The position numbers were made by a program, and so were the translations under genes. A stretch of DNA of 64,000 nt from Papaver somniferum (Eukaryota; Streptophyta; Magnoliopsida; Ranunculales; Papaveraceae). Of this stretch, positions 1 to 64,000 are shown one piece after another (the stretch's first letter is position 1; each line of letters begins with the position of its first letter). Where the stretch lies: assembly GCF_003573695.1 (NCBI RefSeq), contig NC_039368.1, positions 85,016,374-85,080,373 of the forward strand. Reading direction: 5' to 3'. A model generated the notes under the pieces. It was given only the letters and a program-made list of their open reading frames with translations. It ran no database searches and had not been told where the DNA came from.

Positions 1-520
1 AAAAAATAAAAAATTTGGTACATAATGAGATGAATGATTTCGTAATGACAAGAAGTTACCCGGATCACTCTCATTGGTCTTAAATGTCTTTATGATTCTA
101 TATGTTTGACGAGCAGTTCATCTTTATCATGATAAATCACCAGAGCAAATTATTTTCGCGATAAGTTCTCAAAGTTTGAGCACAAGTATGCATGTTCTTC
201 AAGGTCCACTCTCATGATATGTCTCTTGTGAATTTGAAATTATTTTGACTTTGAGCAATCATGCTAACTTACGTTGTTGTGTCCCTTTGACTTTCTAAAA
301 GTAGAACAAAGTTTGACAAAAATATAACCCTTTGACTTTCTAAAAGTAGGACATATTTTGACTTTCGAAAATATTACCGCACCGACTGATGATACCTTTC
401 GAAAGTCAAGTGAGAGTACGAAAAGGATTTTCCATGCACATTATATAAGAGACCTGTTATTCTGTTGGCTTAAATCATATAAGCTTTGTGAAAGAAAGAA
501 GGAAAAAACAAGAAAAATCA
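1..520. other. Upstream intergenic with a short direct repeat
   Basis: AT-rich sequence without a recognisable gene. A roughly 35-bp direct repeat built on CCCTTTGACTTTCTAAAAGT occurs at about 283-316 and again at about 328-361 (offset 45 bp). Otherwise I see nothing. Confidence 0.5.
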
Positions 521-1760
521 ATGTTGAGACTTACAAGAGATTATTGGAGACTCCCAGGTGATATTATTATCGAGATTCTTACGAGGTTACCAGTGAAATC
601 CATCTCAAAATTTTAGTGCGTATGCAAATCTTGGCGTCTCTTATTCAACGACATAAAATTTTGCAAGAGGCACGATGATATCCAGAAAAAAGCAATCTGA
701 CTAACATCCTGTTTGTTTGCAGCTGACTCGGCGTCTGGATCTGTGTCTACCTCTGACTCGGACCGAGTCAATAGTCAGACCGTTTGTTTTGCATTTTGAG
801 TCAGATCTGACTCGACCTATGACTCAGACATAACCCCTGACTCGGACCCGTTTGAGTCAGGTAACAAAATACCCCTGACTCACAGGACCAAACCACTGAC
901 TCACGTTTTTTGAGTCAGATGAGTCAGATCTGATTCAAAACAAACATATTGAGTCAGATCCAGATGAGTCAGGTGATTTCACTCAGATCCAGATGACTCA
1001 GATGAGTCAGGAGTAAACAAACATAGTGTAAGATAATTGCTGGTAAGGGAAACGTCCTCTATTCAATATATGCTTATAATAAATCTCGTGAAACAATATT
1101 ATCCGGGGCTGATAAAATTGTCGATTACCCGTTGATGATAAATATGAATTATCTGATTGTAAGCTTGGTGTTCTGGGTTATTGTAATGGCCTACTTTGCA
1201 TACGTTCAAGGTTTGATTGTATTTGCTTTTGGAACGTATCTACTAAAGAGCACAAGATTGTACCAGATGTAAAAGTGCATGATCAAAGGAAATCTTCATG
1301 GTTTAAGTATGGATTCGGTTATGACATCAAGACTCAGGATTATAAGTTAGTGAGATTTAGATGCTTTGAAGATAAACGCCGTGGTACTCAAATTAAGGTC
1401 TACTCGTTAGCATCAAATTCATGGAGTACTGCTCTTTACATGCCGTATACACTTTCTCTTGAACCACGGCCGACAGCATTGTACTTGAATGGTGCTCTTT
1501 ATTGGCTAACGGATGACTCAAAACTTATCGTCTCTTTTGATCTTGGAGACGAGATAATTCGTGAAGTTCCAGGACCAGTAAGGGATAATTTTTTCGATAA
1601 CAACAGCTATCAGTACAAGTATGTGGATGTGTTGGGAGGGTGTCTTTGCGTCGTATGTGTTACTCATGGGGTTCGTGGCGATGTACGGGTGATGAAGGAT
1701 TATGGAGTCAGAGAATCTTGGACTACAGAGTTTACAGTTTCTCAGCGAGCACTAAAGTGA
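521..1760 (+). pseudogene. F-box protein pseudogene, interrupted by a MITE
   Basis: F-box proteins are substrate receptors of SCF ubiquitin ligases. The ATG at 521 opens an F-box (LPGDIIIEILTRLPVKSISKF, residues 11-31) that is cut by TAG at 614-616. The same frame then continues into CVCKSWRLLFND, the second half of the F-box. A frameshift follows near 690, then a MITE at 705-1028. The frame resumes after the MITE and shifts again near 1150. The last part (about 1275-1760) reads openly for 161 codons and carries F-box-associated features: a YGFGYD motif, then KVYSLASNSWST, LNGALYWL and VSFDLGDE. The protein is shorter than the usual 370-400 aa of the family and has at least one stop, two frameshifts and one transposon, so it is not functional as a whole. 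The 3' portion could still be expressed as a fragment. Confidence 0.88.
705..1028. mobile_element. PIF/Harbinger-like (Tourist-type) MITE
   Basis: A 324-bp insert inside the F-box pseudogene. Its ends form imperfect terminal inverted repeats (left CATCCTGTTTGTTTGC, right end reverse complement CACTATGTTTGTTTAC, 12 of 16 matching). It is flanked by TAA at 702-704 and 1029-1031, the 3-bp TWA target duplication expected for PIF/Harbinger elements. The interior is packed with GAGTCAG/CTGACTC words in both orientations, so much of it can fold on itself. No transposase is encoded. Confidence 0.72.
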
Positions 1761-2103
1761 TGTAGGACATCCTGCTCTATTTTCTATTATAGTTCTTCTT
1801 AGAACTTCCTATCATATTTCTTTATTTAAGATTTCCTTTCCTAGTTCTAGTGTGTTTCCTAGTTTGGTTTGATTTTCTTTTTTAGTCTTAATTATATTTA
1901 GAACCTTGAAACCTATATAAGAAGGCCTATTGTAGAGAAGTAATAGAATTCTACAACCAATATTATTATATGATTAATATCAAACTTATCTTTTACTTTT
2001 ATTATCTTTATTTTCTTATCACTTTTGTGAATCTATTAATCTCACACCAGTTTTTATCTTTAACGGATCTTTGATCCAAAACCATACGTTTCCGCTACGT
2101 CAA
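1761..2103 (+). mobile_element. 5' LTR-like segment of a degenerate retroelement
   Basis: Starts TGTAGG and ends CGTCA, in the TG...CA form of an LTR. It contains a TATA-like box (CTATATAA, about 1913-1920). It is followed after two bases by a tRNA-iMet-type primer binding site at 2106-2118. No matching 3' LTR was found in the next few kilobases, so the element is incomplete. It begins directly behind the stop codon of the F-box pseudogene. Confidence 0.6.
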
Positions 2104-2105
2104 GT

Positions 2106-2118
2106 GGCATCAGAGCCA
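2106..2118 (+). other. Primer binding site, tRNA-iMet type
   Basis: TGGCATCAGAGCC differs by one base from the canonical plant TGGTATCAGAGCC that pairs with the 3' end of initiator tRNA-Met. It lies immediately after the LTR end at 2103. Confidence 0.65.
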
Positions 2119-2203
2119 CAATGAGATTCTCTATTATTGAGTGTCTTAGCTTTGTTTCCATCAACGGTTAAGTGCCTCCATTGAGTGTCTTAATTTCTTC
2201 ATT

Positions 2204-2608
2204 ATGGAAAAGGAATTTCATACTAGATTCATAGTAGATGGAGCAATCACTCACTTTATTATCGATCCATCAAGCCCGAAAAATTGTATATCATTTGAAG
2301 CAGCAAATAACTTCAAGGAAAGAAATTACGGCGCATGGGATTTATTTGGCGGTTGTATTGAATATAGCTTCAACAAAGGTAAGTACATCAGTTTTGCTTG
2401 TTGTGAATTATCTTTTAGAAACGATTTTCATGTGATATTAGGCAATCCTTGGATTTCAAGTGTGGGTGTTGTTTATAATGAAAGTTTGCATAGTTTTGAT
2501 TTTCGTCAAGGCAACATAATGCATCATTTAATGGGATTACATGAACCAACACCATTACAACGCTGGAATGAAAAAGGAGAAGTCAGATTTTTGGAAAGAA
2601 TTCGATGA
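2204..2608 (+). pseudogene. Degenerate retropepsin (aspartic protease) fragment
   Basis: 134 codons from ATG 2204. The segment FIVDGAITHFIIDPSSPKN resembles the active-site strand of Ty3/gypsy retropepsins, but the catalytic D-T/S-G reads D-P-S. The later VILGNPWISSVGVVYNE matches the conserved second-lobe motif (ILLGRPW-type) of this protease family. Location after an LTR and PBS supports a retroelement origin. With the altered active site it is probably not a working protease. It overlaps the next ORF by about 68 bases in another frame. Confidence 0.6.
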
Positions 2609-3428
2609 GATATTCCTAAAGAAGCCTTATTTTGAAGCCTCTATAATAACATCAACTTCACAAGTACCTATCTTAGAAGAAGAAGAAGAAAATAACGACA
2701 ATGAAGAATGTTCTAGTGTTGTTGAAATCCAACATCCACAAACCCTTGATTCTGTTGTTTCAATAACTTCTGATTTTATTCCTCAGAATGTGCATAATCA
2801 AGAGAAATCTGAAACTTCCTTTAAGAATGCACTTCCTCCAAGACTCAAGATTGCTGATGTTTCTCGTACTCCTCATATGGATTTTGTTATGCCAAATTTA
2901 AACTCTCGTAACATCACTTGTTATGTTAAGTTTCTGCACTTTCCTATTTTATGGCATAAACAATTGAAGATAGTGAAGCAATCGAAGTACATTGTTTGCT
3001 GGGATGGGAGCTTGCAATACCTACCAAATTCAAGGGTGTATTCTTCAGAAGGTGGCGAGCATAATCCTTCTTATGCAAACTGCTTCGATGTGTTAACTAT
3101 CTCCGTGAGTCGGGATTCAGTACTTGTTGGTTCTGTCAGTAAGTTTATATCAGTAAAACTATTCTTCGCTATCTACTTACGCTCAAATACAGATGCAAAA
3201 TTTGGTTGTTGTTTGAACTCTTCACACCGGACGACTAGTTACGAAGTTTTATCTAGGACGTCTGATATTACAAAGGTATGTCAAGAACTTTATCCAAGTT
3301 TTCAGGGTGTTCTCTGCCAATATTTTGATATCCCACGAAAGCCTTCGTGGCTTGTGCTGTGTAAAATCTTAAGGAACGAACTTGAGAATGGTAACAACTT
3401 AATCAAGAGGAAGAAAGCTAAGAAATGA
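2541..3428 (+). CDS. Unrecognised ORF, retroelement-associated
   Basis: 295 codons, overlapping the 3' end of the retropepsin fragment in another frame. The first third is acidic (ILEEEEENNDNEE, about residues 45-57), as in linkers of retroelement polyproteins. The second half (about residues 175-280) is one copy of a roughly 90-residue unit: SVSRDSVLVGSVSKFISVK, then CCLNSS, then QYFDIPRKPSW. This unit recurs in diverged form at 3520-3790. I recognise no domain. It may be a decayed polyprotein or a chimeric gene driven by the upstream LTR. Confidence 0.35.
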   Translation: MNQHHYNAGMKKEKSDFWKEFDEIFLKKPYFEASIITSTSQVPILEEEEENNDNEECSSVVEIQHPQTLDSVVSITSDFIPQNVHNQEKSETSFKNALPPRLKIADVSRTPHMDFVMPNLNSRNITCYVKFLHFPILWHKQLKIVKQSKYIVCWDGSLQYLPNSRVYSSEGGEHNPSYANCFDVLTISVSRDSVLVGSVSKFISVKLFFAIYLRSNTDAKFGCCLNSSHRTTSYEVLSRTSDITKVCQELYPSFQGVLCQYFDIPRKPSWLVLCKILRNELENGNNLIKRKKAKK

Positions 3429-3542
3429 TTTCAAATAGCAGATGATAAAATTTTTACTGATCGTGCTCCACCAACAAGGCATTTCGGTGTTCTGGAGAAG
3501 TACATCCCTTATTCATGTTTACCGGAATGTTTAACTATCTTC

Positions 3543-3761
3543 TTGAGTGAGAATTCAATATTTGTCGGTTCCATTAACAAGACTATTCAAGTAAAACCCC
3601 TCGCAGCTGGGTACTTGCAATTGTTTACACATTCAAATTCAGGATGGTGTTTGAACTCTTTAAACTGGATTAGCAAATATGAGGATTCATCCAGAGTGTG
3701 TGAAGTTCACAGAATATGTGAGGAAGCTTTCACAAGTTCTGATATTGTTCCCAGCCAATAG
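3543..3761 (+). pseudogene. Second, broken copy of the 90-residue unit
   Basis: 72 codons. SENSIFVGSINKTIQVK, then GWCLNSLNW, then (past a stop codon) YEIPRKPPW line up in order with SRDSVLVGSVSKFISVK, GCCLNSS and FDIPRKPSW of the unit at about 3105-3350. This is a diverged tandem duplication of roughly 450 bp. A TAG at 3759-3761 separates the last block. Function unknown. Confidence 0.45.
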
Positions 3762-3791
3762 TATGAGATTCCACGAAAACCCCCTTGGTTT

Positions 3792-4358
3792 GTGGTTGTG
3801 CTTTTGCTGTGTAAATCCCTACGGAGAAGAAAACGAAAAGAGGATACTACTGCTCACTCTACTCCGTGCCCAGCCACAAAAATCATGGCAAAAGTGTTAT
3901 CTCGAAAGGGAGAAGGTTTACAGATGTTGTTAGTGGCAGATATACATCTTGGAAATGTTATTTTCCCGAAGGAAAGTTTTAAGGGAGCAGCTGACAGTAT
4001 TTACATCATAAACTTTGGAAAAATATGGGGCAATATTACAATGGCAGCTAGTGTTATTGTTTCCATCAAGAACCCACAAGACGTTATTGTTCAAGCTGTT
4101 AGTCCATATGGGCAGGCGACTGTTCTGAGATTTTCTGATTATACTGGTGATCAACACCTAAAAGGAAGATGCACCCAGGATACATTCAGTAATAAGATGC
4201 AAAAACCTTTCACTGAACCGCGTCTTCTCATCTTTACCGACCCAAGGATTGACTTTCATCCAATCAAGGAAGCTACTCTTGGGGGCCATCTGATGAACTA
4301 TATAGTTATTCTACTCGGGGCATGGAGACGTAAAACGGTAGAAGGCAGATTTAGATGA
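3792..4358 (+). pseudogene. Diverged copy of 40S ribosomal protein SA (uS2/p40)
   Basis: From Met at 3885 the reading frame follows the N-terminal half of plant ribosomal protein SA. Recognisable blocks are MLLVADIHLGN; IYIINFGKIWGNI; AASVIVSIKNPQDVIVQ; SPYGQATVLRFSDYTG; GRCTQDTFSNKM; and FTEPRLLIFTDPRIDFHPIK. SA normally assembles into the small ribosomal subunit. Here the match stops around the IKEATLGG block, and the rest of the uS2 fold plus the acidic C-terminal tail (family about 280-310 aa) is missing. There are many substitutions, no introns are visible, and 31 unrelated codons are fused in front, all typical of an old retrocopy. Identification is strong; function is doubtful. Confidence 0.78.
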
Positions 4359-4906
4359 TAAATTCCATGCTTTCCCGGTTAGTTAAAAGTAAAGCAAACC
4401 TGCCTATGATGTTTAGAAGGACAATAATTGTCGACTCAATCTCATATTCTCCAATTGGTATTTATTATCCCACAGAATACAATGAAGTTTTCACCAAGAA
4501 ATATTTTCTTTTCTGGGGTCGTGATGTTCAGCACATTGCAACTATGAAGACTCAAGATGCATCTGAAGTTAAGGTTAAAAATGAATATATTATCACAGAA
4601 TGGCAATTGATATTGAACTTAACTGGATATTCTAATCTAAGTCATATGCTTAGGATTCTTCTGAATTCTGGTTTGAGAACTCAAGGTTTGGCTGCACGCT
4701 GTTTGTCCTTTGACCCAGGTGGAACAATTATTGCTGGGTTGAATTGCGATGCCTTGTTTTGCGTCAGAAAAAGTTTCAGGATTTTGAGAGCGGTGCTGAC
4801 AGTACATGAAAGGCCAATGGATGTTTTTATTTGCTGGGTTCCGGTTTATAGTAAAGCTAAGGTAGCTGATATCAAAATAAATTTGGACGTCAGTGGAGAG
4901 TTATAG
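4355..4906 (+). CDS. Unrecognised ORF downstream of the SA-like copy
   Basis: 183 codons overlapping the stop of the SA-like frame by four bases. Blocks such as GIYYPTEYNEVF, TEWQLILNLTGYSNL and SFDPGGTIIAGLN are not from a family I can name. No signal peptide, transmembrane segment or cofactor motif is evident. It may continue the same degenerate block as its upstream neighbours. Confidence 0.25.
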   Translation: MINSMLSRLVKSKANLPMMFRRTIIVDSISYSPIGIYYPTEYNEVFTKKYFLFWGRDVQHIATMKTQDASEVKVKNEYIITEWQLILNLTGYSNLSHMLRILLNSGLRTQGLAARCLSFDPGGTIIAGLNCDALFCVRKSFRILRAVLTVHERPMDVFICWVPVYSKAKVADIKINLDVSGEL

Positions 4907-6150
4907 GCTGTAGTTCAAGTGTGTATTATAGATCGGTATATAGAGAAGAAACTCGATACACTTGTGAAAACCAATAAGCCTATTGTTAACTGTAGAACTG
5001 AAATAACTGTGATCGATGCTAAGGTTTAATTTGGCAGGAGTTACTTGTTCGTTGGCAGATATACATAAGTCAATGAAGAAGCTAGGGTCGCAGGGGACTA
5101 TTTTGATCAGTCATAGTTTAAATTATGATCTGTGAATACTGATATTGGATTATATATTGGTTCGATTAGTTTATATGATTGGAGATGCCGATCTTAAAAT
5201 GGATACATGGGAAGTGAAAATTGATCAGGGATTTCTAACTTGCATACAAGCGCTCCATCAATGTACCCACCAGTTTGAGAGAATTTTTATGCACTCGGAT
5301 ATGGTAAAAAGTAATCCAAGGAAATCGATCGACAATAATTTTAACACCAGGATAAAATCTTTCATAAACTTTATGAATTTCGTACCAACCACCTCTTTCT
5401 TTCTATAAAGAACTATCTCACTCTGTTTTTGTGGACAAATGACCTTCACTAATTGCTAATTATGGACATGAGAGCAGTTGGGCATTGTTATTTTCCTCCA
5501 AATCATCCCGTCTCCATGGTAGAACTTGACCATGTTTATTTATATGTGGTTTTCTATTTCTTTGTCGACTAATATCTGGAGAGTTGATCAAAAATAAAAT
5601 AAAATCTGGAGATCAAGGAGGCATGGTAGTTAAATGAGTATTGAATTTATGTTTGAAAAGATGTATAGAAGATTGCATTTGTGTTGAAAAGATATAGAGA
5701 ACATTGAATTTGTGTTGAAATTATGTAGAGAATAAAATAAATTGTTGTGAGCAGAGAAGATTGAAATTGAGTTGAATTTATAAGGTGTGTAAATGTGACC
5801 GCTTTTTACTGTTGGAATGTTACCGTTGTCGTGCCAGTTGGAGCCGAGGCTCGGTTCAACTTGCGTCGTCCGAACCAAGCTGCAACGGTCGAATGTGTTT
5901 TCCTCGAGATGTTGCTTCTCCACTACACACAATTAACTTTGACCATCCACCTGGCCTGTCAAACAATCAAATTAGGTATGGATCATTAGAGTTTGCTCTT
6001 ATATAGTTCGATTTCGAACTTTGACTATATACCAAGTCACAACTCATTGAATTAATATGTTTAGAAGTTATTGTTACGGTAAAAGTACACAAGGTGTGTC
6101 CGCATAGGTTGATATCGAAAAGATTATGGTTTACTCGGTACATTCGTCGT
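4907..6150. other. Intergenic, no clear gene
   Basis: Only short open frames without recognisable motifs. The stretch 5640-5770 repeats words such as TTGAATTTGTGTTGAAA and is AT-rich. Nothing else could be supported. Confidence 0.45.
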
Positions 6151-6153
6151 TTC

Positions 6154-6420
6154 AATTGGTAGCAAAGTAGAAAAACACAATAAGATCTAACAATGTGTGT
6201 TAGTTCGATCCAGCATATCGAGATAGTGAATCCAGGTTCACATGAATCGAGTTCCGTTAATGTACCACAAAAATTTGATGGTATCAGTTTTTTGTGGTGG
6301 AAGATACGAATAAAGATGTAATTAGTGTTTGCGATACCAATAGAATACACACCGTTTAACAGGCCAACTATGCGTTTCCGACCTTTCATTTTTCCAGCTA
6401 CTTACATTTACACAAAATTG
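6154..6420 (+). pseudogene. Possible copia gag relic with degenerate PBS
   Basis: At 6156-6168 TTGGTAGCAAAG resembles a copia primer binding site (TTGGTATCAGAG). About 100 bases on, the frame reads NVPQKFDGISFLWWKIRIKM, like the FDG-x-N-[FY]-x-x-W-[KR] signature at the start of copia gag proteins, then stops. No partner LTR was identified. Confidence 0.35.
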
Positions 6421-6539
6421 GTCAATATCCCAATAATGGCAATTCCTGGGTGAAAAAGACATGTAAAATTTGATAATCGTTTAAATGGACGAGAATGTAA
6501 AAATAGCTAGGATATAAACAGTTTCATCCTATCCATTTT

Positions 6540-6780
6540 TAAATACTTTTTCTTCTTTTTAATTTGCATCAGGATGCATCCAGTTTCATCCTCGCTATTT
6601 TTTAAGTTTAAGTTCATTCTTGTTATTTTTTTGTTGTCCATTTCACACATACTAATTTTTACCCGTACATTAGAACCATGTTTTAGAAATATTTTGACAA
6701 ATGACCCATTTACCATTACATTTACGCCAACATTTTTTATTTTATTTGCTCAAATCTATCTTTTGCTCAAGAGTCGACGA
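6540..6780 (+). repeat. Dispersed repeat, copy A
   Basis: The stretch with GGATGCATCCAG, CATTCTTGTTATTTTTTTG, TGTCCATTTCAC and ATACTAATTTTTACC, ending near AATATTTTGACAAATGACCC, is present again in inverted orientation at 63880-64000. Both have the same order of words, so this is one interspersed repeat family. No coding capacity is evident. Confidence 0.55.
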
Positions 6781-7042
6781 TAATGAAGATACATTCGTGT
6801 AGGTGCGTGCACGGTGGTACACCAAAGCTCCCAAACACCCATGCGTCCGTCACAGTTCTATCGTCCATCAGGCCGGGCGGCTGGCTTACTTCACAGGTGG
6901 CGCCCCTTAAAAAGAGCCCATATTTCCAGGTTTGCACTTAACTTCTTTTACGAACTCCACTAAAATTCACATTCTAGTTCCATCGAAGTCCAAATTCCGG
7001 CATTTCCCCAACCAGTGACTTCTTTTGAAATCTTCAAGAATA

Positions 7043-8221
7043 ATGTTATCTTCTTTTCGCCGTTCAGTGTTTCAGACAAGAAGATTCAATGGAGGTAATA
7101 GTAATTCAACAACTGTTTCTCTTATTAGGTTTAGATATCTTTTTGTTCATAACATCCATTCTTCTTCATCTTCTTCGTTTGTAGTCAATTACTTAATCAA
7201 TTCATGTGGATTATCTGAACATCAAGCTGCTACTGCTTCTTAAACTGTCAATTTCAAAACATTATCAAACCCAGATTCAGTTTTAGACCTACTTGAAAAC
7301 TACGGATTCACTAAACCTTACATTTCCAAACTCATTACTTGGTATCCAAAAATTCTAAAATCGAATGTTCAGAAAACCCTAAAACCCAAATTCGATTTTT
7401 TCAAATCTAAAGGACTTTCTGGAACTGACCTTGCGGAGTTCTTCCTCTCTTGCAGCCCAATAGTCCTTAAGACGAGCTTACAAGGCCAAATAATTCCTTG
7501 TTGTGATACCCTGAAAAACATTGTTCAGTTTGACAAGAACGTTTTTGTAATTATCAGATGCCATTCATGGCTTCTTACCGGAAATATATATCTACAAAAC
7601 TTGATGGTCAACATTGAGCTTTTGAGAGATGAAGGTATCCCTCAATCCAATTTTTCGAACTTTCTTACGAACCAACCAAGTTCACTTACAATCAGCACCA
7701 CTAAATTTGAGGAGATTGTGCACCAGATTAAGGGTATGGGTTTTGATCCTTCACAAACTAAATTTCTTAATGGTCTCCAGGGATTGACAGCCATGACCAA
7801 ACCCACCTGGGAAATAAAAGTGAATGCTTACAGGAAATGGGGTTGGACAGAAGACGACATTCAAAATGCATTTAGGAAGCATCCTCAGTGCATGATGCAT
7901 TCTGAAAAGAAGATAATGTCAACAATGGATTTCCTTGTGAATCAAATGGGTTATAATCCTTCATTTATGGCCAAATGCCCAGCTAATATTAGTTATAGCT
8001 TGGAGAAGAGGATTATGCCTAGGTGTTCTGTTTACAAAATTCTAACTTCCAAAGGTCTGGTTAAGAATCAGATTTCCTTATCTTGGCTTATGCAAATGGG
8101 TAATGAGTCATTTTTGGAGAAGTTTGAGATCAAGTTTGTGGTAGACGCTCCGGAACTACTGAAGCTGTACCCAAGTGCAGTTAGATATAAGCTACCTAGG
8201 AGTACTTCTGGGGGATGTTGA
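7043..8221 (+). pseudogene. mTERF family gene with one nonsense codon
   Basis: mTERF proteins are helical-repeat nucleic-acid-binding proteins of plant mitochondria and plastids. ATG 7043 starts a basic, Ser/Arg-rich presequence (MLSSFRRSVFQTRRF) that suits organelle targeting. The expected N-terminal junction NYLINSCGLSEHQAATAS is followed by TAA at 7241-7243. The same frame then stays open to 8221 with the complete mTERF domain: LLENYGFTKPYISKLITWYP; FFKSKGLSG; ELLRDEGIP; KWGWTEDDIQNAFRKHP; MDFLVNQMGY; and a C-terminal SLEKRIMPRC block. Total 391 sense codons, a normal family length. A single stop in an otherwise clean frame suggests a very recent null allele, a sequencing error or readthrough. 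I see no splice sites that would remove it. Confidence 0.85.
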
Positions 8222-8397
8222 CAGATATATAGGGTGTAGCTTGTCTCAATCAAGGTATTAAACTTGACTCTCTTTTTTTGATGAAAATTTATGCTTTCCT
8301 GTTGTCATATGACTAAAGGGGTAATAGTAATACATTTTGATATATATGTATATAGAGTTTATTCAAGATCTCCGAAAATAATGTTACACTCTCGTCT

Positions 8398-8652
8398 CTT
8401 GTGCCTAATATACCGGATGAAATTAGTTCTAGCTTTGAGGAAAGATTTGTAGTTGGGTGTTCACTTTACAGAATTTCAATCTCCAAGGATCTGATTAAGC
8501 ATCAATTTACTATGTACTCACTTTTAAAAACTACTGATGAATCTTTTTTCTATGAGGTTAATAAAGGAGTATGCTGTAGGAGTTCCAGAAAGTTGAGATT
8601 CTGGAAAAATTGGAACAAATTAGGAAGTACTCCTTATTTGATGGGGATATAA
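8398..8652 (+). pseudogene. mTERF C-terminal fragment (partial tandem copy)
   Basis: PNIPDEISSSFEERFVVGCS, then LYRISISKDLIKHQF and TTDESFFYEV, matches the C-terminal part of the adjacent mTERF gene (NISYSLEKRIMPRCSVYKIL... GNESFLEKF). A frameshift near 8555 moves the continuation (KEYAVGVPES, like IKFVVDAPELL) into another frame. This is a degenerate 3' duplicate about 200 bp downstream, unlikely to code for anything. Confidence 0.75.
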
Positions 8653-9854
8653 TTGTTGCAGCTTATCTGATTTTATGATCAACTTGCCTCTTGTCTTTGA
8701 AATATTTGTTGTATTCTTGTTATTTCTATCCAAGATGAAAAGTTAGTCCAACCAATTATCTCAGCGTATGTAACGGAGTAGGAATATATTGGTATTGCTG
8801 CCTAGAATTATTGAATCCCAGATTATTTAATTGATGTGTAATTTCTCGTTGTGTGGAAATGAGGGTTTAGTTTCTGTGTAGTTGTTCATTCTTTGAATGC
8901 ATTCAAGTGCAATTTGAATTCTGAATCCGGTTTAGTTCTGTATATTCCTGCTTTTCTAAACTGCTCTCCATGTTTAAAATTGACTTTCCAATTAGACGTT
9001 CTGCGAAGGTAAAGAGTAGAGAAAGTAGTTACTGTAGCATGGTATTGGTGTGGTGTGATAGCAAGCTTGTAACTTTCACTTGCTTGTTAACATAGAACTT
9101 GTTCTTCTCCTTACTGTGGATCAGGCAATATTCAGAATTCTAGATTTCACAATTTCATTAGACTTGATTCTGTTAGTACCCTCTTTTGAGTGGTTTTTTA
9201 AGTCCGCCTAGTAAAGGCCCAGTGAATGCTTGCAAAAGGTTTCAAAACAAAAAAGAGATCTTGTAGCTTACAGACTTTAATGCCCTACACAAATTTGAGT
9301 AAAGCGAAGCTTGCAGTTTAAACTGCCTTAGCGCCTTGTAGTTTAATAGGTTCGCTAAGCATATGGTCGTTGTCTAGTGTTTCTGAATGGTTGGTCGCAA
9401 AGACTTCCAACCGGGCTAATATTTTCCTATCTGGTACAACATTTGTTATTCTGTTTCAAAATAAGATGTAGTAAATATGAGGTGATATGGGACAGTTTTA
9501 GCACTTTAGCATCTTAACTTACCGTAGGATAAGAATTTTGAAAATACCTCTATGTTGAGGCAGGAGTATCATCTGCCTGAAATGAGTTCCTGTATAAACC
9601 AATTTTCAGCCTTTGGTTAGATAGCTAACAGCAGTAACTGCAATGGACAGTTGCTACTCTTCTTATTCAAAAATCTCATCCAGGCAGCTAAGGAAAAGGG
9701 GGGATAAGAAAAAGAGTAGTTAGTAAACATCTTATGGGTGATTGTAAATCACCTTACACTTGTAATCACCAATCATACAAGCTGGCTCTATTGACATTCC
9801 AGTTCCATTGTATTTTAAGATTAATGGAGATTTGTAAATTAAGTGTCTGTCTAT
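8653..9854. other. Intergenic, nothing recognised
   Basis: AT-rich sequence with frequent stops on both strands. I recognise no gene, repeat or RNA. Confidence 0.5.
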
Positions 9855-10107
9855 TCTCTGTAGGTGCTGCAGTGGCTCCGAAATGATGCTAGGCAATTCA
9901 GGGGGCTGGTTCTCAGATTCTCCAGCAGTCAAATCCATTGGCAGCAGAAGCTCTCAGTTTCCGGCTTGGAACTCAGTGGGCAGTCAAAAAAGGTTATAGT
10001 AAAGTAGCTTGAAGGCGATTCTCAACAGGTGGTGCACAATCTTATCAATAAAGCAAAGGCAAATCCCCTGGATAATTTAGGATCTTATAGGTGATATTCT
10101 TGAAACC
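9855..10107 (+). pseudogene. RNase H (LINE-type, RVT_3-like) fragment
   Basis: From about 9945 one frame reads AEALSFRLGTQWAVKKGYSK. After a one-base shift the sequence continues LEGDSQQVVHNLINKAK. This is the order of the conserved centre of the RNase H-like domain found at the C-terminus of plant non-LTR retroelements (AEA-x-A-x-R-x-G ... EGDS-x-x-V). Stops and the frameshift mark it as a relic. Confidence 0.55.
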
Positions 10108-10109
10108 CC

Positions 10110-10346
10110 TTGCACATGTTTAAGAATATTCAACCAAATATGTCAGCAAAAGATGCAATCGGAGGATCAGAGGAATACTCTCTATGTCCACATGAGTATA
10201 CAATGGAAAATGGACCTCCTACCCAAAAAGGATCATCTTCTTCATCAACACCAACAACCCATGATCATCATGATCACCACCAAAATGATCAGCTGATAAA
10301 AGTTGAAGAGTTTGGATGTCAACTAGAAAACTTGAAACCCCAATAA
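10110..10346 (+). CDS. Small unrecognised ORF, His-rich
   Basis: 78 codons, Ser/Thr stretch followed by a His-rich run (HDHHDHHQND). No family is recognised. It lies between an RNase H relic and a polyphenol-oxidase relic, so it is probably not a gene. Confidence 0.15.
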   Translation: MHMFKNIQPNMSAKDAIGGSEEYSLCPHEYTMENGPPTQKGSSSSSTPTTHDHHDHHQNDQLIKVEEFGCQLENLKPQ

Positions 10347-10390
10347 GATCTTTAGTTGCAAACCAATGATACACCAACCAAAAGGAACTT

Positions 10391-10721
10391 ATGTATTATG
10401 TATGGAAGGTATTGATATTTCTAAATGATGAACCAGTGAGATTTGATGTGTTTGTTGCAAAACCCCAAGCAGCAGGAGGAGGAGATGGAGATGAAGCTGC
10501 TGGTCCTGATGAATTTGATCAATTTGCTGGGAGTCTAGTTGATTTAGCTGGATCAAGAAGTGGTAGTGGAACAAAAAAGATGAGACCTTGGGATTAGTTA
10601 TTTACTCAAGGATATTGGGGCAACAGATTGTGATAATCTGTTTATCATATTGAAGCCAAGATCTGGTGAAGTTATTGTCAGTAGTGTACGTGTGGAGTAT
10701 GTGTTACATGTTGAAGGCTAA
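10391..10721 (+). pseudogene. Polyphenol oxidase C-terminal (KFDV domain) fragment
   Basis: Polyphenol oxidases are plastid copper enzymes; their last 100-150 residues form the KFDV domain. Here MEGIDISK (10402) is followed after a frameshift by DEPVRFDVFV, then AGPDEFDQFAGSLVDLA. A second frameshift near 10585 leads to LGISYLLKDIGATDCDNLF and VIVSSVRVEYV, ending at TAA 10719. These blocks correspond in order to the family motifs VEGIE, VKFDVY, EFAGSFVN, LRLGITDLLEDLGA and VTIGGIKIE. The tyrosinase copper-binding core is absent, so this is an isolated C-terminal relic. Confidence 0.72.
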
Positions 10722-11048
10722 TTCATGGCCGATCGCCTCATTAGTCATTGTGCATCAATTCTGTATTTCATTCCAGATACCATCTAGTGCTGTCGCCGTT
10801 GGTAGTGTTTTTGGTTATTGAGCGAAAACAGTTTAGATCTGTATTTCCTCTTCTTGTATATGCGAGTTTTACAGTGGATCCATTTTGTTTTATTTTTGAG
10901 TTAATAGAAGAATGGCATTAGTTTGACCACTCACTGCGAATGTTTCTTTTCTGGGAAAAGATTTGGGGAAATTTCAATTTGTCTGGGTCCATGTATGCCA
11001 TCTTTCTGAAGGAAGCAAAAGTGGTCTGATACTCAAATCGAACAATCC

Positions 11049-11304
11049 AACTGTAAACCTCTATGGCCTGGAAACCATTGCTTGAAGCCTGTGCTGTTTG
11101 ATTTTCTGTGGGGTGTAATATAAATCAGGTTTTGCTCCAAAAAGATTTATCTTCTTAGCCAACATAATCGCATCTGAATAGCATTTAATCTTCGTTAATG
11201 ATCCCAATTCATGATTAAATGTATCAATAGATGGTAATAGCCTTTCCAAAATGAGTTGGTCAAGTATTTCAAACCATCATCAAGCTTTTTATTCCTTCCA
11301 GATT
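11049..11304 (-). pseudogene. PPR (Rf-like) protein fragment
   Basis: On the minus strand, KLDDGLKY, then after a frameshift ERLLPSIDTFNHELGSLTK, YSDAIMLAKKINLFGAKPDL. This is the usual start of restorer-like P-class PPR proteins (PLPSI-x-[ED]FN-x-LL ... ISL-x-KQMEL-x-G-x-x-PD). Only one or two repeats remain. PPR proteins bind organelle RNA; this piece cannot. Confidence 0.62.
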
Positions 11305-11337
11305 TACACTCATCACCACTACTCTATTATAACCTCC

Positions 11338-11463
11338 TCATGAACCATTTACACTAAACTTGGCATAAAGAGCCATCTGAATGCAGCGCTTTTTCGTAAC
11401 AGTGTTGCAAGCAATATCTCTTTTCCTTGGATTAATGTACAATCCACCAGCTTTGCGGCCCAT
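11338..11463 (-). CDS. Possible MRP10/CHCH-like N-terminal exon, 41 codons
   Basis: Minus-strand ATG at 11463 gives MGRKAGGLYINPRKRD and stays open to TGA at 11338. The first 14 residues look like the conserved N-terminus of small plant CHCH-type mitochondrial ribosomal proteins (MGRKAG-x-LYINPKK). The twin CX9C part is not present. An acceptor-like TTTTGCAG/GTAAG lies just upstream. It could be an alternative terminal exon of the F-box locus or a relic. A diverged copy of its 3' half is at 12859-12985. Confidence 0.3.
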   Translation of the reverse strand: MGRKAGGLYINPRKRDIACNTVTKKRCIQMALYAKFSVNGS

Positions 11464-11700
11464 GCTTTTCTTACCTGCAAAATTTCCAACAAGCTAAATG
11501 GTTAACAACCGACTCAAGTGCAGATAACTTTGATCAGATTTTTAATCTACAAGAATTTGTGCAACCAATCGACTAAATAATTCTTAGAAGGTAGACCTGC
11601 AAAGCAGATAATAACTAACTGGTCAGTATGAGGAGCAGACAACAGAACTCTTTTACTTCCATTCCATGAAACTGGATATCTCAGTAGGTAGGAATCTCAT

Positions 11701-12189
11701 CATGGTTTAAAAAGGCGTTTGTGGGGCGCGCTTTAAGGCGCTTTTTTGCGCTTCAGGTCCTAGGCTCTTTTAGAGCGCCACTTTACGAATTGGTTTATAT
11801 TAGAAAGTGAAAAGTCGGCCTTTGAAGCCAAGTAGAGTTTGTTTCACATTTTCTAACTAAATACTAATAAACCTAATTTATAGGGCATGGTGATCATGAT
11901 GATGATGACTATCTACAAGATGATATGAATGATGCAGACCTTCGTGGCTAGTATATTTAAATAGCTCTTGGGTACAATATGCAATATCAGTATGCCATAT
12001 GCTTAGTTAGTATAATTGTCCCTTTCATTATGTCTGAACTTCGTAGTTTTCTTTTACTAGGTTGATAACTTCTTATTTTTGTATAGTATTATATATTTCA
12101 GAAAGCTCGCTTTCGCTTTACGCTTTCGCAGCGCTTTACGCTTTGGTATGAGAGCGCTTCGCCCCACGCTTTCGCTTTTTAAAACCTTG
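11701..12189. mobile_element. hAT-superfamily non-autonomous element (MITE)
   Basis: 489 bp flanked by a perfect 8-bp duplication AATCTCAT (11693-11700 and 12190-12197). The ends are inverted: left CATGGTTTAAAAAGGCG..., right reverse complement CAAGGTTTTAAAAAGCG... . The subterminal regions are full of GCGCTTT/AAGCGC words that extend the inverted structure. The interior at about 11890-11951 reads in one frame as an acidic run ending DMNDADLRG and a stop, like the acidic tail of a hAT transposase. The element may thus be an internal-deletion derivative. No transposase core remains. Confidence 0.82.
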
Positions 12190-12197
12190 AATCTCAT

Positions 12198-13361
12198 ATT
12201 CTATTCCATGAATCCATAAAAAAACCAATATCATGCTAAAAGGGATATCTACTTGTATGATCAGAACGTTCATAACCTTTGAAAATGTATGCTCTGTCAG
12301 AATTCTAACCATACAGTAACAGATGTTTTACGTTCCAACTTACTATTTTTTTTTCTTTTTTTTTGAAGCAATATACCCAACTACTTATATGATAAACCTT
12401 GAGTAATGAATTAAAAGAAGCAATTAAGAACTGAAAAATAACTTCTTACAATTTAGACCTTATCATAAAAAATATAATAAACTGAACTCTGGATTTCCGA
12501 TAGGGAGTCCTGGTGCTTATAAGTGACTCTACAGTTCTAACTTCTAAGTCAGAATGCTTACAACATGTTAAGCTTATGATTCATATTCATATCCATCTTC
12601 CAGATGGGGAAGGAAAAAAAGTTGTGGTTAAAACAGTTCACATCATTCTTGATCACTAAAGCTTTCTTGAACAATATTCATCACACACTATGTTATGCTA
12701 TTTCATTCTTAAAAAAATAAATTTCAAAATCCACTAGTTAAGACATGGAATGGAGAGAACAAAAACGGTAACATCTAGTCAACTGATAATCTTTTAAACC
12801 CGTGTAGTACAACACCAAACACCATAACGAAAAACAAAAGATGCTATAAACATCTGTTACACCAAACTTGGAATAAAGAGACACTTATATGCAGTCTGTA
12901 TCTCAAATTCTGCAGAGCACCTCCTATGAAATCCTAAGAAGCGCATTTTCTTAACAATGTTACAAGCTAAGCGATTCTAATGTTGGCAGTGCTAATCCAA
13001 GAAAACTATTACTACACAGAGAAAATTATAAGAAACCCATATTTCATTTCAACAATAAGATGATATTCACAAACCATGTCGAAAGAATTGCACTCAAAAA
13101 TAAACCAAAGCAACAACTCCATAATCAATTGACTGAAAGCTTCTTAATAATTGGTCCGAGAGTTACTTCCCTAAACACACCGAATTTATAACAGTAAGCA
13201 AAAACAGAATATCATCACGATATACTTGGTTTGAAAGAAAATTCAGTTATAGAGTGAATCTTAGATATGCTGAATACGCAAGGATTTCGAAAATAGGTAA
13301 GAAGACCACTTACGCTGTCTTCGTCCTTTCTGCATATGAAATGCAAAGATCACTTTTAAGT
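12198..13361. other. Intergenic / possible 3' UTR and intron of the F-box gene
   Basis: No ORF of note. A donor-like GTAAGTGG on the minus strand at about 13308-13315, 3' of the F-box stop codon, may start a 3'-UTR intron. The segment 12859-12985 resembles 11349-11420 (shared ACACYAAACTTGGMATAAAGAG and TTACAAGC-type words) with a 45-bp insertion. Confidence 0.4.
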
Positions 13362-14576
13362 TCAATCACACGAGGGCGGTGGAAGTACTGTTGGCATTGG
13401 CTTTAGCACAAACGGCTGGACCATCAAACATGGATTAGATAAGTGTCCGTTACCCATGCAGAGCTCTTCAAGGCTTCTGGTTTGGATATTGAACCCCCAT
13501 AACCAGTCCTTGCAACCGAAAAAAACAACATTACGGTCTACTGGACTGAAACCTAAAACATGGACTGGGGCTGCATCACCTACCCGACGAAATTCTGCAA
13601 AGATATTGTTTACTGAAATATCCTTATGTAATATTTGCCAGTTAACCTTGTCGAGCACCCAAATACTCATAACCATTTCCATTCCTTTCCATGTGGTTTT
13701 AGTGTAACAAACCCCTCCTTCTGACTCTCCAATACATCCACTGAAGTTAAGAAGACCAGACTCCTCATCTGGCATGTTAATCACACTACATTGATGTCCA
13801 CCACTTCCGTTGTTCTGATTGAGATTGTAAACAAACATTCTCTTCAATTTTTCAATTCGAAACAGAACACCATTAAGAATAACAACTTCACGGTACATAG
13901 ACTGCCTCCACTGAACATTTTCATCACAAGAAACTTGAAAACTTTTCCATACACCCAAATCAGAACAAAACAGATCAACATTAAAATTCTTGGAAGGCGT
14001 ATCGAATTCTGGGATATGCACAACCTTATAACAACTACTGTTAAATGATGAATTATCACAAAATATACCACTGGTAGCAAGTCCTCCTTTAGCCTTGGAA
14101 CGCGGTGGGGAAGGAAGTGAAACCCATTTCTGAGTAAGTGGATTACAAACATAATACCCCCTCTTCTGATAACCTGAACGTGGCACTGATTGAAAAAGCA
14201 CCAAACCATTACTGGAACCTAGCAGGTCTAATTTACATCCCAGAAATGGTTTCTCATTCATAAGAAACTGAAAAGAGAACAAATGTTCATTTCTATGCAT
14301 AAACTCGGAATGTAAATCAATATATGCATTTCTAAATCCCAATTTTCTCTTAGAACCGCTGTAAGCAATTGTATGATAGTGTATCCATGGGAGAGATTTG
14401 TTATTGATTTGAAACCATTTGTAAATGAAATTAGGGCTTGAAAAGTTTGATAACCATACCTTTGAGAGGCATTTGAACTTATAGATCGAATTCAGAGGAA
14501 GATAAGTAAAAATCTCAATCAAGATATTGTCCGATAGTGATGAACGAGTTCTACTAGCTGAAGAAGAAGCCGCCAT
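13362..14576 (-). CDS. F-box protein, intact, plant F-box-associated type
   Basis: A 404-residue protein starting at Met 14576 (MAASSSASRTRS). An upstream in-frame ATG at 14645 would add 23 residues, but the second start is closer to family N-termini. The F-box spans about residues 13-55 (SLSDNILIEIFTYLPLNSIY, KFKCLSKVW). The rest is an F-box-associated beta-propeller-like region with the family blocks LLGSSNGLVLF, YYVCNPLTQKWVSLPSPP, VVILNGVLF, MSIWVLD and VVFFGCKDWLWGFN. It resembles Arabidopsis At5g07610/At5g49610-type proteins. Expected role: SCF E3 substrate adaptor, substrate unknown. Intronless coding region with no breaks. A LINE relic begins about 130 bp beyond its start on the opposite strand. 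Confidence 0.9.
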   Translation of the reverse strand: MAASSSASRTRSSLSDNILIEIFTYLPLNSIYKFKCLSKVWLSNFSSPNFIYKWFQINNKSLPWIHYHTIAYSGSKRKLGFRNAYIDLHSEFMHRNEHLFSFQFLMNEKPFLGCKLDLLGSSNGLVLFQSVPRSGYQKRGYYVCNPLTQKWVSLPSPPRSKAKGGLATSGIFCDNSSFNSSCYKVVHIPEFDTPSKNFNVDLFCSDLGVWKSFQVSCDENVQWRQSMYREVVILNGVLFRIEKLKRMFVYNLNQNNGSGGHQCSVINMPDEESGLLNFSGCIGESEGGVCYTKTTWKGMEMVMSIWVLDKVNWQILHKDISVNNIFAEFRRVGDAAPVHVLGFSPVDRNVVFFGCKDWLWGFNIQTRSLEELCMGNGHLSNPCLMVQPFVLKPMPTVLPPPSCD

Positions 14577-14709
14577 CGTGAGATCGACAAAAACCCAAAT
14601 CTCTTTGCTGCGGTTAGGTTTATACACTAGTAGAACAGGGAGCACGTGGGATGCGCCTGCAATATAAAATTTAAGGGTAAAATTTTGGTCTTCCGGGTCG
14701 GGTACAACA

Positions 14710-15108
14710 AAATCTCTATTATATGGTGGTCCGGAGGGCTACTTTGGTACTGGGAGAGGATTAAAGCAAGACGACCTCTTGTCTCTCATTCTCTTTCTGA
14801 TTGCAGGGGACATTCTAAGTAGGAAAATCAGCCAACTATTAAATTCTTCTGATATTCGACCAACGGTGATCAGAAAGGGCATACATTCATCGTACTTATT
14901 CTTTGTGGATGATTTTTTTATCTTTTGCGATGGTGTAGAAAAGAGTCTTGAAAACTAAAAAATCGTGTTGAATGATTATCAAGTTTTTCGGGCCAAGTTG
15001 TTATTAGTGCTGCAAACTGCAAAGAGCGAACTGTTTCGTAAATGGTACTTCTACGGAAAGAAAAGGAAAAATTGCAAATCGGATGCAAAATGGAGTTATA
15101 TGATCTTG
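14710..15108 (+). pseudogene. LINE (L1-type) reverse transcriptase fragment
   Basis: The frame reads YGGPEGYFGTGRGLKQDDLL, SLILFLIAGDILSRKIS, then RKGIHSSYLFFVDDFFIFCD. This is the palm region of plant LINE RTs (NGGPEGYF-x-x-x-RGLRQGDPLSP ... HLLFADD). The catalytic [FY]ADD reads FVDD, and QGDPLSP reads QDDLLSL. A TAA follows at about 14955. It is a relic between the F-box gene promoter and empty sequence. Confidence 0.78.
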
Positions 15109-15115
15109 TAGGTAC

Positions 15116-16209
15116 ATTTTTCTTTTATTTTTCTTTTTGTTTGTTGTGTTAGTTTCTGTGTACTTAAAAAGATGAAACACAAGCTAAAAATTGTTGTAGC
15201 ATTGACTTAAAGGTCTATTGATTTTTTGGTTGTCTTAGTTTCTCTCTTTGCACAAAACCTTCCGATTTTCTTTCTTTTCAGATGAAAGCAAAAAAAAAAA
15301 AATCACATAATATAATTCACCTGCAAACTAAATTAACATGATTTAGATTTAGTTTGAAAGGAAAAACTACTACGCAAACATACATCTTGATAAGATAACT
15401 TTCAGAAATCAGATTGACTCGCAATCTTTTATACACTAATACGGTGACTGAAAAAGGAGAGGTACCAAGTACACCGCAAACTTTTCGTTCGACAACCTGT
15501 ATGGACAAAATCCGATACAATTGCAAGTAGACATAAAGCAAAGATCCTTGACAAATATGTATGTAGAGTTCTCATTTCTCTCACACAATCAATATGTTTA
15601 GACTAAAAGTACGTGAACCTGATAGTGTAGAAGAGTTCTTGGACGATCTCAAAAATCAGTATCCAAGATCAACCTATTCGTATATCAAGAGGATCCAAAT
15701 TCTAACAAGTATGAAAATTGAAATCTATCTTTCAAGATACGAATTCAACAAGATAAAGTCTTGTTTTTTTTTTATCACAGTTAATAAGGAATTAAACCAT
15801 ATAATGCGGAAAAACAAAAATACAAGACACCAGAAGTTTTATTAATGAGCAAAAATGCTCCTACAGATAAACCCCGGGACTTCTTCCAGCTTTGAGCACC
15901 AAACTGTATTAAGCCGCTACAACCTATTATCAGACTTCAGACTGAAATATAGTTGAGATCGAACTAACCCTCCAAAGAATTCAATTGCAGTCGTGTTCTT
16001 TATGACTTTTGAACCTCTCAAGATTCTACGCAATTGGTTCCCTTAGCCGACGTCCTTTACATCCTAAGAGTTGCTTCAACCTCAGTAAAGACTTTTGATA
16101 CCAATCCGCCTCTTACATATAAACCTATTTGATTTCTCTTTTGATTTTTTAATATAGTTTTGGAAATATGTTTGCAGTAGATAAAGTCAAGCAAACCTGA
16201 CGAATCTGG
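15116..16209. other. Intergenic, nothing recognised
   Basis: Two short frames (15317-15541 minus, 15594-15845 plus) lack recognisable motifs. The right end is the target site of the element at 16215. Confidence 0.45.
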
Positions 16210-16214
16210 AATAC

Positions 16215-17791
16215 TGTTGTATTTTCAAATGTTGTTGTAGTAATAGTGATAAAAACTGGGTTCTTTTCGAACTTGTGAAGGTAACTCTTTTTTTTAGATT
16301 TAAACAAATAAATAAATGAAGGAAATTAATAGTAATGTCAAGATTTAGAAGGATTGAGGCTCAGGATTCACTACCACTCCAAGTTGATTGGTTATAAATA
16401 ATATTTCATAAATTATTATTAAGCTCTTTTTCTTATTACATCACTTTTTAATTTAAAAGGTGTCCAAATATTAAGTTGTAATCCTTAAGCATGATTTATC
16501 AAAGAATTATTCTAAGCATAAAACATCAAACTGATTCACAACTAATTAAGAAAACCATTTTATCCTTTTTTTTATATTTATCCAAGTGAATTAAATAAAG
16601 TAAATAATTAAAGAAATTATAAATAAAAATATTACCAATCAAACATGAGTGAATAGATCCTCCATTGCCTCAATCACCAAGAATTTAGCCGCTCATCATG
16701 TTGGAAAACCTCTCAAAATATTTCATTGATGCTCAAAAGTGTTTTACAATGAGAGAAAGACAAGAAAATGATGTAAAACAGGATTATGCGACCCACGAAA
16801 AGCGTCCAGAATCAACGACAGACCTAAAGTGCTGTTGTCGCTGAAGAACTACGACCCAAAAAAGACAGTCGATGTTGCTGTTGATAAACGTCTGTCCTGG
16901 GGAGTCTGTTCTTCACGTTCTTCCTCCTCGCAGCAGCAGCAGCAGAACCAGACTCTCTGCAAGTTGGATTTTCTTGCTCTGTAGTGTTCTAAACCTCTCC
17001 AAATTCTTCCTAAACTTCACTAGTACTCCCAGGGAACATATTTATACACCTACATCTCGTTGAATCTCCCTCAATTACTCCATATAATTCTCTTTAACTC
17101 GGCAGTAAAGAAAAATATTCTTGGGAATATTTTCTTTCCATTCTTGCTCTGGTACGCATAGATTTCCATCCTGGTCACTCTAGAAGTGTTTAAACACGTC
17201 CCAAAACGTTGCTAGAGCCCTCATGCATGAGAAGAACACGTTCAAATCTTCTCCAATCCCGTGTCCAACCCGTGTTTCCCTGTTTTTCTTCCGTGAATTG
17301 TCCAGCTAATTATGGCCAAATTTGATCGAACCAAAAGCCCAAAACGTGTTCCTTAACCTATATCACATCTTCCTACCAAGTTTGAGCCATTGAATCGCAC
17401 CACAACACCTTCATTTTGTCGATTGAATTTCTGCCAGTTGATGAACCAATTTTCCCGCCAAAAAGTTTATTTGAATTTGAGAAGAAGGTGCCCCTTATCC
17501 AGAGTGCTGGGGTGCGAATAGTAATTTGGGTGGAAATAGTAATTTTGGGGTGGAAATGATAATTTTTCTGGGATCCTCCGGTACATTTCTGGGACGTTTC
17601 CGGTGCATTTCTGGGGTGCCTTCGGTACATTTCTCCGGGGTGTAAATCATCACTTTTTGAGCAACTCTTTCCACAGAAGGGTATTTTCTCCAAAAACACC
17701 TAAACAAACATAAAAACACCGTAATAAGAACAAATGGATACTAACAAAATACACAAAAGAGAAGAAAATAGACACATAAATGTGTCTATCA
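16215..17791 (-). repeat. 3' LTR of element 1
   Basis: On the element strand it begins TGATAGACACATTTATGTGT and ends ATACAACA. Near its start are short tandem words (GGTACATTTCTGGGRCG-type units at 17577-17640 and GGTGGAAAT-type units at 17521-17568). These give spurious open frames of 74-108 codons. A CAG run lies at 16931-16946. Confidence 0.92.
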
Positions 17792-17806
17792 AATACCCCC
17801 AAACTT
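17792..17806 (-). other. Polypurine tract of element 1
   Basis: On the minus strand AAGTTTGGGGGTATT directly precedes the TG of the 3' LTR. The same tract is used by the Athila-like element (54536-54550). Confidence 0.85.
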
Positions 17807-19012
17807 ATTATTTGCTAGTCCCGAGCAAATCTAATCTAGAAAAGTGACCGAGTTAATCTCGGGTGGGTTTATCAGAGGTGTACCCACAAAAACCAATACT
17901 CCAGACCCTAGCTATCTACGCAGAACCTTGGAAAGCACTAAAGAACCTCCTTGGTTGGCATACAATTATTGACTCTAAGAGGAAGAACCCTGATGCGAAA
18001 TTCCAATTGCTGTACACGAGTTTGCACTCAAGCATACTAAAATTCATATAAGTGACAGAGCTCTACTAAGATAGTTTCACGATGGACATCATACTCGGAG
18101 TCAGACTAATCACATGAAAAGATTAAGAAGATGGAAAAAGAAAAATGTAGATGGTTGAAAAGTGAACGGTGTTTCCCATATCTGTCTGAAGGCCTCTGCC
18201 AAGATGAACCTAACCTAAATGACTGAGATACCGGTCTGACTAATATTAACACACTGGCATATACAAGGGAACCAGCAGTTGACTACACATAACAATAATC
18301 ATTTTTTTTTAACTTAACGGCATGAATAGATCTTTTGGATCCAAGCGCATGCTTCTTGTCAGCAGATTACACGATAGTTCCCACGGGTCCTGCATTCCAC
18401 GCTTGCTTAGGCGACGGAAACAGGGAGAACACACGCATATTGCTATCCAAGTGTTAATACTTATTCCGATTGGTCTAACTGGTCCGGTCTTTTTTTTTTT
18501 TTTTTTTTGAAAAAGGTAACTCAGTCACTCTATTTCACCCTAGAAAAGGTAACAACTTGAATCGTGTGCCCCACCAAATCACTTGAAACAAAAGAAAACT
18601 AAAAATAGAAAGTGAAAAGGACTCGACAAGATATGGCGAAACTATCATGTTATTTCTAACACCTGAGCTCTGTGCTTTTATGAATAGACTCTATAGATGT
18701 TTCCATCTAGTCAGATTGGTTCCTCAACTCCTAAAACAAAAATGTTTCCATCCACTTAGATTGGTTAGTGCTATCCTAAATACGCATAAATTTCTAGGCT
18801 CTGGAGTTTATTTATTACGCAACTAAAAAGTTTCTCCCATACCCCCAAACTTAAATCTAACATTGTCCTCAATGTTCTAAAGATGAAACTAAAAGCATGA
18901 ACAAGGAGAAACTGTTACCACTTGAAGCAAAAGAGATAAGGAAGGATATTACCGTGTTGCGTGAGATTGGGTTACCTCCCAAGAAGTGCTAAGTTTAAAG
19001 TCTTCAGCCAGA

Positions 19013-20695
19013 CTAAGAAAGGTTTAATCTCCTCGAATCATATAGCAATAGCCGAAATAATTGTGGGTTATCGAAACCAAATAGAGCTATCACAAGTAAA
19101 AGGAATCTGCAACAAGCCAAGAAAATGAACATGTACTGCATACCCTTATCTAGTTTCCTGATTAAGATACCTATGTCCCATTGTGGTTCAGGTTCAGGTT
19201 CTATGAAAGGATCTTGATAGAAAATTTTCATTGGATGCACTTCCTCATAGCTAAGATCCAACAGTTCAGGTTTAAAAGTCTGGAAAAACTCAATTAAAAA
19301 TAATAACAACCTGAATAAATGGGGATCCTTAAAGTCAATCAGATTTGACTTACACAGTTGACCACAAAGAGAGTGGTGGTCTTCCTTAAACAGATGTGTC
19401 GACCCTAATCTCCTAAAGTAATTAGGTTTAGTCTCAAAACTTAATAATTGACACATCTGAAATTTATATGTTCCCACAATTGGAAGAAAACTATTTGGTG
19501 GGAAAACAAAGTCAATCTGGTGATCATAGCCTGGGCAAACCACATCAACCAGAGAATGGGTTTCTAACGACTGAACTCCTTCATGGACAACATTGGGCTC
19601 GGGAAAACGAGTATGAAGGTAATCTTGTAAAATGGTCGAGGCACAGATATCAAGTCCTAAGTGTAGGGACTTTCTGAGAGTTAAAGGTAAGGCACTAGGG
19701 AAGTGATAATCACCCCCAAACTTAGAGTTTTCAGTGTCTTTAGATAGATCTCTAATTATTTCTTGAATTTCCGTATCTTCAGAGTCCTTAAAATATTCAA
19801 GAGATTCTTCTAAGTTATTATCAGGTAGTGCATCTTTACTCATCTCTACGGGTCTATCTTCTTCTTCCAAGACTATTGTTTCTAAGTCGCTAGACTCTAA
19901 AACAGTATTTTCGAAATGAACTCGTTCCTCTAAACCACTATCGGCTTCGTAAGCAGGAAATACTACATCGTCTAAAACGGTTGTATCCCTAATCAAATCC
20001 TCGTCCTTTTGAATAGGTGAATAATCATAAAAATTATTTGGATTTGAACTAGAAATAATATAATCACTATACAACTCAATTGGATTACTAGACTCCTGAT
20101 CACTATGCCTACATATTTCAGATTCTTCATTACTGCTATCCTCATCATCATAGTACGAAAATGATTGAACCTTATCTAAATAAGTAGTGTCTTTTATTCT
20201 AACCTCGTCCTCTAAATTAGGCAAATATTCATTATTGATATCAAGGGTAAAATTAGAAACACTATTTTGGAAATTTAGATTATTTCGAGCAAGTCTTTCG
20301 TTCGTCTCAGCCATCAACTTGAGGGATTCCTCTATAGAAAGTTCTCTTTCGTCAAAAACTAAGTTATTCATTTCTGCTAACTTACGTGTCGACTCTTCTA
20401 ATTTCCTGAGAGACTCTTCTAGAGAAGGAATGGGAACTGAAGGATCATAAAAAGGACTACTTTTCAATAGTTTGATTGTATCCTCTAGAGACGAAGAACT
20501 AGTACTATAATCTTCTTTCTCGTAAGACTGATGCATGTGTGGATAGTAATTAGGCTCACCAGGGTATGACCCATATCCTTCCAAAGGATGGCGTTCCCAA
20601 CCACTATTCCCAACATGGTCATAAAAATGAGGATGTCCATATTCAAATTCAGGTCGATACTCATTGTATTGGCTTCTATCATACCAGTTCGACAT
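19013..20695 (-). CDS. Acidic protein of a non-autonomous LTR element (element 1 ORF)
   Basis: 560 residues from the preferred start MSNWYDRSQY (20695); the frame stays open 27 codons further up to an ATG at 20776. Residue numbers here use the 587-aa form. N-terminus: Tyr/His/Pro-rich. Residues about 95-170: helical, Glu/Lys/Arg-rich, with repeated EESLRKLEES-like heptads (likely coiled coil). Centre: strongly acidic, Ser-rich. C-terminus: GLDICASTILQDYL, then DPHLFRLLLF (484-493), a hydrophobic segment (about 546-568, possible membrane span) and NPQLFRLLLY (570-579). No zinc knuckle, protease or polymerase motif. The ORF at 47666-49390 has the same architecture and C-terminal motif. Function unknown; possibly a highly altered gag- or envelope-position product. 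Confidence 0.75.
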   Translation of the reverse strand: MSNWYDRSQYNEYRPEFEYGHPHFYDHVGNSGWERHPLEGYGSYPGEPNYYPHMHQSYEKEDYSTSSSSLEDTIKLLKSSPFYDPSVPIPSLEESLRKLEESTRKLAEMNNLVFDERELSIEESLKLMAETNERLARNNLNFQNSVSNFTLDINNEYLPNLEDEVRIKDTTYLDKVQSFSYYDDEDSSNEESEICRHSDQESSNPIELYSDYIISSSNPNNFYDYSPIQKDEDLIRDTTVLDDVVFPAYEADSGLEERVHFENTVLESSDLETIVLEEEDRPVEMSKDALPDNNLEESLEYFKDSEDTEIQEIIRDLSKDTENSKFGGDYHFPSALPLTLRKSLHLGLDICASTILQDYLHTRFPEPNVVHEGVQSLETHSLVDVVCPGYDHQIDFVFPPNSFLPIVGTYKFQMCQLLSFETKPNYFRRLGSTHLFKEDHHSLCGQLCKSNLIDFKDPHLFRLLLFLIEFFQTFKPELLDLSYEEVHPMKIFYQDPFIEPEPEPQWDIGILIRKLDKGMQYMFIFLACCRFLLLVIALFGFDNPQLFRLLLYDSRRLNLS

Positions 20696-21748
20696 TCTTA
20701 ATTGCAAGGGAATTCTACACAACCACAAACAAGGCCGACTCGACTCCACCAAAACAAACCTAAAGATTTCTAGCAAACAAAAAGCATGATGGCTCCACTT
20801 AGATTGTTTTCTAGACCAGCTTCTATTCCTTCGAAAAGGAATTCGTTACAATTTGAGCACACCCCTCTGGAATCAATCCGAGCTAATGTAAGTTGAATTG
20901 AGGCGAGGGAAGCTTAGTAGAGCTTTGATACCCAAGGCCTCACCGCATTAGGCGGCGCAGTCACGCATTCAACTCACAGAAACCATCATGAACTTTGAAG
21001 TGTGCTTAAAGAGCAACCAATATTTTTCGAACGAGTTTCCTATTAAGCTCGTTACCCTATCGGTCTCGTTCTATTCCAAATTTTAAAGCTTAGGTTCGCG
21101 TTCGGTTTTGTTTTCCTAAGGCGGGCAAGAAGGAAACGGTGATGAAATCCGAGTCCTTATCTTGATTTGGCCAGGCCTTGCCCTTTACTAGGAATTTAAA
21201 AACAGTCCGGTTCGTCCTCAAACAATTATCACCTTAAGGCAGACAGTAACTCGCTTACAGGAGATTCGCGAGTGTCTCGATGGACTTACCTCCCGTACCA
21301 GACGGGCGATGAACCGTTGTCGTCGACTCGGGCCACGACTCCTATGCCGTGTGCGAACCCGAGGGGCCGAGACGATATAGTAATCGTCGTCCTTCCCTGC
21401 ACACAGTTTATAAATATTTTTTTTTTTTTTTAATAATAATACCCTTCCGTAGGGTTAAAAAAAGAATAAAGTCCAATTGTCCAGAATAAAGTCAAAGTCC
21501 AAAATAAATAAAAAAAAAAATTTACAGTTTTCCTCACACACTCTAAAAAAAAAAACAAATTTAAAAATTAAATCCTAAAATTGTCCTTTTTTCTTCTCTT
21601 TTCGCTTTTCGCTTTAAGCTTTTTCCTCTCCAAGTCCTTAGTTTTCACTTTGAACCTGCAAAATAAAGACAAAAAGAAACGTAAAAAGGAACAAACAATT
21701 CTAAAAAAAAATAATAAACCTAAAAAAAAAATTCTACCTAAGCACAGG

Positions 21749-21766
21749 TCCCCGGCAGCGGCGCCA
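21749..21766 (-). other. Primer binding site, tRNA-Asp type (element 1)
   Basis: The minus strand reads TGGCGCCGCTGCCGGGGA, one base from the complement of the tRNA-Asp 3' end used by Athila-type elements. It lies 6 bases from the 5' LTR. Confidence 0.85.
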
Positions 21767-21772
21767 AAAACT

Positions 21773-23349
21773 TGTTGTATTTTCAAATGTTGTTGTAGTA
21801 ATAGTGATAAAAACTGGGTTCTTTTCGAACTTGTGAAGGTAACTCTTTTTTTTAGATTTAAACAAATAAATAAATGAAGGAAATTAATAGTAATGTCAAG
21901 ATTTAGAAGGATTGAGGCTCAGGATTCACTACCACTCCAAGTTGATTGGTTATAAATAATATTTCATAAATTATTATTAAGCTCTTTTTCTTATTACATC
22001 ACTTTTTAATTTAAAAGGTGTCCAAATATTAAGTTGTAATCCTTAAGCATGATTTATCAAAGAATTATTCTAAGCATAAAACATCAAACTGATTCACAAC
22101 TAATTAAGAAAACCATTTTATCCTTTTTTTTATATTTATCCAAGTGAATTAAATAAAGTAAATAATTAAAGAAATTATAAATAAAAATATTACCAATCAA
22201 ACATGAGTGAATAGATCCTCCATTGCCTCAATCACCAAGAATTTAGCCGCTCATCATGTTGGAAAACCTCTCAAAATATTTCATTGATGCTCAAAAGTGT
22301 TTTACAATGAGAGAAAGACAAGAAAATGATGTAAAACAGGATTATGCGACCCACGAAAAGCGTCCAGAATCAACGACAGACCTAAAGTGCTGTTGTCGCT
22401 GAAGAACTACGACCCAAAGAAGACAGTCGATGTTGCTGTTGATAAACGTCTGTCCTGGGGAGTCTGTTCTTCACGTTCTTCCTCCTCGCAGCAGCAGCAG
22501 CAGAACCAGACTCTCTGCAAGTTGGATTTTCTTGCTCTGTAGTGTTCTAAACCTCTCCAAATTCTTCCTAAACTTCACTAGTACTCCCAGGGAACATATT
22601 TATACACCTACATCTCGTTGAATCTCCCTCAATTACTCCATATAATTCTCTTTAACTCGGCAGTAAAGAAAAATATTCTTGGGAATATTTTCTTTCCATT
22701 CTTGCTCTGGTACGCATATATTTCCATCCTGGTCACTCTAGAAGTGTTTAAACACGTCCCAAAACGTTGCTAGAGCCCTCATGCATGAGAAGAACACGTT
22801 CAAATCTTCTCCAATCCCGTGTCCAACCCGTGTTTCCCTGTTTTTCTTCCGTGAATTGTCCAGCTAATTATGGCCAAATTTGATCGAACCAAAAGCCCAA
22901 AACGTGTTCCTTAACCTATATCACATCTTCCTACCAAGTTTGAGCCATTGAATCGCACCACAACACCTTCATTTTGTCGATTGAATTTCTGCCAGTTGAT
23001 GAACCAATTTTCCCGCCAAAAAGTTTATTTGAATTTGAGAAGAAGGTGCCCCTTATCCAGAGTGCTGGGGTGCGAATAGTAATTTGGGTGGAAATAGTAA
23101 TTTTGGGGTGGAAATGATAATTTTTCTGGGATCCTCCGGTACATTTCTGGGACGTTTCCGGTGCATTTCTGGGGTGCCTTCGGTACATTTCTCCGGGGTG
23201 TAAATCATCACTTTTTGAGCAACTCTTTCCACAGAAGGGTATTTTCTCCAAAAACACCTAAACAAACATAAAAACACCGTAATAAGAACAAATGGATACT
23301 AACAAAATACACAAAAGAGAAGAAAATAGACACATAAATGTGTCTATCA
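21773..23349 (-). repeat. 5' LTR of element 1
   Basis: Same length (1577 bp) and almost the same sequence as 16215-17791. It is followed by the target duplication AATAC (23350-23354). Confidence 0.92.
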
Positions 23350-23354
23350 AATAC

Positions 23355-25440
23355 CTACATTCAGTTAGCTGAGAAGTATGGATTACTAACCACCTCTCGA
23401 GAACAATCCAAATAAAATCAAATAAGAGTTTATCTATATCGAGGAATCACAAAGTCTAAGACTAACAAAACTTTACGATTTCTATCTATCTCGTTCCTGA
23501 TCCGAAATTACGAAAGCTCAAAGATCAATAAGAACAAGGTCCGAATACAAGAAATATCAAGGTAAAAGATAATATGACCGGGATTCACAAATTCCTAAGT
23601 GAAGTATTCACAGTCATAACCTAGAATACAGTTCATGGAGAACCTGGGTTATAGAGGACGACTCTTAGCAAGAAAATATAAATCATTGCTAATACGTACC
23701 TATCTTTCATATCTCTTCTTATAAAACATAATTGTTCGTGTTGCTAATAACACATACAAGGAACGGTGAGATGTCTAACTTCCTCTTTAATAAGTCCTAA
23801 TCAAACATGAACCAAGTTATAAATAATAAAAATCATATGCATATAACTACTGAATAATTAAATCGAATATGCAAGGGTAAAAGAGAATTATTCTTTTTTC
23901 GCGGCAACGTCTCCACATGTGAATAACATCGAGTTATTCGTGCCGATAACGTGTTGTAATGTTATTAAACCTTTTATAGTCTTCTCCGCACGTCTCTATT
24001 ACTAATTGCAACTAGTTAAAGGATTGTACTATTTAAGGCCCGACTTATAGATATCTATTTCATCTGTAAATTAATACCAAATAAGCATACAAGAGTAGTG
24101 GAGAACAAGATATAAAAAATAAATAAATAAGATCTAAGTAATCTCTTAATGTTTCAATCTACTAAACTAGTACACTAAGGTGTTTATTTGTAGTCTTTTT
24201 TGGACGTGGCTTGGAAAATTAGAAAACCAACTTGTTTATATACTTGTTTGCATGTAGAAATGCAACATGGTAAAATTAGATACCGGGTCAGCCATTGAGC
24301 CAACTTTATATAATGTACATGAGTTTATTAGCGGAAATGGTATTCACCTCTCCATTCAGAGCTTTATTCAGCACTCAGTGCTAAGTGTTGTAAGGGTACT
24401 GGTTCAGGACGGTTCAGTCGGAACCCACCGTTAGGTAAAATGATTTAACATTTAAGAGAAATAGGGTTTAGATGTTTTGAAATAGAGAGGTATTTTAGAG
24501 TTGTGAATAGCACCTTCGGTTTATTAGCTACTACTTTCTTGTTCACTTTTTACTTCTTTTTTGATCTTTATGTGGATATGAAAACAAAAGAGAAAATGTT
24601 ATGTTAAAAATAAAAACAAGTTAATAAAGACTAGAGCTAAAAAAATTGCAAAAGAAATCGTCATACGTGGTATTAACCTAACTAAAATGATGATAAATTT
24701 ATTATAAAATATCTTTTGATATATTCTCTAATTTTTAAAATATTTATTAAAAATAAAAAATTTTAACAAAATAAGTTAACATGAACTAGAAAAGATTTTT
24801 AAAGTTTTGGAAGAGGCGAAAGCCATCTTTAACTTATATGTAGCTTTGTCTCTTATCGTTTCATTTGTTGAATCGAGTCTCTAGCACAATTGTGATTACG
24901 CATTTAAAACTATCAATTTTTTGATGTTGCCCTAAATCGAGGAGATGTTCATACTTTTGAACCTAAACCGTAGATTAGATAATTAGATCTAACAAAGTTA
25001 ACTTGATTTAAAGACTATGAGAGTGTTCAGATTCACATATGACACCGATTTTTTTTTAACTTGCAAACTTTAGTATGAAACTCACATATAGAGTGATTTA
25101 ATTTGTAAAAGTAAATAAATAGCTTTTGTGAAGTAACACCATTTCACTTTTGACTTCTAAGACATACACATGATTCCAGAGAAAATATATTCTTTTTCTA
25201 ATTGCCAAACAGATGCCACGAAGGCATTCGACAATCATAAGTAAAAGTACTTTTCAAAAGCAAAAAAAAAAAAAAAAAATCTTTTTGTTGCTCTCATGAT
25301 TTAAGTTTTGACTTATAAACTATTTGTATAGGAATTGTCGTTTTCCAAATCTATTCAGGGTGAAATTTTATGTTGTTGTTTTGTCGCTTTTAGAAGTTAA
25401 AAGTACAACTTCTTAAATTGTTGTGTAACGTAAAATTTTG
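23355..25440. other. AT-rich intergenic
   Basis: Continuation of the pre-insertion site of element 1. It has no long open frame and an A-run at 25262-25279. I recognise no gene or element. Confidence 0.5.
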
Positions 25441-25730
25441 AACACCCCAATCAAGACATTTTATGTAGATATGTTATTTCCGACCTAGACAGAACAATTT
25501 AGAATAGACAATGAATTGTGATATGCTCTATTCAAATAGGGAATGCGTCTGCAAGAGATATTGCGGATCCGACATGACGTCACTATGACCATTAGCGCAT
25601 TTATTGAACCAATCAGCATTCCTACGTAAGAATTACCATGGTACCTTTTTTCTACATATGTCATGTTCCACGGCAGAACCCTTAGCATTGACCGACATCA
25701 TCTATACCAAACCCTAATTCTCACGCTACC

Positions 25731-26077
25731 GTGCCAATGGCAAACCATGCCAGCCACGTCTCTGCGCCAATGCATGCCAACCATGTCAACTGCACCACAG
25801 TGCCAATGGCAAAACATGCCAGCCACATCTCCGCGCCAAGGCATGCCAACCATCCCAGCCGCACCACTGTGCCAATAGCAAACCATGCCAGCTACATCTC
25901 CGCGCCAAGGCATGCCAACCATGCCAGCCACACCACTGTGCCAATGGCAAACCATGCCAGCCACGTTTATCGCGCCAAGGCATGCCGACCATGCTAGCCG
26001 CACCATGCGCCAATGGCAAACCATGCCATCCACGTTTATCGTGCCAAGGCATACCGACCATGCTAGCCGCACCATGC
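25731..26077. repeat. 69-bp tandem repeat, five units
   Basis: Units start GTGCCAATGGCAAA(C/A)CATGCC and end GCCGCACCA(C/T) at steps of 69 bp. It is GC-rich, unlike the surroundings. Because 69 is divisible by three, several frames stay open on both strands; these are artefacts. Confidence 0.85.
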
Positions 26078-26394
26078 GCCAATGACATGCCAAACCCTTG
26101 ACCCCACTATGCCAAGCCAACCACACCTTGCCTTGGGCCCAACCATGCTAGCCGCACCATGCGCCAATGGCATTCCAAACCCTTGGCCCCACCATGCCAA
26201 GCCAACCGCACCTTGCCTTGGCCCCACCATGCCAAGCCGTCCGTGCCAAACCTTTGGCCCCACTATGCCAAGCCAACCGCACATTGCCTTGTCCCCAACC
26301 ATGCTAGCCGCACCATGCGCCAATGGCATGCCAAACCCTTGGCCCCACTATGTCAAGCCATCCGCGCCATTGGCCTTGGCCCTACCATTGCAAC
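26078..26394. repeat. About 85-bp tandem repeat block
   Basis: Units start GCGCCAATGRCATGCCAAAC and contain CCCCACYATGCCAAGCCAAC and CTTGCCTTGGCCC. There are roughly three to four units, the middle one partly duplicated. They share the GCCAATGGCA and GCTAGCCGCACCAT words with the 69-bp block, so one derives from the other. Confidence 0.75.
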
Positions 26395-27440
26395 GATCAA
26401 CAACCACCCTTCCATCATGGATGCAAATCCTAGTCGTCCAAGGTCGCCAAACAACGCATGGTGACCTTTGGCCCAAAATCCTAGTTTTGGCCACGCCAAA
26501 CCGTGCCAATGGCATGCCAACCAACTTGCCGCGCCATACCATGCCGACCTTCCCTATGCGGCTACCAAAACGAAGGCGTGCGTCGATCAACGACCACCCT
26601 TCCATCCTGGATGCAAATCTTAGCCGTCCAAGGTCGCCAAAAAACGCATGGTAACCTTTGGCCCAAAACCCTAGTTTTTGCCACGCCAAACCGTGCCAAG
26701 GAATGCCATGCCACATGTGCCAATGCCATGCCAACCACCTTGCCGCGCTACACCATTCCGGCCTTCCCTATGCGGATACCAAAACGAAGGCGTGCGACGA
26801 TCAACGACCACCCTTCTATCCTAGATGCAAATCCTAGCCGTCCAAGGTCGCCAAACAACGCATGGTAACCTTTGGCCCGAAACCCTAGTTTTCGCCACGC
26901 CAAACCGCGCCAAGGCATGCCATGCCACATGTGCCAATGGCATGCCAACCACCTTGTCGCGCCATACCATGACGGCCTTCCCCATGTGGCTACCAAAACG
27001 AAGGCGTGCGACGATCAACGGCCACCCCTCTATCCTAGATGCAAATCCTAGCCGTCCAAGGTCGCCAAACAACGCATGGTAACCTTTGGCCCATAACCCT
27101 AGTTTTGGCCACGCCAAACCGCGCCAAGGCATGCCATGCCACATGTTCCAATGGCATGCCAACCACCTTGCCGCGCCATACCATGCCGACCTTCCCTATG
27201 CGGCTGCCAAAACGAATGCCTGCAACAATCAACGGCCACTTTTTCATCTAAGATGCAGATCTTAGCCGTCCAAGGTTACCAGCTAACGCATGGAAACCTT
27301 TGGACCTAGTTTGGTCGCGCCTAAACAAAGCCAAAACCCTAACTTTTGGCCGCGCCTAAACTGGGACACATTAAATCCATACTCATCATACTTTCATGCC
27401 ACTGGATACCAAACGAAAGGTGGCAATAATCAACGACTAC
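26395..27440. repeat. About 190-215-bp tandem repeat block
   Basis: The word AYGATCAACRRCCACCC recurs near 26395, 26585, 26799, 27012, 27223 and, decayed, 27427. Each unit holds GATGCAAATCCTAGCCGTCC, an AAACAACGCATGGTAACC segment and the GCCAATGGCATGCCAACC word of the other blocks. The last unit is degraded. Coding frames across it are spurious. Confidence 0.8.
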
Positions 27441-28247
27441 CTTCCTCTTAAGATGCAAAATCTCGACCGTTGAAGGTCGCCACCGAGCCGGCAAGTCTAC
27501 CAAGCTCAACTTGCCAGACAACAACAACATGCTACATGTTTTCCACGAAAACACTCGAGACATCAACACATGTCACAAACTGGGGGATGCTCATTGGGTA
27601 TTGGTTTGGCGGTTTACAGCGTGCGGCGTACACTACGCTCGTTATAAGAAAATGTCATAAGGATGAGGCGGTTAGTAAATACAGGGAGTAATGGTGAAAC
27701 ACTTTCTTTTATGGAACATCAATTCCAAGCGTTACCGGTTACCACCTCCTCCCATTTACTCACCCGTTTTCCATTTCTTAATGAGACCAGAGTACGTTTC
27801 ACTTCGACTTGTATAAATAGGCATTACCTATTTCCACCGAACAACAAGTTTTCGGTCAGGAACATACAACACTCAGAAATCACTTGTTAGCTTTCCCATC
27901 TGTTAGCTTTCACTTTCTTATAAAAGTCAAACAACTACTCTTCCAGAACCGACTATTCTGGTCTCAACACTCTCTTCGCTTCCTTCCCCAAAACCAACCC
28001 TTCTCATCCTCTTTGTGACCGAAGCAAGTCTAGAACGACCATTTCTTGGTTTAGGCCGGATTTGTACAGATTGATCTCTCGAATCTAAAGTACTCCCTTT
28101 CATTACATTGTTTAGGGTTTAGACTCGTTTCTCACCCACTCACGTGAAATTACCGAAATCAGCAGAAACCGTTTTCACCCTCAAACAGTTGCCATCTGGA
28201 TTTTATTTAACACGAAAGACCCATTTTAATCCTACGACATTCATTCC
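27441..28247. other. Possible LTR/leader remnant next to the satellites
   Basis: A good TATA box (GTATAAATAGG, 27811-27821) is followed by a CT-rich leader-like stretch (27900-28200) without an ORF. Together with the tandem repeats this would fit a remnant of a large Ty3/gypsy element (Tat/Retand type carries such arrays). I found no PBS or LTR pair to prove it. Confidence 0.3.
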
Positions 28248-28860
28248 TTATTCATAAGGTACCAATGAGTATGTACCATTTCGAATTAGTTCATTGATTT
28301 GAACGTCCATAGCCTTTATCCATTTCGGAAGTTTGCAGGCCATAAAATAGCAGGTGGGTTCCATGAAGTCTCCCTCCAAGAGTGGATGCATTGTGGCAGT
28401 TAAACACAGCTTCTGGATGGGTTTTGTGATGCCATATTTTGCACGTGTTCTCATAGGATGAACCACAGTTGCTGGTTGAATTGGTTGCTCAATAGAAATA
28501 CCTGTTGAAGCTGCTATAGTATTAGACGATGCAGAATCAGGTTCTGTTACATCCATCATTGGTACAAGAGAGCCACTGAGATCTGGAGAATCTGGAGCTA
28601 GCATATGATGCAGCCGGTGATGGTACATTATCTCTTTGAGCTAATTGAGCAGATTCCTGATGTACTTGTGAGTTACATTGTATAAAAGGAGGAGAAAGTA
28701 AAACAGATGTACTTGATGGTACATTACCTGAACAACACAATGGAGTATGTTACTTCCGAGAAGACTGGAATGGGAATGACTGCTCTTCAAACCGAACATG
28801 ACGCGATATATATAGCCTGTTGGTTGCTTGGTGCAAACACATATAACCCTTGTGTGCACT
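28248..28860 (-). pseudogene. Copia integrase tail / RT N-terminus
   Basis: HPMRTRAKYGITKPIQKLCL, then EPTCYFMACKLPKWIKAMD and ELIRNGTYSLVPYE are the standard start of copia RT (H-x-MRTR-x-K-GI-x-KP ... W-x-x-AM-x-x-E-x-x-AL-x-x-N-x-TW-x-LVP). The usual RxVR-type core that follows is cut off. The integrase C-terminal segment just upstream in transcript order (28780-28990) reads VFIGYNSAHKGYMCLHQ-like in a shifted frame. Confidence 0.8.
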
Positions 28861-28993
28861 ATTGTATCCTATGAAGACACGTGGTAGAGATCTAGGTTCA
28901 AGTTTATCTTCATTATACGGGCCTAAGGCAGGGATAAGCGAGACAACCGCAAACTCGTAAGAAGGAGTAATCTGGAGATTTCTGAAAAAGAAG

Positions 28994-29545
28994 TTATATT
29001 GGAGTTTTGGATTCTGTGTTGGACTTTGAAAGCCTGTTGATCAAATAATAGGCTGTTGTAAAGGCATCAGCCCAGAAGGAGCATGGCATGTTAGCATGAA
29101 ACAAATGAGCTAAACCAGACTCGGTTACATGACGAATTCTACGTTCTGCCTGGCCATTTTGAGGTGATGTGTGTGGACATGAGAATCTGTGTTGTATACC
29201 TGTTTCATTGAGATAAGATGTGAACTTCTTAAACACTAAGGCATTATCTGACTGAAAAACTTTGATTTTATGATCTGTTAGATTTTCAACCTGTTTGTGA
29301 AATAGAATGAAAGTTTTTAGAGCATCTGACCTTTGCGCAAGAGGAAATACCCAAGTATAATGTGAAAAGACATCCATTATCAAAAGGTAATAACGAAAAC
29401 CATTTCTTGAAAAATGTGGTGAGACCCAAATATCAGAAACAACCAAGCTTAAAGGCTTGTCAAACAATAGTACTAAGAGAGAAAGACAACTTCTTGCTCT
29501 TACTGATGTGGCAAGAGTGACAATAATCAAGGTTTTTATTTGCAA
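28994..29545 (-). pseudogene. Copia integrase core
   Basis: The rve domain carries SDIWVSPHFSRNGFRYYLLI, FSHYTWVFPLAQRSDAL, FQSDNALVF and HTSPQNGQAERRIRHVTE. These are the regions of the D,D-35-E triad (second D in SDN, E in QAERR). The first Asp position reads SDIW. The frame is open here but isolated from protease and RT by frameshifts. Confidence 0.82.
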
Positions 29546-29995
29546 CAGGAAGGAAAAATTGGCGACAGATTCTAGAGACTGTCCGTAACATGGGATGACC
29601 TAATCGTTGGTGCCACAGTGGTAAACTAGAAGCAACATGTGCCTGTGGCTTTATTGGATGATCTAGCACATTAACTCCATCAAAAGCGTACAGTCCATTC
29701 CTTTCAAGTCCTCTCAGCAGTGGGAACCCCGTGTGCTTGTCCTTCACAACAAAAAAGGAAGTGTCAAATTCAAAGAAAACTGCATTGTCTTTACAGAATT
29801 GAGACACCGACATCAAATTACACTTGATCTCAGGTACATGATAAACATTATTCAAGCAAAAATATCTGGAATTTTTTGTAAAAGAAATGTTACCAATATG
29901 AGCAATATTCAAGGCATTACCATTACCCACTTGCACTTGTTCAGTGCCATCATACTCATAAGGAATAGTTAAATTTCTCATGTCTGCTGTCAGAT
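29460..29995 (-). pseudogene. Copia protease tail and GAG-pre-integrase
   Basis: VQVGNGNALNIAHIGNISF, NNVYHVPEIKCNLMSVSQF and LPLWHQRLGHPMLRTV mark the second half of retropepsin and the GAG-pre-integrase zinc region (LWH-x-RLGH ... CHSCHISKSKK). At the protease active site the frame is WVTDT then TGA: the Gly of D-T-G has become a stop (about 30003-30005). Confidence 0.8.
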
Positions 29996-30005
29996 GATGT
30001 GTAGC

Positions 30006-30490
30006 TCATGTGTCTGTAACCCATCGGGTGTCTTGGTGTCCTCCTGGTAGAGATATGTAAGCTGCCGGTTGGCGCTGCTGATTGGTGTTAGGTTTGTCAT
30101 AACGAGACCAACATCTATCTGCAAGATGATTCCTCTTCTTGCAAATCTGGCACATTGGCCCTGTGTTGTTATCATTCTGTGGTTGCTGCTGGTGATTGCG
30201 CTGGTATGAATTGTTGTTTTTTCTCTTGAAAGATTGATTTGTGTTTTGATGATACTGAGAACCTTGACCATCTATAAAGCTTGTGAGATCATGACCTTTC
30301 AGGATAGATTGGTCAAGGTTTTTGTTTTGTTCCATCTATAAAGCTTGTGAGATCATGACCTTTCAGGATAGATTTAAATTGAGCCTTCTAGAGCAGATGA
30401 TTTGTGTCTGTATGCTTCAAGGTTACTAGATGATGAATTTGTACTTGTCGGACGGTGTTTGTAGTATCTGCCATTTTTGATGGATCAGAT
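30006..30490 (-). pseudogene. Copia gag remnant with CCHC zinc knuckle
   Basis: CQICKKRNHLADRC is a perfect CX2CX4HX4C knuckle (about 30120-30165). The N-terminal gag starts at about 30480 (MADTTNTVRQ) but most of its body is missing. A 43-bp segment (30268-30310) is repeated at 30332-30375, reflecting a local duplication across the break. Confidence 0.75.
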
Positions 30491-30545
30491 TTTTTTTTTA
30501 GGTTGTGTTTTGTTTTTGATTTGCGGAAGGTGGCTTGGATGAAAA

Positions 30546-30556
30546 GTTGATACCAA
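30546..30556 (-). other. Copia primer binding site
   Basis: The minus strand reads TTGGTATCAAC two bases after the LTR end, the usual iMet-type copia PBS. Confidence 0.75.
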
Positions 30557-30558
30557 GT

Positions 30559-30790
30559 TGGAACAGGATTTTTGGTTTAATATCTTCCACAGATAACTAG
30601 TGGAGATTGATTTCTTATTTATACTTGAAGTTGTTACAAAGATAGGTATTCAAAGACGATAAAGTAGCTAACTAAATAGAACGAGTTACACGCTTTCAAA
30701 CTGTCCTGTTAGCTAGTCTTGTGGAGGAGTGACTTGAATTCCTAGTCTTGTGGATCACTTGGAACTGCTTGCTTAATAGCAACTACATCA
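30559..30790 (-). repeat. 5' LTR of the copia element
   Basis: On the element strand it begins TGATGTAGTTGCTATTAAGC and ends GTTCCA (232 bp). Copia LTRs are often this short. No second copy occurs in the window. Confidence 0.65.
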
Positions 30791-31540
30791 ATTTTTTGGT
30801 AGTTCAAATTCTTTGGTCTGAGATAATATTTCACTTTTCTTGATACTTAGAAGCTTTACGGTCACATCTTTGTTTAAATAGTTTATCTGAGGATCATGTA
30901 TGATATATGGTAATAACTAATAAGTTAGACTATTTTTGTGCTATGAAGAAGAGTATTTCAAACTTCATAATCTGACCTTTGTGAGATCATACATTTCTTA
31001 TCATTCCGAACTTCTGACCTCACACAAAATAGAAAAGCTTCATCTGAGATGGTTTCTAATCTGGACATGCATTGTATGCCAATTATGTTTATAGATACAA
31101 GTTGGGGGTTCTAATTGGCAAACAGAAACACCACAAATGACATGAGTAAAATGATGAAGGATTGAATTGAAATTCAGACATAAGACCTGTACTTCTGATT
31201 CAGCCTCGTGCTAGGCATCGATCCTTTATTTCATTTTTGGCTACTCCAGTTGTATCTTGTTGTTTTTGATCTTTCATCTCATTCTCATGCATATTCTTGG
31301 ATCCTTTCACTGATTGATTAAGCTATCACACCTATCAACTATTAGCTGACAGGCAGAATATGTGAGGTAGGTTACTAATGGCAGAAACTCCAAATAATAT
31401 CCCTGCTCAGAAATACTCTGATCTTTCGTTGGATGGAAAAGAAAAACAAATATTTATAAGAGATGTTTTTTTTTTTTTTTTTTGGATAAAAATAAGAGAT
31501 GGGTTTGGCCTCCAAGCACAAGAAAAACAAAAAGAAAACG
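30791..31540. other. Intergenic
   Basis: No gene recognised. A T-run (31467-31485) lies between two copies of ATAAGAGATG (about 31457 and 31491), a small insertion or slippage footprint. Confidence 0.4.
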
Positions 31541-31613
31541 CGCCCACCGTGGGGCTCGAACCCACGACCACAAGGTTAAGAGCCTTGCGCTCTACCAACT
31601 GAGCTAGACGGGC
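31541..31613 (-). tRNA. tRNA-Lys (anticodon CUU)
   Basis: The 73-nt minus-strand sequence folds as a standard cloverleaf. The acceptor is GCCCGTC with GGTGGGC plus discriminator G. The D-arm carries AGCTCAGTTGGTAGAGC (A box). The anticodon loop is CTCTTAA with anticodon CTT. The T-arm carries GTGGGTTCGAGCCCCAC (B box). No intron. The T-run expected for pol III termination follows downstream on the minus strand (31467-31485, unusually long). Confidence 0.96.
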
Positions 31614-31778
31614 AGTTGTTAGTAGCAGCAGTAATTTCTTCTATAGAGAACAATTTATCAACAAAGCATATGTTCTCAGCAAAAACTGTAAAATTATACA
31701 TTTCTGTTTACATCAACCATACAAATCTCAGTAACCTTAGTTTTCCATCAAATTCCAATTGCCCAAATGAAATCCCAA

Positions 31779-32384
31779 TCACCTAGGCCAAATACTAACC
31801 TTCTCCTTTTCAAATTTGACATACATTGCAGAAACAGCAGCAACAAAATAAATCTGAATGAAAACAATAGATGGACTATGATAATTCAACACGCTCTTAC
31901 CAGTAGCCAATTCCACCAACAACAATGCAGCTAATCCTAAACCAGCCAACCTTCCATTCAGCCTCTCTGTATATCTACTAAACCCCATCTCCACTTTCAC
32001 CCCACCAGACACTGGTTCTTTTAATGGTACTGGTGGCAAAAAGACATTACCACCACCACCACTGCCACCATTTGTTCCCTTTGACTTCTTTCCTTTTCTT
32101 AGCTCAGCTTTCTTTCCAGTTCCACTTTTGTATCTTAGTCTTACTTGTGCTAGTTTGTTCTCAAAACTGTCTTGGTCTTCTGTTGAGGTTGATGTGGTGT
32201 CTGTGGATTCTGCTGGGGTTTCAGTGGTTTCTGATGAGGAGGACTCATTGTTTTCAGATTCTGTAGCTTTTCTTGTTAAGGAAAGTAGTAGAGATCTTGA
32301 AGAAGAATTTGGTGGTGAGAATTTTAGTGAAGATGGGAATGGGTTTGAGAGTTTCAAAGATGAAGATGATGCTATGATTGCCAT
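31779..32384 (-). CDS. Chloroplast-targeted LHC/ELIP-like two-helix membrane protein
   Basis: 201 residues from Met 32384. Residues 1-40 are Ser/Leu/Arg-rich with almost no acidic residues, typical of a chloroplast transit peptide. Residues 41-130 are an acidic Ser/Thr stretch, then a Lys-rich and Gly-rich linker. Residues 140-163 (ERLNGRLAGLGLAALLLVEL) resemble the first helix of ELIP/SEP/LHC-like proteins (E-x-x-NGR-x-A-x-x-G), the chlorophyll-binding signature. A second hydrophobic helix covers about 172-189, ending in a basic/acidic tail. Likely thylakoid membrane; role in pigment handling or photoprotection is inference. The last residues (KVSIWPR) run over a GTTAGT that could be a weak splice donor, so the C-terminus may differ. 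Confidence 0.72.
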   Translation of the reverse strand: MAIIASSSSLKLSNPFPSSLKFSPPNSSSRSLLLSLTRKATESENNESSSSETTETPAESTDTTSTSTEDQDSFENKLAQVRLRYKSGTGKKAELRKGKKSKGTNGGSGGGGNVFLPPVPLKEPVSGGVKVEMGFSRYTERLNGRLAGLGLAALLLVELATGKSVLNYHSPSIVFIQIYFVAAVSAMYVKFEKEKVSIWPR

Positions 32385-32449
32385 TTTTTTATCTTTTGAT
32401 TTCTTTCTGGCTTTCTTGTTTTGTTTTGTTTGAGTGGATAACTCACAAA

Positions 32450-33344
32450 CTGTTTTTTAGCCTCTCTATTCTTGTCCTCTCAATTTTCATATTTTTTTTT
32501 GTATTTTTGTGATAAATTCATAATGGGTCAGATTGGTTGGGGTGCCACATGGATGCTATGTCAAATTCTATGTACTAAAATTAGCTTTGATTTTTCTGTA
32601 ACGTGTCCAATTACCTTCCATTTCTTTGACAATATGTACTAAAATTAGGAGTCCGATTTTGTGCACAAGGGTTCACAAAAATCTTGCCTGAGCTGATGAG
32701 TCCTCACTTGTTTTACAAGTGTGTTCGCTGTCGTATTACACGCAGAAGAACTATGGACACAGGACCGATTTGGTTAAGGATAGCTAGACATTGTCATGGG
32801 GAACCATAATCACTGTCATTAAGAGCATCACTATTCACTAATCTGATGTGTTGTCTGTTTGAAACTGGACATGTTGCTAGCCTTGTTGATGAGCCCATTT
32901 CGCTGCTTCGAGAATGGCCCAAGCTTCATTCCAGAGCTGAGTGTGAGAGCAGAGCAAAAAAGAGAGCCAATACAAATGCATCATTCATTTCAGAGAATAC
33001 GCTTTGAACTCAAATTAAGTACCAGCAATTGTCATACTGTACAATCCTGGAAGGACATGTGACCACCAGGAGTAATAACCTTGAAATTAGCAAGAATGAT
33101 AGTCATGTTACAAATACTGGCAAGCAAATCTCGTGTCCTTTCCTTACATCTCTGGTGCTATTTTATTCTTTTGAAACAATTAAGAGATACACAATTAAGA
33201 ATGATAGTAAATCAATGTAGACTATGTACTTTAATCTCTCTCAGGGAGCCCATAAAATAAGAACGAGAGACAAAATGGAGTGCACTGAAAAAAAGAATGT
33301 AAAATTGTTACAGTTGGGAAATCACCTTTGCTATCAAACCAGTA
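32450..33344. other. Intergenic
   Basis: Promoter side of the LHC-like gene and 3' side of the protease gene. The word ATGTACTAAAATTAG occurs twice (about 32570 and 32634). No gene supported. Confidence 0.4.
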
Positions 33345-35118
33345 CTAGACTTCTTGTCCTAGTGATCCAAAACCATCGACTGGCCAAATCTACAAAAACA
33401 GCAGCTAATAAAAGTGAACTTTCATTCCCAAAACAAAATTAGTGACTAAAACGCTTGGAACTGCAAAATAGCAAAATCACCTTCAATTACATCGAAGCCA
33501 AGTTAATTATGACATCAATTTGGCAAAAACATTGAACTTATACATCAAAAGACCTATATGTTGGTAAGCCACGGTTGGGTTGTTGGTGGACAGGATTTTG
33601 ACAGTAGATGTGATGAATTCCCTAGTTTTTAGAGCGAATTTGGCAACAAGACTGACAGTGTTCAGAAGTTGGGATAATGGTGGATGCCGTGATGTGGAGG
33701 TCGGGCAAATGAGTTCTGGCAGGGTGGAAGTGTTAGTCTGAACTATGCTGATTGTTTCAATGCTGTTATATGATGCTGAAGATAAAACGAAAAGCCCCGG
33801 CACTGTTGTGATGTCCCTAAAATTGGTTGTGATTGGGGTAATAGAAGGGTAGTTTATCTCTGTAGCCAAAAGCAAACCCCTTTGCAACACTTTTGTTCTA
33901 CTATTTCAACTTACAAAGGTTTTCAGTTTAAAACATCCTCTATATGCAAATTTCACCGTGATAGTCAGGTTACCAGTTCACTGATTGAGATCAAATACAA
34001 TACTTGATAACTTTCTTTGGAAAATAGTTCCAACAACCATCTAGCAAGGAACACTGAAAGGGTTTGGGCTAAACCCAAAAAAGCTTCAATTTTTCTTCAC
34101 TGACCATTACTTATGAATGTACCTAAGGTTAAGACCTACATCATTTCGTGAAAATCAGGTTTGCAGCTGGACACTACATTTCTTATCACGCTTCTTTGTT
34201 CACTTGGAAACAATCCTAGTCTTGCTATATCTTTGTCCCCCACACGAACTATGTTTTACGTTTTGTTTGAAACATTTCTTACTACCATTATTGACAGTTC
34301 TGCTGCTCAATTCTGATCGACAACACATTAAAATTTAAAATCCTAACACCAAGCATACATATATAAATGAAAAGAACAAACTAAAAAAGCTCACCCTGAA
34401 AAACACCTTGCCTTGAACAAGACCATACGGAATAGAACCAAAATGGCGCGAATCATTTGAGGAATATATGTTATCTCCCTGGATCCAAACATGTCCTTTC
34501 GGCACCTGTTCCAGACAAGTAAAACACAAAAGTTCAACAATGTAGTAACATTTTAACGACATCCTTGAGAGAAGCTTATATGTTGAGAACCTTGAAATAA
34601 GAGACATAACTTGTTTCATAGGTTATTGATTTTTGCAAAGATGTACCAATCAAAACGCTTCGGAACAACAACAATCCTTACCGTAATAGTTCGACATTTC
34701 TCCGAATTCTTGGGGTCGACAATGTAAGTTACAGTATCTCCTTCCATACCCATAATTCGTTTAACAACAATCTTTTTTGGATTTTCAGGTGAGCGTGCAG
34801 TCACTATATCTCCATTTTGCACCTTCCCTAAACGAATCGATATCTTTTCTGACAAAATCCAATCACCTGTTAGCTTCAGAGTTGGAAGCATACTAGGACC
34901 ATGCCCCTGAAAAGAAACAGCAAAAAATGACAAACCTTTCGAACATAATTGTTTCAGATAATAGAGAATTGGAATTAGGATTTGCTTACAAGAAGAGGAC
35001 TGCAGATGTAGGTGTTAGTAACATGAAGAACGCAAAACAATTTTCCAGCTAGAAATGTCTTATCAAATGCTTCTTTCACAATGCTCTTGTATTTCAACAG
35101 ATTTCTTAATCCATTCAT
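33345..35118 (-). CDS. IMP1: Mitochondrial inner membrane protease subunit 1 (four exons)
   Basis: Peptidase family S26 (type I signal peptidase fold). It cleaves sorting signals of proteins in the intermembrane space together with subunit 2. Minus-strand exons: 35118-34990 (43 codons, MNGLRNLLKYKS ... VTNTYICSPLL), 34906-34682 (75 codons), 34505-34395 (37 codons) and 33389-33345 (14 codons plus TAG). All junctions are GT/AG and phase 0, giving 169 residues, the normal size. Exon 2 carries the nucleophile in GPSMLPTL (Ser48) and the general base in KIVVKRIMGMEGD (Lys92). Exon 3 carries GHVWIQGDNIYSSNDSRHFG (box E region). The last exon encodes IWPVDGFGSLGQEV. An upstream in-frame ATG at 35175 would add 19 residues. 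The gene appears intact; exons were placed by homology to the known protein pattern. Confidence 0.9.
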
Positions 35119-35175
35119 CTCTGAATTTTCATCTATCTGTGATTCTTTAAATTGACACCAAGAGATAAAACCCAA

Positions 35176-36010
35176 TTCCAGGAATTCCTAAATAAATTAA
35201 ACTACCACAGATTCTGTTTTCTCAGGAAATTAATACAGTACAAACTAACAGAATTGATGAATTGGCTCCAAATTTGAGCATTTCCTATTAAAAGATTGAG
35301 AATAGAGAAATTAGGGGGCATAAATGCATACCAAAAGTAACCGGTACTTGTCTCAATTCCTTCTGTTGTGGACAAAATGTTGAAGATGCAGATTCTGGGT
35401 TTCCATTAATGGAGTTTTTGACCGACTGTTCTTGGGAAACTGATGCAATATCTTACCAATATTGGGTTTTTAGGATCGGAAAAAAAAACAAAATATCTTC
35501 GGGTGAAATACAGATGTACCCATGTTATTTTGGGAGGAAACAAATGTATCCCGTTTTTTTCACTTTTACAAATGTATCCCGATTTGGACCGTTTTTTGAA
35601 AAAATGACTAACGGAGAATTATCCTCCACGTGTACAGTTAAGTCATGCCAACTCACTTGACAACTCGTCCATTGTTTAATGTCAGTTGTGTACATGTCAT
35701 ATCTATACATCTACGTGGCAAATTTTTTTCTCTTCCATATATAATTCTCTCTCTCGCACATCTCTACTTTCTCTACTTTTTTTTTGTAACTGTTTCAGAT
35801 CGGGTGGTGGGATGGATGTTTCAAAAGCCTCAACTTCAAGCATCAGCAACAACAAAATCATGGGAAAAGTACATGAAATATGTAAATGTAACTGGAATAG
35901 TTTAACAAAGACTTGTCTATTTCAGAAACTGCATTGTCTTATCTTAACATAACATTCCAGAAATTGTCTTAAGATACATAACAATCCATCATACTAAACA
36001 TAAAAATAAA
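35176..36010. other. Promoter side of IMP1 and intergenic repeats
   Basis: The word ACAAATGTATCCCG occurs at about 35540 and 35570 with a related ACAGATGTACCC at 35511, then a CTAACGGAG element. This is a style seen in dispersed plant repeats. No gene recognised. Confidence 0.4.
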
Positions 36011-36020
36011 CTAGGTACAT

Positions 36021-36383
36021 CTAAAGCTTCGTATACTTCTTTGCTTTCTTCTTTCTTTTTGGGCCTGGAGTTGTAAAGGTAATGTTGTTGCTAACAGATG
36101 CAACATGGATGTTGTGCTGACTGAAAGTGGGTTGAGAACAAGAATCATCACCTTCCTTTCTCTTGACACCTTTGGCTTTTGCAGAATATATTGCAGTTGG
36201 CTGAGAAGAAGAAGCAAAACTTGTTGAAGTATTTGATTTGTTGTTGTTGTTTCCACCCCTAGCAGAAGGTTGAGGATTTGCTGCAGATGAACCTCCAGAA
36301 TTTGCATCAGCTGTAGCTTTGCACTTTCTCTTTGGTGGAGCATCAACTATTGTCTTCTTTGAATCCTTTAGGATTTCCTCCAA
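36021..36383 (-). CDS. Unrecognised Ser/Asn-rich, basic-tailed ORF
   Basis: 120 codons. Low-complexity Ser/Asn/Gly centre (ARGGNNNNKSNTSTS), three basic clusters (PPKRKCK, KGVKRKEGDD, PKRKKKAKKYTKL) that could be nuclear localisation signals. The frame just upstream is closed. It may be the 3' end of a transposase-like or DNA-binding protein gene. I do not recognise it. Confidence 0.3.
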   Translation of the reverse strand: MEEILKDSKKTIVDAPPKRKCKATADANSGGSSAANPQPSARGGNNNNKSNTSTSFASSSQPTAIYSAKAKGVKRKEGDDSCSQPTFSQHNIHVASVSNNITFTTPGPKRKKKAKKYTKL

Positions 36384-36606
36384 CTAGACCTCCAACACAA
36401 GTTGTTGAGTAGTGATAACCAACAGTAAAGCTTTCACAGCATATGTAAATTACTTCTACGGGATTCTCCTCTTTTTTTCTTTTGCTTAAAGTCAATAATA
36501 CTTCTTTTTACATGATACTAGCTCACATAATATTAGTTTATCTGTCAGCAGCCATAGAATGAGTTTACAAATGACAGGATTCTACCAAAAATGCTTAATC
36601 AAATAT

Positions 36607-37121
36607 AGTAACAGGTTAACAGCCTGCTTGTGCTTATATTGTCAACCCTCTAATGTTCACACTGCTAGATCATCTTATTTTGCATGTGAGTAACAAACAA
36701 ATGACTCATTCAATTCACATATTGTGTGCTGTTATGTCTGTTATGCTTTTTGGGCAAAGAGTTTAAATGACAATAATTATATTTCCTGTCAAAGCTCTAG
36801 GGAAGAAATCACAACTGAATCTCTTATAGCTGCAAGTACAAAGGAGAATTGCAACAAGAATTAATTCTACGTTGATCACCAGCTTCTTCTATTTTATCTA
36901 ATCATTCACTAATACAAAAAGAATCATGGAATCGTATAATATTTCTTATACACAGTGGAAGTTCCGTTACAAACAATTTTTGCAGTCATAGTGCATTTTG
37001 GAAGTAGGAACTAACGGAGAAGGTTTCTTTAATTTGCATTAAAGAGGCGACGATATTACAGATTATGGAATGAAGAAACCGGCCTTTGGTTTTGAGCATT
37101 GGGCACAGTAGATGCATGTAT
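36607..37121 (+). repeat. Flank unit F1 (genomic sequence before the 5' LTR)
   Basis: 515 bp ending GATGCATGTAT directly before the LTR. Its last 447 bp recur at 56104-56550, 58084-58530 and 60066-60512. The full 515 bp recurs at 61190-61704. No ORF of note. Confidence 0.85.
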
Positions 37122-38646
37122 TGATAAACACATTTATGTGTCTATTTTGATCTCAATTATGTGTATTGTTAGTGCTCGCTTTTATACTTATTTGATTATT
37201 TTATGTTTTTGTAGGTGTTTTTGGAGAAATAAGCTTTTGCGCGAAAATTGGCTCAAAAAAGTGGTATTTGCGCTCGTGGGAGGAAATCACTAAAGACACT
37301 CTTTATTTGGATAAGGGGCACTCAATTACTAAGGGGAACCTACTTGTTATTTACACCCAGGACACCCTAAGTGTTAAAAGCACCCATCAGCAGGATAAGG
37401 GGTGTCATCTTCTACATTTGAATTTTTGCTTTTTGGCGAGGAACTCGTTGCAGCATCGTGTTGGAGCAAGACAGTGCGATAAATATTCACGGGAATGGAT
37501 AAAGTTTGATTGATAATGAGTATTGGTGACAAACCAGCGATGGTAAGAGAGTTTGTATTAGCACAGAAGACGTGTGAGAAGTTTAACATTCGTTCTCAAA
37601 GAAAACAGAGAAGGGATATATTCTCAGGTTTATTGGCTTTGCTTTTGGAAAGTACGTGGAAACATTGTCGAGTATGTTGATGATTTGGGAAGATGCGTGA
37701 ATGATTGGGAGAGTATATTGGGATCATATCCTATATTTACTAATGAGAGTTTTAATCAAAATAGGGAAGAAAATCTGTGACCTTTTTGGAAAAGAAAACC
37801 AGAGTTTTAATCGGTATTTTTGGTTGTTGTGTATATAAATAGGATGCTGGGAGCGAAACAGGGAGGGAAGAAAACCTTAGGAGAAGTTTAGAACACCACA
37901 GAGCTCCAGAGATCGGGTTGCAGGAAATCGTTTCTGCTGGTGCACAAGGAAGAACACGAAGAACAAAAGGCCATTGAAGACAGTCGTTTCTGGGGTCTTA
38001 AAATCAGCGAGAAAGGAACAGTATTTACAACAGTTTTCTGTAACAGTTCCATTGTAACAGCTGTTTTGCAACACTAATACATTGTTGCAAACAGTCTGTG
38101 TTATTACTTTTCACTCTTTTAATCATCTTTTGAACAACAAACGGATATTTTGAGATCATGATTAATATGAGGAGCTAAACCCCATTGCTATAGAGGAAGC
38201 GATTTTCCCAACAAAAAGTGGTATATTCTATTTTATCTTTTTATTTGCAATAAATATATGATTATTTGCCTTGAACTATTATTGAATATGATTTTTATTT
38301 GAGTGATTGTGATCTATTTTGATGGAGTATGCTTAGTTTTAAGACTTTTGATGCTTCATACTTGGTATTTACAATTACTACTTTTGAAAATCTACTTGTT
38401 GCAATATTTTATAATCAAATCAAACGAGAAAATTGCATAAATATAAGTATTGGTTTAATCACTTTGAACTTGGAAAATAGTGGAATCTTAGCCTCAGTGT
38501 TTCTTTTAATATTGATATCATCTTTGATTGAGTTTGCTAAAAATTTTAGTAAGTTTTCTATTTTAATATTAGAATTTAAGTCTAATTAGTATCCTTCACA
38601 AGTCTGAGAATCAAACCACTTTTACCACCATCTACAAATCACATCA
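37122..38646 (+). repeat. LTR1: 5' LTR of the Athila-like element
   Basis: TGATAAACACATTTATGTGT ... AATCACATCA. TATA box GTATATAAAT at 37831-37840, so U3 is about 740 bp. It carries variants shared with the truncated LTR5 (for example CCCATCAGCAGG and GATAAATATT) that are absent from LTR2-LTR4. Confidence 0.9.
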
Positions 38647-38649
38647 ATT

Positions 38650-38668
38650 TTTGGCGTCGCCGACGCGG
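38650..38668 (+). other. Primer binding site, degenerate tRNA-Asp type
   Basis: TTGGCGTCGCCGACGCGGA begins four bases after the LTR. It keeps TGGCG and several later positions of the TGGCGCCGTTGCCGGGGA consensus but is diverged. Confidence 0.55.
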
Positions 38669-39710
38669 AATTGCTTTTAGGGTTTTAGATTTTTTATTTT
38701 TTATTATTTTTGTCCTTTTTTATGTTTTTGGGTATTTATCTTGTGTCTACAGGTTCTGGATCATAAAGGAAATTAAGCCAAGGAGTTTGGTGATTTCATA
38801 AAGACTTGGAGCTAAAGGTTAAAGCAAAAAAGAACAGAAAAGAAGACAATTTTAGTTTAGGGTTTGTTTATTTTATTTTAAAAAAAATTGTATTGGGGTT
38901 TATTATTTTTGTAATTTTTCTTTATTTTTTTGGACTTTTGGACTTTGGGACGTTATTTTTTTATTACCCTACGGAAGGGTACTTTAAATATAAACTGTTT
39001 GCAGAGAAGGAGAACAATTACGATATTGTCTCTCCACCTTGGGTTCGTACACTATACATCGGAGTCAGTGGCCCGAGTCGACTTCAACAGATTCATCCCC
39101 CGTCTGGAACGGGAGGTAAGATTCTAAACACTCGCGAATCCCCTGTCAGCGAGTTACTGGACTCCTTCGTATGCATATATGTTGAGGACTGAATACGGAC
39201 ATTTATTTTTCTAGTAAAGGGAAAGGCCTGGCCATACAAGATAAGGGTTCGGATTTCTTCACCGTTCTCTTCTTGCCCGCTTTAGGAACACGTAACCTAC
39301 GCGAACCTAAGCCTAAAATTTTGACTAGAACGAGACCGATAGGGTAGCGAGCTTAACAGGAAAGTCATTCGAAAAATATTGGTTACTCTTTTAAGCATAC
39401 TTCGAAATTCTTGACGGTTTCTGTAAGTTGAATGCGTGACTGCGCCGCCTTGTAATACCGGTGAGGCCTTGGGTATCAAATCTCTACCGAGCTTCCCTCG
39501 CCTCTATTCAACTTACATTAACTCGGATTGATTCCATAGGGGTTTGCTTAAATTGTAACGAATTCCCGTTCGAAGGATTAGAAGTTGGTCTAAAAACAAT
39601 CTAAGTGGAGCCATCATGCTTTTTGTTTGCTAGAAATCGATATGTTTGATTTGGTTGAGTCGGCCTTGATCTGTGTTTGCTTACCCTTCCAATTTAGAAA
39701 ATTCGATTGT
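38669..39710 (+). other. Leader (5' UTR) of the Athila-like element
   Basis: About 1 kb without coding function. The words ACCCTACGGAAGGGTA (about 38966), CACTCGCGAATCCCCTGTCA (about 39129) and GGTCTAAAAACAATCTAAGTGG (about 39586) recur in inverse orientation in the leader of element 1 (about 21440, 21260 and 20800). This ties the two elements together. Confidence 0.75.
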
Positions 39711-40856
39711 ATGCATGAACGTAAAAGAGACGCACTAGGTAGATTTGTTAAATAGAAACCTAGTAGTTCGAAGCGTCTCGATTACCTTAATATAGAAAGT
39801 CCGACTTTTGAAGAGTCTGTTTTTGAACGTTCTTTGACTGAGGAGAGAATCCATGTTGCTCCGATAGCGCCAGAAATGGCAACTTTTAAAGCTTTGTTGA
39901 ATCCAACTAGGACTACTCGTCCTTCGTGTATTAAGTTAGCTGAAACGGAGGCACCCTATAAACTGAAACCTGGGACCTTACAGATGCTCCCAATCTTTTT
40001 AGGGAAAGAAAATGAAAACCCTTATTACCATGTTAGGGATTTTGAGGAAATTTGTAGTACTCTAAGAATTAGAGGCTTAGATGATGATGCTTTGAAACTT
40101 AGGTTATTCTCATTTTCCCTGAAAGATAAGGCCAAGTCGTGGCTGTATAGTTTGGACTCCGAGTCAATTGAGACATATAAACAACTTACATCTGCCTTCT
40201 TCAATAAGTTTTTCACTAGGCACAAAACATCGTCTATTAGGACGCAAATATGCACATTTTCACAACAAGAGGGAGAATCTTTATATAGGTATTTGGAAAG
40301 GTTCAATGATTTATTATCCCAGTGTCCTCATCATGGTTTAGAAAAGGTTAGGCTAGTTCAGATCCTTTATGAGGGTTTAGATTGTTCCACAATGACCATG
40401 GTTGAGTCTCTATGCACTGGTGGATTTGAAAACCAAACTGTTGATACGGCGATGGAAATTTTTAATGAAATCGCCAAAAAAACCCAGCAATGGGAAAATA
40501 GTAGGGCACCCCAGAAAACAATTCTTTTAAGTAGAGGAAACGTTAATAGGGTAGAAGGAGGCTATGAATCAGATGCCAAAATTGCTACTAAAGCAAAAAG
40601 GTTAGAAGCCTTAGAAGTGGGCCAGACTAATGGTAGAGTGGAGCCTTTTTGGGAAGGACATAATATTGAAGAGCAGGACAATGCTCTTTATAATAAAACT
40701 AGATTTGATAACCGTCAAAAGATTGACCCATATTCAGAAACCTATAATCCTGGTTGGAGAAACCATCCGAAACTTTCGTGGTCTAAGGGCCAAAGTCAAG
40801 GTCAGTTTAGTAATTCTAATGCTCCCCCAGGTTTTGGCTATACTAAGAATCCTTAA
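39711..40856 (+). pseudogene. gag of the Athila-like element
   Basis: Likely start ATG 39711 (MHERKRDALGRFVK), with TAG as codon 15 (39753-39755). The frame then stays open to TAA 40854. Blocks: IHVAPIAPEMATFKALL, the retrotransposon gag core (FEEICSTLRIRGLDDDALKL, LFSFSLKDKAKSWLYSL, FFNKFFTRHKTSSIR, YRYLERFNDLLSQCPHHG) and the C-terminal YNPGWRNHPKLSWSKGQ. Gag forms the intracellular particle. The same frame continues beyond the stop, as in single gag-pol frames of this group. Confidence 0.88.
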
Positions 40857-41051
40857 GGACTAGCTCAGTTTCAGAATCAGTCAGATAAGAAAATCCTAAG
40901 TTTATAGGAATCTCTCGCCTTGTTAACTCAGCAAACTGCAAAATTTCAGTTATCCGTAGAACAGAGTCTACAAACTAGTAACAGGATTGGACAAGAAAAT
41001 AATCAGGCTATTTCCGAGTTAAAAACCTAGGTTGGTCTGATAAGTGATTCT

Positions 41052-42468
41052 TTGAGAGAAAAAGGTAAATTTCCTAGTCAAACACAACCCAACCCTAGAG
41101 GAGTTCATGAATTAGGTGCAAAACCATCGAATCAATTGAATGTTGTTAGAACCCTTAGAAGTGGTAGAGTTGTAGGCAATAAGGTAACCATGCCCGATAG
41201 TGAACATACTGTAGTTCACCTCTCAGGATCTCACCTCTCAGGACCAGTAGCTAAAGAGGCTGATAAAGTTTTTGATGATGTGAATTCGGTTCCTGAAAGG
41301 TCTGATTTTAGGTCTAGAGCCCCATTTCCTCAGTTATTAGTACCAACAAAGAAGGAATCGAACTTTAATGATATAGTGGAGGTTTTTAAGAAAGTTACCA
41401 TAAACCTTCCCTTATTAGATGCAATTAGGCAAATTCCTGCTTATGCCAAGTTCCTTAAGGATATGTGTACGCGAAAGCGAAAACTTAGCGTCCATAAGAA
41501 AGCCTTTTTAGCTAGTCACGTAAGTTCAATCATTCACAACTCCGAAGTACAAAGACCCAGGTTCTCCTACCATTGCTTGCACAATAGGTAACTTCCGGGT
41601 AGAAAAAGATTTACTTGACTTAGGATCCAGTGTGAACTTACTGCCATTCCATGTATACTTACAGCTAGGACTTGGTGAAATGAAACCTACTCAGAGGACA
41701 CTGCAGTTAGCTGATAGGTCTGTTAAAATCCCTCGAGGTGTTATCGAGGATGTTCTTATTGAGGTCGACAAGTTTATTTATCCAGTGGATTTCGTGGTCC
41801 TAGATACCCAACCTGTCCCTGACCTAGAGAACCAGATACCTGTGATTTTAGGTCGCCCATTTTTAGCTACGTCTAATGCGATCATTAACTGTCGAAATGG
41901 TGTGATGAGTTTTTCTTTTGGTAATATGACTATGGAGATGAACATTTTTAATGTCAGTAAGCAACCTCATGAGCTAGATGACACATGTGTTGAGGAGGTG
42001 AACATGATAGAGTCCTTAGTTCAGGAGTCATTACCAAACATCTTGTCTGAAGACCCATTAGAAAGTTGTCTATCCCATTTTGGTTTAGATTTTGACGACG
42101 ATAGCACTATTGAACATGTGAATGCTCTATTAAATTCTACCCCTGTGTTAGACACTTATATATGGAAATCTAGGTTCGAACCATTACCAGTCTCTGAGAC
42201 TACTCTCATTCCTTCTTTAGAAGATCCCCCAAAGTTGGACCCTAAACCACTACCCGGTACTATAAAGTATGTGTTTTTAGGTCCATATAAGACTTTACCT
42301 GTGATTATAGCTTCCGATTTGGATAGTGATCAGGAAAGTAGGCTAGTAAATGTACTTCAAGACAATAAGGGATCTTTAGGGTGGACTATAACAGACATTA
42401 AGGGTATAAGTCCTTCTGTGTGTATGCATCAGATTCATTTAGAGGAAGACTCCAAACCTTCTAGGTAG
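41052..42468 (+). pseudogene. Protease region of pol
   Basis: 41052-41591 (gag-pol linker: LRSGRVVGNKV, FLKDMCTRKRKLSVHKK) is in frame with gag. A +1 shift then leads to the retropepsin (LLDLGSSVNLLPFHVY, catalytic D-L-G near 41615; VILGRPFLATSNAIINCRNG) running to TAG 42466-42468. That stop replaces the codon before MQRRLNPNMKEVV at the RT start. Confidence 0.85.
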
Positions 42469-43062
42469 ATGCAACGTCGACTGAACCCTAACATGAAAGA
42501 GGTAGTTCGAAAAGAGGTTCTTAAGTTGTTAGATGCGGGTATTATTTACCCAATTTCAGACAGTAAGTGGGTCAGCCTTGTTCATGTTGTCCCCAAGAAA
42601 TCAGGTATCACTGTAGTCCAGAATGATAATAATGAATTAATCCCAACCCGAGTGACCACGGGATGGCGTGTGTGTATTGACTATAGGAAATTGAACAAGG
42701 TCACAAGGAAGGATCACTTTCCCCTTCCTTTTATCGACCAAATGCTAGAGCGATTAGCTGGACATAGTCACTATTGCTTCTTAGATGGCTACTCCGGTTA
42801 TAATCAGATCGTTATTGCCCCAGAAGACCAAGATAAAACCACTTTTACCTGTCCCTTTGGTACCTTTGCTTATAGAAGCATGCCTTTCGGGATATGTAAT
42901 GCCCCTGTAACTTTTCAGCGCTGTATGATGAGCATATTTTCTGATATGGTAGAACGGTTCTTAGAGGTCTTTATGGATGATTTTCCAGTGTTTGGTTCAT
43001 CTTTCGATGAGTGCTTGCATCATTTGACATTAGTGTTGACTAGGTGTAAGGAAAAAAATTAG
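42469..43062 (+). pseudogene. Reverse transcriptase of the Athila-like element
   Basis: Open for 197 codons: QRRLNPNMKEVVRKEVLKLL, VPKKSG, WRVCIDYRKLNKVTRKDHFP, FLDGYSGYNQI, FAYRSMPFGICNAPVTFQRC and the catalytic FMDDFPVFG. All palm motifs are present, including both Asp of FMDD. A stop follows at 43060 and the thumb/RNase H start continues in another frame. Confidence 0.92.
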
Positions 43063-43326
43063 TGCTTAATTGGAAAAAATATCATTTCATGGTTAAATCG
43101 GGAATTGTGTTAGGGCACATCGTATCTTCAAAGGGTATAGAGGTAGACAAAGCCAAAGTTGACCTTATTAAGACTTACAGGTCCCAAAAACCGTAAAATA
43201 TATTAGGTCATTCCTAGGACATGCAGGTTTTTACTGTCGATTCATTAAGGATTTTAGCTTTATTTCTAGACCTCTTTGCAATTTGCTTGCAAAAGATGTT
43301 AAGTTTGTCTTTGATGATGCTTGTTT
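43063..43326 (+). pseudogene. RT thumb / RNase H beginning, cut by the nested element
   Basis: GIVLGHIVSSKGIEVDKAKV, a frameshift, then RSFLGHAGFYCRFIKDFS and CNLLAKDVKFVFDDACF. The reading ends where sequence of the nested element begins (about 43327). The rest of RNase H and the integrase N-terminus are not found in the window. Confidence 0.8.
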
Positions 43327-43914
43327 TGAATGGGAGAAAGCCCACTGTTGGTTTTGTGTTTGCTTTGGCTCAGCTGGTTTGAAAACGTTTGGTGAAACTG
43401 AGTCCAAAATCTCGGCCTAGAATTTGGGTACTCGGCCCACTAACGAGTTAACCTAGCGTGATCGGTTACAAGCTCAGCTGGGTTTAAAAACCCAGAATAA
43501 AAAATACCAGTCCAAATTAAACAAGCTCACAAAAATTAAATACAAGCCCACAAATTAAACAAACAAGCCCACAAAAATTAATTACAAACCCAACAGAAAA
43601 TAAAAAGCCCAAAAATTGGCTTTAATATTACAAGCCCACAAAAAAATTGGAAGCCCACAATTCGGGTTCTCTTAAATGGGTTACCTTTTAAGCACAGCCC
43701 AGCTGCTCTGATATTGTTGCAAAAACCCAGTTGGGCTTTGGTTCTTTTCCTTGGTGGCGTCCCAGCAGAGGAAAAACCGAGTTCAGAACAGCAGGTCCAA
43801 CAGCAAATGAAGTGAAGCAGATGCAGATGCAAATGTTATACAGTGAAATGGAAAAATAGCTAATAAAACTACTAGAGAAACAAACCTGAGTCCCCGGCAG
43901 CGGCGCCAAAAACT
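43327..43914 (-). repeat. Extra partial leader + PBS copy of element 2
   Basis: Matches 49675-50264 with scattered substitutions. It includes a second PBS (minus-strand TGGCGCCGCTGCCGGGGA, 43891-43908) touching the left LTR. Its left end joins the Athila-like RNase H region inside the shared word TTTTGAATGGGAG. Confidence 0.85.
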
Positions 43915-46287
43915 TGGTGGGCCCGGGAAAGCGTATAAAATTGAAGCGAAATGAAACGGGCCTACAGTAATACCGCAAGTGCACGGTCGTCAGTTGTAGC
44001 TCGTGCAAGTACGGGTCGATCCACAGAGACTGGGGGTGTTTGGAGTTTCTAGCTATTTGGGCTCTAAATTGCTATTGGGCTTAGTGGGTTTTTGTAACAA
44101 TGAAATGGTTTTGGGCTCAGTGGGCTTTTGGATTGACTGTGAACTTATGGGCTTTTGGTCTTTTGATGTGAACTGGGCTTGGTAACAATGAACTGGGCCT
44201 TAGGCCTTAACCTGAACTGTGGCTGGGCCTTGAACTAAACTTTGGTCTTAGCTGAGCCAAGCTCAGTTGCAGCAGCAGTGCAAAGGGCAGGTGCTCAGCA
44301 GGGAAAGGGAGAGCAGGAGCTGTGCAGGCAGACAAGGTAAAGCAGGCTCTAGGCAGACAGGGCACTAAATCACACAGGGCCAAGGATGGCATTTACAATG
44401 ACATGTACAAATAAAAAGGGACAATGGTATATACATGGAAGCAACACAGGGCAAAAGGATGCAAATTTACAATGGCAATGAAGATGGTAGTGAAATAATG
44501 AGACAATGGATGATAAAACAATAAACACAAGAAAACAGATACAAATACAAAACACAAAACAGGTGACAGTGGCAGTGGAGAGTGATAGTGAAGAAAAGCA
44601 AAGGAAATGGTGAAAATGGCAGTGAGGATGGCAATGGAAATGAAGCAAAGAGAAAGACCAAGGCAGTGAAGTAAATGTGACAGTGAAGCAAAGGTAACAG
44701 TGGCAGTTAACAGGAAACAAAGCCAAATAAACCAAGGATGTTAGCCAAGGGCAGGGAGGAGTTTGCAGCTGTGGCTAAGCTAAGGCTTAGAATCCACCTT
44801 GTGTCCTAGCTAAACAATGCAATTCTAGATTTAAAAACTTAAGCATCCAACTAGAATGGGAAGAAAATCAACTTGCTCACTGATTTGCCCCTAGCATTGA
44901 CTGTCTTTTGAAAGCACAGTCAATCACAGGCATATCAGAGCACCAACTTCTTCCCATTACTCAAGCGAAACAGGCCTTCCTAGCAATTCATCATTCAATA
45001 GCGCACTAAGGTTTCATCTGAGCCTCAGCAGTAAACTCAGAACATAATTAACATTAAAATGGAACTAAACATGATCATGTGAAATAACATAGCATTTAAA
45101 CAACTAAACAATGAATGAAAATTGCAAATGAAGAACCCTAAAAATTAACAGTGAAAACAAATTGACATTAAATTAAATTAACCCAATTAGGGGGTTTCTC
45201 GGATGACCCAAGAACAACCTTTGCATTCTCTACAGCTTCCCTTTTATAGTTTTTTCAAAAATACAAAACCCTAATTCGAAACCCTAATTTTTTGGGGAAA
45301 ATCAAATTCTCTCACCAATTTCCTGAATTGAGCTCGACCCATGCTTTGGGTATGTCCCCTCTGCTCTTCTGAAGATTTTCCTGCCCTCAATTTTGTCTTC
45401 TCCTCGCTGTTGGTGAAACCCTAGCTCGAGATTTCTTGTCAAACCCACACCTAGGGTTCAGAGATGTGAATTTGGAAAGAAGTCTAGGCTAGAGAGAGAT
45501 GTCGTGGTGTTGTCGGGTGGTTGTGGTGGTGGTGTGGTTCGAGAAGAAGGTGTAGCTGGTGGAGGTGATGGAGTTGCAGAACTGTGGAGCAGCTCTCTGC
45601 AGTTTGGGGAAGATGAGAAGAAGAACCCGATGGAGAAGAAGGGTCCGTTTGGTTGGGTAATAGGGTTCGGTGACTAGGGTGTGAAGCAGGGATAGCGAAC
45701 TTTGATGAACATCGAGTAAAGAGCGTTGGATGATCCCATATAGATTGAATCGAACGGCTACGATGGAGAGGTATGTGGCGACCGTTGGATTATGAGATAC
45801 AACAAAATTGATGGCTTCAGATGGAGTTAGGTACTATGGTGTTTGACAGGAGCCTCGGATTTTGATGCACAATGATGAGGCGACCGTTGGATGACAAGAT
45901 GGATCCAATCTGACGGCTCTCATGGAAATGGGTGTGGATAATGGAAATGGATTTGGGTAAGGGTTTTGGGCCTTGGGTATGCCAAGCCCATATCTTCTTT
46001 AAGAACAGTTCTTCCTCTTCAAACCCACTCCTAGTTGATCCGGCTCTTGCAAACATCATTCTTTGCTTCCTCCTAGCGAGAGTCTTTGCCGTTCCTTTAC
46101 TCTTTTCGCTCCGTGAGTTAACCAGGCTTTATTTAGTACCTAAAAATGCAAAATTAATTAAGAAAAGTATTTATTCTTGAAAACAACGAAAACACAGAAT
46201 ATGGGATAAAATGTAGAATTAATGCACAAAAGATGAGTTAAATGCCAAGAAAAATATATAGAAATATGCACTTTTTAGCACTCATCA
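43915..46287 (-). repeat. 3' LTR of element 2
   Basis: On the element strand TGATGAGTGCTAAAAAGTGC ... CGGGCCCACCA. Interior contains purine-rich, weakly repetitive GCAGTGG/AATGGAAATG words (44400-44700). Open frames here (for example 44370-44735) are by-products of that composition. Confidence 0.88.
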
Positions 46288-46303
46288 AATACCCCCAAAC
46301 CTG
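46288..46303 (-). other. Polypurine tract of element 2
   Basis: The minus strand CAGGTTTGGGGGTATT directly precedes the 3' LTR, like the PPT of element 1 and the Athila-like element. Confidence 0.82.
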
Positions 46304-47665
46304 AATTTTACTTGTCCTCAAGTAAAACAAAACTAAGGAAATCCTACCTATAACACTGTCGCTGGTCTCTCGAATGCATTTAGCGTATGCACTAAGCCTT
46401 TTAAACCACTCAGTGTCCCTAGTGGACGAGTTGAAGTCTCGTGAAGGTTTGCTTAGAACGTACCTACAAAGTTCTAGGTCAAAATATAAGCTCAGATTCC
46501 ATCAAATGTGACATGTGCAAGTCAGTTAAGCTCACAGCAAAATGGAGATGTCAATCTAGCTATCAAGGCACGATCCTAGCACTGATAACAAAAAAAAACA
46601 TGTGATAAGAGTGTAAAGTGTATCTACACATGTGTAAAGAAAGATCGGATGTTATGACTACTAATCACCAAGAGATAGTTTCTCAGGCTAAGAACCAAGG
46701 TCGAAATCTAGCTAGCTGTCCGGACTTTACGAGAATTGTGAATGAGTTGGAGGTATTTCACAATTACTCGCGTTGTACATCAATGGCATACACCCTTCCT
46801 TGATTATTACAATAAAACACAAAAGATGACTCTTTACATGACTCTTATTTACATTGACTACTCTCTTTTATTTTTGGAACAAGAGAGGATGGAATTGATA
46901 AATACTTGAATTTTTTTTTTTTTAATTTGCACAAGAACTTGAAATTGATTTTTACATATGGTAGCTCTTTTGATACATAACAAGAAACAAAAAAATTACA
47001 TGACACTTTGCAAGAGGTAGCCCTTTTTGATGCACCCAGTTAAATTCGATGGTTGTCTTTCTTAATGTAACCTCCACCTTCTATCCCAACCAACCAAAGA
47101 ACAAGTTAGTCAAGTTTCGTTCAGTATTCTAAAGTGATTGGCAATCGTGACTTCCTATCAAACACCTTGAAGATCGAGGCTATACATGTATTGGTAGATC
47201 GTGCGCGTGCAAATTTCTTATCACTATGTGAATTGTGCTAGAATCAGGGTGCCTAAATATCTAGACTAAGACTCCTAATAATTACATATTTGCACAAGAG
47301 TCAACATTTCAAGGTAAATGAGCTCCATTTTTACGAATTTTTTTTCAATTTTTAATTTTTTTATTTTGATATTTTCATTTTTTTCAAAAAGAAGGAGTTC
47401 TTGTTTTCAATTATGGCATATTATCAAAGTATCTACTTTTCACCCCCAAACCTAAACTAAACATTGTCCTCAACGTTTCAAAATATGAACAAAATTATAA
47501 TACAACATATGAAGAGGATCATGTTGAGTAGAGAAAAAGGAAAGAGAATACCCGATTTCGGCGAAAGCAATATTAGAACTCCGTTATTCAGGGCAAGAAT
47601 CCAACATATGTCAGCCGAGATCATATTGGATTAGCAAAATATATACAAAAGGAACAAAAGGGTTT

Positions 47666-49390
47666 TTAAGAAATTTTATCTACTGGATTATATACAAAAA
47701 ATTCACCATACACTAACAATCTAAAGAGTTGAGGATCAACCCAAAAGACAAAGTGTAGAGGTTTCAACAGCTTCACACAATAATAATATGATAGGCATGA
47801 AAGTGAAGCTGTGAAACAAAATGAGCTACCCCCAAACCTGGATTTTTCAACGGATAAAATTTTGGAAACAAAATCTCGCAGTTTTGGGGGTTCATCATGC
47901 ACAAGGTCTAGCTCAAAGTGAACTGTACTAGGGACGGGCAAACATGCTAATTCCAACTGTGGTTCCTCAGATGTATTATACTTAGAAGCAAAATAGTCCA
48001 AGAGGACTTGGGAAGCACACAGTTCCAAACCTAGGTTGGGAATTCTCAGAAAAATTGGTTTGACAATATCGGTACAAACCAAATCTAGGTTGGGTGGAAG
48101 GCCATCCGATTGTGACTTATGTAGGACGATAGGCACATAATTACTAATCACATCAACATCTCCTAAGTCTTCTACAAGTGTCACAACATGCTCACAATCA
48201 TCAAACAAATTGGCAAGATCACAATCAGAGTCATCAACATCATCAACAGATTCATTCTCATGCATCGGCAAATCAGGAGAAATATCACAATGTGACCTAG
48301 GTAGAGAATCAGACACATCAAATATATTTTCATGCATATTAGTGTCTACAGAAGATTCAACTATTCCTATGTCATGCTCATCTTCACAGAATAATTGTAC
48401 GAATCCCATGTCAATATCAAAATCATATGAATTACAATGAGTATTAGAAAGAACAACATGCATGAAGGTCGAGGGCGAGAAGCCATATGTTTTTGAACCA
48501 ACAGGTTCCACAATATTTTCATGTTCTTCTAACATATCATCATCATCATAATCATCATCATGGTAGCATGCATATTGGTCCTCATTAACAGTGGTGGTGT
48601 CATTAGTCGATTCATGTTCCTCTAAATTAGGTTCATATTCAACATTATTTACATGAATGGGACTAGACACTTCATTAGGGACAACATACATTTCCTCATG
48701 AATTTCCTCCTTTTGTAGGTGAAGCAAAATCTGATCTAAATATGCATGAATTCGTGATGTAGATCTATCATAGTCTTGCTTGCAGAGTCTTAAAGCTTCT
48801 GTGGTGGAGTCTAAATTCATGGGAGTACAAAATTCTTCATGTTCAAATTGTGGTGAATGGTACATGTGTGCATGGTCATTAGGGTTTATAAAATATTGAT
48901 CGCAACCCTCAAAGGATTGATTATGGTCCCAATGACTACCATTCTCACAATTTATGGGCATTTCATACCTTGGACTTTCTCTATATTGCCTAAAATTATG
49001 CAAAATATGACAATTCTCAACAGGGTGGTCTAAACTACCACATGCGGGACATGCATAGATTTCAGGTTGCCTAAGAAAATTAGATGTGACAGATTCCTCA
49101 TGTGATTGCATTTCTAAAGCTGTGATTCGAGCTTCTATTTGATCCATAAGTGATGATTGTGTGAGTGAGGCTCTAGCAGAATGTTCATTTTCACGTTGCG
49201 ATGAATGATGCATGTATGAATAGTCATTAGGGTTCATGTATTGCGGCTCGGGACTTTGAAAATGTCCATAATAATTCCTATGACTATTCACATCATGGTC
49301 CGTGGAAGGTTCATAACGTGAAGTTTGTCCATATGCAAGTTCTCTAAGGGATTTGTTGTACTCCCCAACTGTAGAAAAAGATCTATTCAT
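47666..49390 (-). CDS. Acidic protein with CCHC zinc knuckle (element 2 ORF)
   Basis: 574 residues from MNRSFSTVGEYNKSL. Residues 51-70 and 166-186 are an internal duplication (Y-x-NPND-x-x-x-M-x-HS-x-Q-x-E). Between them CPACGSLDHPVENC (114-127) is a perfect CX2CX4HX4C knuckle, as in nucleocapsid parts of gag. The middle is very acidic (HDDDYDDDDMLEEHE). The C-terminal part has LGLELCASQVLLDYF, a hydrophobic stretch (about 519-551) and DPQLFRLLVY (552-561). The last three match the order seen in the element 1 ORF (GLDICASTILQDYL, hydrophobic segment, NPQLFRLLLY). It could be a gag derivative that packages RNA, helped by enzymes of another element. No enzyme motif. Uninterrupted frame of 574 codons suggests recent selection or youth. 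Confidence 0.75.
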   Translation of the reverse strand: MNRSFSTVGEYNKSLRELAYGQTSRYEPSTDHDVNSHRNYYGHFQSPEPQYMNPNDYSYMHHSSQRENEHSARASLTQSSLMDQIEARITALEMQSHEESVTSNFLRQPEIYACPACGSLDHPVENCHILHNFRQYRESPRYEMPINCENGSHWDHNQSFEGCDQYFINPNDHAHMYHSPQFEHEEFCTPMNLDSTTEALRLCKQDYDRSTSRIHAYLDQILLHLQKEEIHEEMYVVPNEVSSPIHVNNVEYEPNLEEHESTNDTTTVNEDQYACYHDDDYDDDDMLEEHENIVEPVGSKTYGFSPSTFMHVVLSNTHCNSYDFDIDMGFVQLFCEDEHDIGIVESSVDTNMHENIFDVSDSLPRSHCDISPDLPMHENESVDDVDDSDCDLANLFDDCEHVVTLVEDLGDVDVISNYVPIVLHKSQSDGLPPNLDLVCTDIVKPIFLRIPNLGLELCASQVLLDYFASKYNTSEEPQLELACLPVPSTVHFELDLVHDEPPKLRDFVSKILSVEKSRFGGSSFCFTASLSCLSYYYCVKLLKPLHFVFWVDPQLFRLLVYGEFFVYNPVDKIS

Positions 49391-50240
49391 GATTGGCTCA
49401 AAAGCTAAGTAAAGAATTTACAAAGCTCAAAATTTGGTTTTTTAAAGGGTTTGGATTTTTGGGAAAAATTTGGTTTTGGCGGGAGACATTTTTTTGGTTT
49501 TTTAAAATTTTGGGAGCAAGTTTGGTTTTAATGGGTTAAAGAAGAAAAAAAAAATTTGGTTGTTAAAATGGGAGCAAGTAAAATTTGGTTTTTGAATGGG
49601 AGAAAAGTTTTGGTTTTTGAAATTAGGAGCAAAATTTTGGTTTTTTTTTTTTTAACAGAAAATAAAATTTGGTTTTTGAATGGGAGCAAACCCACTGTTG
49701 GTTTTGTGTTTGCTTTGGCTCAGCTGGTTTGAAAACGTTTGGTGAAACTGAGTCCAAAATCTCGGCCTAGAATTTGGGTACTCGGCCCACTAACGAGTTA
49801 ACCTAGCATGATCGGTTACAAGCTCAGCTGGGTTTAAAAACCCAGAATACAAAATACCAGTCCAAATTAAACAAGCTCACAAAAATTAAATACAAGCCCA
49901 CAAATTAAACAAACAACCCCACAAAAATTAATTACAAACCCAACAGAAAATAAAAAGCCCAAAAATTGGCTTTAATATTACAAGCCCACAAAAAAATTGG
50001 AAGCCCACAATTCGGGTTCTCTTAAATGGGTTACATTTTAAGCACAGCCCAGCTGCTCTGATATTGTTGCAAAAACCCAGTTGGGCTTTGGTTCTTTTCC
50101 TTGGTGGCGTCCCAGCAGAGGAAAAACCGAGTTCAGAACAGCAGGTCCAACAACAAATGAAGTGAAGCAGATGCAGATGCAAATGCTATACAGTGAAATG
50201 CAAAAATAGCTAATAAAACTACTAGAGAAACAAACCCGAG

Positions 50241-50258
50241 TCCCTGGCAGCGGCGCCA
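50241..50258 (-). other. Primer binding site of element 2 (tRNA-Asp type)
   Basis: The minus strand TGGCGCCGCTGCCAGGGA is one base off the copy at 43891-43908. It lies six bases from the 5' LTR. Confidence 0.82.
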
Positions 50259-50264
50259 AAAACT

Positions 50265-52640
50265 TGGTGGGCCCGGGAAAGCGTATAAAATTGAAGCGAA
50301 ATGAAACGGGCCTACAGTAATACAACAAGTGCACGGTCATCAGTTATAGCTCGTGCAAGTACGGGTCGATCCACAGAGACTGGGGGTGTTTGGAGTTTCT
50401 AGCTATTTGGGCTCTAAATTTCTATTGGGCTTAGTGGGTTTTTGTAACAATGAAATGGTTTTGGGCTCAGTGGGCTTTTGGATTGACTGTGAACTTATGG
50501 GCTTTTGGTCTTTTGATGTGAACTGGGCTTGGTAACAGTGACCTGGGCCTTAGGCCTTAACCTGAACTGTGGCTGGGCCTTGAACTAAACTTTGGTCTTA
50601 GCTGAGCCAAGCTCAGTTGCAGCAGCAGCAGTGCAAAGGGCAGGTGCTCAGCAGGGAAAGGGAGAGAAGGAGCTGTGCAGGCAGACAAGGTAAAGCAGGC
50701 TCTAGGCAGACAGGGCACTAAATCACACAGGGCCAAGGATGGCATTTACAATGACATGTACAAAGAAAAAGGGACAATGGTATATACATGGAAGCAGCAC
50801 AGGGAAAAAGGATGCAAATTTACAATGGCAATGAAGATGGTAGTGAAATAATAAGACAATGGATGATAAAACAATAAACACAAGAAAACAGATACAAATA
50901 CAAAACACAAAACAGGTGACAGTGGCAGTGGAGAGTGATAGTGAAGAAAAGCAAAGGAAATGGTGAAAATGGCAGTGAGGATGGCAATGGAAATGAAGCA
51001 AAGAGAAAGACCAAGGCAGTGAAGTAAATGTGACAGTGAAGCAAAGGTAACAGTGGCAGTTAACAGGAAACAAATCCAAATAAACCAAGGCTGTTAGCCA
51101 AGGGCAGGGAGGAGTTTGCAGCTGTGGCTAAGCTAAGGCTTAGAATCCACCTTGTGTCCTAGCTAAACAATGCAATTCTAGATTTAAAAACTTAAGCATC
51201 CAACTAGAATGGGAAGAAAATCAGCTTGCTCACTGATTTGCCCCTAGCATTGAATGTCTTTTGAAAGCACAGTCAATCACACGCATATCATAGCAACAAC
51301 TTCTTCCCATTACTCAAGCAAAACAGGCCTTCCTAGCAATTCATCATTCAATAGCGCACTAAGGTTTCATCTGAGCCTCAGCAGTAAACTCAGAACATAA
51401 TTAACATTAAAATGGAACTAAACATGATCATGTGACATAACATAGCATTTAAACAACTAAACAGTGAATGAAAATTGTAAATGAAGAACCCTAAAAATTA
51501 ACAGTGAAATCAAATTGACATTAAATTAAATTAACCCAATTAGGGGGTTTCTCGGATGACCCAAGATCAACCTTTGCATTCTCTACAGCTTCCCTTTTAT
51601 AGTTTTTTCAAAAATACAAAACCCTAATTCGAAACCCTAATTTTTTGGGGAAAATCAAATTCTCTCACCAATTTCCTGAATTGAGCTCGACCCATGCTTT
51701 GGGTATGTCCCCTCTGCTCTTCTGAAGCTTTTCCTGCCCTCAATTTTGTCTTCTCCTCGCTGTTGGTGAAACCCTAGCTCGAGCTTTCTTGTCAAACCCA
51801 CACCTAGGGTTCAGAGATGTGAATTTGGAAAGAAGTCTAGGCTAGAGAGAGATGTCGTGGTGTTGTCGGGTGGTTGTGGTGGTGGTGTGGTTCGAGAAGA
51901 AGGTGTAGCTGGTGGAGGTGATGGAGTTACAGAACTGTGGAGCAGCTCTCTGCAGTTTGGGGAAGATGAGAAGAAGAATCCGATGGAGAAGAAGGGTCCG
52001 TTTGGTTGGGTAATAGGGTTCGGTGACTAGGGTGTGAAGCAGGGATAGCGAACTTTGATGAACATCGAGTAAAGAGCGTTGGATGATCCCATATAGATTG
52101 AATCGAACGGCTACGATGGAGAGGTATGTGGCGACCGTTGGATTATGAGATACAACAAAATTGACGGCTTCAGATGGAGTTAGGTACTATGGTGTTTGAC
52201 AGGAGCTTCGGATTTTGATGCACAATGATGAGGCGACCGTTGGATGACAAGATGGATCCAATCTGACGGCTCTCATGGAAATGGGTGTGGATAATGGAAA
52301 TGGATTTGGGTAAGGGTTTTGGGCCTTGGGTATGCCAAGCCCATATCTTCTTTAAGAACAGTTCTTCCTCTTCAAGCCCACTCCTAGTTGATCCGTCTCT
52401 TGCAAACATCATTCTTTGCTTCCTCCTAGCGAGAGTCTTTGCCGTTCCTTTACTCTTTTCGCTCCGTGAGTTAACCAGGCTTTATTTAGTACCTAAAAAT
52501 GCAAAATTAATTAAGAAAAGTATTTATTCTTGAAAACAACGAAAACACAGAATATGGGATAAAATGTAGAATTAATGCACAAAAGATGAGTTAAATGCCA
52601 AGAAAAATATATAGAAATATGCACTTTTTAGCACTCATCA
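50265..52640 (-). repeat. 5' LTR of element 2
   Basis: About 2376 bp, a few dozen differences from 43915-46287, including an extra CAG in a CAG run near 50620. It ends at ...CACTCATCA, then Athila-like integrase sequence resumes. Confidence 0.88.
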
Positions 52641-53344
52641 GCGAGCTATAATTAGTGATGGAAGTTCACACTTTTGTAATAGACCATTTGCTCTTTTAAT
52701 GAAACAATAAGGTATTACCCATAAAGTAGCAACCCCATATCACCCTCAGACTAGTGGTCAGGTAGAGGTTTCCAATAGGAAAATTAAACGTATTCTAGAG
52801 AAAACAGTTAATCCAAATAGGAAAGACTGGTCGTCGAGGCTTACTGATGCCTTATGGGCTTACCGTACTGCGTTTAAGACACCCATTGGAATGTCACCTT
52901 ATCGTTTAGTGTTTGTCAAGGCATGTCACCTGCCTGTTGAGTTAGAGCATCGAGCCTATTGGGCTATTAAGAACTTAAACTTTTCACTTGACAAGGCAGG
53001 AGATCAAAGAAAGCTCCATCTCAATGAGTTGGACGAGATTCGTAGAGATGCATACGGTAGTGCTCACGAGTATAAGAACAAAACGAAACTTGTGCATGAT
53101 AGGAATATTTTACGAAAGTCATTTTCTCGAGGTCAAAAAGTTATTCCCCGGGAAGTTGCACTCTCGGTGGACCGGTCCTTTTGTGGTCCGTACTGTTTTT
53201 CCTCATGGCGCTGTTGAGATTGAGACACCAGATGGTAGTAGTTCTTTGAAGGTTAACGGTCAGCGATTGAAGCCCTTTTTAGATCCTTTTCCTACAGGTG
53301 ATGTTGAGGAGGTCCCTCTGGAGGACCCTGTTTACCTTGATTGA
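52641..53344 (+). pseudogene. Integrase C-terminal half of the Athila-like element
   Basis: RAIISDGSSHFCNRPF, TAA at 52708, then [20 protein letters not shown] (catalytic Glu region), [41 protein letters not shown] frameshift near 53145 leads into [31 protein letters not shown] and the end of pol at TGA 53342. The first catalytic Asp and the zinc-binding HHCC domain lie in the missing part. Confidence 0.9.
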
Positions 53345-54535
53345 CCATCGAGGCGATTTTGTATGTTGTATAATATTTTTGTAGGTTTTTGGTTACACTT
53401 CACCCAGTAACTATCTTTCCGACTTCTCTCTTTACTATTTCCTCATGTTACTTATATTTTTGGTACTGTTCTTTGATTACAAACATTGAGGACAACGTTA
53501 GATTTAAGTTTGGGGGTGGGGTAGAACTTTTTGTTACCTTTTCGTTGCAATAAATAAACTCCAGAGCCTAGAAATTTATCCCTATTAAGGATGGCACTAA
53601 CCAATCTAAGTGGATGGAAGCATTTTGGTTGTAGGAGTTGAGGAACCAATCTGACTAGATGGCAACATCTAAAGAGTCTATTCATAAAAGCACAGAGCTC
53701 AGGTTAGAAATAACATGATAGTTTCACCATAACTCGTTGAGTCCTTTTCACTTCTATTTTTATTTTATTTTGTTTTTAAACTATGTTTCTCTAAGTGATT
53801 AGGTGGGGCTCACAATTCAAGTTGTTACCAATGCTAGGGTGAATTAGAGTGATTGAGATACGAAAAAAAGAAAAAGAGACCAGACCATCAGACCAACTGG
53901 AATAAATTCAATAAAGTCGACCACTGGAACCCTTGTATATGCCAGTTGTGTTGACCTAGAGTTAGGATTATCGACCACTGGTACCCTTGTATATACCAGT
54001 GTGTTGATATTAGTCAGACCGGTATCTCAGTCCATTAGGATAGGTTTATTTGGGCGGAGGCCTTCAGACAGATATGAGAAACACCGTTCACCTAGTAAAC
54101 ATCAAAACCATCTATGTATTTCTATATCCATCTTCTTGATCTATCCATTTGATTAGTTTCGACTCCGGATATTGATGTCCATAGTGCAACTATCTGAGTA
54201 GAGCTCTGACACTTATATATGAATTTTAGTATGCTTGAGTGCAAACTCGTGTACAACAATTGGAATTTCGCATCAGGGTACTTCCTCCTGTAGTCAGTAA
54301 GTATGCCAACCAAGGAGATTCTTTAGTGCCTTCCAAGGTTCTATGTAGAAAGCTAGGGTCTGGAGTATAAAGGTTTTGTGGGTATACCTCTGGTAATCCC
54401 TCCGGAGACAACACTCCGCCACTAGGGACACCTAGGGGTTTAAAGGCTTATTGCATACGCTAAATGCAATCGACAATGCTTGCGACAGTGAGTTAGGATT
54501 TTTATTTTATTTTTTCTCGAGGACTAGCAAATAAT
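53345..54535 (+). other. 3' UTR of the Athila-like element
   Basis: No coding function. It carries a second polypurine module at 53484-53520 (ACATTGAGGACAACGTTAG ... AGTTTGGGGGTGGGG). Much of it (for example 53560-53690) corresponds in inverse orientation to element 1 at 18690-18880. Confidence 0.8.
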
Positions 54536-54550
54536 AAGTTTGGGGGTATT
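54536..54550 (+). other. Polypurine tract of the Athila-like element
   Basis: AAGTTTGGGGGTATT directly before LTR2, base for base the tract of element 1. Confidence 0.88.
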
Positions 54551-56103
54551 TCATAGACGCATTTATGTGTCTATTTTGATCTCAATTATGTGTATTGTTA
54601 GTGCTCGCTTTTATACTTATTTGATTATTTTATGTTTTTGTAGGTGTTTTTGGAGAAATAAGCTTTTGCGCGAAAATTGGCTCAAAAAAGTGGTATTTGC
54701 ACTCGTGGGAGGAAATCACTAAAGACACGCTTTATTTGGATAAGGGGCACTCAATTACTAAGGGGCACTCAATTACTAAGGGGCACCTACTTGTTATTTA
54801 CACCCAGGACACCCTAAGTGTTAAAATCACCCAACAGCAGGATAAGGGGCGTCATCCTCTACATTTGAATTTTTTCTTTTTGACGGGAAACTCGTTGCAG
54901 CATCGTGTTGGAGCAAGACAGTGCAATAGATATTCACGAGAATGGATAAACTTGGATTGATAATGAGTATTGGTGACAAACCAGCGATGGTAAGAGAGTT
55001 TGCATTAGTACAGAAGACGTGTGAGAAGATTAACATTCATTCTCAAAGAAAACAAAGAAGAGATATATACTCAGGTTTATTGGCTTTGCTTTTGGAAAGT
55101 ACGTGGAAACATTGTCGAGTATATTGATGATTTCGGAAGATACGTGAATGATTGAGAGAGTATATGGACGCATTGGACATATCCTATATTTACTAATGAG
55201 AGTTTTAATCAAAACAGGGAAGAAAAGCCGTGACCTTTTTGGAAAAGAAAACCAGAGATTTAATCGGTATTTTTGGTTGCTGTGTATATAAATAGGATGC
55301 TGGTACCGAAACAGGGAGGGAACAAAACCTTAGGAGAAGTTTAGAACACCACAGAGCTCCAGAGATCGAGTTGCAGGAAATCGTTTCTGCTGGTGCACAA
55401 GGAAGAACACGAAGAACAAAAGGCCATTGAAGACAATCGTTTCTGGGGTCTTAAAATCAGCGACAAAGCAACAATATTTACAACAGTTTTCTGTAACAGT
55501 TCCATTGTAACAGCTGTTTTGCAACACCAATACACTGTTGCAAACAATTTGTGTTATTACTTTTCACTCTTTTAATCATCTTTTGAGCAACAAACACATA
55601 TTTTGAGATCATGATTAATATGAGGAGCTAAACCCCATTGCTGAGGCGATAGAGGAAGCTATTTTTCCAACAAAAAGTGGTATATTCTATTTTATCTTTT
55701 TATTTGCAATAATTATATGATTATTTCCTTGAACTATTATTGAATATGATTTTTATTTGAGTGATTGTGATCTATTTTGATGGAGTATGCTTAGTTTTAA
55801 GACTTTTGATGCTTCATACTTGGTATTTACAATTACTACTTTTGAAAATCTACTTGTTGCAATATTTTAGAATCAAATTAAACGAGAAAATTGCATAAAT
55901 ATAAGTATTGGTTTAATCACTTTGAACTTGGAAAATAGTGGAATCTTAGCCTCAGTGTTTCTTTTAATATTGATATCATCTTTGATTGAGTTTGCTAAAA
56001 ATTTTAGTAAGTTTTCTATTTTAATATTAGAATTTAAGTCTAATTAGTATCCTTCACAAGTCTGAAAATCGAACCACTTTTACCACCATCTACAAATCAC
56101 ATC
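54551..56103 (+). repeat. LTR2: 3' LTR of the Athila-like element
   Basis: Begins TCATAGACGC (the TG tip is mutated) and ends AATCACATC, missing the last A. It holds a private 16-bp duplication AAGGGGCACTCAATTACT near 54750. It is directly followed by flank unit F2 instead of a target duplication. Confidence 0.88.
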
Positions 56104-56550
56104 TTATTTTGCATGTGAGTGACAAACAAATGACTCATTCAATTCACATATTGTGTGTTGCTATGTCTGTTATGCTTTTTGGGCAAAGAGTTTAAATGAC
56201 AATAATTATATTTCCTGTCAAAGCTCTAGGGAAGAAATCACAACTGAATCTCTCATAGCTGCAAGTACAAAGGAGAATTGCAACAAGAATTAATTCTACG
56301 TTGATCACCATCTTTTTCTATTTTATATAATCATTCACTAATACAAAAAGAATCATGGAGTCGTATAATATTTCTTATACACAGTGGAAGTTCCGTTACA
56401 AACAATTTTTGCAGTCATCGTGCATTTTGGAAGTAGGAACTAACGGAGAAGGTTTCTTTAATTTGCATTAAAGAGGCGACGATATTACAGATTATGGAAT
56501 AAAGAAACCGGCCTTTGGTTTTGAGCATTGGGCACAGTAGATGCATGTAT
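56104..56550 (+). repeat. Flank unit F2
   Basis: 447-bp copy of 36675-37121, starting TTATTTTGCATGTGAG and ending ATGCATGTAT. It joins LTR2 through the shared CATC. Confidence 0.88.
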
Positions 56551-58083
56551 TGATAGACACATTTATGTGTCTATTTTGATCTCAATTATGTGTATTTCAG
56601 TGCTCGCTTTTATACTTATTTGATTATTTTATGTTTTTGTAGGTATTTTTGGAGAAATAAGCTTTTGCGCGAAAATAGGCTCAAAAAAGTGGTATTTGTG
56701 CTCGTGGGAGGAAATCACTAAACACACTCTTTATTTGGATAAGGGGCACTCAATTACTAAGGGGAACCTACTTGTTATTTACATCCAGGACACCCTAAGT
56801 GTTAAAAGCACCCAGCAGCAGGATAAGGGGCGTCATCTTCTACATTTGAATTTTTGCTTTTTGGCGGGAAACTCGTTGGAGCATCGTGTTGGAGCAAGAC
56901 AGTGCGATAGATATTCACGGGAATGGATAAACTTGGATTGATAATGAGTATTGGCGAAAAACCAGCGATGGTAAGAGAGTTTGTATTAGCACATAAGACG
57001 TGTGAGAAGATTAACATTCGTTCTCAAAGAAAAAAGAGAAGGGATATATTCTCGGGTTTATTGGCTTTGCTTTTGGAAAGTACGTGGAAACATTGTCGAG
57101 TATGTTGATGATTTGGGAAGATACGTGAATGATTTAGAGAGTATATGGACGCATATGATCATATCCTATATTTACTAATGAGAGTTTTAATCAAAACAGG
57201 GAAGAAAAGCCGTGACCTTTTTGGAAAAGAAAACCAGAGATTTAATCGGTATTTTTTGTTGTTGTGTATATAAATAGGATGCTGGTACCGAAACAGGGAG
57301 GGAACAAAACCTTAGGAGAAGTTTAGAACACCACAGAGCTCCAGAGATCGAGTTGCAGGAAATCGTTTCTGCTGGTGCACAAGGAAGAACACGAAGAACA
57401 AAAGGCCATTGAAGACAGTCGTTTCTGGGGTCTTAAAATCAGCGACAAAGCAACAATATTTACAACAGTTTTCTGTAACAGTTCCATTGTAACAGCTGTT
57501 TTGCAACACCAATACACTATTGCAAACAGTCTGTTTATTACTTTTCACTCTGTTAATCATCTTTTGAGCAACAAACACATATTTTGAGATCATGATTAAT
57601 ATGAGGATCTAAACCCCATTGCTGAGGCGATAGAGGAAGCTATTTTTCCAACAAAAAGTGGTATGTTCTATTTTATCTTTTTATTTGCAATAATTATATG
57701 ATTATTTCCTTGAACTATTATTGAATATGATTTTTATTTGAGTGATTGTGATATATTTGATGGAGTATGCTTAGTTTTAAAACTTTTGATGCTTCATACT
57801 TGGTATTTACAATTACTACTTTTGAAAATCTACTTGTTGCAATATTTTAGAATCAAATTAAAAGAGAAAATTGCATAAATATAAGTATTGGTTTAATCAC
57901 TTTGAACTTGAAAAATAGTGGAATCTTAGCCTCAGTGTTTCTTTTAATATTGATATCATCTTTGATTGAGTTTGCTAAATTTTTTAGTAAGTTTTCTATT
58001 TTAATATTAGAATTTAAGTCTAATTAGTATCCTTCACAAGTCTGAGAATCGAACCACTTTTACCACCATCTACAAATCACATC
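56551..58083 (+). repeat. LTR3 (solo copy in tandem array)
   Basis: TGATAGACAC ... AATCACATC. Complete LTR with TATA box, no interior sequence on either side. Confidence 0.9.
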
Positions 58084-58530
58084 TTATTTTGCATGTGAGT
58101 GACAAACAAATGACTCATTCAATTCACATATTGTGTGCTGCTATGTCTGTTATGCTTTTTGGGCAAAGAGTTTAAATGACCATAATTATATTTCCTGTCA
58201 AAGCTCTAGGGAAGAAATCACAACTGAATCTCTCAAAGCTGCAAGTACAAAGGAGAATTGCAACAAGAATTAATTCAACGTTGATCACCAGCTTTTTCTA
58301 TTTAATCTAATCATTCACTAATACAAAAAGAATCATGGAGTCGTATAATATTTCTTATACACAGTGGAAGTTCCGTTACAAACAATTTTTGCAGTCATAG
58401 TGCATTTTGGAAGTAGGAACTAACGGAGAAGGTTTCTTTAATTTGCATTAAAGAGGCGACGATATTACAGATTATGGAATGAAGAAACCGGCCTTTGGTT
58501 TTGAGCATTGGGCACAGTAGATGCATGTAT
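58084..58530 (+). repeat. Flank unit F3
   Basis: 447 bp, same borders as F2; differs by a few bases (for example GACCATAATT, CTCAAAGCTGC shared with F4). Confidence 0.88.
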
Positions 58531-60065
58531 TGATAGACACATTTATGTGTCTATTTTGATCTCAATTATGTGTATTGTTAGTGCTCGCTTTTATACTTAT
58601 TTGATTATTTTATGTTTTTGTAGGTGTTTTTGGAGAAATAAGCTTTTGCGCGAAAATTGGCTCAAAAAAGTGGTATTTGAGATCGTGGGAGGAAATCACT
58701 AAAGACACTCTTTATTTGGATAAGGGGTACTCAATTACTAAGGGGAACCTACTTGTTATTTACATTCAGGACACCCTAGGTGTTAAAAGCACCCAGCATT
58801 AGGATAAGGGGCGTCATCTTCTACATATGAATTTTTGCTTTTTGGCGGGAAACTCGTTGGAGCATCGTGTTGGAGCAAGACAGTGCGATAGATATTCACG
58901 GGAATGGATAAACTTGGATCGATAATGAGTATTGGCGACAAACCAGCGATGGTAAGAGAGTTTGTATTAGCACAGAAGACGTGTGAGAAGATTAACATTC
59001 GTTCTCAAAGAAAAAAGAGAAGGGATATATTCTCGGGTTTATTGGCTTTGCTTTTGGAAAGTACGTGGAAACATTGTCGAGTATGTTGATGATTTGGGAA
59101 GATACGTGAATGATTTAGAGAGTATATGGACGCATAGGATCATATCCTATATTTACTAATGTGAGTTTTAATCAAAAGAGGGAAGAAAAGCCGTGACCTT
59201 TTTGGAAAAGAAAACCAGAGATTTAATCGGTAGTTTTGGTTTTTGTTTATATAAATAGGATGCTGGTACCGAAACATGGAGGGAACAAAACCATAGGAGA
59301 AGTTTAGAACACCACAGAGCTCCAAAGATCGAGTTGCAGGAAATCGTTTCTGCTGGTGCACAAGGAAGAACACGAAGAACAAAAGGCTATTGAAGACAGT
59401 CGTTTCTGGGGTCTTTAAATCAGCGACAAAGCAACAATATTTACAACAGTTTTCTGTAACAGCTCCATTGTAACAGATGTTTTGCAACACCAATACACTA
59501 TTGGAAACAGTCTGTGTTATTACTTTTCACTCTTTTAATCATCTTTTGAGCAACAAACACATATTTTGAGATCATGATTAATATGAGGAGCTAAACCCCA
59601 TTGCTGAGGCGATAGAGGAAGCTATTTTTCCAACAAAAAGTGGTATATTCTATTTTATCTTTTTGTTTGGAATAATTATATGATTATTTCCTTGAACTAT
59701 TATTGAATATGATTTTTATTTGAGTGATTGTGATCTATTTGATGGAGTATGCTTAGTTTTAAGACTTTTGATGCTTCATACTTGGTATTTACAATTACTA
59801 CTTTTGAAAATCTACTTGTTGCAATATTTTAGAATCAAATTAAACGAGAAAATTGCATAAATATAAGTATTGGTTTAATCACTTTGAACTTGGAAAATGG
59901 TGGAATCTTAGCCTCAGTGTTTCTTTTAATATTGATATCATCTTTGATTGAGTTTGCTAAATTTTTTAGTAAGTTTTCTATTTTAATATTAGAATTTAAG
60001 TCTAATTAGTATCCTTCACAAGTCTGAGAATCGAACCACTTTTACCACCATCTACAAATCACATC
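58531..60065 (+). repeat. LTR4 (solo copy in tandem array)
   Basis: Same borders as LTR3. Period LTR3 to LTR4 is 1980 bp, LTR4 to LTR5 1982 bp. Confidence 0.9.
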
Positions 60066-60512
60066 TTATTTTGCATGTGAGTGATAAACAAATGACTCAT
60101 TCAATTCACATATTGTGTGCTGCTATGTCTGTTATGCTTTTTGGGCAAAGAGTTTAAATGACCATAATTATATTTCCTGTCAAAGCTCTAGGGAAGAAAT
60201 CACAACTGAATCTCTCAAAGCTGCAAGTACAAAGGAGAATTGCAACAAGAATTAATTCAACGTTGATCACCAGCTTTTTCTATTTAATCTAATCATTCAC
60301 TAATACAAAAAGAATCATGGAGTCGTATAATATTTCTTATACACAGTGGAAGTTCCGTTACAAACAATTTTTGCAGTCATAGTGCATTTTGGAAGTAGGA
60401 ACTAACGGAGAAGGTTTCTTTAATTTGCATTAAAGAGGCGACGATATTACAGATTATGGAATGAAGAAACCGGCCTTTGGTTTTGAGCATTGGGCACAGT
60501 AGATGCATGTAT
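60066..60512 (+). repeat. Flank unit F4
   Basis: 447 bp, nearly the same as F3. Confidence 0.88.
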
Positions 60513-61187
60513 TGATAGACACATTTATGTGTCTATTTTGATCTCAATTATGTGTATTGTTAGTGCTCGCTTTTATACTTATTTGATTATTTTATGTTTT
60601 TGTAGGTGTTTTTGGAGAAATAAGCTTTTGCGCGAAAATTGGCTCAAAAAAGTGGTATTTGCGCTCGTGGGAGGAAATCACTAAAGACACTCTTTATTTG
60701 GATAAGGGGCACTCAATTACTAAGGGGAACCTACTTGTTATTTACACCCAGGACACCCTAAGTGTTAAAAGCACCCATCAGCAGGATAAGGGGTGTCATC
60801 TTCTACATTTGAATTTTTGCTTTTTGGCGAGGAACTCGTTGCAGCATCGTGTTGGAGCAAGACAGTGCGATAAATATTCACGGGAATGGATAAAGTTGGA
60901 TTGATAATGAGTATTGGTGACAAACCAGCGATGGTAAGAGAGTTTGTATTAGCACAGAAGACGTGTGAGAAGTTTAACATTCGTTCTCAAAGAAAACAGA
61001 GAAGGGATATATTCTCAGGTTTATTGGCTTTGCTTTTGGAAAGTACGTGGAAACATTGTCGAGTATGTTGATGATTTGGGAAGATGCGTGAATGATTGGG
61101 AGAGTATATGGACGCATACGATCATATCCTATATTTACTAATGAGAGTTTTAATCAAAATAGGGAAGAAAAGCCGTGACCTTTTTGG
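60513..61187 (+). repeat. LTR5 (truncated)
   Basis: The first 675 bp of the LTR only; it breaks off in CCTTTTTGG, before the TATA box. Its variants agree with LTR1, not with LTR2-LTR4. Confidence 0.88.
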
Positions 61188-61189
61188 GA

Positions 61190-61704
61190 AGTAACATGTT
61201 AACAACCTGCTTTTGCTTATATTGTCAACCCTACAATGTTCACACTGCTAGATCATCTTATTTTGCATGTGAGTGACAAACAAATGACTCATTCAATTCA
61301 CATATTGTGTGCTGTTATGTCTGTTATGCTTTTTGGGCAAAGAGTTTAAATGACAATAATTATATTTCCTGTCAAAGCTCTAGGGAAGAAATCACAATTG
61401 AATCTCTTATATCTGCAAGTACAAAGGAGAATTGCAACAAGAATTAATTCTACGTTAATCACCAGCTTCTTCTATTTTATCTAATCATTCACTAATACAA
61501 AAAGAATCATGGAGTCGTATAATATTTCTTATACACAGTGGAAGTTCCGTTACAAACAATTTTTGCAGTCATAGTGCATTTTGGAAGTAGGAACTAACGG
61601 AGAAGGTTTCTTTAATTCGCATTAAAGAGGCGACGATATTACATATTATGGAATGAAGAAACCGGCCTTTGGTTTTGAGCATTGGGCACAATATATGCAT
61701 GTAT
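61190..61704 (+). repeat. Flank unit F5 (long, empty-site copy)
   Basis: 515 bp matching F1 over its entire length, including the 68 bp upstream part that F2-F4 lack. After ATGCATGTAT it continues as unrelated DNA (CTTACAATAATT) without an LTR, so it looks like the unoccupied form of the insertion site. Confidence 0.85.
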
Positions 61705-63716
61705 CTTACAATAATTAATGGATGGTGGTGCGAACAGATCAACCATAAAACTAGCCCGACTTCACATCTAAATTGGCAGAACTATTACTAAAAGGGTGGA
61801 TAAAATTTCAACTAAAAAAAAACTGAGTACTGTTTTAAAACATGGACATATTGCTTTCCAATCTGGACTTTCTCAAGGTTTAAGTATATAAAATTTAAGA
61901 TAAATTTAGGCAAAAAAAAAATGCTCACGACACAAATGATTTCCTCCTTGGCATAATTAGATGATTTCGTCACAAACCTATAATCAAACCTATAATCAAT
62001 TGAAACTTCAAAAAAACAGAAACCCAAAAATCTATTCACAAACCTATAATCAATCCACACAATCGAAACCCAACCATCAATTACTGCAGAAACAAAACCC
62101 GTATCCTTAAGTACAGAAAACCTTAAAATCAAACATTTACAGAAACCCTATAATTGGTTACTGAAATCAAACAAACAAACCCAAAATCGAGATATATGTA
62201 TTTTATCATTGTTTTCATCTTTGATGTACTTGAGCAGGATATATTCATTGTTGTTATGTTAATGAAATCAAGATGTTTCCTTCAAAAATAAAATAAAAGC
62301 TTGGGCTATATTTAAGAGAAACCTATGTATATTGCAAAGGTTTGTATGCATTCTTTTTAACCTCGCAATCACGATTTTTTTTTTTTTCGTTTAATAGCTT
62401 TGATGTTTACTTTCATCTTATTTATGTGATAATCGTCCAACTTTAATGTGTGACCAGTGATTCATACATTTTGTACCCGACTACTCCCTGTATAAGTAAA
62501 CATTTTTTGGGGAAATATAATCACACCGCCTACCAAGCAATGAAATTTATGACTAAGATCAGAGAGAATATGAAATATAAGAAAATTTTGCTGACCAATT
62601 TAAATTTTTTTAACGCCCTACTTTTTTGTTTGAGGAAAAGTGATCTTTTACTTTTCAAGAAGTGTACAATTCTATCTTTGTACTTTGGTAAATCCGCTAT
62701 TTTACATGATTTCAGGATCTCAAAAAAAGAAAAAAATAGAAAAAAAATGCAAAACACGATGAGCCGTGAGAATGAAAGAAAACAATAAGAAAAGAAACCA
62801 CTCTTTAACTTCAATGTATTATGCTCAAACCAAATACCATGCAACATATATTAATTACCACAAGTAGTGAGCACGTGCGATGCACGTCGACAACATTAAT
62901 TTGCAACATTAATTTTCCATTACATTTCTGAAATGTGGTACCTTCATTTTACTTTTCAATTTAGCCTAATATTAGGTGAAAATGGAAAGAAAAAAAAAAC
63001 TATCACTTTTAATGAAACAGAGGTAATCTTTCGTATCGAAACTAAAATTTATAGATTCTTCTAAGTAATTTTATAGTATATCAAGTGAAGTATTTGAGCA
63101 TTATATAGGCAACATATAAAAAGTACATAAGTTTTTCCGAAGAACTATAAATATATTAAAAAGTAAAAATTTGATATGGTTGTTTATACTCTTTGTGTAG
63201 GTGATTGAAAGAGCTTTCTAAATATATAAAATTCACAAAAATCCGACGTACTATTTGGAAGATAGGATGTTTTAAAATATTTATCTTTATTTTTATAAAA
63301 ATGGCCTTTCGATTTCGTATATTATTATTATTTTCAAGTCCCTATTCTGTTAAGCATTTCAGTCCTTATTTATATTTTTTAACTAAACAGTCCCTATTTT
63401 GTTTAACATTTTAGTCCCTGATCTGTTTGGTTAACCATTTTCCGTTTGGTGAACCAAAATAAGAGTAAGAATTTCAATTAAACTTGTTTTCCTTAAAGAA
63501 GGGAGATGTTTGCATGGAAACCTATCTATTTTGGGGATGTTGCTTTCCGCTTAGGGAAGAATAATACTACAAGTATAGTGGTTTATTCTTGAATTCTTAT
63601 ACATGGCCAAATTACCTTACTGATTTGTAGAGAATTTCATAACTCAACTAATTATCTTCAATTCTTTTTATTTTATTTTCTTTGCTCCTAACGAAAAATG
63701 CCCCCTTTAGGAATGT
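61705..63716. other. AT-rich intergenic
   Basis: No gene recognised. GAGCACGTGCGATGCACG at 62867-62884 resembles a word 5' of the F-box gene (about 14639). AGTCCCTATT-type words recur at about 63338, 63361, 63391 and 63412, as in dispersed repeats. Nothing else. Confidence 0.45.
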
Positions 63717-63879
63717 TCATTTTACAAGAAGAAGTAGATAAAAGCTAAAAGAAACATGTAACTGGCTACAAAGCCGATTCTGTTTCCAGAAAAGCCTTGG
63801 GCGAGTTTTTTCCCAAGGCCTTCTATAATGTCGAATAATTTGTAACAACGTTAAATAAAAATTGCCAATAATTTTTAGA

Positions 63880-64000
63880 GAAGTCGGGTCAATTGTCAAA
63901 ATATTTTTAGAAGATGGTTCTAATTGACAAGTAAAAATTAGTATTGGTGAAATGGACATCAAAAAAATAGCAAGAATGGATCTGGATTCATCCTGGCTTA
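63880..64000 (-). repeat. Dispersed repeat, copy B
   Basis: On the minus strand GGATGAATCCAGATCCATTC, TTTTTTTGATGTCCATTTCAC, AATACTAATTTTTAC and ATATTTTGACAATTGACCC follow the same order as copy A at 6570-6712. The element runs off the window end. Confidence 0.6.

Follow-up and report, generated by a model that had tools for sequence, protein, structure and literature searches.

Two LTR elements without pol, located in a 64,000-nucleotide stretch of Papaver somniferum DNA (contig NC_039368.1; hereafter the window), each carry one long gene, and the two genes very probably encode members of a single protein family, as judged from profile comparisons. The explanation to which we give about even chances derives both elements, as non-autonomous forms, from Athila/Calypso-type Gypsy retrotransposons: gag-pol would have been replaced by one gene for a capsid-less, Gag-descended protein that enters the particles of a partner. 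The wider question is why parasitic retroelements without copying machinery retain a long gene, and this pair offers a concrete case for asking if proteins of this kind bring a satellite into the particles of another element.

Two elements without pol and a broken Gypsy element

Element 1 (16215-23349, minus strand) is bounded by a 3' LTR at 16215..17791 and a 5' LTR at 21773..23349, both minus-strand, of 1577 bp and with TG...CA ends, and is flanked by a 5-bp target-site duplication, AATAC, at 16210-16214 and 23350-23354. With 2 mismatches between LTRs of 1577 bp, the element is very young. Its interior of 3981 bp contains, all on the minus strand, a tRNA-Asp-type primer binding site (PBS) at 21749..21766, with 1 mismatch in 18 to what we take to be the plant tRNA-Asp complement, the presumed sequence by which the PBS of both elements was typed; a second leader part at 20695..21518; a palindrome with a TTGAGGACAA core and an internal polypurine tract (PPT) directly after ORF1, at 18838..18876; and a terminal PPT, GTTTGGGGGTATT, at 17792..17804.

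Element 2 (43915-52640, minus strand) has a 3' LTR of 2373 bp at 43915..46287 and a 5' LTR of 2376 bp at 50265..52640, which end in TG...CA and show 33 mismatches over 2373 aligned positions. Its interior of 3977 bp includes, again on the minus strand, a PBS at 50241..50258 (2 of 18 positions mismatched to the presumed complement), a palindrome and internal PPT after ORF2 (47443..47478), and a palindrome with the TTGAGGACAA core next to the terminal PPT (46288..46327). Past the 3' LTR lies a second minus-strand copy of the leader (43324..43914, 11 differences in 591) with its own PBS at 43891-43908; the layout is therefore LTR-interior-LTR-partial leader, a point missed by the earlier note, and the extra copy is a tandem or recombinant remnant. 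As one original end is missing, the flanks of element 2 are not comparable for a target-site duplication in the way those of element 1 are.

The earlier note had described two LTR elements of these LTR and interior lengths, each with exactly one long ORF and without gag-pol, and in this it was right. Each interior holds a single ORF of at least 150 codons, and no pol domain was found by Pfam in those ORFs, the sequences searched, which supports the classification of both elements as non-autonomous. Their near-equal interiors were also considered as a meaningful feature and rejected: they look coincidental, because the DNA of the two elements matches only in short stretches, namely 30 nt at the LTR end and PBS and 48 nt behind the ORF at an E value of 1e-5, with a relaxed cut-off adding one match of 25 nt.

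A broken Gypsy element spans 37121-54550 in two plus-strand parts and adjoins both non-autonomous elements. The left part (37121..43323) comprises a 5' LTR, a leader, gag (Pfam PF03732), a protease-like region whose PF13650 match fell below the cut-off, and reverse transcriptase (PF00078); its PBS at 38652-38669 has 5 mismatches to the presumed tRNA-Asp complement. The right part (52641..54550) comprises an integrase-like end, recognised by eye (the piece tested gave no Pfam match), an imperfect palindrome with an internal PPT (53482-53516), a 3' region and a terminal PPT (54538-54550). The second leader part of element 1 is 80% identical to positions 38915-39699 of the broken element, the homology stopping at the ORF1 ATG, while the initial ~250 bp of the element 1 leader gave no match in this comparison; the 3' region common to the two is 82-85% identical. 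By these identities the broken element is related to element 1. For element 2 the window yielded no partner.

The shared protein family

ORF1 encodes 560 aa (19013..20695, minus strand; found by ORF scan and profile match), most likely from the ATG at 20695, which matches the start of P0001. Its order is a Tyr/His-rich N-terminus, an acidic region with an internal repeat, a GLDICAS block, DPHLFRLLLF, a hydrophobic segment and NPQLFRLLLY. ORF2 encodes 574 aa (47666..49390, minus strand; found by ORF scan and by protein and profile searches), with a Tyr/His-rich repeat, a helix, a CCHC knuckle (residues 114-127), a second Tyr/His-rich repeat, an acidic region, a GLELCAS block and DPQLFRLLVY. All motifs quoted in the earlier note are present; the start of ORF1 and the knuckle of ORF2 had escaped it. 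Reading frames free of stops extend to 610 and 583 codons, whereas the maxima among 500 first-order Markov simulations of each were 226 and 227.

The profile of the ORF2 family finds ORF1 at 38.2 bits, where the top of 2000 shuffles that kept local composition reached 8.3, and, among 2049 pieces of the window translated in six frames, ranks it second (37.3 bits), behind ORF2 itself. In the reverse direction, a two-sequence ORF1 profile gave ORF2 -2.0 bits and rank 381 among the 901 sequences listed, 1000 shuffles being supplied, and ORF2 was absent from its matches in the six-frame window set. The proposed common family is therefore recovered by one profile and missed by the other. In the two C-terminal blocks, which were picked for the codon comparison because they are conserved, the 31 codons compared comprise 4 identical, 13 with synonymous differences and 14 replacements; with 27 of 31 codons differing, the motifs are conserved as protein, as far as this comparison of selected blocks goes, and their interpretation as DNA signals was rejected. 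In 31 codons of the acidic block (11 identical, 2 synonymous, 18 replacements), there is no sign of protein-level conservation through changed codons.

Protein searches, which depend on shared 5-residue words and for ORF1 scored the best 7993 candidates by common words, returned relatives only from Papaver somniferum and two ENA contigs. A search with the C-terminal region of ORF2 gave 6 proteins, none additional to those of the other protein searches, and a scan of viral contigs gave 8 pattern matches, none of them confirmed. A captured host gene was rejected as a candidate, the named relatives being confined to Papaver in the protein searches. In one of the relatives, P0009, a short match to the family sits together with an unrelated, host-like pair of domains (DUF7952/DUF7650); it is probably a merged gene model. 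Structure prediction with two models was of low confidence (mean pLDDT 33.5 and 44.0).

Origin and role of the protein

The proteins of this family probably represent a remodelled Gag, derived in part from a retrotransposon shell protein. A C-x2-C-x4-H-x4-C knuckle occurs in 4 of the 11 family sequences checked (ORF2, P0002, P0003, P0006) and in variant form in P0005. In P0006, a Papaver protein that is one predicted gene model and could be a chimera, the knuckle is joined to Gag sequence, with which the protein opens and which comes from the part directly following the capsid domain of Pfam: it matches the window Gag at 34.0 bits (top of 1000 shuffles, 7.1), the match starting at residue 215 and the capsid domain occupying 116-209. 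Neither a Gag nor a CCHC domain was recognised by Pfam, whether in ORF1 (E up to 1), in ORF2 (up to 10) or in P0006, and the ORF2-family profile scored only 8.1 bits against the window Gag, with 1 of 980 shuffles reaching 11.2. On this point the interpretation in the earlier note needs amending: the family does not appear wholly unrelated to Gag. Descent from the Gypsy protease-RT linker, where a PPKL stretch looks alike by eye, was also tried and rejected, as none of 49 Gypsy pieces outscored the top one of 980 shuffles.

Under the favoured explanation, the elements would have kept the signals that act in cis, namely the LTR ends, the tRNA-Asp PBS, the internal and terminal PPTs and, in element 1, part of the leader, and would carry one gene in place of gag-pol. 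The product of that gene would be Gag minus the capsid domain, in which a long acidic region is combined with a conserved C-terminal block. Since this likely part-Gag family is kept in both pol-less elements, the protein may help them to ride on a complete relative: it would bind the RNA of its own element and enter particles built of partner Gag and Pol, and the partner enzymes would then copy and integrate the non-autonomous element. As the knuckle is absent from the ORF1 branch, RNA recognition there would need the shared leader and other parts of the protein, and the hydrophobic C-terminal part could make contact with particle or membrane. A stronger version, a long-lived satellite lineage whose dedicated capsid-less Gag derivative, with its long acidic region and hydrophobic C-terminal block, was selected for inserting satellite RNA into autonomous particles while the LTRs diverged beyond recognition, is rather doubtful.

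It is possible, if on the unlikely side, that the protein is instead a separate accessory, captured from a host gene or arisen de novo, that occupies the gag-pol position, the CCHC knuckle of ORF2 being a later gain in one branch. The CCHC pattern was not found in ORF1 or P0001, ORF1 has no Gag match either, and the acidic motif and C-terminal block common to both branches have no Pfam match above the cut-off. Among solved structures, ORF2 had no match and ORF1 had two, both weak and unrelated; no named relative from outside Papaver appeared in the protein searches, and the small proteins of wheat Sabrina_NA, as partly described, set a precedent (PMC9744471). However, P0006 and P0005 place the knuckle (a variant in P0005) ahead of the acidic part without long Tyr/His repeats, Gag sequence precedes the knuckle in P0006, and those same word-dependent searches yield no host gene relative.

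That the elements are mere deletion derivatives with a functionless gag remnant open by chance is quite improbable. Little can be concluded from the open frame of element 1 by itself, given how young that element is, and the replacements that separate ORF2 from P0002 show no excess of conservative changes over the neutral expectation (456 of 2000 simulations were as high). The frame is nevertheless kept at 54% protein identity between ORF2 and P0003 and at 70% between ORF1 and P0001, where neutral simulations to the observed divergence lacked an in-frame stop in 0 and 4 of 500 runs, respectively; the P0004 region gave 2 of 500, and P0002 gave 87 of 500, too many to tell. Although protein databases contain open frames only, selection appears to have preserved the reading frame, and the same protein in two LTR families, with C-terminal motifs kept through changed codons in the selected blocks, also argues against chance. 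The idea that the long frame is kept for the element's benefit is consistent with this retention; the function itself we infer.

Least probable is a membrane or Env-like protein, of the sort encoded by the env-like ORFs of Athila, Calypso or Bagy2, a candidate that was rejected since each ORF occupies the gag-pol position, ending upstream of the internal PPT, and not the stretch between that tract and the 3' LTR, even though env-like ORFs are reported from this Gypsy lineage in the partial accounts available and a hydrophobic segment near the ORF1 C-terminus reaches 2.6 on the Kyte-Doolittle scale over 19 residues. The membrane association proposed earlier has this stretch as its sole basis; its hydrophobicity is strong in ORF1, whereas the corresponding segment of ORF2 is weak and peaks at 1.2.

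Relation to known non-autonomous elements

A non-autonomous element with a replacement ORF is an already published idea, at least in the portions available on wheat Sabrina_NA and Quinta. In RLG_Sabrina_NA2-NA8, gag-pro is described as swapped for sequence encoding other proteins, four without relatives and two likened to viral capsid proteins, the rest being kept (PMC9744471). Those proteins are, in that partial account, short and variant-specific, whereas here a protein of ~570 aa is common to two families with unrelated LTRs. RLG_Quinta is a non-autonomous Gypsy element that has its PBS, its LTR ends and further non-coding sequence in common with its autonomous partner RLG_Cereba, and its single ORF is given as Gag plus a domain of unknown function (PMC11302176, in part). 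Element 1 and the broken Gypsy element likewise have non-coding parts in common, but Quinta has a clear Gag, while ORF1 and ORF2 lack a Pfam Gag and the knuckle is confined to the ORF2 branch; Cereba is centromeric and the broken element here Athila-like. The comparison with Quinta covers the layout and the Gag.

TR-GAG elements carry a single Gag-type ORF, and one has transposed in Arabidopsis (PMC6022998, PMC8704663); as excerpted, they are defined by a recognisable Gag domain, and ORF1 and ORF2 contain no PF03732. Papaver itself has non-autonomous Retand sublineages with GAG alone or GAG plus PROT (PMC12582370), which bear annotated domains, unlike ORF1 and ORF2, and are likened to elements 1 and 2 by their partial description only. 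In Calypso and Diaspora the PBS is of the tRNA-Asp type and separated from the LTR by a few bp (PMC2829016, PMC1142308), and an extra PPT in the linker is a trait of Athila4 and Calypso (PMC2829016), according to the passages available. Elements 1 and 2 show the tRNA-Asp-type PBS (1-2 of 18 positions mismatched), and the extra PPT after the coding region occurs in all three elements of the window, both non-autonomous ones and the broken Gypsy; Athila4, Calypso and Diaspora, as described there, carry gag-pol and some also env-like ORFs, whereas elements 1 and 2 lack pol. Here a single protein family occurs in two elements whose LTRs no longer look alike, with a broken copy of a partner family alongside, and the wheat Quinta/Sabrina pattern would thereby be extended to a further family of plants and probably to a different lineage of Gypsy elements.

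Anatomy and age of the two elements

Element 1 occupies 16215-23349 on the minus strand, with an LTR pair, TG...CA ends and a target duplication AATAC; its LTRs are 1577 bp each, with two differing sites between them. Element 2, also on the minus strand, is bounded by LTRs at 43915-46287 and 50265-52640, for which pairwise alignment gave 33 differences over 2373 aligned positions. At the Papaver substitution rate of 8.1e-9 stated in the accessible text of PMC12582370, the LTR ages would be ~0.08 and ~0.9 million years for elements 1 and 2, respectively. The LTR sizes, the interior lengths (3981 and 3977 bp) and the single long ORF per element described in an earlier note proved correct on re-measurement. 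Each interior holds exactly one ORF of at least 150 codons (ORF1 and ORF2), and their stop-free stretches reach 610 and 583 codons, far beyond the maxima of 226 and 227 in first-order Markov sequences (500 simulations each).

Elsewhere the window holds an F-box gene with a beta-propeller domain (13362-14645, minus strand), G+C-rich tandem repeats at 25728-27306 with a period of ~214 in their right part, and a remnant of another element (28994-29981, minus strand) with an integrase core (PF00665) within 28994-29545. A chlorophyll-binding-like ORF of 201 aa at 31779-32384 (PF00504, E 0.01, under the Pfam cut-off) perhaps encodes a plastid protein.

Relatedness of the two proteins and constraint on their frames

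The protein search with ORF2 gave eight matches among 2590 candidates, of which Papaver somniferum contributed seven and an ENA contig the eighth, and a search with its C-terminal region returned six proteins, each already present in those results; for ORF1, the one match among 7993 candidates scored was an ENA fragment at 70% identity. These matches point to a Papaveraceae plant as the probable source of the window. No description of the protein family was found in the accessible portions of the open literature, including that on Papaver, Athila and non-autonomous elements, which is not proof of its being unpublished.

A profile built from ORF2 and seven relatives scored ORF1 at 38.2 bits and the database relative P0001 at 38.5 bits, against 8.3 bits for the best of 2000 controls, which were local shuffles of ORF1 and reversed ORF1 together with one plain reverse. 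The HMMER composition correction on ORF1 was large (32 bits), but the shuffles preserve local composition. Among 2049 six-frame pieces of the window, ORF1 ranked second at 37.3 bits, behind ORF2 only, and profile-profile alignment of the two gave a probability of 98.9%, the C-terminal ends being paired with the first LFRLLLF copy in ORF1. The reverse test is counted against this relationship: with a profile of ORF1 and P0001, ORF2 scored -2.0 bits and ranked 381 of 901 listed (1000 shuffles plus ORF2), and it was not found in the six-frame window set. The failure is attributed to the small size of this profile, which has just two members, ORF1 and P0001, including a fragment.

The strongest stretch common to both ORFs is acidic and lies near EY-x-PNLE ... 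DTT ... DDE. It is duplicated within ORF1 (repeat score 52 vs a shuffle maximum of 45, n=30), and acidic repeats also occur in the relatives P0003 (51 vs 43) and P0005 (64 and 57 vs 44), spaced by ~64-71 residues or a multiple of that; in ORF2 a Tyr/His-rich repeat is significant (69 vs 48) and the acidic repeat falls below significance (score 37). As the earlier note had claimed, GL[DE][IL]CAS and [DN]PQLFRLL are found in both ORFs in identical order. The 31 codons of these two C-terminal blocks, which were selected for being conserved, comprise 4 identical, 13 with synonymous differences and 14 with replacements, a pattern indicating that the motifs are kept as protein; it is not seen in the 31 codons of the acidic block (11 identical, 2 synonymous, 18 changed).

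Neutral change of the ORF DNA was simulated up to the observed protein identity, in place of DNA from other copies. Runs without an in-frame stop numbered 0/500 for P0003 (54%), 2/500 for the P0004 region and 4/500 for P0001, and their scarcity speaks for selection on the open frame, with the caveats that databases list open frames only and that stops may have been skipped in predicted genes. For P0002 the count was 87/500, and replacement types between it and ORF2 did not stand out from neutral expectation, values as high arising in 456 of 2000 neutral sets.

Flanks and signals common to a Gypsy element

A broken plus-strand Gypsy element, presumed to be a copy of the partner family of element 1, runs from its LTR start at 37121 to 43323. 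This part comprises a leader, a gag region (PF03732, E ~2e-19), a stretch resembling a protease (PF13650, under the curated cut-off) and RT (PF00078). Element 2 is inserted within it, and Gypsy sequence resumes at 52641 with an integrase-like end that was assigned by eye; a 168-residue piece of this end had no Pfam match. Stops interrupt the coding region and the RT-to-integrase part is missing, so this copy cannot work. A second leader copy with a PBS at 43324-43914, past the element 2 3' LTR and inside the Gypsy element, is a tandem or recombinant remnant. Downstream lies a tandem array (54551-61704) of ~3.4 units of 1981 bp, each a ~1.54-kb LTR plus a 450-bp spacer that recurs at 36671-37120, immediately ahead of the Gypsy 5' LTR.

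The second part of the element 1 leader is 80% identical to the Gypsy leader over 837 aligned positions, and the similarity breaks off at the A of the ORF1 ATG (20695). The 3' regions agree at 82-85% over two stretches of ~440, and the LTRs are ~78% alike across their initial ~140 bases. These similarities indicate that a single coding region was swapped between conserved flanks.

Elements 1 and 2 carry a tRNA-Asp type PBS six bases from the LTR; that of the Gypsy element differs at 5/18 positions. In all three, the coding region is followed 3' by a palindrome with core TTGAGGACAA and then an internal PPT, TTTGGGGG; palindromes precede PPTs at 18838-18876 in element 1, 47443-47478 in element 2 and 53482-53516 in the Gypsy copy, and the arrangement recurs ahead of the element 2 3' LTR (46288-46327). 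The stem forms in RNA folds of elements 1 and 2 and is absent from that of the Gypsy copy, which has an imperfect palindrome. The palindrome may act as a signal in the RNA or in plus-strand priming. As ORF1 and ORF2 end ahead of the palindrome and internal PPT, they occupy the gag-pol position and not that of env-like ORFs.

Relation to Gag and to known satellite elements

ORF2 contains a C-x2-C-x4-H-x4-C knuckle, CPACGSLDHPVENC, which is conserved in P0002, P0003 and P0006, changed in P0005, and absent from the window Gag and from ORF1, P0001, P0004, P0007, P0008 and P0009, a group that includes fragments. AlphaFold gave mean pLDDT values of 33.5 (10 sequences) and 44.0 (7 sequences, C-terminus), with ten-residue blocks of 58-67 at the knuckle and preceding helix in the first job and of at most 58, modelled as helices, in the C-terminal one. 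The chief evidence on origin is P0006, whose start aligns to the part of the window Gag that begins at residue 215 (34.0 bits vs 7.1 for the best of 1000 shuffles), just past the Pfam capsid domain (residues 116-209); behind this stretch P0006 has the knuckle, an acidic portion and the blocks GLDLCAS and DPQLFRL. Against this, a Pfam search of ORF1, ORF2 and P0006 did not detect Gag, and the ORF2 profile scored the window Gag at 8.1 bits, exceeded by 1 of 980 shuffles. The family is thus likely, on sequence similarity, a remodelled Gag, this origin being not proven.

In the likeliest account, such a satellite element would retain its priming, plus-strand start, packaging and integration signals while encoding a Gag-derived protein that enters the particle of its partner. 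The accessible text on Cereba/Quinta (PMC11302176), Wilma/Sabrina/WHAM (Sabrina_NA, PMC9744471) and TR-GAG (PMC6022998, PMC8704663) illustrates the principle. As for the signals, Calypso and Diaspora likewise have a tRNA-Asp PBS, five bases from the LTR, according to the available part of PMC1142308, and that of PMC2829016 reports an additional PPT in Athila4 and Calypso. The Papaver family is distinctive in that no capsid domain can be detected, in its long acidic region and conserved block at the C-terminus, and in being carried by two elements whose LTRs are unrelated.
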